64,000 bases of DNA from Sabellastarte sp. h YS-2021 (taxonomy: Eukaryota > Annelida > Polychaeta > Sabellida > Sabellidae). Numbering within the stretch: the stretch's first letter is position 1; each line of letters starts with the position of its first letter. Positions 1 to 64,000 of the stretch are shown one piece after another. Where the stretch lies: NCBI GenBank assembly GCA_964017235.1, contig OZ024928.1:89709566-89773565 (forward strand), read 5' to 3'. Under the pieces are notes generated by a model. It was not told where the DNA came from. It searched no databases and saw only the letters and a program-made list of their open reading frames with translations. The position numbers were made by a program, and so were the translations under genes.

Positions 1-335
1 AGTGGAAGCTATCCAGGAGACGAGTGAGATTTTCATCCTTACTAAAATTGATGGGCAAATTTCTAGACCATCAGCAATGGCTGACCTGTAACCATCAATG
101 GTACTGGGCTGCAACTTCCTGTCCTGAAACAGGTACCTAAGGAAGTAAACAACTGACTTTACAGGTGGTGCCCGAAGTCCACCTGATGAATGATACATCA
201 CTTGGTAAAAATGACCCATTTGCCTCATAGACTGATCTGATTGACCCCCCTTTGAGGAGCCTCAATTCTTGCTGCCACTGCCTCAGACAAGTCCTGCTCC
301 TCGATTGCTGAGGCTCTAGGAGCCCTGCATGGAGA

Positions 336-527
336 TTAAAATTTGTCAGATTTCTGTGAGGGATCTGATCGAATGGCTGTGAACAGGCTGGACAGATTGG
401 GCAGGCTCAGCGGGATGTGGCTGGACATGGCCACTAGATCCCAAAACCAAGGCATGTTGGGCCACCCCGGAGCAATCAGAATGATTCTCTTACATGGGGA
501 GTCTTGCAACTTCACCACTTTGCCCAA
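336..527 (-). pseudogene. DIRS post-RNase H segment
   Basis: The minus-strand frame has RIILIAPGWPNMPWFWDLV followed by a proline/leucine-rich stretch (IPLSLPNLSS). In DIRS elements this 'IAP.WP.QPWF..L' segment lies between RNase H and the methyltransferase or recombinase. Confidence 0.72.
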
Positions 528-977
528 TATGGCTGATGGTGAGGTGTATGCTTTTAGATCCTACCATGGCCGACTGAGCACATCCACTGCTGTGGCCAGG
601 GGATCCGGTACCGGTGACACAAAACAGAGGCGACTTGTTGTTGAACCTCGTGGCAAATAAGTTTATTTGGGCCGGTGCCACCTACTGCATAGAGTGGAAG
701 ACCTCTGGAAGGAGAAACCACTGTTTGGATGGTCTGGCCTAGCCTGGACAGCCTGTCTGCAACCACATTAGGCCGGCTTGGAATGTGTCGTGCCTAGAGT
801 CACTTGTTTCCTGGTACCCAGGTCAAGATTCTCCATAGTAGGGCACAAAGTGGGCCCGACCTCATTCCTCCTTCCTTTATGTATGACACTACTGTGGTGT
901 TGTCAGTTGCTACAAGTACTATCTTGTTTAAGCAAAGGTCTTAGAACTCTTTAAAGTCAGAAAAACTGCTTAAAGTT

Positions 978-1328
978 CTAGATAGTTAATATATACAACT
1001 TGCTTCCCGGAGGGGACCAGGTTGCTCCTGCCAAGTGCTCATCTAAGTGAGCGCCCCACCCTTCTATTGATGCGTCTGTAAATATTTGCAGAGCATGTTT
1101 TATTGGGTGTAATGGTTGGCCTGTAAGTGCATTGTCTTCCTTCAGCCACCATTGTAAATGGGGGTGAAGGGACCTGGGGACTTGGATCACCTTTTCCAGT
1201 GATTCTGGTACCCTCCAGCTGTTTTTGAGATGCCACTGTATGGGTCTCATATGAAGTCTGCCTAGATTAACATGCTTTTCTGTAGATGTTAGTAACCTAT
1301 CAAGGACATGAATTCCCGGACCGGGCAA
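978..1328 (-). pseudogene. DIRS RNase H fragment
   Basis: An open minus-strand frame reads LGRLHMRPIQWHL, LQWWLKEDNALTG and then FTDASIEGWGAHL. This is the LG(R)xHxRPxQ...TDAS...GWGAHL pattern of the RNase H domain in DIRS and Pao-like elements. The TDAS box holds one catalytic aspartate. Confidence 0.82.
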
Positions 1329-1432
1329 GCCGGTAGGGATAGCAGTTTTAACAGTCTCTTGAAGGTTCTGTACCCAGTCCAGGGTCGGTCGGAACCGATC
1401 AGACCTGAAGTCGAAACTGGTAGCCTACAAAA

Positions 1433-1790
1433 TCAAAGTCTTGATTGGGCTCCAGCTCTGATTTCTCTAAGTTCATTCGCCAACCCAGTTGCTGACACAT
1501 AATTTACTAGTTCCTGTGTATTTTGGAGACAAGCCTGGTGGGATCTGGCTCTCACCAACCAGCCGTCTAGGTACTGGTGGCCTCTTAAATCCTTGTGTAT
1601 GGCCATCAATTTCACCTGCTTGGTATCACAGTGAACTCAAAAGGTGCTGTGGACAACCCGAATGGCCGGGCCTTGAGTTGGTATGCCCGACCTTGGATGT
1701 GAAATCTCAGGCATTTCCTGGATTGTTCTTGTATAGGTATATGGACGTAGGTATCCCTCCTTCAACAGTTGTACTACCTAAAGTCCAGTC
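1433..1790 (-). pseudogene. DIRS reverse transcriptase fragment
   Basis: In alternating minus-strand frames I read RKCLRF, RPFGLSTAPFEFT (conserved RT motif around the thumb/palm) and HQYLDGWLVRA. The last is the catalytic Y-x-D-D box with the second aspartate changed to glycine. At least one frameshift separates the motifs. Confidence 0.8.
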
Positions 1791-1960
1791 CCCAAGGCTT
1801 CCTAAGTTCCCAAAAAAGGACTTAGTCTGGACCTTATAGGCAGATTGTGTGCCACATTTGGGACATTTGGTATTCTGACAATATTTTCTGTCCCTCCGGA
1901 CACTGGTCCGGTCTGGTGACAATGATCCAGGTTAATAGTCTCTCTGTTTTTATTGTGGTC

Positions 1961-2360
1961 TTATTTTCACATTAATAAACTCTTTGCCCCGGGCCAGCAG
2001 CCTGCAAGGTGCAGCATTTACAGAGCAATTGTAATATGTGAGATGTCAGTCCCCTGGTCGGACCTGATGACAAAATTGATTATTATCTCTGCAGTCAAGT
2101 CCAGCACCGATAACAGGTTGTTGAGAGGTGTGATAAGGGAAGGTTGCCTGGCAGTAGCTTGGGAAACTGTCCTATCATCAAGACCAATGACCGGTCTAAG
2201 AATTCTCTGTAACCAAATTAACCTTGGGCAACTCTGTCCGGTACCAGGACTCCATAGCCGGTACTTAACTGTAACCAGCAATTCTCTGTAACCGGCAAAA
2301 AACTGGCAGGCTGGGGTCACCAATCAATTTTGACAGCTACTGGTCTATATTTAGCCAGCC
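1961..2360. other. No gene recognised
   Basis: CCGGT-rich sequence between the DIRS coding remnant and the poly-T. Open frames here have no recognisable domain. It probably belongs to the retroelement. Confidence 0.4.
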
Positions 2361-2383
2361 TTTTTTTTTTTTTTTTTTTTTTT
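2361..2383. repeat. Poly-T tract (23 T)
   Basis: 23 consecutive T on the plus strand. It could be the A-tail of a minus-strand insertion or simple slippage. Confidence 0.9.
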
Positions 2384-2449
2384 GTAACCAATTGGCTCGC
2401 AGCACTAGTCAGTAAGGACTGTGTAGCCAGCACCCTGTTAGTTGATTTG

Positions 2450-2840
2450 TAACCCGTAGGTTGAAGCAAGTGTACTAGGCTGTGTAGCCAATACCAGTCG
2501 GTACGCTCTGTAACCATTTGTTGAAGTAAGTGTACTAGGCTGTGTAGCCAGTACCAGCCGGTACACTGTGTAATCAGTTGTTGAAGCAAGTGTACTAGGG
2601 CTGTGTAGCTAGTACCAGCCGGTACATTCTGTAATCATTTGTTGAGGCAAGTGTACAAGGCTGTGTAGCCGGTACACTCTGTAACCAGTTGTAGCCAGTA
2701 ATAAAAAAACAGTTGCTAAATCAATTTTACAACTATCTTGTGTGTTGAATTCACTCTGCACCCGGTTGTTGAAGCAAGTGTACAAGGCCGTGTAGACGGT
2801 AGTGGTCGGTACACTCTGTAACCAATTGCTAAAGCAATTT
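2450..2840. repeat. About 60-bp minisatellite
   Basis: Units of 60-61 bp begin with TGTAACC/TGTAATC and contain AAGTGTACTAGGCTGTGTAG and CCGGTAC. About five to six copies are present, diverged and partly truncated toward 2,840. Confidence 0.85.
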
Positions 2841-3159
2841 TACAACTATATTTTGTGTTGAATTCAGTTGGCTGTAGGTTTCCTCCATTAATTAAAGTAT
2901 TTCTCAAATCGCACGTCTTATTTGTAGATTTGACAGTTACTGGGAAACCCCTTGTGAACTATTTTTAGAAACACTTGGTGTTCGGTGTGTCACGTGATTG
3001 GCTGATTGGAGCTCGTCAGTTGTGACGTTCTTTTGTGATACTTAAACATGCAAATGCGCAGTATTCTGCTCATCCACAAACCCCACTACCGCCAATGAAG
3101 CCGGGTCTGCAAGGCAGGGACTGGAATCACAGAAGACGTGAGTTCTGAAGAACGCACTT

Positions 3160-3395
3160 CCTGGTCGGGGAAAACACGTGACCTGCTTCGTGATTGTTCG
3201 GAAGGACACGCGATTGGCTGACTGAGGATGACGTCAGTATTCGCGTTCTTTACCGGCAACTTTACAGTCCACAAAACCCCACTACTTCCGACCTTCCTGG
3301 TCGGTGAAAACACGTGACCTGCTTCGTGATTGGTCGGAAGGACACGCGATTGGCTGACTGGATATGACGTCAGAGGTCGCGTTCTTTTGTGCTGG
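3160..3395. repeat. Two-copy 136-bp tandem repeat with CRE motif
   Basis: CCTGGTCGG...AAAACACGTGACC occurs at 3160 and again at 3296. Both copies include CGCGATTGGCTGACT and a perfect TGACGTCA. It is probably part of a retroelement regulatory region. Confidence 0.8.
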
Positions 3396-4395
3396 CCGGT
3401 CGGCTGATGCTTTAAAAGCAGAGAAGCCTGGGCCAGTGCGCTCTGTAGATGAAGTCCTTGCCGGTCTGAAGTCGATTATTCTTCTCAGCCGGCTGTACAC
3501 TCAAACCAGTTTCCTGGCCATCCACCTCCCTTACTACCGACACAAGTGCCGGGTCCACAAGGGAGGGACTGAGAGTGATTAAGATGAAGTTCCTTCTATG
3601 TAAATACTAAGTGAGGTCGGCTGAACATGAGCTTGCCGGTCGACTAATGCTTTACAGCAAAGATGTCTGGACCAGTGCGCTCTGAAGAAATCTGAAGAAT
3701 GCATCTCTTGCTGCTGATGTACATATATATAAGCTTACCGGTCGACTAATGCTTTAAAGCAAAGATGTCTGGACCAGTGCGCTCTGAAGAAATCTGAAGA
3801 CTTCATCTATGCTTCTGATGAAAAAATACTGGAGCTAACTGGTGTGACTGATGCTTTACAGCAGAGAAGTCTGTACCAGTGCGCTCTGATGAAGAATGCA
3901 CCTTTCATAAGGGGATTCCGTCTATATACAGAGATCAAAACTACGTAGACTGAAGTTTCCCGTGATTTGCATTTGTAGTACTAGATGTTTCTATGGTGAC
4001 TGTAGCTGGAAGGTTACATAAGGTACATTCAAAAAGACACGGATAAAAATACCTTGTAAGTAGAATATCCATTATTTCCTTTAATATTGTCGATCTGCCC
4101 CTAACAACAATGGTTAAAGGGAGGAAACTAGCAAATGGCTGCCTTCATAATTCATATTTTTCGTCGCTTACTGCCCTATCATCAACACTAAATTGAATCA
4201 GCTAGGGAGCGTTTCCAGCAGATTTCTTGATGTATATCCGTGCTTGATATGTAGGTAACACTTTTACAATAAATTATTTGCAAATGAGGTAGTAAATCCG
4301 TCATAATGCACACTTTTCTTTAAAATATCTGGAGATTGTTGAAAACACGTCTGCACAGTACACGCGCCAAACGAAAAAGATGCTATGACGTCATG
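3225..4395. promoter_or_regulatory. Three TGACGTCA (CRE-like) palindromes
   Basis: Perfect TGACGTCA octamers occur near 3229, 3365 and 4386, with CACGTGAC E-box-like motifs near 3175 and 3312. Their co-occurrence in the GC-rich block upstream of the minus-strand DIRS coding remnant suggests an element promoter. Function is inferred only from motifs. Confidence 0.4.
3395..3900. repeat. About 102-bp tandem repeat, GC-rich
   Basis: Repeats carry GGTCGACTAATGCTTTA and CCAGTGCGCTCTG. The latter occurs near 3433, 3672, 3773 and 3876; the last three are spaced 101-103 bp apart. Confidence 0.8.
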
Positions 4396-4784
4396 TTGTC
4401 TAGACAGGAAGTAAATACCATGCGCCACCTTGCGAATGCACAGTACTGGGACCGGCCAGCCGGTGGAAACACAGGACGTCTTTTTCTGGCGTTTGGCGGG
4501 CCGGTCTGCGCCGACCGGTTTAGCAATTGTCCATTGGATAGGATGTATTAACGCAATAAAATCTTCTATTTCAGGAGCCTTCCATTATACAATGTGACTT
4601 AAGTAACATATTTGGATACCAAGGCCGAAATTTACTCCAGTCTACACTCTGCAGGTATAAGCTGCAAAGCAATCAGAAACATGTGCAGTCCAATAGAGCA
4701 GTGCACAATCAATGAAGTTTCAAAGACAACCCCCAAAAAATGATATTAATCAATAGAAGTGAGATAACCAAATTTTACACTTAC
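3900..4784. other. PHM 3' intron, no exon recognised
   Basis: I searched for the next PHM exon (a GTSSDEMCN-like block on the minus strand) and did not find it. The stretch 4336-4551 is GC-rich with CCGGCCAGCCGG-type palindromes and resembles the DIRS-associated block. Confidence 0.5.
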
Positions 4785-4834
4785 CCAACATGAGTATTGA
4801 CATCCAAATCACTATCATATGTGCAACGCCCGCC
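4785..4834 (-). CDS. PHM: PHM exon 8 (50-nt micro-exon)
   Basis: 50 nt, too short to stand out as an open frame. It starts in phase 0 after TTTTGTAG and reads GGRCTYDSDLDVNTHV plus GG of the next codon, ending at GTAAGTG. It aligns with the vertebrate AARCVF...THIGG segment directly after GDIL. C256 is the C293 equivalent. It lies 9.7 kb from exon 7. The next exon, with the methionine ligand, was not found between 1 and 4,784. Confidence 0.85.
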
Positions 4835-7800
4835 CTACAAAAATTCAATACTTGGATTTCACAGTAGAAACTACAAGTTAGTTGAATTGGTAATTCCTCT
4901 GTTGGAGACTCCAAATGGAGTTACATACAGTGGAGACTACGTTAAATGGCTTTTTTTTTTCACAAGTGTTTGCTTTTATTCACTCTTTTTTCCCATTGCA
5001 CTTGTGACATCCCATCGGTGTCTTACAAAAATGTCATATACGCAGTATGACTTGTGAAACTGACAACTGTTTTTAACATTGCGTTAACAAAATATTTCCT
5101 AAATTACATGTAGAGCTATAAACTTTCTATGCGTATTATTTTTGTTAGAGGGTATCATTATAAAGAGTGGTGATTTATAAGATTAATGACAAAAAGTTAT
5201 ATGGAAGTCATGTCTTTGGGGTTTGGTTATAACTTTAACCAGACAATTCAATACCATCAAATATATATTTCCAAATGCTCCACCTTCTTTCGAATTGGGG
5301 CGATTGTGAGTTTATCAGGCTTAATGTTTCTTGTTCCAAATAAGTTTTTTAAATTTCTTTTTGAAGGAAAAAGATATTTAGTTTATAGTTATTTTTTGTA
5401 CACCAGAAGATATATTTCCGAGTGATCATAAGTATCAGGTTTAATGGCCAAAATGTTTGGCCATTCAGTAAATAGCTTTAAATATAAATAAAATAGCATT
5501 AAATGGCTTGATGCTTGTCTGGACTTTCCATTGGTGAAGCTCCAACTGGAGTGTCAACTAGAGGAATTGTCAGTCCTCCAAGCTCTGGTTGAAGAAAATA
5601 GTATCGGAGATGCCTGTACCCCACAGCTCAGGAATATAGTTTTCAACACTATTGACATAAAGAAGAAGTGAAACCATACAAAGATTGAGAGACTTTCAGT
5701 GCAGTGTCAGTCTTATACATATCCATAACTGTTTACATAGACAAAATAACGTCTAAGAGAAAGAAAATGTATGAAAATGTATAAAATATTAAAACAAGAT
5801 AATTCAATAGCAAGATGACTGTATTTATCAGTGAATTAAAAATTATGATGCTGTAAAATTTATTAACTAGCTGTCCGTGAAAACAGCACAATTAAGTAAA
5901 AATACATGTAATAAAGCTGCAATCTTTGTCATAAGAGAAATATGGCAACTGAATATAGTTTGGCAAAGCCAAAGTTAAAGGTCACACTATGATAATGCAT
6001 GCCTACACCATCTAGCTACTGTCCCTACCAAGTATCAACTTCCTACACCTTACGTTTTCCGAGATATAACCAGACCTGGGGCGATTACTTTGAAAAGTAT
6101 TCGAATACGATTACGAATAATTTCAATTTTCATGATTATGAATACGATTATGATTACACCATTTTCAAAAGTATTCGATTACGATTATGATTACTTTTTT
6201 GAAAAGTATTCGATTATATTTACGAATACACTACGATTACTTTTGAAAAAATTAAATTTATTTAAAATTTTAGGTTAAAATAAAATTTAATTTAAATTTG
6301 AAAGTTTTAAGTTATTTTAAAAGTTAATCTATGTATTTTAAATCAAACACAGAAAAGTAAAAGTTCTATTTAATTATTGGTCACTGTTGGAATTTTTGTC
6401 ATAAAGACTGACAACCACAAAAATACTAATTCCATCATTTTAGAGGATTGTCTGTTGTTGATATGTTTTTCAGTGAAGAATTACCAGAATTAACCCCATT
6501 ACAAAATAAGAAACATCAAGCCTATCATTGAATAAACATTATCATATGTATATTAAAACAAAAGAGTTTACCTTCAAATGAATCAATAGATTGGAAGTTG
6601 TCATTCCTATAGCTGCTACAGTAGCTGTACACTGTTTACATTTTGCTCTGTATTTCCCAGATGTGTCATCTGGCATTTCAAAGTAATCAAACACAACAGA
6701 CTTTGGCTTAAAGCTAGCCATCATAGACAAGTGACACACATATTTATACACAGGCCTCATAATCCCCTTACCTAGTGTGACAATTGTTATACTTTCTTTC
6801 AAGTCATTATCTAATACCTTAATACCTTGTTAGTTTTCATTCCTGAGCACTTGTTTGTTATTTTGAAAGTTACCCATTAAAATTGTTGGATTTCAATTTT
6901 TATGAACCAGATAAATATAGTGTTAAGTTTTGATTAATCTAAGACAATGACAAATAAAAACAATGAAAGAAATCATACCTTACTCACTCCTGAGCACTTA
7001 TTTGTTATTTTGAAAGTTACCCATTAAAATTGCTGGATTTTCAGTTTTAAGAACCAGGGGCCTGTATAGTGTTAGGTTTTGATTAATCTAAGTCAATGCA
7101 AAATAAAAACAATGGTCATATACTTATTTTATCAATTATGATTCAAATCCTCAGGCCCTTGAAAATTGTTTCATAATGTAGACATTAATCCTTGAGGTAA
7201 GTGAATTCATACATTTATTACTAGTAGTAGATTTATAACATAATACAGTAAGTAAATTAAAAATGCAGCAATACTATGTAACAAAACTACTATTTTTAAT
7301 TTCGCTAGCCTGATCATAAAAGTCACACAAGTCAACTAATGAAGAATACTAACAAATATACTTCGCAACTATCTAATAAATTCATACAGCTTATATTAAA
7401 TTAATATTAAATGAAAGATACACAGTCCCATGTTTATTTAATGCCAAAACTCACACAATGAATTCAAACTTCAAAGTTGTCATTAAAAGCTTCTAACTAT
7501 AAGTTTAAAAGAGTAAAATTCTGAGTAAAATTGACAAAAATTTCCAAAGTATTCGTAAAAGTATTCATGATTACGAATACTTTTGGAATGTATTCGAATA
7601 CGATTGCGATTACTTTGCATATTTTACAAAAGTATTCGATTATGATTATGAATACTTTGAAAAATGTAATCGATTACCTACGATTATGATTACGATTACA
7701 TTTTGCCCAGGCCTGGATATAACCCAAACAAGACTTTACATATCAAGGTTACTCTGACAAGGTCAAAGGTCAAACCAAGGCCATATAATCACATTGCACA

Positions 7801-10800
7801 CCTACATCCCTAACTAATGTCCCTACCAAGAATCAATTTCCTACACCTTAAGGCTTCCAAGATATAGCACGGACAAGATTTTAATGGTCAAGGTCACTCT
7901 GGCAAGGTTTAAGGTCAAATCAAGGTCACACCATGATGCTGCACACCTACACCCTCCAACAAATGTCCCTACCATGTATAAACTTCCTACACCTTATGGT
8001 TTCAGAGATATAGTCTGGACACGATTTTAAAGGTCAAGGTCACCATGGCAAGGTCAAAGGTTAAATCAAGGTCACAAGATTGCACACGTACACCAAGCAA
8101 TTGAAAGGAGATTACATAAAACATGCACAGTCCAACACAAGATGGTTATTGACAAAGTATGCACATGGACCCCCAAAGAGATTTCCTTTCACACAAATAA
8201 CTCCACAAATAACTCCAAAAGTATTTGACATTAGGATGTCAAATTTGGCATGTGGATATGTACGGGTGAAGGCAAGAAGGCTATATCTTGCTGACCTTGT
8301 CAGTTGATTTCCAGGTCAGTGGCAGTCTTGAGAAGGTTAAATTTTGCCCATTTTTCAAATTTTGACCAGATTCAGAAATACTATAATTTGGATATTTTTA
8401 GGTTAACATGTATAACAGATATATATGTGCATCTCCTATATAAACCTTCTAAAATTTCACCCTGAATCTCCAAATTTAAGCAAATCACTCAAATCACTCA
8501 CTGGAAAACAACCATGCAGCGGATGAGGATAAACTTTTTTCAGTTCAGTAAATATTCCCTGTATCACTATAGTCTGTAGGATAAAAGGATCACAATATGA
8601 GACACCTTTTGGCAGAGGTATCAATGTAAGAATCAACTGTATCTTTGTATCACAAAATCAGACTATTTCCAGCATAAAGTTGAGCTCATAGCTACTTTGA
8701 TCCAAATTTACATCAGAAGAATCTAAGCAAGCTGCCACCAAGCAACCAGGCAATAAGACTGTATATCTTCTTAATTATGAACTGATTTGTACTGTGACTG
8801 CAACACATAATGCGTCCTTGTCTGAATCCAGATATACCCCCATTACTTACTCTATGAGCCAGAACATGACTGTGTCTCTTTTTATTGGAGAACCAAGCGA
8901 GGCTCCAACTCTGTGTCTAGCCTCTACCCTGTTGCAGCAATGATAGGGTTTGACAGAGGATTAGCACTTGGTAGCACGAGCAGCAAAATCCACTTAGGCG
9001 GACAAGATGGTCAATCATACGAAGGATGAGCTACCTGAAGGGAGTGCAGGCCAGGCAAGCCTGCAGTGAAGGCATGAATCCGGACAGACAAATACTTGCA
9101 GGAACAAATTTGAACCATTTGAAGTGTCACCCAAGCCGACATTATCCATAAATTATGGTGATCAGAACTTTAAAAAGTGCAACTGTGCCACCAAGCTATA
9201 CCTAAGTATCAGGTGGACTTGTTCAAAAGCCAATCAACCGTGTAACAGCAGGAGTCACTACAGGTTTACTTGCTCAAATATCACTTGGGAACTGACACTC
9301 CATACATGAAAGTAAAGGAAATCTTGCACGAAAATAAAGTAATAAGTGTTAATTTTTATTCTGAGTTTTTATAACAAATATCTTATCCACATCAAATTAT
9401 TTCACAGTGTTTTAACTATGGTATTACTAGGTAACTTGTGCGTCAATAAAAGTCAGTACAGGAAATGTTACATCAAAATAAAATAACACTTTGAATCCAA
9501 TTTTAACTAGAAATAGGCCGCCCTGTTGATAGTAGATGCGAATAGAAACAGGATAGCATAGAAGAACACACATTATCATGTGTAATGTCCACCCATGAAC
9601 CTTTTGCCCAAATTGTACAGTAGTCTTACAAGACCCTGTTTCATTTGTAAAATATATCAATGATGCTTAAATATTTGTTAGTGTAGATGTAAATTATTTC
9701 AGCTTCATGCCTTTTTGCATTGGTTGGGTTGAAAATTTTGACGAAATCACTCTATCTTGCACGGTTAAGAAGATAGAAGCAAATTCCTGTTTTTCTATTT
9801 TTGGCAAAAATTTGAAAATTCAAAATGGCCGCCATTTTTGGGAAAAGGAAATTTTTTTGAAAATTGCCAAGAGTACATTTCTTAGATACCCTATGGGTCG
9901 AAAATTTCAACAAAATAACTCTATTTTGCACGGTTAAGGCCAGTTTGTGTTTTTCCATTTTAAGCAAAAATTCGAAAATTCAAAATGGCTGCCATTTTTG
10001 GGGAGGGGAAATTTTTTTGAAAATTGCAAAGATTACATTCCTTAGATACCCTGTGGGTTGAAAAATTTCGACGAAATCGCTCTATCTCGCATGGTTAAGG
10101 AGATAGAAGCAAATTTGTGTTTTGCCATTTTTGGCAAAAATTTGAAAATTCAAAATGGCCGCCATTTTTGGGGAGGGGAAAATTTTTGGAAGATTGCAAA
10201 GATTGCATTCCTTAGATACCCTGTAGGTCGAAAATTTCGACGATATCACTCTATCTCGCACGGTTAAGGAGATAGAAGCAAATTTGTGTTTTGCCATTTT
10301 TGGCAAAAATTCGAAAATTCAAAATGGCCGCCATTTTTGGGGAGGGGAAAATTTTTGGAAAATTGCAAATATTACATTCCTTAGATACCCTGTGGGTTGA
10401 AAATTTCGACGAAATCGCTCTATCTCACACGGTTAAGGAGATAGAAGGAAATTTGTGTTTTGCCATTTTTGGCAAAAATTCGAAAATTCAAAATGGCCGC
10501 CATTTTTGGGGAGGGGAAAATTTTTTGAAAATTGCAAGAGTACACTCCTCAGATACCCTGTGGGTCGAAAATTTTGCCGAAATCGCTCTATCTCGCACGG
10601 TTAAGGAGATAGAAGCAAATTAGTGTTTTGCCATTTTTGGCAAAAATTCGAAAATTCAAAATGGCCGCCATTTTTGGGGAGGGGAAAATTTTTTGAAAAT
10701 TGCAAAGAGTACACTCCTCAGATACCCTGTGGGTCGAAAATTTTGACGAAATCGCTCTATCTCGCACGGTTAAGGAGATAGAAGCAAATTTGTGTTTTGC

Positions 10801-13800
10801 CATTTTTGGCAAAAATTCGAAAATTTAAAATGGCCGCCATTTTTAGGGAGGGGAAAATTTTTTGAAAATTGCAAATATTACATTCCTTAGATACCCTGTG
10901 GGTCGAAAATTTCAACGAAATCGCTCTATCTCGCACGGTTAAGGAGATAGAAGCAAATTTGTGTTTTGCCATTTTTGGCAAAAATTCGAAAATTCAAAAT
11001 GGCCGCCATTTTTGGGGAGGGGAAAATTTTTTGAAAATTGCAAAGATTGCATTCCTTAGATACCCTGTGGGTCGAAAATTTCGACAAAATCGCTCTATCT
11101 CGCACGCTTAAGGAGATAGAAGCAAATTTGTGTTTTGCCATTTTTGGCAAAAATTCGAAAATTCAAAATGGCCGCCATTTTTGGGGAGGGGAAAATTTTT
11201 TAAAAATTACCAAGAGTACAATGCTCAGATACCCTGTGGGTCGAAAATTTCGACGAAATCGCTCTATCTGGCACGGTTAAGGAGATAGAAGCAAATTTGT
11301 GTTTTGCCATTTTTGGCAAAAATTCGAAAATTCAAAATGGCCGCCATTTTTGGGGAGGGGAAAATTTTTTGAAGATTGCAAAGATTGCATTCCTTAGATA
11401 CCCTGTAGGTCGAAAATTTCGACGATATCACTCTATCTCGCACGGTTAAGGAGATAGAAGCAAATTTGTGTTTTGCCATTTTTGGCAAAAATTCGAAAAT
11501 TCAAAATGGCCGCCATTTTTGGGGAGGGGAAAATTTTTGGAAGATTGCAAATATTACATTGCTTAGATACCCTGTGGGTTGAAAATTTCGACGAAATCGC
11601 TCTATCTCGCACGGTTAAGGAGATAGAAGGAAATTTGTGTTTTGCCATTTTTGGCAAAAATTCGAAAATTCAAAATGGCCGCCATTTTTGGGGAGGGGAA
11701 AATTTTTGGAAAATTGCAAATATTACATTCCTTAGATACCCTGTGGGTCGAAAATTTTGCCGAAATCGCTCTATCTCGCACGGTTAAGGAGATAGAAGCA
11801 AATTAGTGTTTTGCCATTTTTGGCAAAAATTCGAAAATTCAAAATGGCCGCCATTTATGGGGAGGGGAAAATTTTTTTAAAATTGCAAAGAGTACACTCC
11901 TCAGATACCCTGTGGGTCGAAAATTTTGACGAAATCGCTCTATCTCGCACGGTTAAGGAGATAGAAGCAAATTTGTGTTTTGCCATTTTTGGCAAAAATT
12001 CGAAAATTTAAAATGGCCGCCATTTTTAGGGAGGGGAAAATTTTTTGAAAATTGCAAATATTACATTCCTTAGATACCCTGTGGGTCGAAAATTTCGACG
12101 AAATCGCTCTATCTCGCACGGTTAAGGAGATAGAAGCAAATTTGTGTTTTGCCATTTTTGGCAAAAATTCGAAAATTCAAAATGGCCGCCATTTTTAGGG
12201 AGGGGAAAATTTTTTGAAAATTGCAAAGAGTACACTCCTTAGATACCCTGTGGGTTGAAAATTTCGACGAAATCGCTCTATCTCGCACGGTTAAGGAGAT
12301 AGAGGGAAATTTGTGTTTTGCCATTTTTGGCAAAAATTCGAAAATTCAAAATGGCCGCCATTTTTGGGGAGGGGAAAATTTTTTGAATATTGCAAAGAGT
12401 ACACTCCTCAGATACCCTGTGGGTCGAAAATTTTGACGAAATCGCTCTATCTCGCACGGTTAAGGAGATAGAAGCAAATTTGTGTTTTGCCATTTTTGGC
12501 AAAAATTCGAAAATTTAAAATGGCCGCCATTTTTAGGGAGGGGAAAATTTTTTGAAAATTGCAAATATTACATTCCTTAGATACCCTGTGGGTCGAAAAT
12601 TTCGACGAAATCGCTCTATCTCGCACGGTTAAGGAGATAGAAGCAAATTTGTGTTTTGCCATTTTTGGCAAAAATTCGAAAATTCAAAATGGCCGCCATT
12701 TTTGGGGAGGGGAAAATTTTTTGAAAATTGCAAAGAGTACACTCCTTAGATACCCTGTGGGTTGAAAATTTCGACGAAATCGCTCTATCTCACACGGTTA
12801 AAGAGATAGAGGGAAATTTGTGTTTTGCCATTTTTGGCAAAAATTCGAAAATTCAAAATGGCCGCCATTTTTGGGGAGGGGAAAATTTTTTGAAAATTGC
12901 AAAGAGTACACTCCTCAGATACCCTGTGGGTCGAAAATTTTGCCGAAATCGCTCTATCTCGCACGGTTAAGGAGATAGAAGCAAATTAGTGTTTTGCCAT
13001 TTTTGGCAAAAATTCGAAAATTCAAAATGGCCGCCATTTTTGGGGAGGGGAAAATTTTTTGAAAATTGCAAAGAGTACACTCCTCAGATACCCTGCGGGT
13101 CGAAAATTTTGCCGAAATCGCTCTATCTTGCACGGTTAAGGAGATACAAGCAAATTACTCAAAAGTAGTACTGAAAATACACAATGAAGTACCTAAATGG
13201 CTATTACTCATGTACTGACAAAGCTATCAGTCCCAAATGCAATACCAAGCGAGCTATGGACATAACAATCTTGTATTCAAAATTGTAGTAAAATATCTTT
13301 AATTATTTTGGCTTAAATGCACGGAAACCAATGGGTACTGAAAATAGCTGTACTTAAGTATTACTCAGTAAGCAAAAGAGGTACAACAGCCAAAAGCAAT
13401 CCCAAGCAAGCTACTGACCCAATAAGCCTGCATACCAAATTTGGTGACAATAGCTCTAATACTTTTCCTTTAAATGAGCGGAAACCATGCGTGACGCCGG
13501 ACATCGGACGCCGGACGCCGGACGCCGGACATCGGACATCGGACATCGGACGGCGAAAAAAGCAAAAATAATATATCCACCCCCCAGGGGGGTGGACATA
13601 ATTATAGTAAATCCATTCAGACAAACTAGTCTATTCATTCAGAATTTCATGAAATCCTAATGTAAATTTTCAGGGATTTGCAAACTCCCTATAATTTTTA
13701 AGGAATTCACAAAGTCCTTCACCCTTGAGATGAATTAATATTCAACTGTATATCTACTAGAAACATCAGAAAAGCAAATGTAGTGATTGGTGATTTATCT

Positions 13801-16800
13801 GAATATCAGACTTCCCGCATGTTATTTATGGATAAAAACAATAATTCAATAAGTTTGAATAGCATCCAGTTCACCATTTTGTTATTTACTTCTTGGTTTC
13901 TTTTGACTCTTCTTTGAAGAAGTTAGCCTGTTTTTGGATGCCTAATTACACCACCTCAGTCCTTACACAATGCGTTCATTAGATGAATAAAAATTCAGTG
14001 CACAAATTATATATAGCTGAAGTACAAAAATATAACCATTTTTATTAGTGTTGGGATGATTAGACATGTGCTCGATTAATTGTCGGTGACAGTGTACAAT
14101 CGAGGTCCATCATTGTCTTTTTTCTAATAATTGAACTATCAGCTTAAATCTTACCTTTCTTAATGCACCTCAATATCCACATATTTTTAAAAATATTTTT
14201 GGCATTATTATTTAATAAATGGACAGATTTGTCATGAAATTCGAGTTTGTTTATATCTACTGCCATATTTATGGGAAGTGGGTATTTTTGGTAGATTTTA
14301 AATGTTGGAACACCGTTATTCTTACCGGATTAACCTATACTTCATCCCGGAAAGTGTTTCTTAAGTAATGACTAACAATGGAGTAAAATAATCAATTAGG
14401 GGTCGATCATTGGTCGGAAATATGGACGAATAATTGACCATGAAAGTTGGAGGAGAGTCCCAACATTACTTTTTATACTGATATTATGATAAAGCAAGCT
14501 TTGCATTAAAAGATTACAAAAAAGAAGTCACACCTACCAGAATATCACCATGTTTGATCACAATATTATTATCCATTGGATAAAATGCCTGCGGCCACTG
14601 AGGGTTACCTTTACCCATTAAATGCCATGAACCATTGTACTGGTAGCCTGATATCACAGTACCTGAAACAAAATTACGAGTACTATAACATAATGTCTCT
14701 TTTACAAATAATTGACTTTATGACCTCACTGTCACTACTGCTTAAATTACATTTTCCAACTGTTATTCATTGCATACATTATACACCAAACATAATGGAG
14801 TCCTAGTATAAAGAAAGTTGTGCAAAACTGGTGGTATAAATCAATGGCCATAGTTGGCCATAGATGGCAAATAGTTACTTCTCCTATACACTGAAATTAT
14901 GCAATAACTGAAATGGTGATGACCATATCTGCTGACACAGTCCAAAAGCTGACAAATTATTGATTAGAAAAATATAAGCTTCACTGATTTCTACTGAACA
15001 TCTGTATGGCAGGTCAAGACTGTCTTAAGATCTTAACATCTACATCTACACATGTATGCACATAAATTTTAGGTTTTTATTCCACAAAACTACTGAAAAA
15101 GCATTAACTTACTGAGTGAGTGAGCGTGTACACGAAAACCAAATGGATATATCGGTGATTTCCCATCAAACTTGCATGAAATATCTGCATGAACATCTGA
15201 AAAGGGTACAAAACAGTCAATTTTAACTCCTTTTTTATAATAGCCACAACACAATAACTGTACAATTATCAAATAAATAACAGAGACCACTACATTTAAA
15301 ATGAACCCTTTAAATGAATTTTTTTTCTACAAATTGCTAAATAAGTACCAATTAAATAGGTCCACCTAAAGCTTCCAAATTGTATATTTCAACTGGTTAA
15401 AATCGATCTATATGGGAAACTGGTTAATTTGGCTGTTGGTTAGTTTGGAGATAAAACCAACAACCAGCTAAAAACATCAAAAACAAGTTCTTACTTGCAC
15501 TTTTCAAAATTATTTTTTCCTCAAAATTTCAATATTATAAATACCTATCTTTACTTACCTACTTAGCAAGTTTTTTAAGATAAAAAAAAAGGATAGTTTT
15601 TGTAAACCAAACAATAAGTTGTGGAAAACTGAAATCCACTGCAATTCTGCAGTAAATATGAGGGTTGAGTTGTACAGCCTTAACACAGAGAAATTTATGT
15701 ACTTACTGTGTGAGTGAGAAGGAACATATATCGAACCAGTAACCATCAACAAAATGCCAGCTCTGTACTTCTGTGGCTGTGCTGTAGTGGCAAAGCTCAA
15801 CCCTGATTCATCTGGTGGGTCTTGGTCTGTTAAATGTTTATTTATCTTTCATGATACAGGAGTAAGAAATTTGCCAATGTATGTAACATATGCCACTGCA
15901 GGGGCACCCTCCACAAAAAAGAGCTAATGTAGTAAAAAAAAAAATCACAAGTGTCCAAAGAGTTTCCCATATTTCAAGGATGTATATTGTAGAGGGCATT
16001 TCCTCGATTGCAAATTTGACATACTTTGACAAATCTGACATTTTTTACTCTAAGTATAATCACAATAGAGGAAAAGCTACAAAACAGAATTTTCTTTGAT
16101 TTGCAAGCCTTCAACTTACAAGTCAAAAATATATATGTATATCACATCCACAAATGCATCAAAAGTCATTTAACCAAATGGATTTGTTTGTATAATTTTT
16201 ATCTCAGGGTGAAAGAAAACCATATGTTACTGTTTGGTTCTTTAAAATAACAAAACTTAAAATTTTGGGAACTTCCTATTTATAAAGCAAAATATATAAC
16301 CTGAGCCACAATTCTGACACACATGACCTTGATTAAAAATTTGTTTTGTCAATAAAACAGGCTATATCGAACATTAATTATTGCAATGCAATCTATTCAT
16401 AAGAACGGTCTCTTCATAATATTACCTTCTTAATATATTAAGAAAACAAGACCACTGCCGTGGTATGATCTCCCGCCGCACTACATCAAAAAGTAGGTGA
16501 ACAACATATTTGACAAAACTCCTATATGGTTATCATTAAAAATTGACAAAGTAGCTATTACTCACTTAGCTATGGAGATACACTTCCAAACTAGATTGGG
16601 CCAACTCGGCGCCAACATATCCCCAGACAGGTCATCACTCACGCCACAGGTTTTGATCGGGAATTTTTTAAAACATAATTACCCATTATTATATGAACTT
16701 CAGCACATCAATCTACTCTGTTTATATCTTCCCAAGGAAGATGGTCTATCCCCAGACACCGAATACATAACTCAAATTATATTTTCAATCTTCCTGCAAT

Positions 16801-19800
16801 GATAACTCTAAACCTATTTTCAAAGTATTTAAATGATTGATGATTGAATGTCCATTCTAAAATAATAATCCCAAAAGAGCATATCTGTTTCTATATTTGT
16901 TGACAAATAAAATATTAGTTTTAACTCAACTCATCATACTTTTCAATCTTCCTTCAAAGTATTTAAATGATTGATGACTCAATGTCCATTCTAAAATTCA
17001 TAATCCCAAAACGCATATCTGTTTCTATATTTGTTCACAAATAAAATATTATTTTTAAAAAAATTATTGATATTATTATTTTATTATATTATTTTAGAAT
17101 TTGCAAATTGTTTTCAGTTATTCATTTCCTCTATACCTATATATGTGGTCCATATATATGCAACCTAAATATGTGACACAATCTCAGTTCTGACTCCCCT
17201 TTGTGTTATATGTAATGAAGCCCACCACCTCCCACCCCCACCCCTCTCCCCTTCTCCACACCTCTCTCACTATTACACAAGATCTGCAACCCCATTGAGT
17301 TCTTTGTTTCTCATCTGATATCATTAAATACCTTTGTTTATTTAGTGTCACTCAATATAGCTGGAGGTCCCAGAGGTGGGTGGGGGGAATCCGGGTGTGG
17401 GATGTGGGTTGGGACTACAAAGAGATGGAGCATAAATGGTAAACAAACAATCTATATAAAAGGGGTACTCAAATACAAAAAGAATTGAGAATTTTAAGTA
17501 TGTGATTATCAACTGAAATGAGTTCATAACTGTAGGAGCTGTGTCAAAATTAACTGAGGCAAGCTGAATAAAACTGGGCTAGTTGAGGGTTAAAAATCCC
17601 CTAGTTTTACTACATAAGGATATAATTTCATTAATATTGGGACTTAAAGCTCACTTAAAGTGTCCATTTTGTCTACTTGAATATGTTTAACCAGTTTCAT
17701 TTTAAAAAGTTAAAAACTCAGCAAGAGAGGTATAACACACAAAAATAAGTTCTTAAAAGACTAAGATAGCCATAACATTATTAATATTCAAAATTTAAAT
17801 AGACAGGCATTTCCTTTTAAAAATTCAAAGATTTCAGCTCTATAACCCACATAGTTTGACAGTTACTGGGCTTTAAAGTGGCATAATGTCCAAAAATTGG
17901 GTTTCTGTGGGCATTTTACAATTGTTAAAGAGACCTTAGCAATTAAACTACAGATCTGAAACTTTTTGGGGGACATACATAACAAACAAAAATTATATAT
18001 AATACAGTTTAAGACTTGTCACACTAAGCATTTCCAAATAACAGGGCAAAATACGGAAAAAATGTCCAAAAAGGCACTTGGGCGAGTGTCTATGGCCCTC
18101 ATACACAGGTTAAATGTCTACTAAAAACCTTGATTTTCGGCATATGTAAAAAGGACATAATAATGCATTCCCAGATGGGATTTCAGCTCCATCAACCACA
18201 TAGTTTAACAGTCACAGGGCTTAAAGGTGGTAAAAAGTCCAAATATTGGGCCTCTGTGGGCCTTTTAGAGATCTCGATGTGGCTTTCAAATTAAAGCTTC
18301 AGACTTAAAATTTGTTACATACTAAGATTACACATAGAATATGTATCTAATAAAGTTTGAAACTTCTCAGACTTACCATTTCCAAGTTACAGAGCAAAAT
18401 ATGTGAAAAATGTCTTAAAAGGGTCACTCAGGTGGGTGTTTAAGGTCCTCATACACAGGTTAAATGTCTACTTGAAGCCTTGATTTTTGGCACATGTAAA
18501 AAGAACATAATAATGTATTCCCAGATGAGATTTCAGCTCTATCAGTCACATAGTTTAACAGTCACAGGCCTTAAAATTGGCAAAAAGTCCAAATACTGGG
18601 TCTTTATGGGGCCTTCTAGAGACCTAAATGTGGCCTTCAAATTAAAGCTTCAGACTTAAAATTTGTCACATACTAAGATTACACATAGAATATGCATCTA
18701 ATACAGTTTGAAACTTCTTAGACTTACCATTTCCAAGTTACAGGGCAAAATATGTGAAAAATGTCTAAAAATGGTCACTCGGGTGGGGATTTATGGTCCT
18801 CATACACAGGTTAAATGTCTTCTTAAAGCCTTAATTTTTGGTACATATATAAATAATATACTAATATCTTCCCAGATAGGATTGGAGCTCTATCAGTCAC
18901 ATAGTTTGACAGTCACAGGGCTTAAAAGTAGCAAAAAGTCCAAATATTGGGTCTTTGGGAGCCTTTTAGAGACCTCAATTTGTCCTTCAAAATTAAAGCT
19001 TCAGACTTAAAATCTGTTACATACTAAGATTACACACAGAATATATATCTAATACAGTTTGAAACTTCTCACACTTACCATTTCCAAGTTACAGGGAAAA
19101 AGATGTGAAAAATGTCTTATAAGGGTCACTCGGGTGGGTGTTTATGGTCCTGATACACAGGTTAACTGTCTATTAAAGGCCTAAATGTTGGGGCACATAT
19201 AAGAAAACACATAGATATATTCCCAGATGATATTTCACTTAGATGAGAGACATAGTTTGAAAGCTACAGTGCTTGAAAGTGGCAAAAAGTGCATAAATTG
19301 GGTCTCTGTGGGCACTTTTGAGACCTTAAGTCGACCCTTTTGGGTAAACCTACAGCCCTAAAATTTTCTACAGACAAGGATTACATATGAAAGTTATACC
19401 TAGCGCAGTTTGAGACTCATCAGAATTACCACTTCCAAATTATAGGGCAAAATATGTGAAAAGTATAGCAAAAAATCCCTAAGTGGGGGTATTTATGGGC
19501 CTCAAACACAATTTTCTCCTCAACTTAAAGTCGTGATTTTCGGCACATGTACTAAGAACATATTAATGTGTTGTCAGGTAAAATTTCAGCCAGCTGAGCA
19601 TCATAGTTTGTGACCTACAGGGCTCTAAGTGGCCAAAAGTGCAATTTCTGACCTTAAGGTGGCCATAAGTTCTTTTTTACTGGGAGTTTAAGGTCACCTA
19701 AAAATAGGGATCTTCCTTTGGGCACCCTTAACATGTGTACCAAGTTTGAAAAAAAAATATTAATTTGTTTTTGAGTTATCGCGTCCACAAGGAAATTTCT

Positions 19801-22800
19801 ACGGCGGCGGCGGCGGCGGCGGCGGCGGCGCGACGGACCTGAATCCAATATATCCCCGACTTTCGTCTGGGGATATAACTAGTGACCATGTTGTAGCTGT
19901 GGAGATAGTAGCTGAACAACATATTGGAACAAAATTGTGCAGCTGCAATACTTTTGAAGATATAAGCCATTTACTCATTATGGTTATCATCAAAGTAGCT
20001 ATTACTCAGTTAGCTATGGAGTTACAGCTGTGAAAATTCACAATACAGTATATCCAAAAGATAGGTGAACAACATATTCGACAAAAATCCTCTATATTCA
20101 ATAGTTTTTGAGTTATAAGTGACTTGCTCAATGGTCAAATGTTAAACTTAGTATAGCTATTACTCAGTTAGCTATGGTGCTACACCTTGGACACCTCACC
20201 ATGATATAGTACATGAAGGAGTTGTTGAACAACATATTTCAGGCCAATATTGTCAGTAACAGTTACAAAGACAAAATCAATTTACTCATTTTGCTCATTG
20301 TTAATAACAGAAAATAGCTATTACTCACTTAGCTATGAAGATAGAACCCTAAAATGGTACCATCTTGTAGGCATGGAGAAAGTAGCTGAACAACGTATTT
20401 TACAGAAACACTCTAAATGCACTCGTTTTGGAGTTATGAGCACTTTACTCAAAGTAGCCACCATTGCTATTACTCACTTAGCTATGGTCCTAGGTGTGAA
20501 ATAACAGTATCAAATGAAAGGACATAAGCAATAAGGTCTTAAAAAACATTGAAAAGGCCAAGGAGAAACAACCAGTGTGATGTACAGCCCTTTATAAAAG
20601 CGTGACACACACTCAATAGCATTTACTCATTTTCAGTAGGTGAGTAATTAGCTACGAGTCTGAAACTTCACCATGTGAAAGCTCTCCCAAAAGTAGATGA
20701 ATGACTTAAAAAGTAGATATACAACTTATTTGAGAGAAATTGTGTAGCTGCAATACTTTTGAAGATATAAGGCATTTACTCATTATGGTTATCATTAAAA
20801 ATTGACAAAGTAGCTATTACAGTTTGCGAGATATTTGTCATTTTTCACATTTTCACCAAAAGTAGCAATAAAGTAGCCATTACTCACTTGTACATTGAGC
20901 AACAGTTGTGAAACTTAAATATGTTACAGTTCACAAAAAAGTAGATGAACAACTTATTTGAGAGAAATTGTGTAGCTGCAACATTTTTGAAGATATACAT
21001 GTAAGGCATTTACTCATTATGGTTATCATTAAAAAATGACAAAGTAGCTATTACTCACTTAGCTATGGAGATACACTTCCAAACTAGTGATAATGTTGTA
21101 GCTGTGGAGATAGTAGCTGAACAACATATTGGAACAAAATTGTGTAGCTGCAATACTTTTGAAGATATAAGCCATTTACTCATTATGGTTATCATCAAAG
21201 TAGCTATTACTCAGTTAGCTATGGAGTTACAGCTGTGAAAATTCACAATACAGTATATCCAAAAGATAGGTGAACAACATATTTGACAAAAATCCTCTCT
21301 ATTCAATAGTTTTTGAGTTATAAGTGACTTGCTCAATGGTCAAATGTTAAACTTAGTATAGCTATTACTCAGTTAGCTATGGTGCTACACCTTGGACACG
21401 TCACCATGATATAGTACATGAAGGAGTTGTTGAACAACATATTTTAGGCCAATATTGTAAGTAACAGTTACAAAGACAAAATCAATTTACTCATTTTGCT
21501 CATTGTTAATAACAGAAAATAGCTATTACTCACTTAGCTATGAAGATAGAACCCTAAAAATGGTACCATCTTGTAGGCATGGAGAAAGTAGCTGAACAAC
21601 GTATTTTACAGAAACACTCTAAATGCACTCGTTTTGGAGTTATGAGCACTTTACTCAAAGTAGCCACCATTACTATTACTCACTTAGCTATGGTCCTAGG
21701 TGTGAAATAACAGCATCAAATGAAAGGACATAAGCAATAAGGTCATGAAAAAAATGGAAAAGGCCAAGGAGAAACAACCAGTGTGATGTACAGCCCTTTA
21801 TAAAAGCATGACACACACTCAATAACACACGCCCGGCCGGTGGGAGATAACTATACATTCAAATGTATTTGGAAGGCGAAGAAAAAAAACAGATTTTACC
21901 TGTAAAGCCCCTTCTGTAGTGGATCTGTACCACAATGTAATTTACCTTTGCATGTTCACCAATCTCAAACCCAACATCTACAAATAAGATTAACCAGAAT
22001 AACAACTGAATATCAACAGTTTGGTTTTGCATAACAACACCAGTAGAGCAATAGGTGTGAAACCTGCCACTGGAGGTAGTACCCATTGCTTTCTAGTGCT
22101 GTGAAGCTGCTTATAATTTTGTGTTCGATGCTTGGTATTTCTAGCAGCCAGCGAACTTCGATGTAGTTTGATTATCAAACTGACATTTTCAAAAACAGTA
22201 AAAATACAGAAATCTGAAAATAAAATCTTGTCACTTTGTTGAAAGTAAGGAGAAAATATGAAATCCATAGATATTTTACATAAATTTCACTATATTCTCA
22301 ATAAAATGTAAGTTTTATAAGATGGGCAAAAATAGTATCCACTGGGTTGTGTATTGATGTCGGTGATTTCTAAATGTTTTTCAGAGTCTGAATTTCAGAC
22401 ATTTGAATCAAACTTTGAATTCGGGCCAGAAAACAGGCAAACTATCAAACATCTACAAACATCATCGCAGCACTATTGCATTCGGTGCCCATTTTGCATC
22501 TGGGGAGATCAGGCGTCATATGTAGTTGCGAAAATCACAAAAACACATAAAATTTCCCACAAATGAAGTAGATAGAATTAGACTTCCTCACTAGTAACTT
22601 TCATAAACTGTAGCAAAAGTCCCTTTTGTTTTTGTATATTAAGTAAAATGTGATGCATATTTCTTAATATTATGTAACAATTTTTGAAAGAGAGTATATC
22701 AAATTTCTGTTTTGGGGTAAATTAACAAAATTAATATGAAGTATTTGGGATTCATTGGTGTATGTAACATGCAGGTTTTACCATCAAATATATAATAGAA

Positions 22801-25800
22801 ATTTGACAAACTCATAAATCATCCAAATTACTTGACAAAATTGCATTATTTGGTGCAAGATTTGTATTTTTATTGACAAACTATAAATTTTCTAATTCGA
22901 TCTATAAAAGGTATATTGATGTGCACAGAGTGACAAACAAAAATCTGGTTTGTTTATTTAGAAATACCTGAAGTTATTCAAACTTTTGCACTTTTAATCA
23001 CAGTACTATCTCACCTTCTGGAAGTTTTGTGGGTGGAGCATTGCGAGCCCAAGCAAACATGATACTTCCTGATTCATCATCTCCACAAATGTCACCACAT
23101 TGCCTGATATAAAGAAAGAGTAATTTATCACATTTTGATGTGTAACTATGGATGCAAAAGTATCACACCCAGGGGCATTACACATAGATCACTTGATTTA
23201 CTTCTGTTGAACATTCAAGAAAAAGAAGAAACAAGGTCGAGAAAAACCCTTTCTTTTGTGAGATATTGTTTTAAAATAAAATCCCTCTCAGAAACTGTAC
23301 TGTCTGTGGCCCATTTATACATCTGTACAGAAGTTTGTCTAATATCCTAACTTGCACATGTGCAACTAAACAAAACGAAAAAAAAGAGCTTGGGTACATA
23401 AAACAATAAATACAGGGTGTATCCACTACATTTTAATACTTTCTCCATGACCAAAGCTTTAAAATCAAGGACCTTATGCATGCTTCGTGGCATGAAAGAG
23501 ACATGTACTGAGGTCAAGAGCTCCCGCCGAGGCCATGAGCTCCCGCTGGTTTTGCCTTTGAGAACCACACACAAAGGTTCAGTCACAGTACAGGAAGATG
23601 TGGAATACACCAAAATTTGATCTGATTACATAGACGTATCCGTTTGTTGAAATACTGGATGAAAGAAAGGAATAACGCCATTTTGCGAAAGGATGCCTTT
23701 TAATTTCCATGACTTATTATGAATTTTCCAAAACCTGGAGTCAATTTCCATGACTTTTCCAGGCCTGGAACAAAATGGAATTCCATGACTTTTCCAGGTT
23801 TTCTATGGCTGGATACAAACTGTAAATAAGATGTAATTAGATTAATAATATGAGATATGTTTGGCAACACACAAAAAAGCTGATCTGAGATCAGTTATCG
23901 AAGACACTATTTCAATACATATGTAAACTTTATGAGAAATATAAATGCACTTGCCTACACTTAAGTAATTCTTCTACTTATTCAGATGAAGCTATTGGGT
24001 TTATTCCACATAAACTGTGATTTCAACATATAAGACTGTATAAGCATATTGATTGGGGTGACCCAGCTTGACGATTAGTTTTGACCCATATCCCATCTGA
24101 GTTTTGAATATTGAAAATGGGGAGTATCTTAAATTTGGATACCTAAAAACATTTTCGCAAAGTAAACCAGATGTGGCAGTTGCTTTAAAGTTTTACTAAA
24201 AATAAGAGGTCAACCATCTGGCAAAAAAAAAAACAAGGGAACAGTGGCTATCTTTCAGACAACCACAAAGTCGAATCTTTAGATTAAAATTGAGTTAAAC
24301 CCAGAATAACAGATATCAATTTATTGTGTTTAGATAACAATACACATACACCACAAGGGTAACAAGTAGAGAGAGCTCATTAGTACCCAATAACTTTCAA
24401 GATGTTTAATAGTGTTTTTGAATAGAATAACGTCATTTACCAAGACTTTTAAAATGTGTTTTTATGATAGATTTACAAATGAAAATCCTAACAGAGAAGG
24501 CAATAACCTTTTCTGAGGGAGAAATTCTAATTAGATTTGCAGAACCCAAATAACTTTATTAAATTAGTCATGTGGTGTCTGCCATCTATGAAACTGTTAC
24601 TGTCCACATGCTTTCATGTGTAGAGTCACCAGATGAATACTTTTTTGTGATCCAAAATAAACTGTATCATTATACATTTTAAACAGTGACCTATAAATGA
24701 AGATAAATACTGATCATTACACATACCATATATTTTCTAATTAATGCCCCTTTACTTTAATACCAAATTTATAATGAGAGTGTCTCTAATTAATATACCA
24801 GACAACACTGTTCCATGCTAACTTTTGATTCACTATGAGCCAAAAATATTTGAATCTTCTGCCTCATTTATGGTAGAAATTGATGCTGAATGCATGGGAT
24901 TTCATTGACACATGTTACATACAGTTAGTTAAGATTTCTATGTGTACATGACACTTTCAAGGCATATAGTTGGCTCAGTTTCTGTTGTGTCTATTTGCAG
25001 AGTTATCAACACTAGGTAATTCTAACTCTAATAGTATTTCTATGGCATTTAATTTCATCTAAAGACAGTTACTGGGTTGAAGTATGGATGGACTGGACCC
25101 CAGATTCCAAGACACATTAAAGAGATTCCGAGGAACATCAAACAAAAAAAAAACAGAGATCAACAACTGTTAAGGATGAGACATTGAAGGTGAAAAGCTG
25201 AAGGTTGTGAAGTAAGCTTCAAATTTGTAAAATAAGATTATAGGAGACATGGTGGCTCAGCTATAAATCATAGTCCTAAGTATCAAAAATAAAAGTAGAT
25301 TTATGATACAAGGGTTAATTGACTTTAAAATTATTCAATAAAACAGAATTTATAAATATTGTATGATCAGTAAGCCAATAATGTGAAGGCCTTGTTCCAA
25401 GATTACATCATAAGTCAAATGTTACTTTTCCCCATTTCATCATATATTATCATAAGGTTGGTACTTGCTTGCCTTGGCATTCATGGGCATATGTTCTACT
25501 TCCCTTTCCACATTCAAAGATAAACTATACAATGGTGCAAGTGAATACTATTAGTACTTAAATTGTACTTAAGTTGTTCAAACCGTTACTTGGAAAATGC
25601 CTTAACTTTGCACAAAACAGACAATTTATATCTTCACATTCACTTGCCACTGCAAAAATTTACATGTTGTGACATAAAAAAGATTGATTTATTGCCTGGT
25701 CTGTTGTAAAAGTTACATTTGTACTAGAGCTAGGGCCAATACTAGTGTCACTATTTTGGTTCTACTGGTTCAACTCCGACAAATGACATTGTAAAGGTTC

Positions 25801-28800
25801 TGCTTAATATTACCATGGTTGACATATATAATCAAAACTTTACTTGATATTAAACAAAATCTAATCACAGAAAATATGTTGCCTACTGAAGTCACTGTTA
25901 CAGTAGTATTCACCCAAAGTAAAAACATCATCTTAATGTTTTATGACTATTCTCTATTCTCTGGGACCTCCCCATGATTAAGTGAATTTCCCTGGATGTC
26001 AATTGAATGAATTTGGAAAATTTTATAGTAATTTGAATTTTTATTAGAAATACTTACCATTTCCTAACAGTAGCTATTTGTTGGAGCCATCTAACCCAAT
26101 GGCCAACGCAGAGATGCGATTTTAAGGTTATGTAACAACCTTAACCAAGCCATTGGGTTATAGTAGTCCGTCCTCCCGCCAATTAGGTCACATGACCATA
26201 TTGTTTACTTCATTATTTTTGTTGCAAGTAAAAGAATGACTTGCGGGGAGGCGGGAGGGAAATTTGAGTGTTAGGAAATGGTAAGTATTTCTAATAAAAA
26301 TTCAAATTACTATAAAATTTTCCAATTTTATAGCGAAATACCCTTACCATTTCCTAACAGTAGCTGAATCTAGCCTTGTAGGAAGGAGGGAATTCTTTTA
26401 AGAAAACCACTACCTAACCTACAACATAATGAGAACTTCTCAATGGAATTACATGCATTAATGAACATATAAACTTCCAAACATTCACAACATACAACTC
26501 CCAAAAAATGGCAGTATGTAGCTGTAGTTCTCACAAATGCTGACCCTATTGGTGCTGCAAGTGGATGTCCTAAATAGATAAGCCATCTATATTGTAACAT
26601 CCGACCCCAAGACAAGGTCAAACCAACCTGAAAGTGTCATCAGCGTAATGCCTAATCCTTACTAAGGCAGATTTAGGCAACACTGATGTCTACCACAAAT
26701 ACATCCAGCATTGCAGACATACCAGCCACAACCTGCAAATGTACAAATATAAGTATGAAACACATACTTATAAAGTAACAAAATGCTGAGCATAAACTGT
26801 AGGACCCAATTTCAAATCTGACCTTATGACAACAGAGGTTTTAAGACAGAAATTGGTATACATACAATAGAATTTCCAATAACATGTATCAAGAAACTAT
26901 GTAAGGAAATCACCTATAAAAACTAAAGATGCAATCAAAAACATACATCAATAGCTTCCATGACTCAATCTTGACTCAATCAAGATGAAATAGGTGCCAA
27001 AAGAGAAGTCCTTTTAAGAAACTTTCTTAATGGTAGTAAAACAAAAGATTTGTTCTATCCCAAACCTTTTGATCATCAAACCCCTAACAAGAACAGACAA
27101 ACCCATATTGAGTGAAACTGTTGTCCAAAGAGGCTAAGAGCTGGCATGACCACAGGCTTATTTGCAGTAGGCCCATCCAAAGCCAACTGGTTCTGGCAAT
27201 TGAAGGGCCAGAGTTACTTGTGACCCATTCTCCTTCTAACTAAAGGAAGAATATGTCCAAGTATTAATGTCACTCCTTTACCATGAATCTGTAATCCACA
27301 GAGACAAAGACCACTGGCTCAATTGCAGTAATTGCAGTAGGCCCATCTGAAGCCAACTGGTTCATGGCCAAAAAGGCAGTCAATGGGCCAAAGTTACTTG
27401 TGACCAATTCTCCCTATAACCAAGGGAAGGGTCCAAACATGAATGTCACTATTTTACCTGAAGCCAAGACCAAAGACTGTCTTGAAAGGTAATAACTTCA
27501 AGAAAGCCTTCCTCACAAGCTCAAAGATTGTTTGATAAGAGCATGCAGGACCAATGACAAAATCCAAACTATTGGTTTGTCTCTTACTAAAAGTTGTTAA
27601 TCTCTTATTTATCTCAATTTTTAGATACTTCTTGACCCTTTTGGCCCCAAACCATCCGCAATTGCTGTTCTATAGCCCAAAATAGTGGATGATATTAGGA
27701 TGTTTTCCTTAAACTAGTATTTCAGGAAATTTGCTCCATGTGGAATGGTATACCTGGCTCTCTTCACACCACTTCCCAAAATAGAACAATTGATTCTCCT
27801 TGAGGAGTGCTTCTTCATTGTTTCACCACTTCCTCTGGGAATCTTCCATAATATTCATGCCTGACTCCAGATGCCAATCATGAAGATTCAAGTAAGCTAG
27901 ATTGTTGTGAAGTCTGTTGCTGAAAAATTGAACTAACAGATTCACCCATTTAGGAGTTTTGTGGAACAGATTCACCAGACACAAACCAAGATATCCCTGG
28001 CCACCCAATCATGATGATTCTACACCTGTAGGTGGTCATTTGTTGAATCACCTGAGGGATGAGGGCCACTGGACATAACTGACCAGACCCTCCCCCACGA
28101 CATTCAATGCATCTGTTCCCCAAGCCCGACTGTCTGGGACATGAGACACACACATTTTAAATTACCTGCAGGACCAAGACCCTGGGCAAAATACATGTCT
28201 GTGCAGACCTTCACAAGAGGTGTTCAAGCACCTGTTTCCCGAGCCTGACAGCAGACCTACCTAGGAAACTTGTGAGTCATCTTGTTGCAAACACATCACC
28301 CACTGATTCATGGCAGCAAAGTCTAATCTGATTGAAAACTTGACGGGAACCCTTGGTTTGAAAAACTTATCTCTCCAGACAAGGAATCTGCCAGAACATT
28401 TTGATTCCGTGGGATGTACTTCCTGAATCTGAATCATTCTGGCATTCGCCCAAACCATGATTCTACCGATTAAGGTACATATTACCTGAGAGTGGATGCC
28501 TCCCTGGGCTATTCATATGGGCAACCACAAATAAATTGTCTTGTGAAAAATCAACTGATTTCAATACAGAAGCTGATTTCTGAATCATTTTAAGCTGACA
28601 ACATTATGCTTCCAGCTGTAGAATGTTATGTTATGTGGAGCCTTGATTCTTCCTAATTCCACAGACCAATGGCTGTGGATACTTCAAGAGAGCACCCCAA
28701 CACTTTAGGGAAGCTTCTGTGAAAAGAGAGACTGAGCTCCTTACCGAAGGAGTGGGGAGTCCTCCTTCAAAATTTAATGATCGATCGACCACTGAAGATG

Positions 28801-31800
28801 ATCCCTGTTAACCAGAGAAACAAAAAAGTGGGATATCCAGAAGCTAAGGATATACGCAGTGTTTCCAGATACCATTGGAGTGACTTCATGTGCAGACATC
28901 CCAATGGTGAAGCCTTCTCCATTGAAGCCATGCTTTCAAAGTGACCTGAGCTTCCCTGGAGATAAGTGAGAAACTTCCAACATGGTAACTGTCTTTCCAA
29001 GAAGACAATCAATTTCCTTTGAATTGAGAAGACTAGACCTACCCTGAGGTCGAATTGTAACAACAAATTTGATTACTGGAGTTGGAAATAAATCTGATTT
29101 TTTGAAATTTGTGATCCAACCCAGGCTTCGACAAGATGCACCAACCAGAGGGTGATATCTTGGCATTGCTGCTTTGAGTTCGTTCTCATTAGCCAACCGT
29201 CTATATACTGGCGAATACTGATGCCTTCTGCATGAGCCATCAGCTTCACCTCTTTTGCTACCTTGGTGAACTGGAGAGGAACTGTAGCCCTATTGCAGGG
29301 TAAGGCAGTGAACTGGTAGAATCTGTAGCCTCCAATGAGGCGAAGATACTTTTGTTAGCTGAGTCTACCGGTGACGAGTGTGTACCCATAAAGGTCGAGT
29401 GACGTCATCCACTCTCGTTATATAGACGAATTCCAAATATTAAACAATTTCATATTCAGTAAGGTACATGCAAGCTTGTTTACCTGCCGTTAACTACTAC
29501 TAGCTGCCATTTCTTCCTAGCTTGTCACAAGAAATAAACTGTAAAACTCAAGTAATGTGACACTTAACTGGTGTTATCGCCCTTTTGTCGATCATTTGAT
29601 AAACAGCTTTTATGAAAACTGCTGTGTGTCCCGTGTTTTTTTTGTTTTTTTTTACTTCTGCCAACCTCACTTCTGAAAGGTCTGGCTGAATATAACACAG
29701 GAAGCAATCTACCATCCCTGCTTCCATGGCTTGTATTAGTGAGATCCTCTCCCCTTTTAACTAGCTGAGGAGTAGGAGGCACTTGTAACTCTATTTAAAG
29801 GGAAAGTGATAGGGACAAAAAGATCTTCTCTGAGGCCTGGTGTCCCTTTCCTAGTCCAGCCTAGGAGCATGTTCATTTCCAGACTTAATAATCATCCTTA
29901 TTGTCCTTAAATCCCTGGATAAAAATCCTCTGAACATCTAAAATAAGTCCAGCAAGAGATCCTCTTTAGCTGCGAAAAAATGCATTGTAGGTTTTCTAAA
30001 GGCATTCTAAGTTACATTCCTTCTGTTGAGTCACATGTTCTTAGACATGGTCAAACTCCAACTAGAAATTGAACACAAACTGGATGACTGGACTGAAATA
30101 CAAACACATTGCATCCAGCCCAAAGCATTATTGAAGTCTATAACATAACATGGTGATCCTAAGATCCTTTACATTAGACCTGAACTGACAAAACAATACA
30201 CTTTTGGTCTCTGCTACGGTCTTCTACAAGGGAACTTGTTCCTAAAGTGTCTGAAAGTGAACTTCCTGCAGACCTCCTGCAACTAAGAAGCTGTCCAGGA
30301 AAGTGATTTATGTAAGGAAGTCCAAGCAAAAAACTTCTTCCTGCATAAGTGCTCTTTAAAAACATCAGAGGCTTCAAACTCCTTGAAACCCAACATAAAA
30401 ACCACATTCAATGCTGGCTGTTCACCCAAGGAATGTGGGAATTCCAAAATGTAGGTAAATGTGACCAAACAAGGGCGCATTCACAGAATATGTGCCTGTT
30501 AAATCAATCCCTAGCCACTCAATAACAGTCAGCCAAACCTAAAATAAGGAATAGATTCCTTGTATTCTTGAGATGAATCATAATCCCCATCACCTGACAA
30601 CCTGAATCTAAACCTTTTGAGAGGTATAGAAACCCGATTGTACTCAATTCTTGTCTAAAACTATTGAAACAAAAACCTTTCCTTGTAGATATGAATGACA
30701 CTCCCGGGCATCTGACAACCCGAATCTAAACCTTTTGGAAGGAATAGAAAACTTGATTGTCCTTGAATGACGTCATGCAGGTATTTTCCTTTACTGAATG
30801 TTTTGACTGGACCTCAGCGGAAGAGTTTTCCGAAGAGGTAGTCTAATCACGCATTCAAAACTCCTCCACGGTGCAGTGTCCACGGCAACTAAATATGGCT
30901 GCCCCCAAGGGAGATTCCTTCTTCTGTAGCATCAACAATCTATTCGACTGGGATGCATACGGTGATAAAATTGCCTTCAACGCCTGGCTATTAGAACCCG
31001 ACGTGAACAGCAAATAACGGCCATTCGAATTGTCATTCTCATCCAAGATGGCGTCGTCCAGATCGCTTCTGTTATTCAAGGGTACATTCTTTCTAGATAT
31101 GTATGCTGTTATTTAGCTTATTATAGCTTCCAACGTCCAGCAAACTGAACCAAACGACTGGCAAGCTATATAAATATTATTATTGTTGCATTAAACCTTC
31201 TTTATGTTGATTTATTTCCTAGAGGTTGACGACGATAGAACTTCCGATGTCTCCATGCAAAAGTCCTTTATTTGCATAATAAGGCCTGTTTCGAGGATTT
31301 AATATTTAATGTATAAGTTCTGTAACAAATACAAGTAAAATAGGAAGAGAAATTCACTTTAAACTCAGAAATAAATAAAAATCCTGACAAAACTTCTACT
31401 ATTTCCCAAAGACGTCCATACTGATGATGGCCAACAAAAATAATGAAGTAAACAATGTGGTCATGTGACCTAATTGGCGGGAGGACGGACTACTATAACC
31501 CAATGGCTTGGTTAAGGTTGTTACATAACCTTAAAATCGCATCTCTGCGTTGGCCATTGGGTTGGATGGCTCCAACAAATAGCTACTGTTAGGAAATGGT
31601 AAGGGTATTTCGCTATAAAATATGGTATTTCATCAAGTACAAGTTTAAAAGACAAGGTGTGATCTATGACAACTAGAAACAATTTAAACTAATTCTGTAT
31701 ATATGTATAACTTTATACATAACACACCCCATGACTTCCAAGTGCAAGCATCAGACATCCTCAATATTGGTATCCTACATTATTTTTAAAGAGGCTTACA

Positions 31801-33529
31801 TGGTTTATACACATCTCTGATGTGGCTACACAACTGCACACAATACACTCAACAGTAGATCTGTCCAAATATGACCCTGAATATTGCACACAACATTAAG
31901 TACAGACTTTGGTTTTCCCTTTGGAATATTTTTACCAGGAGACAGATACAGGCCGTGAAGGACAAAACACATTCCCTAAAATGCAAATTTTAAACACACA
32001 ACCAGTATGAAAAAGTTCATGTTATGTACTATATGTGACTTGTAAAACTGATGAAATACCAATTAAGAGTACATGTGTCACACATACACATTGATACCAT
32101 TCCCATGTAAACTATTTTCAATTAATTTTCTGACTTTGTATTCATGACAAAGGCCACTTTTCTGAACTTTTTTTAATGCAAAAACTTGCACCCACATAAT
32201 TAAAATTGCCATTTCCAAATATGTAAATGGTGTTTCCACCAGTGTTTTGAATAACCACCAACACAAGCATAAAAGACTGTTTATTGAATAATGTCTATTG
32301 AACCTATTAGCATGTCTGGAAGACATGCCTGGAAGTCATGTTGAAGAACCAGACATTTATATTGGGGAAAATTACTCCACTGAGTACTAGAAGACAAAGA
32401 AAAAGACAAAAGATTTTCTACATCCTGGTACTTTGCAAGAAGCTAGACAAAGGCTAGACAGTGTATTCATTTCATAAACTGCACATTAAAGAAAATATTA
32501 AACAAAAAACAAAATGACAGAGTATATAAAGTACCTCTTATATTTAATATATGTGTATAGATATTGCATATATCTTTAGCTATTAGAGGATAAAATGGAG
32601 TTTTTTAAATAACAATCAGAACCCAGTACATAACTCGAATCCAAGATTCGACTAAAAAGAAAGAAACCTACCTGAACATATTCAGTCAGGCTGAAAATAT
32701 GAAAATTATGCTATTTCTGAAAACAAAATTTTCAACAGTTTTACATGTGTCTGGTTTGTTAGTTTTTTGTTCGTTTCTTATCAATTTTGCCCACATTCGA
32801 GTACCTCTTCAGAACCCTAATCCACACTGTTATTTTAGACTGCGCAAAATACTGGAATATTGTGAAACAGATATCACACACAAGACACTCACCAAGCTTG
32901 TCCAGTATGAGCAGGCTTGTTACAACCATATATTAGCATGTGGTGAGCAATGTTCCCCTTTGCAACTGCTTCATACTTAACAATGTATTGGGTTTCTTTG
33001 GGAACTTCTGTTGCATAGCACCAATATTCATCATCCTATTAAATTCATTGTTATCAAATTATCATACAAATGAAAAAAAAACTTTCTATTACTATATTAT
33101 TAGTCTCTACATAAATACACTTCTGAGAAAATATACTTATTTCTTATCAGCAGCCAAGAGCTCGAAAACACTGACCTATCAAGACCACATATTACTGAGT
33201 AATAATACAAGTGAATAGAGAAAGTAAGATATAAAACACAAAGAGAAGTTTAAAACAACCAATGATGATACTGTCCAAGTTACTTGTCTGGGATATTATG
33301 TCTGTGGCAAACACATTTAAACTTTCTATAAATATACTTTCCACCAATGAAGAAAATACATTAATTCCTTGTAATTTAAAGTTATATCTACTGACTGTGA
33401 AAGTAAACATACCTCTTGTGGTGAAATCTTTGGCATAAACACTTTATATTCATGCAAGTTTTGGGGTAGTACTGCAGCCTTGCACAGATAAACTAACAGG
33501 AAATATACCAGAATTCTACAGCTCATCAT
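4785..33529 (-). CDS. PHM: Peptidylglycine alpha-hydroxylating monooxygenase (PHM), 8 exons, 3' end outside window
   Basis: PHM is a secretory-pathway copper monooxygenase that uses ascorbate to hydroxylate the alpha carbon of glycine-extended peptides, the first step of C-terminal amidation. Coding exons are 33413-33529, 32893-33035, 23015-23103, 21900-21977, 15707-15826, 15113-15196, 14538-14662 and 4785-4834. All have GT/AG borders and their phases (0,2,1,1,1,1,0) join without error into 268 codons plus 2 nt. Residues 1-20 look like a signal peptide. CuH ligands are H70-H71 (AHHMLIYGC) and H136 (VQIHY). CuM ligands are H206 and H208 (FRVHAHS), next to R204, the equivalent of the substrate-binding arginine. 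The family signature MFAWARNAPPTKLPE is at residues 102-116. The methionine CuM ligand (SSDEMCN region in vertebrates) is not in the window. The cysteine pair equivalent to mammalian C47/C186 appears absent. Whether a lyase (PAL) domain follows cannot be seen. Introns 2, 4 and 7 are 6-10 kb and full of mobile elements. Confidence 0.94.
4835..5935. other. PHM intron 7, unassigned
   Basis: AT-rich intron sequence. Short frames (for example 4797-5057 and 5186-5425 on plus) have no domain and the first overlaps exon 8 antisense. The stretch 5515-5630 has several CTCCAACTGGAG/TCTGGTT-like inverted motifs similar to those near 42.2 and 42.9 kb. Confidence 0.4.
6071..7715 (-). mobile_element. Non-autonomous hAT transposon with 8-bp target duplication
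   Basis: The termini are CAGACCTGGGGCGATTAC at the left and the inverse of CAGGCCTGGGCAAAATGTAA at the right. They are flanked by perfect 8-bp direct copies of GATATAAC (6063-6070 and 7716-7723), the hAT signature. Subterminal regions are rich in ATTCG/CGAATAC inverted motifs. The interior retains only a BED zinc-finger exon on the minus strand, with no transposase catalytic domain. Confidence 0.92.
6572..6802 (-). pseudogene. BED-type zinc finger exon of hAT transposase
   Basis: The frame reads SVVFDYFEMPDD...YRAKCKQCTATV, then TTSNLLIHLK. This is the (V/S)W.YF...C..C...(S/T)SNL..HL pattern of BED fingers, with C-x2-C and a terminal histidine visible. It ends at a donor-like GAAG|GTAAAC. 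This is the DNA-binding N terminus of a hAT transposase, whose catalytic part is missing. Confidence 0.85.
8331..9500. other. PHM intron 7, no gene recognised
   Basis: AT-rich sequence with short frames only (9124-9309 and 9427-9660). No domain or repeat structure is clear. Confidence 0.4.
9720..13155 (+). repeat. 169-bp satellite array, about 20 copies
   Basis: The exact 169-bp period is visible from the spacing of identical blocks. Each unit contains CGCTCTATCTCGCACGGTTA, GCCATTTTTGGCAAAAATTC, AAAATGGCCGCCATTTTTGG and GATACCCTGTGGGTCGAAAA. Units are highly similar in the middle and more diverged at the left end (9720-10060). Many 74-110-residue open frames on both strands are this repeat and not genes. 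Confidence 0.97.
13497..13596 (+). repeat. GGACGCC tract and 3' hairpin of family alpha copy 1
   Basis: Short repeats of GGACATC/GGACGCC are followed by AAAAAAGCAAAAATAATATA and a C6/G6 hairpin (13576-13596). Confidence 0.85.
13610..14038. other. PHM intron 7, no feature recognised
   Basis: AT-rich, no open frame of note and no clear repeat. Confidence 0.4.
14045..14469. mobile_element. MITE with 12-bp terminal inverted repeats
   Basis: It begins TTAGTGTTGGGA and ends TCCCAACATTAC (one mismatch when inverted), flanked by TTTTTA direct repeats at 14039-14044 and 14470-14475. It is 425 bp with no coding capacity. It is hAT-like by terminus style, but the 6-bp flanking repeat does not prove the class. 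Confidence 0.6.
14538..14662 (-). CDS. PHM: PHM exon 7
   Basis: 125 nt, residues 211-252. VISGYQYNGSWHLMGKGNPQ then WPQAFYP closely follow the vertebrate VVSGYRV...W.LIGR.NPQ.PQAFYP block. The exon ends HGDIL in phase 0 (CTG|GTAGGT). The acceptor is TTGTTTCAG|GT. Confidence 0.94.
15113..15196 (-). CDS. PHM: PHM exon 6 (CuM HxH ligands)
   Basis: 84 nt, residues 183-210. HADISCKF contains C190 (C227 equivalent). FGFRVHAHS contains R204 and the CuM ligands H206 and H208. The acceptor is TTTTCAG|ATGTTC and the donor CTCACTCA|GTAAGT. Confidence 0.94.
15707..15826 (-). CDS. PHM: PHM exon 5
   Basis: 120 nt, residues 143-182. DESGLSF and AGILLMVTGSIYVPSHSH align with the SGVSL...AGMYLM...IPPGE strands that link the two PHM subdomains. 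E149 occupies the position of the vertebrate cysteine that pairs with C47. The acceptor is TTTAACAG|ACC and the donor CACACA|GTAAGT. Confidence 0.9.
17640..19640 (+). repeat. About 350-bp tandem repeat, about 5 copies
   Basis: CTTACCATTTCCAAGTTACAG recurs near 18372, 18722 and 19074, with diverged versions near 18025 and 19428. Shared blocks include AAAAAGTCCAAATATTGGG and GTCACTCGGGTGGG. The outer units are most diverged. Confidence 0.9.
19803..19830 (+). repeat. CGG trinucleotide tract, about 9 units
   Basis: A run of GGC/CGG repeats just upstream of the delta hairpin. Translations in either direction give poly-Arg, poly-Ala or poly-Pro and are not genes. Confidence 0.95.
19883..21800 (+). 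repeat. Internal duplication of an about 710-bp block in gamma
   Basis: Blocks 19883-20595 and 21085-21800 are nearly identical, and a third copy is at 49683-50400. They are rich in AGCTATTACTCAGTTAGCTA. The spacer at 20600-20720 holds a fragment of the 133-bp satellite. Confidence 0.9.
21900..21977 (-). CDS. PHM: PHM exon 4 (third CuH histidine)
   Basis: 78 nt. It encodes DVGFEIGEHAKVNYIVVQIH followed by YRRGFT. H136 of VQIHY is the third CuH ligand (H172 in rat). The acceptor is TTGTAG|AT and the donor TTTACAG|GTAAAA. Vertebrate enzymes have HYGD after the ligand where this protein has HYRRGF. The exon ends about 50 bp from the right end of a Helentron-like insertion. Confidence 0.92.
21978..23014. 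other. PHM intron 3
   Basis: No repeat or gene recognised. Open frames at 21990-22268 (-) and 22354-22566 (+) have no domain. Confidence 0.45.
23015..23103 (-). CDS. PHM: PHM exon 3 (AWARNAPPT signature)
   Basis: 89 nt. The first base completes W87, giving WQCGDICGDD with C89 and C93 (C126/C131 equivalents), then the PHM signature MFAWARNAPPTKLPE. The acceptor is TATATCAG|GC and the donor CCAGAAG|GTGAGA. It is separated from exon 2 by a 9.8-kb intron that holds the DIRS copy at 26-31.6 kb. Confidence 0.94.
23690..23812. repeat. CCATGACTTTTCCAGG dispersed repeat fragment
   Basis: Three copies of AATTTCCATGACTT, plus inverted CCTGGAAAAGT/ACTTTTCCAGG motifs. This resembles the tail of a widespread hAT-type MITE. 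Ends are not defined. Confidence 0.45.
23815..26010. other. PHM intron 2, no gene recognised
   Basis: AT-rich, no coding signal, no obvious repeat. Confidence 0.45.
26275..26365. repeat. DIRS internal complementary region
   Basis: The sequence is a fusion of the complements of the two element ends. The junction lies near TTTTCCAA|TTTTATAGCG (about 26325/26326). In the DIRS-1 model this region templates joining of the termini into a circle. Confidence 0.85.
27950..28458 (-). pseudogene. DIRS RNase H / post-RNase H fragments
   Basis: Minus-strand frames with KFSIRLDFAAMNQWV and CPVALIPQVIQQM...RIIMIGWPGISWFV match the region that follows RNase H in DIRS elements (compare LIAPGWPNMPWF in the copy at 0.4 kb). 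Confidence 0.65.
28767..29350 (-). pseudogene. DIRS reverse transcriptase fragment
   Basis: From 29350 down, the minus-strand frame reads RFYQFTALP...VPLQFTKVAKEVKLMA, then ISIRQYIDGWLMR, the RT catalytic box with the second aspartate replaced by glycine. Next come LGWITNFKKSDLFPTP and LGCLHMKSLQWYL. The order matches the RT to RNase H transition of DIRS elements. Several frameshifts are present. Confidence 0.82.
30855..31079 (-). pseudogene. Possible DIRS gag start
   Basis: An open minus-strand frame lies near the 5' inverted repeat (SNSQALKAILSPYASQSNRL). The position fits a gag-like first ORF. No domain is recognisable, so this rests on location. Confidence 0.35.
31622..32892. other. PHM intron 2, right part
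   Basis: AT-rich. The plus-strand frame at 32699-32980 partly overlaps exon 2 antisense and is a shadow. A 19-nt stretch near 32670 flanked by AG and GT is not needed by the reading frame. Confidence 0.45.
32893..33035 (-). CDS. PHM: PHM exon 2 (CuH histidine pair)
   Basis: 143 nt, residues 40-86 plus two bases of W87. It contains DDEYWCYATEVP (C45, equivalent of mammalian C81) and NIAHHMLIYGC, with the HH copper ligands and C77 (equivalent of C114). The acceptor is AATAG|GATGATG and the donor GCTTG|GTGAGT. An overlapping plus-strand frame in this region is a shadow. Confidence 0.93.
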
Positions 33530-33556
33530 TGTTTTGTTTTTTTAATTGTGCTCACT
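33413..33556 (-). CDS. PHM: PHM exon 1 (start codon, signal peptide)
   Basis: The CDS runs from the ATG at 33529 down to 33413 and gives 39 codons ending in phase 0 before GT (CAAGAG|GTATG). The protein begins MMSCRILVYFLLVYLCKAA, a typical hydrophobic signal peptide, followed by EYKVFMPKISPQE, which aligns with the first beta strand of PHM. An adjacent in-frame ATG makes the start M-M. A pyrimidine-rich tract ending in CACAG lies at about 33557-33575 on the minus strand. This exon therefore probably begins at 33556 with a 27-nt leader, and a further non-coding 5' exon lies to the right. Confidence 0.88.
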
Positions 33557-33559
33557 CTG

Positions 33560-34300
33560 TGAAAAAAGAAAGAAACAATGACAGTTTTCAGCCGATATTC
33601 ATATATTTCATTTTTATCTCCCCTTCAGTAAGAGCATAAGACTTTTGAATACCACAATGCATTTTTAATCATTAACTAGATTACTCCATTGTGTGGGCCA
33701 AAAATTTTAGCACCAGGAGATTGAAACATAAATCCTCCTTCTACAACCAGATTCCTGCATTTTAATAGTAACTAGTACCCACTAAGAAATTACTGGAAAG
33801 CAAATACATGACAGGTGATGGAAAGATATTTATCAATGGCAGATGGTTGTAGGCTAAATAAAAGCCACCACCAAATTCAGCGAGCATTGACTATTGACTC
33901 GGTCACAACCATTAAAGAGCAAAGCCCTTGACGTCAAACCATGTTTTAAGACAGCTGAGCAAAGTGGAATGGTCGATGTATCAAAGGCAATGGAGACGTC
34001 CAGCAAAACCAGGCCATGGACTCACCACTTGACAATTAGGAGAAGTGGGTGCAACCGAGTAATTGACTGTCTAGGTGCATACTAAACTTCACAAGGGCTT
34101 GATGCTGATTCCAAATTAAAAAATATTATGAATATTAAGGAGTTCTACAAGACTACAAATCTGCAAATTTCATGTATGTATTGACCTTTTGCTTCGACGT
34201 CATTCTGTGACGTCAGGGCGACGTTCTCAGTAAACTACATCATTTTTGACGGCAAAAACATGGATTATTAGTGCTGTACTTTGACAAAAATTAAACATTT
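33560..34300. other. Region upstream of PHM exon 1
   Basis: No coding exon recognised. It probably contains part of a 5' UTR intron. A frame at 33894-34085 has no domain. Confidence 0.4.
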
Positions 34301-34384
34301 GCCTTTGTAAACTAGAAATAGGATGCATTGGCATGCGTAATGTCCACCCAAAGGGAAGCATGATTTTTGCTCTAAAACTTGGAC

Positions 34385-35245
34385 AAAATTGGCAAGAGTA
34401 GATCACTGAGATACCCTGTGGGTCAAAAATTTTGACAAAATCGCTCCATCTCGCACGGTTAAAGAGATAGAAGCAAATTTGTGTTTTTCCATTTTTGGCA
34501 AAAATTCGAAAATTCAAAATGGCCACCATTTTTGGGAAGAGGAAATTTTTTTTGAAAATTGCCAAGAGTACATTTCTTAGATACCCGAGTACATTTCTTA
34601 GATACCCTGTGGGTCGAAAATTTCGACGAAGTTGCTCTATATCACACGATTAAGGAGATAGAAGGAAATTTGTGTTTTTCCATTTTTGGCAAAAGTTCTA
34701 AAAATTCAAAATGGCCGCCATTTTTGGGGAGAGTAAAATTTTTTGAAAATTGCCAAAAGTATATTGCTTAGATACCCTGTGGATCGAAAATTTTGATGAA
34801 ATCGCTCTATCTCGCATGATTAAAGAGATAAACTTGAACAAAATTGGCAAGAGTAGATCACTGAGATACCCTGTGGGTCAAAAATTTTGACAAAATCGCT
34901 CTATCTCGCACAGTTAAAGAGATAGAAGCAAATTTGTGTTTTTCCATTTTTGGCAAAAATTTGAAAACTCAAAATGGCCGCCATATTTGGGGAGAGGAAA
35001 TTTTTTTGAAAATTGTCAATAGTACACTTCTTAGATACCCTGTGGGTCGAAAATTTCGACGAAATCATTTTCGACAAAATCGTTCTATCTCGCACAGTTG
35101 AAGAGATAGAAGCAAATTTGAGTTTTTCCACTTTTGGCAAAAATTCGAAAATTCAAAATGGCCGCCATTTTTGGGGAGAGGAAAATTTTTTTGAAAATTG
35201 CCAAGAGTACATCGCTCTATCTCGCACTGTTTAGGAGATAGACAT
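34385..35245 (+). repeat. 169-bp satellite, second array (about 5 diverged copies)
   Basis: The blocks match those of the 9.7-13.2 kb array (AAAATGGCCGCCATTTTTGG, GATACCCTGTGGGTC), with partial duplications such as the doubled ATTTCTTAGATACCC near 34580. Copies are more diverged from one another than in the large array. Confidence 0.92.
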
Positions 35246-35259
35246 ATTTATGTTTTTTG

Positions 35260-35900
35260 CTATGTAACTATTACTCAGGATGTTAAAGCTATTACCACCA
35301 ACAACAATACCAAGCAAGTAATTGACGCTATAAACCTTCACACCAAATTTTAAAAAGATGAGTTAAATATGTTTCCTTTAAAAGAGTGAAAACAGAAATG
35401 CAATTCAGAGTAGGCTCAAAATAGCAAAGCAGCTATTACTCAGATAGCTACAAAGCTATCATCAACAAAAAGCTTTCCTGGCCAAATTATTGACATAATA
35501 ATTATCCTTCACATAAATTTTTATGAAGATAAACAACATTGTTTTATTAAAATGTCCAGAAAAAGTCAACTCAAAATAGCATAATAGCTATATAACACAG
35601 TAGTTATTACTCAGTTAGCTATAAAGATATTATGACCAAAAGCAATCCCAAGCAAGCTACTGATCCAATAATCCTCCATCCCAAATTTTGTGAACATAGG
35701 TGAAATACTTTTCCTTCAAAATGCTTAAAATAAAAAAGCTACTCGAAGTAGCTAAGTAGCTATTACTCAGTCAAATACATAGCTATTATCATTAAAGCAA
35801 TCCCAAGCAAGCTATTGATTTAACTATTGCTCCATCCAAATTTGGTATAGATATGTCAAATATTTTTCCTTAAAATGCCCAGAAACGAAAGAAGTAAAAA
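35260..35900 (+). repeat. About 160-bp TATTACTCAGT repeat, left part
   Basis: About four units with AGCTATTACTCAGTTAGCTA, AAGCAATCCCAAGCAAGCTA, CCAAATTT and TTTTCCTT.AAATG. The same repeat lies at 13185-13490 and 40440-41390. Confidence 0.88.
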
Positions 35901-36059
35901 AAACTAGAGGATCGCTCGCAAAAAAAAAAGATAATGTTTTTGCATAGCAAAAACAAAGCGTCCCGAAAAGGATATAAAGTTGAGTGCTAAAGTATTAAGA
36001 AAATGCTTCGTTTCTAGCCTTATACTGTTGTGGCAACCAAAGTCAGTGCAGTCTGCTCT

Positions 36060-36312
36060 ATCTATCACGGTTTTCAACATATAAGCATTTTTGTGTTTTG
36101 CAAAAAATAAAAAAAATTAAAAATGTCCGCTATATTTGGCGAGACAAAAATATTTTGAAAATTGGCATGGCTACTCTGCAGAGATACCCAGCAGGTCCAA
36201 AATTTTGTTGAGTTCACTCCATATAGCACGGTTTTCGAGATATAAGCATTTTTGTGTTTTGCAAAAACTTTGAAAATTCAAAATGGCCACCATTTTTGGG
36301 GAGACAAAAATT
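36060..36312 (+). repeat. 169-bp satellite, beta variant, left part
   Basis: About 1.5 units of the variant with CACGGTTTTCGAGATATAAGC and GGCGAGACAAAAATTTT. They break off at 36312 where the gamma-like 5' end begins. Confidence 0.85.
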
Positions 36313-36313
36313 T

Positions 36314-38942
36314 TTGTCAAGACCACTGCCGTGGTGTGTATCTCCCGCCGAGCATTAAAGCAGAAGAAATAGCTTTTCCGAGATATTCACAATTTTTCAT
36401 TTTCGTGTGTGAAAGGTCTTCCAAAAGTAGGTGAATGAGTTACTTGAGAAAAATTGGCTATCTGCAATACTATTACGAGATAATTCACATTTACTCATTT
36501 TGAGTAGGTGAATAATTATCTATGGGTCTGAAACTTCACCAAGTGAAAGCTCTCCCAAAAGTAGGTGAATGAGTTATTTGAGAAAAATTGGCAATCTGCA
36601 ATACTTTTAGAGATAATTCGCATTCACTCATTTTGAGTAGGTGAGTAATTAGCTATGGGTCTGAAACTTCACCATGTGAAAGCTCTCCCACAAGTAGATG
36701 AATGAGTATTTGATAAAAATTGGGTATCCGCAATACTTTTACAGATAATTAGCATTTACTCATTTTGAGTAGGTGAATAAATAGCTATGGGTCTGAAACT
36801 TCACAGAGTGAAAGCTCTCCCAAAAGTAGGTGAATGAGTTATTTGAGAAAAATTGGCTATCTGCAATACTTTTAGAGATAATTCACATTTACTCATTTTG
36901 AGTAGGTGAATAATTAGCTATGGGTCTGAAACTTCACCAAGTGAAAGCTCTGCCAAAAGTAGGTGAATGAGTTCTTTGAGAAAAATTGGCTATCTGCAAT
37001 ACTTTTAGAGATAATTCGCATTTACTCATTTTGAGTAGGTGAGTAATTAGCTATGGGTCTGAAACTTCACCAAGTGAAAGCTCTCCCAAAAGTAGGTGAA
37101 TGAGTTATTTGAGAAAAATTGGCTATCTGCAATACTTTTAGAGATAATTTGCATTTACTCATTTTGAGTAGACGAGTAATTAGCTATGGGTCTGAAATTT
37201 CACCAAGTGAAAGCTCTCCCAAAAGTAGGTGAATGATTAATTTGAGAAAAATTGGCTATCTGCAATACTTTTAGAGATAATTCGCATTTACTCATTTTGA
37301 GTAGGTGAGTAATTAGCTATGGGTCTGAAACTTCACCAAGTGAAAGCTCTTCCAAAAGTAGGTGAATGATTAATTTGAGAAAAACTGGCTATCTGCAATA
37401 CTTTTAGAGATAATTCGCATTTACTCATTTTGAGTAGGTGAGTAATTAGCTATGGGTCTGAAACTTCACCAAGTGAAAGCTCTCCCAAAAGTAGGTGAAT
37501 GAGTTATTTGAGAAAAATTGGCTATCTGCAATACTTTTAGAGATAATTCGCATTTACTCATTTTGAGTAGGTGAGTAATTAGCTATGGGTCTGAAACTTC
37601 ACCAAGTGAAAGCTCTCCCAAAAGTAGGTGAATGAGTTATTTGAGAAAAATTGGCTATCTGCAATACTTTTAGAGATAATTCACATTTACTCATTTTCAG
37701 TAGGTGAGTAATTAGCTATGGGTCTGAAACTTCACCAAGTGAAAGCTCTCCCAAAAGTAGGTGAATGAGTTATTTGAGAAAAATTGGCTATCTGCAATAC
37801 TTTTAGAGATAATTCGCATTTACTCATTTTGAGTAGGTGAGTAATTAGCTATGGGTCTGAAACTTCACCAAGTGAAAGCTCTCCCAAAAGTAGGTGAATG
37901 AGTTATTTGAGAAAAATTGGCTATCTGCAATACTTTTAGAGATAATTCACATTTACTCATTTTCAGTAGGTGAGTAATTAGCTATGGGTCTGAAACTTCA
38001 CCAAGTGAAAGCTCTGCCAAAAGTAGGTGAATGAGTTATTTGAGAAAAATTGGCTATCTGCAATACTTTTAGAGATAATTCACATTTACTCATTTTGAGT
38101 AGGTGAGTAATTAGCTATGGGTCTGAAACTTCACAGAGTGAAAGCTCTCCCAAAAGTAGGTGAATGAGTTATTTGAGAAAAATTGGCTATCTGCAATACT
38201 TTTAGAGATAATTCGCATTTACTCATTTTGAGTAGGTGAGTAATTAGCTATGGGTCTGAAACTTCACCAAGTGAAAGCTCTCCCAAAAGTAGGTGAATGA
38301 TTAATTTGACAAAAATTGGCTATCTGCAATACTTTTTAGAGATAATTCGCATTTACTCATTTTGAGTAGGTGAGTAGCTATGGGTCTGAAACTTCACCAA
38401 GTGAAAGCTCTCCCAAAAGTAGGTGAATGAGTTATTTGAGAAAAATTGGCTATCTGCAATACTTTTAGAGATAATTCGCATTTACTCATTTTGAGTAGGT
38501 GAGTAATTAGCTATGGGTCTGAAACTTCACCATGTGAAAGCTCTCCCACAAGTAGATGAATGAGTTATTTGATAAAAATTGGGTATCCGCAATACTTTTA
38601 CAGATAATTAGCATTTACTCATTTTGAGTAGGTAAATAAATAGCTATGGGTCTGAAACTTCACCATGTGAAAGCTCTCCCAAAAGTAGGTGAATGAGTTA
38701 TTTGAGAAAAATTGGCTATCTGCAATACTTTTAGAGATAATTCGCATTTACTCATTTTGAGTAGGTGAGTAATTGGCTATGGGTCTGAAACTTCACCATG
38801 TGAAAGCTCTTCCAAAAGTAGGTGCATGAGTTATTTGAGAAAAATTGGCCATCTGCAATACTTTTAGAGGTAATTCGCATTTACTCTTTTTGAGTAGGTG
38901 AGCAATTAGCTATGGGTCTGAAACTTCACCAAGTGAAAGCTC
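36314..38942 (+). mobile_element. Truncated family gamma element nested in beta (133-bp array)
   Basis: It starts with the gamma 5' end (CAAGACCACTGCCGTGGTG then ATCTCCCGCCG) and consists almost wholly of the 133-bp satellite. No gamma 3' hairpin follows: the array ends at about 38942 and the beta satellite resumes. Confidence 0.65.
36420..38942 (+). repeat. 133-bp satellite array, about 19 copies
   Basis: Exact 133-bp spacing (for example TATGGGTCTGAAACTTCAC at 36521 and 36654). Each unit has TTTACTCATTTTGAGTAGGT, GTGAAAGCTCTCCCAAAAGT and GGCTATCTGCAATACTTTTA. Confidence 0.96.
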
Positions 38943-40060
38943 TTTGGGATAGCTGCTCTGCAGAGATACCCTGAAGATAAAAAATTTCATCGAAATCGCT
39001 CTATGTAGCACGGTTTTCGAAATATTAGCATTTTTGTGTTTTGCAATTTTTGCGCAAAAATTCAAAATGGCCGCCATTTTTGGCAAGATAAAATTTTTTT
39101 GAAAATTGGCATGGCTACTCTGCAGAGATACCCAGTGGGTCAAAAATTTCGTCGAAATCGCTCTATCTAGCACGGTTTTCGAGATATAAGCATTTTTGTG
39201 TTTTGCAATTTTGCGAAAAATTCGAAAATTCAAAATGGCCGCCATTTTTTGGGAGAAATTTTTTGTTTGAAAATTGGCATGGCTACTCTGCAGAGATACC
39301 CTGTGGGTCAAAAATTTCGTCGAAATCGCTCTATCTAGCAGGGTTTTTGAGATATAAGCATTTTTATGTTTTGCAATTTTTGCGAAAAATTCGAAAATTC
39401 AAAATGGCCGCCATTTTTGGCGAGACAAAAGTTTTTTGAAAATTGGCATGGCTACTCTGCAGATATACCCTGTGGGTCAAAAATTTCGTCGAAATCGCTC
39501 TATCTAGCAGGGTTTTCGAGATATAAGCATTTTTATGTTTTGCAATTTTTGCGAAAAATTCGAAAATTCAAAATGGCCGCCATTTTTGGCGAGACAAAAA
39601 TTTTTTCAAAATTGGGATAACTACTCTGCAGAGATACCCTGTGGGTCAAAAATTTCGTCGAAATCGCTCTATCTAGCACGGTTTTCGAGATATAAGCATT
39701 TTTGTGTTTTGCAATTTTTGCGAAAATTTCGAAAATTCAAAATGGCCGCCATTTTTGACGAGACAAAAATTTTTTCAAAATTAGGATAACTACTCTGCAG
39801 AGATACCCTGTGGGTCAAAAATTTCGTCGAAATCGCTCTATCTAGCACGGTTTTCGAGATATAAGCATTTTTGTGTTTTGCAATTTTTGCGAAAATTTCG
39901 AAAATTCAAAATGGCCGCCATTTTTGGCGAGACAAAAATTTTTTGAAAATTGGGAAAACCACTCCGCAGACATACCCTGTGGGTCAAAAATTTCGTCGAA
40001 ATCGCTCTATCTAGCACGGTTTTCGAGATATAAGCATTTTTGTGTTTTCCTTATTTGGAA
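38943..40060 (+). repeat. 169-bp satellite, beta variant, about 6.6 copies
   Basis: 169-bp spacing (39366, 39535, 39704). Units share AAAATGGCCGCCATTTTTGG and GATACCCTGTGGGTCAAAAA with the alpha array but have CTAGCACGGTTTTCGAGATA in place of the TCGCACGGTTAAGGAGATAG stretch. Open frames of 60-133 residues here are repeats. Confidence 0.95.
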
Positions 40061-40439
40061 AATTCGTAATGATTAATTAATCATTAATTACTCAGCCATT
40101 TCTTGACCAATCAATGCCAAAATCTAATGATTTCCAGATTTTAATAGAATGAATGTATTTGCCAAGTTTCAGGTCAATTGATAAAATTCCTTTCAAGTTA
40201 TCATCCGGACAAGCTTCCCCATCGAAAAAAGACATTTTTGGTCATGTGACCTCTCTGATTGGTTGAAATGTCACTGCAGCATATTCAAAAAAATTCCCCA
40301 AGGCTACTGCCTAAACCTGCCAAATTTGAAAAGAATCCGCCTAACGGTTACAGAGTTATAAGGAAAACAAAATGCGGAGCCGGCGGAGCCGGAAGCTCTC
40401 CCATACACAAACAAGCGTCCCTTGCGGGACGCTTAATTA

Positions 40440-41390
40440 GCTAAGTAGGTATTACTCAGTTAGCTATAGCTACAAAGCTATCATCAACCAAAAGCTATCC
40501 TGGCCAAACTATTGATACAATTATCCTTCATATAAATTTTTGTGAAGCTAGAAAACATTGTATTCCTTTAAAATGCTTAAAATAAAAAAGCTACTCAAAG
40601 TAGCTGACTAGCTATTACTCAGTTATATAGCTATTATCACTAAAAGTAATCCCAAGCAAGTTACTGACCTAACTATTGCTCATACCAAATTTGGTAAAGA
40701 TATGTCAAATATTTTTCCTTAAAATGCCTGAAAACAAAAGAAGTACACAAAAGTAGCTAAGTAGCTATTACTCATATAGCTATAGCTACAAAGTTATCAT
40801 CGACCAAAACCTATCCTGGCCGAAGTGTTGACACAATTATCCTTCATATACATTTTTGTGAAGATAGAAAACATTGTTTCATTAAAATGTCTAGAAAAAA
40901 GTCAACTCAAAATAGCATAATAGCTATATAGCACAGTGGCTATTACTCAGTTAGCTATAAAGGTATTATCACCAAAAGCAATCCCAAGCAAGCTACTGAT
41001 CCGATAATCCTCCATACCAAATTGTGTGAACATAGGTGATATACTTTTCCTTTAAAATGCTTAAAATAAAAAAGCTACTAAAAGTAGCTAAGTAGCTATT
41101 ACTGAGTGAGTTATACAGCTATTATCACTAAAAGCAATCCCAAGCAAGCTATTGACCTAACTATTACTCATACCAAATTTGGTAAAGATATGTCAAATAT
41201 TTTTCCTTAAAATGCCTGAAAATAAAAGAAGTACACAAAAGTAACTAAGTAGCTATTACTCAGTTAGCTATAGAGCTATCTTCACCAAAAGCAATCTTAT
41301 GCTAGCTATTAACCCAATAAACACCCATACCAAATTTGGTAAACACAGGATAAATACTTTTCCTTGAAATGACCGGAAACCAAGTGTGAC
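40440..41390 (+). repeat. About 160-bp TATTACTCAGT repeat, right part
   Basis: About six units (motif near 40448, 40611, 40764, 40938, 41093 and 41250), continuing the alpha array interrupted at 35.9 kb. Confidence 0.9.
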
Positions 41391-41454
41391 GGACGGCGGA
41401 TGCCGGAAAAAGCAAAAATAATATGTCCACCCCCCAGTGGGGTGGACATAATCA

Positions 41455-43355
41455 TATATTTGAGTTCTGCAAATAGGAATATAATTCTAAACATATTTCC
41501 TTAATCAAAGCACAACTTTTGAAAATATATCATTTTGTCTTTAATTATTAATTTGACATTTTATGGGAATGTTTGTCAATTTTATTGGTGGTTGTGAAAC
41601 ATTTGCACTGAAAATATATATCTAAAATACAGAATTTTTAAATGATGATTTCTCTTTGAATATTTTGTCCATTTTCATTCTGTAAAAAGTATATTGATGT
41701 GGAGGAAATCAACATTGTGGTAGAATGAAAATAACGATTTCTTCCATAGCCTGACATTTTTATATTTGCCTGTATTTAAAACCCACATTACATAAAAACA
41801 GATATTTTGCATTTTACTAAAAGTTCAATGCATTATATCTTAACAGTCCTTCATGCTAACGTTATTTTGTACACAGCAAATAGGCCACTGCTTGTACTTT
41901 TTATGTGTGTAATTTTGAGTCCAAAACAATACATATTTTTTCATAATTAATTTTTAAAATAAGGTATATCTTCCCATATATCCTGTATGTGTTACACAGA
42001 CATGTTTGTTCAATTGTGATGTTTCGATGTCCAAATCATAATACGTAACATTGTGACGTAAGATGCAAAAGGTCAATAATAGCAACTTCTGGTAGCAAGA
42101 CAATGGCGTTTTATGTCTTCACTAAAAAGGCTAGTGCTCATTTATTATCATTAATGTATCTGGTATTGGAAATCAATATTTTTGCTAAGGTTATATATTC
42201 ATGTTGTGTCAGAACTTCACATCTGGCAGAATTTCAAATTCTGTCACCAGAACTTCCAGTTGGAAGCTCTGTAGAACGAACTTCCAATTGGAACTTGCAA
42301 CCTTACTTGCCAAAAAAAAAAAAAAAAAATTACAGGTGCCTTACTATTTTTGCATTTTTAATTCTTATATCAATTTTGGTTCAATAAATGTTATGCAATT
42401 TCAAATGTTGATTCCTTTTAAGTCAATTTCTGTGGTATGTTGATGTTTTCCAAAAAGATTGTCAAGGCACAGCAGGCTATCAGAGGAAGCTAGGTACTAG
42501 GAAGAAAGATAGAAGCATTAAATTGATTCATTTTAAAACTAATGCTAAATACTATCGAGTTGGAATTTAATCCTGTAAAAGGGGACTAACGTGGTACTTA
42601 GGAAAATTATGAAAGTTTAAAAATAAATTTATCATATGTTAACTGCCATAACTGCTTTGATAAAAAAGAAAAGAATGAGTACATTAGAAAACAGGTGAAA
42701 ATTATACTTTTTCAAAATAACCTAAAATTTGTACCCCAGAGCAATGGTTTCAATGTTATTAGAAGGATATGAAGTTCTATTGACAGGATTTTAAATTCTG
42801 TCAATAGAATTTCAAATTATATTAACAGAGCTTCAGATCCCTCCAAAGCAATGAAACAAAAGGACTGGAAGTTCTATCAACAGAACTTCCAAGCTCCAAC
42901 TGGACTTTATGTGACACCACCAACTTTATTCTTTAGGCTTGCACTAAATATAAATTACATTTTTGGTGGAATACATGTGGAAATACATTAGGTGCTGTAA
43001 TTTTTACATCTACTACAACATTGGACTTAAATCCAATCTATTACTTTTCTATTACCCTCATTACTTTCTTTATGGCTAGTGTCATTATATTTCTTTTACT
43101 AATGTAAATATTTATGCAGCTTACTGTATATGCATAATCAGTTAGTTACATGTAGGTGGGCAGTATTAGAGACAGAACAATGTAATGGACAATACATCTG
43201 TCCATTGTACTGTTCTGTCTGTAAGACTGTCCAACCCTGCTGAACACTGAAGTTGTATGTCAACATCATACCAGTAAGATCCAATACTCACGCAGCAATA
43301 GTATAAGAATATATTTGCAAAAGGATAACGTCCCAGGAGACCCTTCCTTTCATTT
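41455..43355. other. Intergenic, no gene recognised
   Basis: AT-rich. It contains a poly-A run near 42312-42329 and clustered near-palindromic AGAACTTCCA/TGGAAGTTCT motifs near 42210-42295 and 42780-42910, similar to ones near 59.9 kb. Confidence 0.45.
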
Positions 43356-43359
43356 ATTA

Positions 43360-44640
43360 GAGTGGTTATTTACCAAACGGCTGTGTATGTTAGTAGTGAT
43401 ATTGGTCTAGTGTACCCAACAGCTGTATATGCAAGATCTATATCATCACTAGCGTACCCAACAGCTATGTACACAAGGTCTATATCACCGCTAGTGTACC
43501 CAAATTTCTATCACTTCTTCCTCAGCTCATTTCTGACATGTCCTTTAAATTTTGTCAAAATGTAACGATAACCAAGTTATTCTGTTGTTTCACAGTGCAA
43601 ACCCATGCTAAGCTAAATAATTTTAATCCAGAGAGTGATCCCTGGCCCATTACTTACTACTCAAAAAATGTCTTAGATATGGACCTGTTCAGTACGCTGT
43701 AAAAGGTACTGATATTGAGTACACAACCATTGAGTGCATACTGCTTACTGTCTTAGGTTATGAGAAATTGGGTACTCTGTAAAAGATTGGAGTTATTGGG
43801 TACACTAGCAGTGTTATAGATCTTGTGTACACAACCGCTAGGTGCACTAGACCGGGGTTCTGTCCTGTTGGACATTGCTGTTAATATTCTGACAGTACGC
43901 AATGGCAAGGGTCAGAGCTAACATGTACTTGTTTTCTGTGTAAATCTTGAACTGCAGCAAATTATTGCATTTACTTTAAAAATTCCTTGATATATCTACA
44001 TAGCTGTATCTATTTTACAATACATATATTGTTACATTAAATTGCTTTGACAAGCCAGAAATTTCTTTTTTAGATAGCTGTCCAATGTTGAAGGTTTGCT
44101 TACATTTTAAACATATGTTGAACTATTTACATGCCAGTTGGATAGGCATTAAATACTAGTGAACATCACATACACATAGCTCACAGAATACAAATAATAC
44201 TTTATACTTGTGAAATTATGTGTACAAATATGTCATTCAAAATTTACACAGAAAACAGGTACATGTGAGCTCTGTCCCTCGCCACTGCGTTCCAGCATGC
44301 AGTATATCAATAGCAGTTGGTGATGAGACAGAATCTCGGTCTATGGGTGCACTAGACCTAGATCACTGCCAGTGTACATAACCGCTGAGTACGATAGTAG
44401 TGATATGGATATTGTGTACCCAGCCACTGGGCACGCCAGCAATGATATTGATCTGGGTGCATAACCATTGGGAACATAGATTTCACTGCCTTGGGTACAT
44501 GGTAGTTAGGTATGCCAGTACTGTACATAGCCGTTGGGCATGCTAGCAGTGACATAAATCATGCAATGATATCATTTGTGTAAACAGCCATTGGGTATGT
44601 TTGCTGTGATTTCATTCTGGCATACATAGCTTTTGGATAC
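43360..44640. repeat. Degenerate about 42-bp minisatellite (GTACCCAACAGCTGT type)
   Basis: Repeats of CTAGTGTACCCAACAGCTGT followed by an ATCTATATCA(T/C)C block near 43400-43500, and the inverse form (AGCCATTGGGTACACTAGCA) from about 43690 through 44640 and into the 335-bp duplication. Further copies are at 50800-50900 and 51665-51780. Confidence 0.7.
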
Positions 44641-44649
44641 ACTAACAAT

Positions 44650-44864
44650 TAGGGGTGGGACGAGTACAAATAATTCGGGTCGATTGCTCGCAGATAAAAA
44701 CTCGACTCGACATCGAGCCCTCGCGACATTTAGTATCCACCATAACAGGAAACGACATCCAATATGGCGGCACTCGAAACAAGCACTCGAAACTAAGAAT
44801 TGGGGTCGAATTTGCGTGAAATTCGCCTCGCTCGGCGAGTGTCGACTGCTCGGTTGCACCGCTA
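44650..44864. mobile_element. hAT MITE, 215 bp, with 8-bp target duplication
   Basis: The termini are TAGGGGTGGGACGAG and the inverse of TAGCGGTGCAACCGAG. They are flanked by CTAACAAT at 44642-44649 and 44865-44872. The CTCGGCGAG inner palindromes are typical of such elements. Confidence 0.88.
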
Positions 44865-45487
44865 CTAACAATGATGATAGTTGTTTATGCCAGTAGTGCA
44901 CATACACAGCCGTTGGGTATGCTAGCAGTGAAATAAATCTTCGGTGCACAGCCATTGTGTACTGTAGCATTGAGATGACTATTGCGTACACAGCCATTGG
45001 GTACATTAGCAGTGATATAGATCCTGTATACCTAGACAGATTAATCTGTCTCTCAGCCAATTTTTATAAGATGGATGTATTGGCGAGAGACAGATGGCAG
45101 AAGTATGCAAACAAGAGGAGAGTGCCCGTGAGAAATTCCGAAGCTGACAGAAGAAATTCGCCTCGCTCGGCGAGTGTCGACTGCTCGGTTGCACCCCTAC
45201 TAACAATGATGATAGTTGTTTATGCCAGTAGTGCACATACACAGCTGTTGGGTATGCTAGCAGTGAAATAAATCTTCGGTGCACAGCCATTGTGTACTGT
45301 AGCATTGAGATGACTATTGCGTACACAGCCATTGGGTACATTAGCAGTGATATAGATCCTGTATACCTAGACCGATTAATCTGTCTCTCAGCCAATTTTT
45401 ATAAGATGGATGTATTGGCGAGAGACAGATGGCAGAAGTGTGCAAACAAGAGGAGAGTGCCCGTGAGAAATTCCGAAGCTGACAGAA
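44818..45487. repeat. 335-bp tandem duplication
   Basis: 44818-45152 and 45153-45487 are nearly identical. The duplicated unit includes the right end of the hAT MITE and the adjacent minisatellite. The apparent 162- and 129-residue minus-strand frames are copies of the same unit. Confidence 0.93.
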
Positions 45488-45599
45488 GAAAAGGATAAAA
45501 AAGTTGTGCCCTGTAAATGGTATTATGAAGGAAAATAACAAGGTAATTGTTTAAGTGTAAAAAATAGGTTAAAACATATTTAAAGAAATACTACAAATG

Positions 45600-46170
45600 C
45601 AATATCCTCGTTCGACCTTGAAGAAGGGGTCCAAGGTCAAATCTAACCACACAAATACATTCCCAGCCCATGATTTCCTATGGTTTACCATTCCAAACCT
45701 CTAGGACCAATTATAAATGAGTTATAAGCACTTTTAAGCTTGGCTGTCCTCATTTGACCTTGAAGGAGGGGTCCAAAGGTCAAATCTGACCATACCAAAA
45801 GATTCCGAGCCAATGATTTCCTACAAACCATCCCAAATCTCTGTCACCAATAATAAGCGAGTTGTAGGCACTTCCAATTTTCGCTATCCTCATTTGACCT
45901 TGAAGGAGGGGTCCAAGGTCAAATCGGACCATATCAACAGATTCACAGCCCATGATTTCCTGTCTGTTTACCATCCCAAACCTCTGGGACCAATAATAAG
46001 CGAGTTATAAGCACTTTTAAGTTTGGCTATCCTTGTTTGACCTTGAAGGAGGGGTCATTGAAGGTCAAATCTGACCACACCAAAAGATTCCCACCCCATG
46101 ATTTCCTACAGGTTGGTTTATCATCCCAAACCTCTAGGATCAATAATAACGGAGATATAAGCACTTTTCA
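45600..46170 (-). repeat. 147-bp satellite (epsilon type), about 4 copies
   Basis: Units contain CATTTGACCTTGAAGGAGGG, CCCATGATTTCCTA, CCAAACCTCTAGGACCAATA and GAGTTATAAGCACTTTTAAG. The same repeat lies at 61.2-62.99 kb in the other orientation. It is followed by GGCGGCCATCTTGTTTCTCA, also shared with that copy. No hairpin end is found here, so this is a fragment. Confidence 0.88.
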
Positions 46171-46349
46171 TGACTGACAAAAAACACCTGTGGCGGCCAT
46201 CTTGTTTCTCAAAATGAGGCCAAAAATATTCCCAGACAACATTTTATGGTTATTAATATATACTGCAAACTTAAGAAAGCTAGCTATAATATTTTTTTTC
46301 ATCAGAGCAGTAATGGTGAAATCTCTCTCTACACACTGCGGCTATCCAG

Positions 46350-47960
46350 TGGATACAATGATTTACTCAACAGTGAGAACCTGAAAGTAGCTATTGCTCA
46401 GCTATGCCATGACATAGAGGTCTGCAATTTCACTATGTTATAGCTGACCAAAAATTCTGTGAATAACATACATGTATTTAACAAATTACTCTAAATGTAA
46501 TAGTTTTCAAGTTACAACTGATTTACTCAACAGTGAGAACCTCAAAGGAACTATTACTCAGCTATGCAATGAGCTACATGTCTGAAATTTTACTATGTTA
46601 TAGCTAACCCAAAAGTAGGTGAACAACATATTTAAGCAAACTACTGTAAATGCAATAGTTTTCAAGCTACAACTGATTTACTCAATAGTGAGAACCTGAA
46701 AATAGCTATTGCTCCGCTATGCCATGAGCTATAGGTCTGTAATTTCACTATGTTATAGCTGACCCAAAAGTAGGTGAACAATATATTTTAACAAAATACT
46801 CCAAATGCAATATTTTTCAAGTTATAGCTGATTTACTCAACAGTCAGTACCTGAGAATAGCTATTGCTCAGTTGTGCCATGAGCTATAGGTCTATAATTT
46901 CACTATGTTATAGCTGACCCAAAAGTAGCTGAATAACATATTTGCACAAATTTCTGTAAATGCAATAGTTTTCCAATTATAACTGATTTACTCAACAGTG
47001 AGAACTTCAAAGTAGCTATTACTCAGCTATGAAATGAGCCACAGGTCTGAAACTTCACTATGTTATAGCTGACCCCAAAATAGGTGAATAACATATTGAA
47101 ACAAAATACTTTAAATGCAATAGTTTTCAAGTTATAAGTGATTTACTCAACAGTGATAACCTAAAAGTAGCTATTACTCAGCTATGCCATGAGCTACAGG
47201 TCTGAAATTTTACTATGTTATAGCTGGCCCAAAAGTAGCTGAATAACATATTTATACGAAATTCTCTAAATGCAATAGTTTTTAAGTTACAAGTGATTTT
47301 ACTCATGATGGAAGTTACTGAAAAGCCCAAAAGTAGCTATTACTCACTTAGCTATTGAGACAGACAACCAACTTACTCACCATATTGTAGTTATGAAAAA
47401 AGTAGCTGAATAACATATTTTAACAAAATGCTCTAAATGCAACACTTTTCAAGTTATAAGTGATTTACTCAACAGTGATAACCTAAAAGTAGCTATTACT
47501 CAGCTATGCCATGAGCTACAGGTCTGAAATTTTATTATGTTATAGCTGACCCAAAAGTAGCTGAATAACATATTCATACAAAATTCTCTAAATGCAATAG
47601 TTTTCAAGTTATAAGCGATTTACTCAACAGTGATAACCTAAAAGTAGCTATTACTCAGCTATGCCATGAGCTACAGGTCTGAAATTTCACTATGTTATAG
47701 CTGGCCCAAAAGTAGCTGAATAACATATTTATACGAAATTCTCTAAATGCAATAGTTTTTAAGTTACAAGTGATTTTACTCATAATGGAAGTTACTGAAA
47801 AGCCCAAAAGTAGCTATTACTCACTTAGCTATTGAGACAGACACCCAACTTACTCACCATATTGTAGCTATGAAAAAAGTAGCTGAACAACATATTTTCA
47901 CAAAATGCTGTAAATGCAACACTTTTGAAGTTATAAGTGATTTAGTGCATGATTTCATGA
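46350..47960 (+). repeat. About 155-bp tandem repeat, about 10 copies
   Basis: TGATTTACTCAACAGTGA recurs about every 150-165 bp (46358, 46509, 46673, 46828, 46985, 47140 and on). Shared blocks include AGCTATTACTCAGCTATGCC and TGCAATAGTTTTCAAGTTAT. Confidence 0.9.
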
Positions 47961-48289
47961 ATTTTAATGCATTAAAAATTATTAAAAAGATTTATTAAAA
48001 AAAAGTAAGACAGATCCAGGTCTCATACTCACACAAGAGAATCTACCTCTGGCCTAGTACATATATGCAAGATATGAGAGAAATCCCTGCAATAGTCACT
48101 GAGAAAATTGTGATAAAAAGTTGAAATTTTCACACTTTTGGTGGGGGGACCCCCCTTGTAATGTCTCTAGCAAACAGACGAACAGACAGATTTGCATGCC
48201 TTGAACAATTTTTCATCCTCGATAGATAAGGTATCTTTTAAAAAAAAACAGCATGTCTCTAGGCCTTGTAGTTTTGGAGAAGAAGTTGT

Positions 48290-48354
48290 TCACGCGGACG
48301 CCCACGCCGCAGAGTGATGACATAATGTCAGCTGACTGACAAGTCAGCTGACAT
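48290..48354 (+). other. Orphan 3' hairpin module (zeta)
   Basis: A GC-rich CGCGGACGCCCACGCCGC tract is followed by a perfect 12-bp hairpin ATGTCAGCTGAC-TGACAA-GTCAGCTGACAT (48325-48354). This copies the arrangement at the 3' ends of families alpha to epsilon. No matching 5' motif was found in the window. Confidence 0.6.
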
Positions 48355-48629
48355 AAAAACATAAACGTCCTGAAGGGCAACAAATGGCACACATCCTGAC
48401 ATTACACATGTACTAGGCTACCACCTTGAGTATCAAGGATGTGCCCCGCATTAAAAGAAACAAGACCACTGCCGTGGTATGATCTCCCACCGCACTACAT
48501 CAAAAAGTAGGTGAACAACATATTTGACAAAACTCCTTTAAATTGAATAGTTTTGCTGTTATAAATTATTTAAATCAAAAAAGTCAAAGTAGCTATTACT
48601 GAGTTAGCTATGGACCTACAGCTTTCAAA

Positions 48630-49305
48630 ATTTGCAATGAGTTATTTGAGAAAAATTGGCTAAGTACAATACTTTTAAGAGATAATTCACATTTACTCAT
48701 TTTGAGTAGGTGAGTAATTATCTACGGGTCTGAAACTTCACCATGTGAAAGCTCTCCCAAAAGTAGATGAATGAGTTATTTGAGAAAAATTGGCTATCTG
48801 CAATACTTTTAGAGATAATTCACATTTACTCATTTTGAGTAGGTGAGTAATTAGCTATGGGTCTGAAACTTCACCAAGTGAAAGCTCTCCCAAAAGTAGG
48901 TGAATGGGTTATTTGAGAAAAATTGGCTATCTGCAATACTTTTAGCGATAATTCGCATTTACTCATTTTGAGTAGGTGAGTAATTAGCTATGGGTGTGAA
49001 ACTTCACCAAGTGAAAGTTCTCCCAAAAGTAGGTGAATGAGTTATTTGAGAAAAATTGGCTATCTGCAATACTTTTAGCGATAATTCGCATTTACTCATT
49101 TTGAGTAGGTGAGTAATTAGCTATGGGTGTGAAGCTTCACCAAGTGAAAGTTCTCCCAAAAGTAGGTGAATGAGTTATTTGAGAAAAATTGGCCATCTGC
49201 AATACTTTTAGAGATAATTCGCATTTACTCATTTTCAGTAGGTCAGTAATTAGCTATAGGTCTGAAACTTCACCATGTGAAAGCTCTTCCAAAAGTAGGT
49301 GAATG
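48630..49305 (+). repeat. 133-bp satellite, about 5 copies
   Basis: Same unit as at 36.4-38.9 kb (TTTTGAGTAGGTGAGTAATT, CACCAAGTGAAAGCTCTCCC). Confidence 0.93.
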
Positions 49306-50420
49306 ACTTAAAAAGTAGATGAACAACTTATTTGAGAGAAATTGTGTAGCTGCAATACTTTTGAAGATATAAGGCATTTACTCATTATGGTTATCATTAA
49401 AAATTGACAAAGTAGCTATTACGGTTTGCGAGATATTTGTCATTTTTCACATTTTCACCAAAAGTAGCAATAAAGTAGCCATCACTCACTTGTACATTGA
49501 GCAACAGTTGTGAAAGTTAAATATGTTACAGTTCACAAAAAAGTAGATGAACAACTTATTTGAGAGAAATTGTGTAGCTGCAATACTTTTGAAGATATAA
49601 GGCATTTACTCATTATGGTTATCATTAAAAATTGACAAAGTAGCTATTACTCACTTAGCTATGGAGATACACTTCCAAACTAGTGACCATGTTGTAGCTG
49701 TGGAGATAGTAGCTGAACAACATATTGGAACAAAATTGTGTAGCTGCAATACTTTTGAAGATATAAGCCATTTACTCATTATGGTTATCATCAAAGTAGC
49801 TATTACTCAGTTAGCTATGGAGTTACAGCTGTGAAAATTCACAATACAGTATATCCAAAAGATAGGTGAACAACATATTCGACAAAAATCCTCTATATTC
49901 AATAGCTTTTGAGTTATAAGTGACTTGCTCAATGGTCAAATGTTAAACTTAGTATAGCTTTTATTCAGTTAGCTATGGTGCTACACCTTGGACACCTCAC
50001 CATGATATAGTACATGAAGGAGTTGTTCAACAACATATTTCAGGCCAATATTGTAAGTAACAGTTACAAAGACAAAATCAATTTACTCATTTTGCTCATT
50101 GTTAATAACAGAAAATAGCTATTACTCACTTAGCTATGAAGATAGAACCCTAAAAATGGTACCATCTTGTAGGCATGGAGAAAGTAGCTGAACAACGTAT
50201 TTTACAGAAACACTCTAAATGCACTCGTTTTGGAGTTATGAGCACTTACTCAAAGTAGCCACCATTGCTATTACTCACTTAGCTATGGTCCTAGGTGTGA
50301 AATAACAGCATCAAATGAAAGGACATAAGCAATAAGGTCATAAAAAACATTGAAAAGGCCAAGGAGAAACAACCAGTGTGATGTACAGCCCTTTATAAAA
50401 GTGTGACACACACTCAATAA

Positions 50421-50462
50421 CACACGAACACACGCACACACACACAAACACACACACGCACA
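50421..50462. repeat. CA-rich microsatellite
   Basis: Interrupted (CA)n just upstream of the gamma hairpin. At 21.82 kb the equivalent tract has been shortened together with the hairpin's left arm. Confidence 0.9.
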
Positions 50463-50765
50463 GAATGCATTTTATAATCTCCCGCCCGGCCGGCGGGAGA
50501 TAATAAACTTTTTGCATAGTTAATGGATATATTTACCAAAATTTATTTCACTTACAAAATTTCATCATTGTTTATACAAACAGGAAGTGCAGAAAAAGTG
50601 TCTATATTACTGCAAACACAGAAAATTGTGTTCCGACATCTAAATGCTTTACACTGTTAATACATTTAAGTGGATATTTTAAAGTTTAAAGTGACAGTAA
50701 TTTTCAGATATTGAAGTTTTTTGTGTGGCGAGGAACTCTGTCCCAAAATGCCATCCATCAGTTTT

Positions 50766-52500
50766 AAAAAGGCATATTTTGGGACAGAAAACTCAGTCTA
50801 TGTATACCCAGCAGTTGGGTAAGCTAGACTGATACCACAGTTAGTGTGCATAACCGTTGGATGCGCTAGCAGTGATAACAATCTAGCGTACCCACCCGTT
50901 GGGTAAATATCCTACCTTCACTGAACTACCTTCACTTACTGCTCAGCCAGTGAAGTTCGTCACCCCAGTGAAGTTCGTCAATTATAACAATTATGACAAT
51001 TTTAAAGACTTTTTACTGTCCAGTTACGGCATATATGTATACCTTGCCATTGAAAGAAGCTATTCCATTTATTTAGATGTGAATATTACCTTTCCTTGAG
51101 CGTTTTTACGGCAGGTGACGAACTTCACTGGGCTGACGAAATTCACGATTTACATGCAACTCATGACCACGGCATCTCGTGACCAACAACTCGTACCCAC
51201 AACTCATACACAAACATTTTATCAGAATAAACATTATTTCTGCTTGAATATGAAATACAGTACTTGTATATGCGGCTCATAATATTTATGAAGAAATATG
51301 AGATGATTGAGATCACAAAATTTTGGGGGTTTTCTAACAATATTTTATATTTAATAAATAGAAACGCTGCTTGGAGAGCAAGTATTTTATATAAGAACGT
51401 CTGTTCAGTTACAGATCAAATACTTCAAATTCTCGTACTTCCGTGGGGGTTGCCTAGCAATATTATGAAATAAAATATGCAAATTAGAAAACGTGAGTTC
51501 ATAGAATTCCCAGAGGGCTTCCTAGAACTAATATAAAATAAATTATGCAAATTAGAAAAAAAAATGACGCGAGGAGACAGAAGTCCATGAAGTTTACTTC
51601 AATATTTTTAAATAAAATATGCAAAATTTAAAAAAAAAGGCATATTTTGGGACAGAAAACTCGGTCTATGTATACCCAGCAGTTGGGTAAGCTAGACTGA
51701 CACCACAGTTAGTGTGCATAACCGTTGGATGCACTAGCAGTGATCACAATCTAGCGCATCTAGCGTACCCACCCGTTGGGTAAATATCCTACCTTCACTT
51801 ACTGCTCAGCCAGTGAAGTTCGTCACCCCAGTGAAGTTCGTCAATTATAACAATTATGACAATTTTAAAGACTTTTTACTGTCCAGTTACGGCATATATG
51901 TATACCTTGCCATTGAAAGAAGCTATTCCATTTATTTAGATGTGAATATTACCTTTCCTTGAGCGTTTTTACGGCAGGTGACAAACTTCACTGGGCTGAC
52001 GAAATTCACGATTTACATGTAACTCATGACCACGGCATCTCGTGATCAACAACTCGTACCCACAACTCGTACACAAAGATTTTATCAGAATAAACATTAT
52101 TTCTGCTTGAATATGAAATACAGTACTTGTATATGCAGCTCATAATATTTATGAAGAAATATGAGATGATTGAGATCACAAAATTTTTGGGGTTTTCTAA
52201 CAATATTTTATATTTAATAAATAGAAACGCTGCTTGGAGAGCAAGTATTTTATATAAGAACGTCTGTTCAGTTACAGATCAAATACTTCAAATTCTCGTA
52301 CTTCCGTGGGGGTTGCCTAGCAATATTATGAAATAAAATATGCAAATTAGAAAACGTGAGTTCATAGAATTCCCAGAGGGCTTCCTAGAACTAATATAAA
52401 ATAAATTATGCAAATTAGAAAAAAAATGACGCGAGGAGAGTCAGGAGACAGAAGTCCATGGAGTTTACTTCAATATTTTAAAATAAAATATGCAAAATTA
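50766..52500. repeat. About 865-bp tandem duplication
   Basis: From GGCATATTTTGGGACAGAAA (50771; again about 51639) onward the two halves are nearly identical. The offset is 868 bp at the left and 863 bp further on because of small indels. Each copy carries the GTACCC minisatellite remnant and a MITE. Open frames at 51264 and 52127 are the same sequence and have no domain. Confidence 0.93.
50948..51134. mobile_element. Short MITE with 17-bp inverted ends
   Basis: CAGTGAAGTTCGTCACC at the left is matched by GGTGACGAACTTCACTG at the right. A second copy lies at about 51810-51998 in the duplicated half. No clear target duplication. Confidence 0.65.
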
Positions 52501-52659
52501 AAAAAAAAAAAACGTGAGCAGACAGAAGCCGGTGGGATTTCCTGCTATATTTGAAAAAATCTTGGGAACGAGTTGTGGGTACAAGTTGTTGGTCACGAGC
52601 TGCCAAGGTCACGAGATGCTTGTATACCAAATTCACTGGCCGACCAGTATACATTTCCG

Positions 52660-52776
52660 AGGGGCTATATTCACCAAAGGTCTTAGCACAATCCTATGTC
52701 AATTAAGTTGACTACATTTTTACACAAAAGTTAAGCCGAAGATTTGGATAAGACCTTTCATGAATACGACCCCTGG
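52660..52776. mobile_element. Very short MITE
   Basis: The left end AGGGGCTATATTCACCAAAG continues GTCTTA. The inverted right end is CCAGGGGTCGTATTCATGAA continuing AGGTCTTA. Long imperfect inverted repeats with a small core. Confidence 0.65.
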
Positions 52777-53034
52777 AAGAGGGTCTCTGTGCAATAAGCT
52801 ACTAGTAGTACAGGAACTTGTCTTATATGTGTAAATGACAAAGCCAAATGTGTCTATATAAACATGAGTTGCCCATTTTCATGTCCCTCAGTCTCTACCT
52901 CATAAACCATAGTCGTTACTACTGAACACAGTATCCGATAAAGGCTTATATTATTATTTTTGTCAAAAAATCCAGTTCCAGATGGGACGACAATATTTAC
53001 GGAAGTTACGCAGTTTTACATAGAACCATACTAA

Positions 53035-53807
53035 GGTACTTTATAAAAGTCGGAACCGGACCCGGAAACGGACCAATTTCCGGACCGCCCTTACCACCGC
53101 CCTACTTACCGCCCAGCCAATCAGAGAACAGATGCTGGTCCACACCCACAGAGTGACGAAAACGTGAGGCTACGATGGGGTTTCTAACAATATTTTACAA
53201 ATATATAACTCTTCTGGCAGTATAAAACAAATAAAATATCAAATGCTGGTACTTGTACACCCACAGAGTGATGAAAACGTCTCTTTGATTGTCTGGGGTG
53301 GTGACCTCTTCTTGATGGGCTGGGGCGGTGACTTAGTCTCTTTGATTGGCTGGGGCGGTGACCTCTTCTTGATGGGCTGGGGCGGTGACTTAGTCTCTTT
53401 GATTGGCTGGGGCAGTGACCTCTTCTCCTTGATGGGCTGGGGCGGTGACCTCTTCTCCTTGATGGGCTGGGGCAGTGACCTAGTCTCTTTGAGTGGCTGG
53501 GGCGATGACCTCTTCTTGATGGGCTGAGGTGGTGACCTCTTCTCTTTGATTGGCTGGGGCGTTGACTTCTTCTGGTCTCTCTGGGCTGGTCTCTCTGAAA
53601 GGGGCATACTGTTCCATCTTCAATTGAAGGAAGTCATACAGAATGTCTTCCTTGACTTCATTCCAGCTGCTCCTCCTCCCTACTCACCGCCCAGCCAATC
53701 AGAAAACAGATACTGGTCCAAGTACAACTGCTACCCACCGCCCAATTCTACCGCCCTACCGCCCTGGTCCGACCGCCCTTCCGGAAGTCCGGGTTTTATA
53801 ATGAACC
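53035..53807. mobile_element. MULE-like element with 9-bp target duplication
   Basis: CCATACTAA occurs at 53026-53034 and 53808-53816. The termini GGTACTTTATAAAAGTCGG and (inverted right) GGTTCATTATAAAACCCGG agree at 14 of 19 positions. Subterminal sequences share ACCGCCCAGCCAATCAGA. A 9-bp target duplication fits Mutator-like elements, but no transposase is present, so the class is inferred. Confidence 0.65.
53280..53575. repeat. About 33-36-bp minisatellite inside the MULE-like element
   Basis: TTGAT(T/G)GGCTGGGGCGGTGA is repeated about nine times with alternating spacers. It keeps a 122-residue minus-strand frame open (PPQPIKETKS/PPQPIKKRS repeats), which I do not regard as a gene. Confidence 0.9.
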
Positions 53808-53879
53808 CCATACTAAACACTTTTCCAGCTGAATCTTGGCTATTTGTTAAAATCGTCCTCTAAATGAATATGGCTGAGA

Positions 53880-54190
53880 ACATTAGGAACATGTAATTTA
53901 TATCAGATATGTGTGTATGTATGTGAATTCCAACTGTATACTACCAGATACTAATAAACATAAAACAAAATCATTGTTCCACAATCATATACCAATTGGA
54001 GAAGCTTGGATCATTAACCACAGAAACACCTGATTAAATTAAACTGTAAAAATCTCGATTTAATGAATAGGTTTTAATACTTTGTTTGGTCAAAGATAAA
54101 AAAGAAAAACCAAATATCAAGCAATATACAGAAAATCAGTCTAAAACTTTTAAGTATAATTTGAAAAACTTGAAGATTTATGTTGTAGAT
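53880..54190. other. Intergenic, nothing recognised
   Basis: AT-rich, no open frame or repeat of note. Confidence 0.45.
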
Positions 54191-54192
54191 GT

Positions 54193-54639
54193 ATCGGGCC
54201 GTTTAGACACCAGTGCCGGGTCGAAACGGCTCACTGTGCTGTTTCAACACCACAGTTAATTTACATTGTTTTATACAGGCCTGAGTAAGTAGATGGGATG
54301 AATATATAAGGGGCTTTGAAACACTAGCTTATCATTACACTTCAAGTTATGATATGGTAAATACATATACATATGGTAAATATATATGACAGGCTGGTGA
54401 AACTTCTGAAGGGAGTCTTTGTGTTTGGATGTTGTATTGAGAGATTGTTTTTGAGAAATAAACCTGCCTGGTGTGAAAAACATAAAGGTATAGATAAAAC
54501 CTTTTGTCATGTGCCATTTCCCTTCAAATGACCTCTAAATATTATAATTGGAGCACTTATCACCAAGAAAAGGTGTTGAAATGGCACACATATTGAATGC
54601 GCCAGGTTGAAATGGCGCATGGAGCTGAAACGGCCCATA
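54193..54639. mobile_element. Candidate MITE (GGGCCGTTT ends)
   Basis: GGGCCGTTTAGAC at the left and GCTGAAACGGCCC at the right form short inverted ends. The interior has several GAAACGGC/GAAATGGC motifs. No convincing target duplication. Confidence 0.45.
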
Positions 54640-54700
54640 GCAAAGATGTGAAATCTGATTTGCCATGTTCAAACTTTTAAAGTAGCAAAACAAAAGTGGG

Positions 54701-55263
54701 GTTCTGGGGCAGACTTAGCCCAGTCTCAGGGTCAATCACTGGCTCAAATCTGAGCCTTTTGGCTCAACTAAGTCTTTGTCTCAAATGGTTTTCACAGAAG
54801 GGGTCTCAGCTAATACCAAGTTTGTCAAATAACCACAGTGGTTTTTCTGTGTCATGTGACCCATTTTTGTAGTACAAAATATTCTACTAATGATATATAT
54901 GTTACTTGTTTGACACATATTATCTCTGGTCAAATGCTATTTTGCAATAGGAAACCTTGTAAACATGTAGAAACACCCAAGGACTTCTTTAGGCAGTTGT
55001 TTTATATATTTGTACTTTATTTACAGCCATTTCAAATTTTGAAGTGGAGAAAGAATTATGGCAGCTATATTTGAGCCTTTGTCTACAAACTTAAGCCCAC
55101 AACCTATCAGTCTCTGCATTTGAACCAGTGGCTCAGCCAAAGCTGAGACTGAGACCTTTTGTGAAATCCATAAAGCCCAAACCCATGGGCTCAAGAAAAA
55201 TGTTCCAGTAATTTGAGACAAAAATCTCAAGTTTGAGCCTTTCATGAAATCCGCCCCTGAACA
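54701..55263. mobile_element. Candidate MITE (GTTCNGGGGC ends)
   Basis: The left end GTTCTGGGGCAGACTT matches the inverted right end GTTCAGGGGCGGATTT. Subterminal parts share GGCTCA/TGAGCC and TCTCAGTCTC/GAGACTGAG inverted motifs. No clear target duplication. Confidence 0.55.
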
Positions 55264-55379
55264 CAAAATTCGTTAAAAGATTACAAATTTCAGCAAAAAC
55301 TTTTACCCCACAGCCTTTAAAGATGGCAAAAACAATAATTTTGTCCTGGCTACATATCAGAAACCATAAAGTATGCATA

Positions 55380-55830
55380 GTTGATGCTTGGTGGGGACAT
55401 TGATTGGGGGGCTTTAGGTGTGCAACATTATGGTGTGAACTTGATTTGCAATTTTACCTTGCCATAATGACCTTGGGTTTGGAAATCGTGTCTGGGCTAT
55501 ATATATATTTCAGATACTATAAGGCGTTGATACTTTGTAGGGACATTAGTTGGGAGATGTAAGTTGGCAACATTATGGGGACACTGATTTGATATTTCAC
55601 CTTGCTGTAGTAATCTTGACCTTTAATCTTGTCCTGGATACAACTCGGAATCTGGAAGGTGTAGAAAGTTAATACTTCATAAGGACATTGATTGGGGGAT
55701 GTATGCAGTGTCATGTTGTGACTTTGATTTGACGTTTAACCTTCCAGTAGTGACCTTGATGCTTAAAATTTTGTCCAGGCTGTCTCTTTCATATCACAAG
55801 GTGTAGAATGTTGACACATGGTAAGCCAGA
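55380..55830 (-). repeat. About 125-bp AAGGTCA-type tandem repeat, reverse orientation
   Basis: About three to four units with GTTGATACTTNGTAGGGACAT, TGATTTGA..TTTCACCTTG and CTTGTCCTGGATA. They are the reverse complement of the repeat family around 5.9 and 7.7-8.3 kb. Confidence 0.7.
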
Positions 55831-56370
55831 TAGCATTCTGTTGTTTGGCCACTGCTGACCCAATGGATTTTTGGCCAGCGGAGGCAATGTTGGTGCAACG
55901 TCCAGAAATCACTGGTAAAAAATTTACTCAAAGTATAGCATCACCCAATCAGATTGCAGAATGGTGTTATGTGGCAGATAATAATATGTTTGCAAACAAC
56001 GTTTATGGTGTGAATATATTTGTTATGTCCAAAATTGTCCAAAATTGTTATATATAGTATCAGTTAAAAATTGTGGGCTCATGCACCGAAATATGCATAA
56101 AGTGAAGGTCATCGTAAGCAATCTCAATCCTATTATTGTTAAAGTTGACTGGTGCCCTGTCTATCAATAATGCTGCAACTTCCAGTACAACGCTCAGTCT
56201 GCAGTGTTACAGCATATAACTTAACCCCAGTCCTGTCAGTATCAGGCTTGTTAACTGTATCTCATTTTGGAACAAGGGCCCATTCATTCATGCTGTCTTA
56301 GCCTCAGTGAGATTTATTTTGTTTATTTGTGTTTATTATCACATCTAGTACTTTATTTGTTATATTAATG
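55831..56370. other. Intergenic, nothing recognised
   Basis: No repeat or domain. The frame at 55818-56057 is short and featureless. Confidence 0.4.
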
Positions 56371-56374
56371 TGAT

Positions 56375-56555
56375 GGGTAGTTTGAAGGGCAAAGAAAACC
56401 AGCAAATACAGCTGGTCAAGGTTCTGCACTGTAAATTGCCAACCAACAGCATGCAACCATGCACCAGCTTTCTCATGCACATGAGATCAGGCTGAGATTT
56501 GAACTATGATCTCAGAGGTTGGAGGTGAGTGTGTTACCATTGCTCCAACATGACC
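56375..56555 (-). mobile_element. tRNA-derived SINE
   Basis: On the minus strand from 56555: GGGTCATGTTGGAGCAATGG then TAACACAC resembles an A box, and about 45 nt on ATAGTTCAAATCTC resembles a B box. The spacing fits a tRNA-type polymerase III promoter, and the downstream region is tRNA-unrelated. Confidence 0.6.
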
Positions 56556-56709
56556 CTGGCAATTATAGAAATATATTCACAAGCTAACAGTATTGAAACA
56601 ATAACTTTTGTTTGTGTTTAGATCAAAACAAATATACACACTCTGTTTTTAACTAACAATATCACTATGCTGAAAAAGCCTCTACCTGTCCGCTTTTGTC
56701 TAAAATTTA

Positions 56710-57300
56710 GGGTAGTGACTGATTAAAAGAGATCTTCAAGAGGATTATGAAATCACCTACTAAGTCCTGTCTTGTAGACAAGATGCCAACATTTTTGGTT
56801 AAGAAGTGGTAAAAACTGGTAAATTGTTTATTAGCAGAGGGCTACCTACTGGCTAGTTTTAAATAGACTGTTGTTTAACCTTCTGATAATGAATTTCTCC
56901 CTGTACCTAAGGATGACCTTAAGAGCTACCAACCTGTTTCTGTGTGGGCTTTGTTTCATCACATGGCAGCACAACTTATTCAACACATGCATACATAAAC
57001 AGCTTTGAGAATGCATTATAATTATAATTGCTATCCATACAAAATGAAGTCCACTTGTTCTTTCCTTAAGGTGAGCCCACTATGTTGCTGTTGCTTGACT
57101 TGTCTGCAGGATTTGACATCATAGACCATTCCACACTTCTCTCATGTCTCTTTTCATGGTCTGTGGTACGGCCCTAGAATGGTTTATATCTTATTTGGGT
57201 GAATGCTATCAGGCAATCATAGTTGGATCTACTCAGATTCAGATTGTTATCTGGCATTCCACAGGGTCCAGTACTGGGGCTGATCCTGTTCTCATCCGTG
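56710..57300 (+). pseudogene. Non-LTR retrotransposon (CR1/Jockey type) reverse transcriptase remnant
   Basis: In broken plus-strand frames: MPTFLVKKW (P-T-W-L-L-K region), DDLKSYQPVS (NYRPVS motif), LLLLDLSAGFDIIDHSTLL (RT motif A, DLSAAFDTIDH) and SGIPQGPVLGLILF (RT motif B, GVPQGSVLGPLLF). The order is that of LINE RTs. The YADD motif was not found, and at least three frameshifts or stops are present. Confidence 0.85.
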
Positions 57301-57329
57301 TCCGTGATTAGGAAGGAAAAAATTTGTTT

Positions 57330-58600
57330 TTCACAGACATGGGCAGCTGGTACACTCTTTTATACCAAAATATCCAGGGTATCACGGATACGGGCAATAA
57401 CGGATACAGATACAGGTGATGAAAAAAGGACAGGTGAAGTTCCTACTTAGCAAACTGTATGACATCAAATTTGAAAAGCTAATATTTTCTTTACAATAGG
57501 ATATGTATATTTGAAGTTTAACAGTTATATCAATATTTATATAATCCCCACATAAAAATTCATTAATTTAGAATCAAATAGTTCAGTATAGAACAAAAGC
57601 TAACCAAAATCAAAATATATTTGAAAAATAAAACTAAAATGAAAAACTGACTTGTCCGAATGTACCTGTTGCCTGATAAATTATTGATACTCTGAAAGTG
57701 AAAACTGTCTTAGTGTGCTTTAATAGTGTCCTTCAGTAATCCTCGAAAAAGTAATATGCAGAAAAGTGAGGCGTTAGTGGCTTTCATTGGGTCTTATGTT
57801 TAGCAAGTTATTGTCTAATCACAGGCTGTCACCTCAAGCTCTGTGTGGATTCGACTCCCACAAGTTGAAATACAGAGGACCTGCATGGCTTAATGTAACC
57901 CTGTTAGTTGAATGGAATATAAAACCATGAATTTGAGAATTGACCTCATAAAAATATGAGTCATATGGTTATCAACATGTCTGAAATCATTATCAAATTT
58001 TACGGCAAGACTTTATTAAATGTGTGCCAATTAATAGAATTTAATTCATAAAACTGTCAAATAAAAATAATAACAACTTACAAACTTACAAAAATGAAAA
58101 ATGGCAGAATCTATATTGCTTGTAATTATTTCTATTTTTGCACGAAAGATTAAACACATGTATTTTTTAATGAAATTAAACAAATTGTCAGACAAACAAC
58201 AAAAGCTACTTTGTAATTTGCTTAAATCAAAGTAAAAACACACACACATACAAAAACTTATAATTTTGTTTGTGTGCAGCAAAAGAAGTGCAATCATAAC
58301 GTGTATCCCACAAGTACCTGCTGATGACGCCATGTTATTTGACCTAGATTTGGTTCTTGTGTTGTTGTTGTCTGGGTTGTTTTTGAGTTGGTGTAAAATT
58401 TTATTGGAATTTATGACAAATAGTTTGTCAGCTTTAATTGTTTGCTACCGTTTCCATTGAAAAACAGTGTCACAATAATGCCTCAATCGATATTTATTGC
58501 ATTGATAATATTGGGTGATGTTGAATAGAAGCATTACGTTGGCTCGAGTGTCAGAACAAATCAAAACTTGGCAGCACTTTTCGAATGCCACACATGTGTG
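57330..58600. other. Upstream of RGM, nothing recognised
   Basis: AT-rich. It may contain the RGM promoter or 5' UTR, but no core-promoter motif stands out. The frame 58266-58460 (+) has a hydrophobic stretch but no in-phase splice donor. Confidence 0.35.
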
Positions 58601-58609
58601 GAATGGGGT

Positions 58610-58712
58610 ATGGGGATGAAAGTACCCTTTGGCGTGGTCATTTATGGCCATTGGCAATTGGGATCTTATTTGATGATCCTGTGTATCTTGGCAGCTAAAT
58701 TTCAACTATCAG
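58610..58712 (+). CDS. RGM: RGM exon 1 (signal peptide)
   Basis: 103 nt. It starts at ATG 58610 (MGMKVPFGVVIYGHW), has a hydrophobic core around SYLMILCILAA and ends CTATCAG|GTAAGA in phase 1. The open frame extends 5' to a TTG at 58568 but has no earlier in-frame ATG, so 58610 (or 58616) is the start. The assignment rests on the exact phase match with the next exon, the signal-like sequence, and my recollection that human RGMA also has MGMG near its start. Confidence 0.75.
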
Positions 58713-60581
58713 GTAAGAACGAGGGAAGTTCTTTGGTCGGAAATAAAATGTTTCTCGCCTTGGTTAAACTAATGACAGATATTAATAAAAATAGGTAATA
58801 AAAAACACCCATTTTTGTGTAAATGACAGTTGCAAGACAAGCAGGTGCTGTGGTTACCAGGAATGGCATTATGTACCTTGCTATATTTTCTTTATCAGTT
58901 GTCAATTCACAGCTGACATTGCAATTTCAAATGATGAATCCTTTTAAGTTAAATTCCAAAGGATGTTTATATAAGTTATCAGAGTGGGCTAGGTACTCAC
59001 AATAAAAGAAAAATACTATAGTATAGTGTGAGTACTGCTTGGCACTGGTTCGTAACTAACATGGCACAAACTGGGTCTTAGCATAAACTGGAAAAGATAA
59101 TCTTTATTGTTATTTGGTTGTCATTGCCATTATTGGTAAAACCTGTGGACTTCCGCATACTATATATGGAGGTCAAAGTCTGGACAGAAAGTTATATCAG
59201 ATCTTTGGTATATACCATAAATTTCCAAAATAACGTCCAGGTTCAAATAAACGCCTGGTTCAAATTAACGCCTGGTACCAAGCAAACTGTTTACAATTTA
59301 TAACACTGTTTTTTATATTTCAAAAGAACGCCTGGTTCAATTTAACGCCTGGTCTGATGCCATTTGAAAATAATTAACGCCCGGGCCATATTTTGGAAAA
59401 ATACGGTATGCAAGTTATGCCAAGTGTTGGGGACTGATTTCAAGTAGAAATTATATTATTGTCCTCTGGAAAGCATACTAAATTGGTGTTTAATTTTTTG
59501 CTGTAAAATACATAAATAATTTGTACTTGTGGCAGTATAGATTTTAGTCAATAGAAATGATTGCTGTAACATGTAAAACAACCACAAATAAGGATTTTGT
59601 GTGCAGGGAACAGTAGTTAAAATGTTCATGCACTTTATTTTCATTAAATCATGTGTGTTTTGTAACATGATTTCTGCAAATTTAAACATTAGCTAATTTC
59701 AATGATTCTATGCTCTCATGTTTATATTTTTTCATTGACAGGAGCCATTTTTTCATACTAAATGGCATGAAGGCTCGAGAACCAGCTATAATTTTGCCCA
59801 TGGGCAATTAATCCCAATTATTTGTACTCATCCTTTGATGTGACATAAAATCTGGACCCTAAAGCAATACCTTGGATTTCATCAACAGAACTTTAATTCT
59901 GTACAAAAAACTTCATCTTTCCAATAAGAAAACATGAATTGGGGGCTCTATCGCCAGAATTTTAACTTCTGTCAGATTTAACTTCCATCTTGACATTTAG
60001 CATTAAGTTTTTTTTTCTGTGGCAACATGTACTTTAAAGATCTTAATTGTGTATTTTCAGAGTCGGTGTGTGATTTGGGGGGGTGTTGGGAACTTTTTGA
60101 ACTTACACAAGAAAAACTGGGCATCAGAGATGATTATCCATTTGATCAGTCATATATACCACCTAATGGAGAGCTGGAGGCTAGGTGTATTGTGAGGCGA
60201 ACATTTTATCTCTGTTTGAAAAACATGACAGGGAGTTGTCGCAGTGAATTGAGATTTCATGGAGCATACAAAGGAATAGAAAAAAGATTGAAACAGTCAA
60301 ATTGCAGTTTTCATGGACCAGTTTTCAATCCTAATGATGTTCCGCAAGGGCCTGGGCAAGGCCAACATCAGACAGTGTGTACATATACAGAACAAGAGAA
60401 TTCTAGCTCTCAAGTATTTTGTGGATTATTTGGAGATCCTCACCTTCGGACGTTTTTGGGAAGTTATGAAACCTGTCGAATAGAAGGTGCATGGCCTTTG
60501 TTGGATAATAAACACTTGACAATTCAGGTTACAAATTCACCAGTTGGCTTTTTGTCAAAAAGAGCTACAGCAATTACTGAG
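58610..60581 (+). CDS. RGM: Repulsive guidance molecule (RGM/hemojuvelin family), first two coding exons, 3' end outside window
   Basis: RGM proteins are GPI-anchored BMP co-receptors and neogenin ligands. Exons 58610-58712 and 60061-60581 join in phase (G|AG) to give 208 residues. Residues 1-34 contain a hydrophobic secretion signal. The mature part starts VCDLGGC, like the C-x-L-x-x-C start of vertebrate RGMs. The cysteine-rich N domain follows (RCIVRRTFYLCLKNMTGSC, then YKGIEKRLKQSNC). Next is the truncated von Willebrand type D start CGLFGDPHLRTF, with the self-cleavage bond D160-P161, then CRIEGAWPLLDN and IQVTNSPV. Potential N-glycosylation sites are N89, N115 and N148. The vertebrate RGD in this domain is replaced by RSE (95-97). 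The rest of the vWF-D domain and the GPI signal lie beyond the right edge or were not found. The orientation is divergent from PHM. Confidence 0.93.
59215..59406. mobile_element. MITE with mariner-like TA flanks and AACGCCTGG repeats
   Basis: The left end CCATAAATTTCCAAAATA matches the inverted right end CCGTATTTTTCCAAAATA, flanked by TA on both sides. The interior has about five copies of AACGCCTGGTTCAA-like repeats. It lies in RGM intron 1. Confidence 0.65.
59407..60060. other. RGM intron 1, right part
   Basis: No other exon seen. The acceptor for exon 2 is a pyrimidine-rich TTTTTTTCTGTGG...GTGTATTTTCAG. Confidence 0.5.
60061..60581 (+). CDS. RGM: RGM exon 2 (N domain and GDPH site)
   Basis: 521 nt, 173 full codons. 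The acceptor is GTGTATTTTCAG|AG and the donor ACTGAG|GTAGGG. It carries all the family-defining motifs: the paired cysteines, FGDPHLRTF and EGAWPLLDN. An in-frame ATG at 60027 lies in the intron upstream of the acceptor and is not the start. Confidence 0.95.
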
Positions 60582-61199
60582 GTAGGGATTTTGTCAATTT
60601 TATCTTGCTGTGTTAATGTGTCTTCAACAGGTTTTCAGAGTTGAGGTGCATGTATTTAGCAAAGGTCATGTTACATAATGTAAATGTCAAAAAGTAAAAT
60701 TTTTTTAAAAAAATAGCCTGCCATACAAGTAACACTACAAATATGATATCATATTCACACAAAGAAAAAGCAGCCAGGGCTGGACGTTAACTTTGTTTAG
60801 CACTTACTGGTGGGGCAAATGGCATTCAAATTTCACTTGCACTGACCTAAAATCTCTATGCCTGTACTTTGTTGTTCCATAGGTTATTGTATCCACCGGA
60901 AGCATCCGGTGGATACTTTGGTTTAGTGCTCGCTACGCCGCCGCCGCGCATAGAGAGATTTTCGGCGTTAACGCTCTAAGAGGAAAACAACATCAGCTAG
61001 GTTCACCAAATTTGCAGGATATCTTCATTGGGGGGTAAGCTTCTCTGGGAAGGAAAATAGCCTCATTCTGAAAAACAAGATGGCCGCCACGGGCATTTCT
61101 TTGAAAATAATCTACATTTTTCTACTGGCTGTTCCTCATAGGTAGAAGGTTGAATCTCTTCATAGGTGATATATATGACACATATACATGTCCTCTACA

Positions 61200-62990
61200 A
61201 CCTTGCACACATTTGACCTTGAAGCTCCTAATTCGAGGTCATCCACGGAGTGCCGAAGTAACCCACATAACGGACTTTAAAAGTGCCTATATCTCCCTTA
61301 TTATTGGTCCTAGAGGTTTGCAATGTGAAGCCAACCTATAGGAAATCATGTGCTGCGAATCTTCTGATGTGGTCAGTAGATTTGACCTTGGACCCCTCCT
61401 TCAAGTTCAAACGAGGATAGCCAAACTTAAAAGTAGGGATGGGTCGGTATGAAAAATATGTACATCGGGAGGTCGCCAATGCAAAACCGTACCGAATTCG
61501 GGACTCCGCGTTTTAGTTCTCCCCAAACAAACATGGACGTTTAGGATAACAACGTCGCAATAAAAGCTCCCAAATGCACGAAATATGCAATAAAAAGATA
61601 AAATATCTTGATATTTCTGGTTTCTGTCCACCATTTTAAGTTTCCCTTCATTTATATTAGTTGACAAGCGAAAATGAGGTTATAAAGTGTCGTAACCAAA
61701 ACATGGCAGTTCTGCTCAACGTATCGCTATAAAAGTCTAAATGGACGAAAATATGAAATAAAAGCTTATAGTTTCTTCAGATTTAGGGTATGTTTCTAAT
61801 ATTTTAACTCTTGCTTCCATTATATGTGCTGAAAAGCGAAGTGGCGGTTGTAAAATCTCATTACGGTATTTCAGTAAAATGGTCTCGATACCGAGATACC
61901 GGAACTACCGACCCATCCCTACTTAAAAGTGCTTATAACTCGCTTATTATTGATCCTAGAGGTTTGGGATGGTAAACCAACATATGGAAATCATGGGCTG
62001 GGAATCTTCTGGTGTGGTCAGATTTGACCTTGGGCCCCTCCTTCAAGGTCAAACGAGGACAGCCAAACTTAAAAGTGCTTATAACTCGCTTATTATTGGT
62101 CCCAGAGGTTTGGGATGGTAAACCAGCATATAGAAAATCATGGGCTGGGAATCTTCTGGTGTGGTCAGATTTGATCTTGGGACCCTCCTTCAAGGTGAAA
62201 CGAGGATAGCCAAAGGTAAAAGTGCCTATAACTCGCTTATTATTGGTCCTAGAAGTTTGGGATGGTAAACCAACATATAGAAAATCATGGGCTGGGAATC
62301 TTCTGGTGTGGTTGGATTTGACCTTGGGCCCCTCATTCAAGGTCAAACGAGGACAGCCAAACTTAAAAGTGCTTATAACTTGCTTATTATTGGTCCTAGA
62401 GGTTTGGGATGGTAAACCAACATATAGGAAATCATGGGCTGGGAATCTTCTGGCGTGGTCGGATTTGACCTTGGGCCCCTCCTTCAAGGTCAAACGAGGA
62501 CAGCCAAACTTAAAAGTGCTTGTAACTCGCTTTTTATTGGTCCTAGAGGTTTGGGATGGTAAACCAGTATATAGGAAATCATGGGCTGGGAATCTTCTGG
62601 TATGGTCGGATTTGACCTTGGGCCCCTCCTTCAAGGTCAAACGAGGATAGCCAAAGGTAAAAGTGCTTATAACTCGCTTATTATTGGTCCTAGAGGTTTG
62701 GGATGGTAAACCAACATATAGAAAATCATGGGCTGGGAATCTTCTGGTGTGGTCGGATTTGACCTTGGGCCCCTCGTTCAAGGTCAAATGAGGACAGCCA
62801 AACTTAAAAGTGCTTATAACTCGCTTATTATTGGTGCTAGATGTTTTCTGATGGTAAACCAACACATAGGAAATCATGCGCTGGGAATCTTCTGGCGTGG
62901 TCGGATTTGACCTTGGGCCCCTCCTTGAAGGTCAAATGAGGACAGCCAAACTTAAAAGTGCTTATAACTCGCTTATTATTGGTCGTAGAG
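61200..62990 (-). repeat. 147-bp satellite, about 8 copies
   Basis: The unit is exactly 147 bp in 62064-62950 (AGCCAAACTTAAAAGTGCTT, ATTATTGGTCCTAGAGGTTT, CATGGGCTGGGAATCTTCTG, GGGCCCCTCCTTCAAGGTCA). 147 is divisible by 3 and two frames lack stops, so a 314-codon minus-strand frame (61933-62877) and a 142-codon plus-strand frame appear. Both are repeat artefacts. Confidence 0.95.
61434..61921. mobile_element. hAT MITE, 488 bp, 16-bp perfect ends and 8-bp target duplication
   Basis: TAGGGATGGGTCGGTA at the left is exactly inverted as TACCGACCCATCCCTA at the right. CTTAAAAG flanks both sides (61426-61433, 61922-61929). Inserted within the 147-bp satellite. Confidence 0.95.
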
Positions 62991-63316
62991 GTTTTGGTGC
63001 AGTGTCTTTACGGTGGATACAATTTGCATCGGTTCTCCAATGCGCTAGGTCTAGTTTAGCATATCTTAAGATAAAGAATTACATTTTAACAGGGTTTTCT
63101 GCATGACATGTTGCTTGCCATGTACAATGTCATATTACTAGGGCCAGAGTCTCCCACTGGTTTTGCAGTGAACCTTAAAGTTGTAGTCATCAGATATACA
63201 ATACATTAAGACAAGACTAAAAGGGTTTAAAAAAAAAAGGGTGGGCAAGTGAAGTACAAAATCCACTTGCCCTGACAAGAAATTCACTAGCGGGCAGATG
63301 TTAACGTCCAGCCCTG

Positions 63317-64000
63317 GCAGCCAAGAAATAATATTAAAAAGTGTCAACAGCATGTTTACCACAAGTATTAGTGCTGGTATTATTTATCGATTCACGCTAA
63401 GTTTGCTAGATACCGATATCAATAATGTAGAGTGTAATATCGATATCGAAACATACTACTTAACAGGTACAACTATGGTATTTTTCATTTAAATAAAGGA
63501 CACTATTTGAAGAATATATTGGTTTTCATATTATTTTTGTCAACTTTCACTTACTGCTAAAGCAGAAACGCCATATTTGTTTACGTTTCAGGAACCTACT
63601 AAACCTTGCGAAAGTGTTTGGAAGGTCTCTCCCCAGGAAAGCATCTCATGCCCCGATATTTCGATCGATATGGAAGGCAAAATATGACTTGATATCGTTA
63701 AAAATATTTTTATTCGATAGCAGCACTAACAAGTATGTTACTTTTGTCCAAAATTCATTAAACTTACAATCTTTTCCTCCTATTCATTAAATTTGTGTTG
63801 TTTGAAGAAAAGTGAATGTTTTCAGTTTAAATGTCATTGGTCTGTGAGTAGGTTGTAAATCCTAGAGATACTATATGCTACTGGTATAAATCAGTCAGGA
63901 TAAAACAAAAGACTTTTATGCAGGTCGTATTTGTAATGAGGAGTATCTAACTGAATCCATTCATAAAAACCCTCAATTTGGCACACCTGTGCAGACAACA
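63317..64000. other. RGM intron 2, right part
   Basis: No further RGM exon recognised before the window ends. Clusters of ATCGATATCG/CGATATC motifs near 63385-63450 and 63655-63705 may be remnants of another short element. Confidence 0.4.

Follow-up and report, generated by a model that had tools for sequence, protein, structure and literature searches.

The closest described systems to the elements reported here are Drosophila DINE-1 (Yang and Barbash, 2008; PMC2374699), which has a conserved core of more than 90 bp, and the Cg_HINEs of the Pacific oyster, of which 11 families are described (Vojvoda Zeljko et al., 2020; PMC7492417). By the convention given in accounts of DINE-1, HINEs and Helitron2, the terminal fold-back subTIR marks the 5' end, and the set-back subTIR followed by a palindrome marks the 3' end (PMC4067079; PMC5148889; PMC7492417). 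In mite HINEs, the 3' subTIR is reported at about 38–60 nt from the end (PMC4067079). Proto-Helentron-Pi of Phytophthora infestans is described as an autonomous element of about 14 kb with Rep/helicase and a Helitron-like structure, inserting between A and T (PMC4067079), and Fusarium FoHeli1/2 are described as ending in ATTTT and inserting between TNAT and T (PMC5148889).

Here we describe a 64,000-nucleotide stretch of the annelid Sabellastarte sp. h YS-2021 (the window), which contains seven two-ended elements (alpha1, alpha2, beta, gamma1, gamma2, delta and epsilon) belonging to five families. They are very probably HINEs, the non-autonomous members of the Helentron/Helitron2 branch of rolling-circle transposons. 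Several families with one layout are to be expected, since this layout is that of DINE-1, of HINEs and of the 11 oyster families; the find is mostly ordinary for non-autonomous Helentrons, with one detail at the ends that is possibly new. What it adds are new satellite-carrying HINE families whose nesting is deep enough for exact ends to be read without genome-wide data, from one to three copies per family.

Element layout and coordinates

Each two-ended element has a terminal hairpin whose arm is repeated, inverted, near the opposite end. Read in element orientation, TT comes first, followed by the 5' subTIR and its inverted partner. A microsatellite and the central satellite-like repeats come next; the 3' subTIR and another palindrome then lead up to CTAG, or to CTTG in gamma, beyond which lies a host T-run. 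The six hairpins and inverted partner motifs named in an earlier note on this DNA all lie where it placed them; its gamma motif should start one base later, the initial G in GATCTCCC falling outside the arm. Its filing of the elements with Helentrons and HINEs is backed by their anatomy, but its polarity has to be flipped: the hairpin at the terminus marks the 5' end, and the supposed 5' motif is a 3' subTIR with a small palindrome of its own after it. Nor are the five hairpin sequences unrelated, as had been proposed. All five hold TCC(A/C)C or TCCCG within their first 11 nt, a core common to all five family motifs and present in 73 of 9886 (0.74%) 11-mers after TT in the non-array parts of the window, the motif having been chosen after the sequences were seen.

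The alpha, beta, gamma and delta elements lie on the minus strand. Alpha1 (9507–13601) comprises CTAG at 9507–9510, the 3' palindrome (9568–9583), the 3' subTIR (9585–9594), 169-bp repeats (9725–13156), a GTCC-rich microsatellite (13493–13552), the 5' hairpin (13574–13599) and TT (AA on the plus strand) at 13600–13601. Alpha2 (34312–41451), which is split by beta, has CTAG at 34312–34315, its palindrome at 34323–34338, 3' subTIR at 34340–34349, hairpin at 41421–41449 and TT at 41450–41451. Beta, inside alpha2 (35904–40436), has CTAG at 35904–35907, a palindrome with a 9-bp stem (35935–35955), the 3' subTIR (35956–35965), 169-bp repeats (38944–40048), the hairpin (40413–40434) and TT (40435–40436). 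The 169-bp units of alpha and beta are 81% alike despite the different family ends, and such related arrays in families with different ends fit the published view that transposons of this kind spread satellite DNA.

Gamma1 (16447–21850), split by delta, has CTTG (CAAG on the plus strand) at 16447–16450, its palindrome at 16451–16464, 3' subTIR at 16468–16477, a hairpin with decayed arms at 21826–21848 and TT at 21849–21850; it contains an internal tandem duplication (19877–20621 and 21082–21827). Delta, inside gamma1 (16591–19878), has CTAG at 16591–16594, the palindrome at 16596–16615, 3' subTIR at 16617–16628, 351-bp repeats (17829–19462), (CCG)n (19802–19830), the hairpin (19850–19876) and TT (19877–19878). 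Gamma2 (48461–50503) is uninterrupted, with CTTG at 48461–48464, the palindrome at 48465–48478, 3' subTIR at 48482–48491, 133-bp repeats (48636–49310), a GT-rich microsatellite, the hairpin (50477–50501) and TT (50502–50503). The 5'-truncated gamma3 (36318–38943) has an intact 3' end (CTTG, palindrome, subTIR at 36340) and 133-bp repeats, without the 5' hairpin.

Epsilon (60884–63054), a single copy with no empty site, lies on the plus strand and comprises TT (60884–60885), the 5' hairpin (60886–60916), a short CCG-like stretch, 147-bp repeats (61921–62994), the 3' subTIR (63011–63023), an imperfect palindrome (63026–63043) and CTAG (63051–63054). It carries a hAT-like MITE (61434–61921). A decayed epsilon-like remnant ends at 46359, and the bases preceding it are TC, not TT. 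Zeta is a lone 5'-type hairpin on the minus strand (48325–48356) with 13-bp arms and a loop of 4, with TTTTT before it and a GC-rich stretch after it in element orientation; a search for its 3' partner within 38001–48300 gave none that was convincing, the best having 3 mismatches in 12. The gamma1 hairpin end (21848), truncated gamma3 (36318) and the zeta hairpin (48325–48354) had been overlooked in the earlier note.

The features described for HINEs recur throughout. A 5' subTIR with an inverted partner lies a few nucleotides from the 5' end in 7/7 two-ended elements, directly preceded by TT in every one, including gamma1 with its decayed fold-back arms. The 3' subTIR is set back from the 3' end, by 21 nt in gamma, 26 in delta, 28 in alpha2, 31 in epsilon, 52 in beta and 78 in alpha1, with a palindrome in between in all five families. 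Tandem arrays are likewise present in all five; the microsatellite is clear in alpha1 (GTCC-rich), delta (CCG) and gamma2 (GT), and it is short or questionable in the other four elements (alpha2, beta, gamma1 and epsilon). Canonical Helitrons (Helitron1) are defined by a 5' TC, a hairpin 10–12 nt before CTRR, insertion at A|T and a lack of subTIRs. The window elements begin with TT, carry inverted repeats and, in gamma, end in CTTG; the sole fit to CTRR is the CTAG of four families.

The 3' palindromes vary in strength. When each 3' end was shuffled 200 times, an equal or better fold arose 0 times for gamma, 3 for beta, 4 for delta and 5 for alpha1, whose palindromes are strong; the palindromes of alpha2 (16/200) and epsilon (30/200) are weak, and the stem of each has a C.A mismatch on the element strand. 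Between alpha1 and alpha2 one stem pair is altered on both sides, from A-T to G-C. Delta has a doubled 3' end, an exact 11-nt second subTIR (16747–16757, minus strand) with a 7-bp palindrome (16726–16742), 129 nt further in, and alpha1 may have a doubled terminal 11-mer (2 mismatches, P about 0.018). These doubled ends would suit end bypass, though two cases are insufficient to show it.

Nested insertions and empty sites

Delta is inserted within gamma1, beta within alpha2, and truncated gamma3 within the repeat array of beta. When delta and 6 bp are removed, gamma1 and gamma2, the latter serving as empty-site reference, are identical at 133/134 positions without a gap; when beta and 6 bp are removed, alpha2 and the paralogous unit that matches it best align gap-free across 154 bp. 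Both empty sites are paralogous and within the window. Together with the flanks they indicate insertion at TT without target-site duplication; it is formally possible that a 2-bp TT duplication took place, which would be indistinguishable from an element-borne TT.

End and target bases

TT precedes the 5' end at 8/8 hairpin ends (the seven two-ended elements and zeta, which was chosen partly for its TT) and follows the 3' end in 7/8, the exception being gamma3, which is followed by AC. A purine stands before the 5' TT in 7/7 two-ended elements, against a background of 0.47 before TTT; zeta has T instead. The 3' end is CTAG in four families and CTTG in gamma, a CTNG end that was noticed post hoc and is known in epsilon from one copy. 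Within a family the tetramer does not vary: alpha1 and alpha2 both have CTAG, and gamma1, gamma2 and gamma3 all have CTTG. The 5' flanks do differ, and the tetramer is therefore element-borne and not part of a 6-bp duplication. Across all seven elements, the target resembles the element's own 3' tetramer at 15/28 positions (P about 0.0008; P 0.00077). Without beta and delta this becomes 8/20 (P 0.10), so the resemblance is only suggestive.

Chance controls and alternative readings

A mechanical search was made for TT, then a hairpin with an arm of 10, then the inverted arm within 9 kb. In the window it picked out 12 distinct 5' ends, whereas 120 dinucleotide shuffles averaged 2.07 (maximum 6). 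The full grammar, which further requires the 3' copy to be followed by a stem and CT(A/T)GTT and was fixed after the elements had been seen, returned 3 against a shuffle mean of 0.017 (maximum 1). The satellites of the window inflate counts of such motifs. In a same-window control, run with settings slightly different from those of the shuffle test, direct copies gave 750 rows in the basic search against 35 for inverted copies, and 3 rows (2 places) under the full grammar against 7 (4 elements: alpha1, alpha2, beta and delta); with more basic rows and these full-grammar rows from direct copies, the mechanical grammar alone is no proof. It misses gamma2, whose subTIR copies differ by one base, gamma1 with its decayed hairpin, and epsilon with its imperfect palindrome, and these three rest on inspection.

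The many repeated motifs that the satellites yield, as the direct-copy rows illustrate, might suggest ordinary satellite arrays with chance hairpins nearby and no mobile element at all. The probability of this is close to nil: it is refuted by the two gap-free empty sites of nested insertions, and the same ends are shared by copies at different loci and exceed the dinucleotide-shuffle counts. A cut-and-paste MITE origin, in which terminal inverted repeats go with a 2- or 6-bp target duplication, would account for the exactly 6 bp by which each of the two insertions, beta and delta, exceeds its hairpin-to-subTIR interval, and for the plus-strand 6-mers of the two, AACTAG/AACTAG in delta and AACTAG/AATTAG in beta. 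However, the two flanking 6-mers are unequal in 6/7 elements: those of beta differ at one base, and those of the other five at two or three (5'/3', element strand: alpha1 ATAATT/CTAGTT; alpha2 ATGATT/CTAGTT; gamma1 ATAGTT/CTTGTT; gamma2 TTTATT/CTTGTT; epsilon TAGGTT/CTAGTT), with the 3' one constant within families. TIR transposons and MITEs have symmetric TIRs and a target-site duplication, whereas here one repeat is terminal and the other 21–78 nt inside. The 6-bp duplication at which beta and delta hint was rejected, being largely refuted by the constant 3' tetramer beside varying 5' flanks, and a MITE origin is quite improbable.

Transposition and source of the enzyme

For HINEs of this form we infer a rolling-circle route in which a Rep/helicase supplied in trans would nick R^TT beside the 5' hairpin and peel off one strand; once past the 3' subTIR and the palindrome after it, peeling would stop at CTNG^TT, and the freed strand would be joined into an R^TT target. 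The arrays of satellite repeats would travel as passive cargo, lengthening or shortening by recombination or slippage. Six-frame Pfam scans of 1–9002, 13602–17829, 21850–34304, 41452–45602, 50502–60887 and 60886–63998 revealed no Rep/helicase or autonomous copy; matches in these parts were copper monooxygenase and RGM domains only, plus a sub-threshold reverse transcriptase (E 0.0094). Outside the scans lie 9003–13601, 17830–21849, 34305–41451 and 45603–50501 (about 20.7 kb, about three fifths tandem array).

Whether the families share an enzyme can be argued with equal force in both directions. That each was mobilised by its own Helentron, and not by one shared enzyme set, would agree with the differing subTIRs and 3' palindromes, with the CTTG of gamma in place of CTAG, and with the oyster, where the ten autonomous Repbase elements are described as not relatable to the Cg_HINEs (PMC7492417); against it, TT, the TCC core, CTNG^TT and purine-TT targets are common to all five families. 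We put forward only tentatively, and as somewhat doubtful, a fuller proposal, in which at least five families of HINE-bodied elements here would have kept a Helitron/proto-Helentron tail, CT(A/T)G^TT. With R^TT recurring at both element ends and in the target, a single Rep nick specificity would then account for every end while family-specific subTIRs and palindromes diverged freely, and the target's likeness to the 3' tetramer would be a trace of the nickase.

Comparison with known systems

Pattern scans of viral_contigs and genome_contigs, which may lack records from the genome of the window itself or from one very close to it, gave 6, 4 and 29 short exact matches, and two viral_contigs patterns gave 0. 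The gamma subTIR was absent beside the match in all six viral_contigs stretches of the six-match pattern, and all fetched loci compared with the window gave one weak 35-bp match (E 1e-3); these external matches are treated as chance. Five element sequence strings had no match in the published literature searched.

By description, not sequence, the oyster Cg_HINEs share with the window elements a 5' subTIR (there 11–12 bp) and its inverted partner (there 1–12 bp away), a microsatellite and satellite-like repeats in the centre, a 3' subTIR and a palindrome, insertion at TT in T-rich DNA, and several families that carry different repeats; neither a CTAG or CTTG end nor a purine before the TT target is mentioned in the description of Cg_HINEs used for this comparison (PMC7492417). 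DINE-1 is described with a subTIR and partial inverted partner, a GTCY-rich microsatellite, central repeats and TT insertion, and with a stem-loop a few nucleotides past the 3' subTIR that its authors suggest is kept by compensatory change; its target consensus is WTTTT, and its subTIRs mostly start (T)ATACC, whereas those of the window start AT-n-TCC or AAGCGTCC (PMC2374699). Fusarium Helitron2/FoHeli shares asymmetric terminal inverted repeats and a set-back 3' repeat, with hairpins at both ends in FoHeli1/2, in an account that, as far as it extends, does not describe central satellites (PMC5148889). Proto-Helentron-Pi, as described, shares the 5' TT, the 3' CTAG and the lack of target-site duplication; unlike it, the window elements have HINE subTIRs, central repeats and A or G before the insertion (PMC4067079). 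Should both the CTNG^TT end and the R^TT target that matches it prove to hold from copy to copy, they would link this animal's HINEs to the end type of the proto-Helentron and would supply a nick sequence on which the Helentron Rep could be tested.

Termini and Orientation of the Elements

The hairpins and motifs named in an earlier note are all present in the window, but the note's naming of the motif end as 5' and the hairpin end as 3' is to be swapped. In all families the terminal end is the hairpin end, and a further small palindrome lies between the inner motif and the opposite end. The accessible text on DINE-1, HINE (non-autonomous Helentron) and Helitron2 elements describes a 5' inverted repeat that sits at or almost at the end and folds onto its partner, with the 3' copy set back (PMC4067079, PMC5148889, PMC2374699, PMC7492417), and for DINE-1 and HINE also a separate palindrome after the 3' inverted repeat (PMC4067079, PMC2374699, PMC7492417). 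Because the terminal hairpin and palindrome layout matches these elements, the alpha, beta, gamma and delta families are read along the minus strand and epsilon alone along the plus strand, 5'/3' naming being arbitrary without ORFs according to the available part of the DINE-1 study (PMC2374699).

TT directly precedes the hairpin end in all eight cases counted, including zeta (48325-48354), a lone 5'-type hairpin chosen partly for having TT. In element orientation, the 5' subterminal inverted repeat (subTIR) starts with ATGTCCACCC in alpha, AAGCGTCCCG in beta, ATCTCCCGCC in gamma, ATATCCCCAGAC in delta and ATTGTATCCACCGG in epsilon. TCC(A/C)C or TCCCG is found in the subTIRs of all five families and is absent from zeta; this motif, picked post hoc, occurs in 73 of 9886 (0.74%) 11-mers following TT in the non-array parts of the window. 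The 5' subTIR is followed in order by a microsatellite-like stretch, tandem arrays, the 3' subTIR, the palindrome and the 3' end. The microsatellite-like stretch is GTCC-rich in alpha1, CCG in delta and GT in gamma2, and short or doubtful in the remaining elements.

At the 3' end, gamma1, gamma2 and gamma3 carry CTTG, and the other elements (alpha1, alpha2, beta, delta, epsilon) carry CTAG. TT follows in seven of these eight, the exception being gamma3 with AC. Gamma3 (36318-38943), located in the beta array, has an intact 3' end without a 5' hairpin, and originated either as a 5'-truncated insertion or through later recombination between arrays. When each 3' end was folded as single-stranded DNA against 200 shuffles, the shuffles folding as well or better numbered 0 for gamma1 and gamma2 (identical), 4 for delta, and 3 for beta and 5 for alpha1 (a second small stem being counted in both energies); weaker cases were alpha2 (16) and epsilon (30, for a stretch starting two bases inside the subTIR with its 3' end two bases short). 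In the palindrome stem, one A-T pair of alpha1 is replaced by G-C in alpha2, both partners having changed. Another position pairs C-G in alpha1 and shows a C.A mismatch in alpha2 when read along the element strand (T.G along the opposite one). Within delta, at 16726-16757, lies a further, internal 3' end with an exact 11-nt subTIR and a 7-bp palindrome, as though one 3' terminator had been passed over in favour of a new one.

A basic search for a hairpin with an inverted copy gave 12 matches in the window against a mean of 2.07 in 120 shuffles, and a full-grammar search gave 3 against 0.017 (120 shuffles). A control run on the real window, asking for direct copies, was less favourable, with 750 direct versus 35 inverted rows in the basic search; under the full grammar there were 3 and 7, respectively.

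Insertion Sites

Two nested insertions allowed comparison with uninterrupted sequence. For delta within gamma1, gamma2 served as reference together with a stretch of gamma1 that is duplicated; with delta removed and the flanks joined with one AACTAG kept, gamma was recovered at 133 of 134 positions. For beta within alpha2, dropping 6 bp gave a gap-free 154-bp alignment to a unit near 40.7 kb, the 6-bp offset scoring highest of three tried (228 versus 219 and 217), and two more paralogous units ranked the offsets in the same order; comparison with the 35.5-35.8 kb unit instead gave the top score to an offset of 0 bp (107 versus 102 and 97). The added 6 bp could be read as a target-site duplication rather than as TT plus the element's own CTAG. 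Against such a duplication, the 3' tetramer is constant within alpha and within gamma while the 5' flanks vary, and for this reason the CTAG at the delta and beta insertions is assigned to the element. The TT may be element-borne or a 2-bp duplication, an ambiguity that the DINE-1 authors also faced, in the portion of their paper available (PMC2374699).

A purine precedes TT in all seven two-ended elements (background 0.47 before TTT); in zeta the base is T. When the four bases ahead of TT are set against the 3' tetramer of the same element, 15 of 28 positions agree (mean 7.07, P 0.00077), and 8 of 20 with beta and delta left out (P 0.10). The pattern before TT hints at one nick sequence common to both ends and the target.

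Related Repeats and Coding Content

The 169-bp repeats of alpha1 and beta are about 81% alike, and the 133-bp repeats of gamma2 and gamma3 96% alike. An array at 46.4-47.9 kb has about 71% similarity to the gamma non-array part, and one at 45.6-46.2 kb has 85% similarity to the epsilon array. Inside epsilon lies a MITE (61434-61921; ends TAGGGATGGG...CCATCCCTA, flanked by the 8-bp direct repeat CTTAAAAG), and a second element (44650-45199; ends TAGGGGTGGGACGAG...TGCACCCCTA, 8-bp CTAACAAT on both sides) overlaps a 335-bp tandem duplication; we take both to be hAT-like. An inverted repeat of about 180 bp (26047-26224 and 31432-31611; 98% alike, 5.2 kb apart) may represent a single interspersed element present twice, and Pfam gave no match between the two copies. 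At 50766-52509, a segment of about 870 bp is duplicated in tandem, the two copies being 95% alike. Related AAGGTCA-rich tandem repeats of roughly 146 bp, at 7716-8094 (and 5978-6068) and in opposite orientation at 55336-55823, are another possible satellite-carrying element, for which no ends were found.

By its Pfam matches the window resembles animal DNA. They comprise a copper type II monooxygenase in two parts (minus strand, near 14.6 and 33.0 kb), presumably a peptidylglycine monooxygenase gene, and an exon for a repulsive guidance molecule (plus strand, near 60.2-60.6 kb). The tandem arrays lie between and around these exons, framed by the structures that the earlier note described. Pfam scans covering all but about 20.7 kb of the window detected no Rep/helicase domain.

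Comparison with Known Systems

The elements show the testable defining features of HINEs and are additional members of this known type. Likeness of their subTIRs to those of DINE-1 is plausible, since 13 of the 14 DINE-1 subTIRs in Table 1 of the partly available report start with (T)ATACC (PMC2374699). The covered part of the literature on HINEs and Helentrons makes no mention of CTAG ends on HINEs, and such an end on HINE-type elements may be a new detail; proto-Helentron-Pi is reported, in the accessible text, to have a 5' TT and 3' CTAG pair (PMC4067079), as in the CTAG families here. Available sections of work on oyster describe 11 HINE-type elements with differing satellites (PMC7492417), and oyster satellite repeats that often correspond to the central repeats of Helitrons (PMC11136912, PMC8268682).
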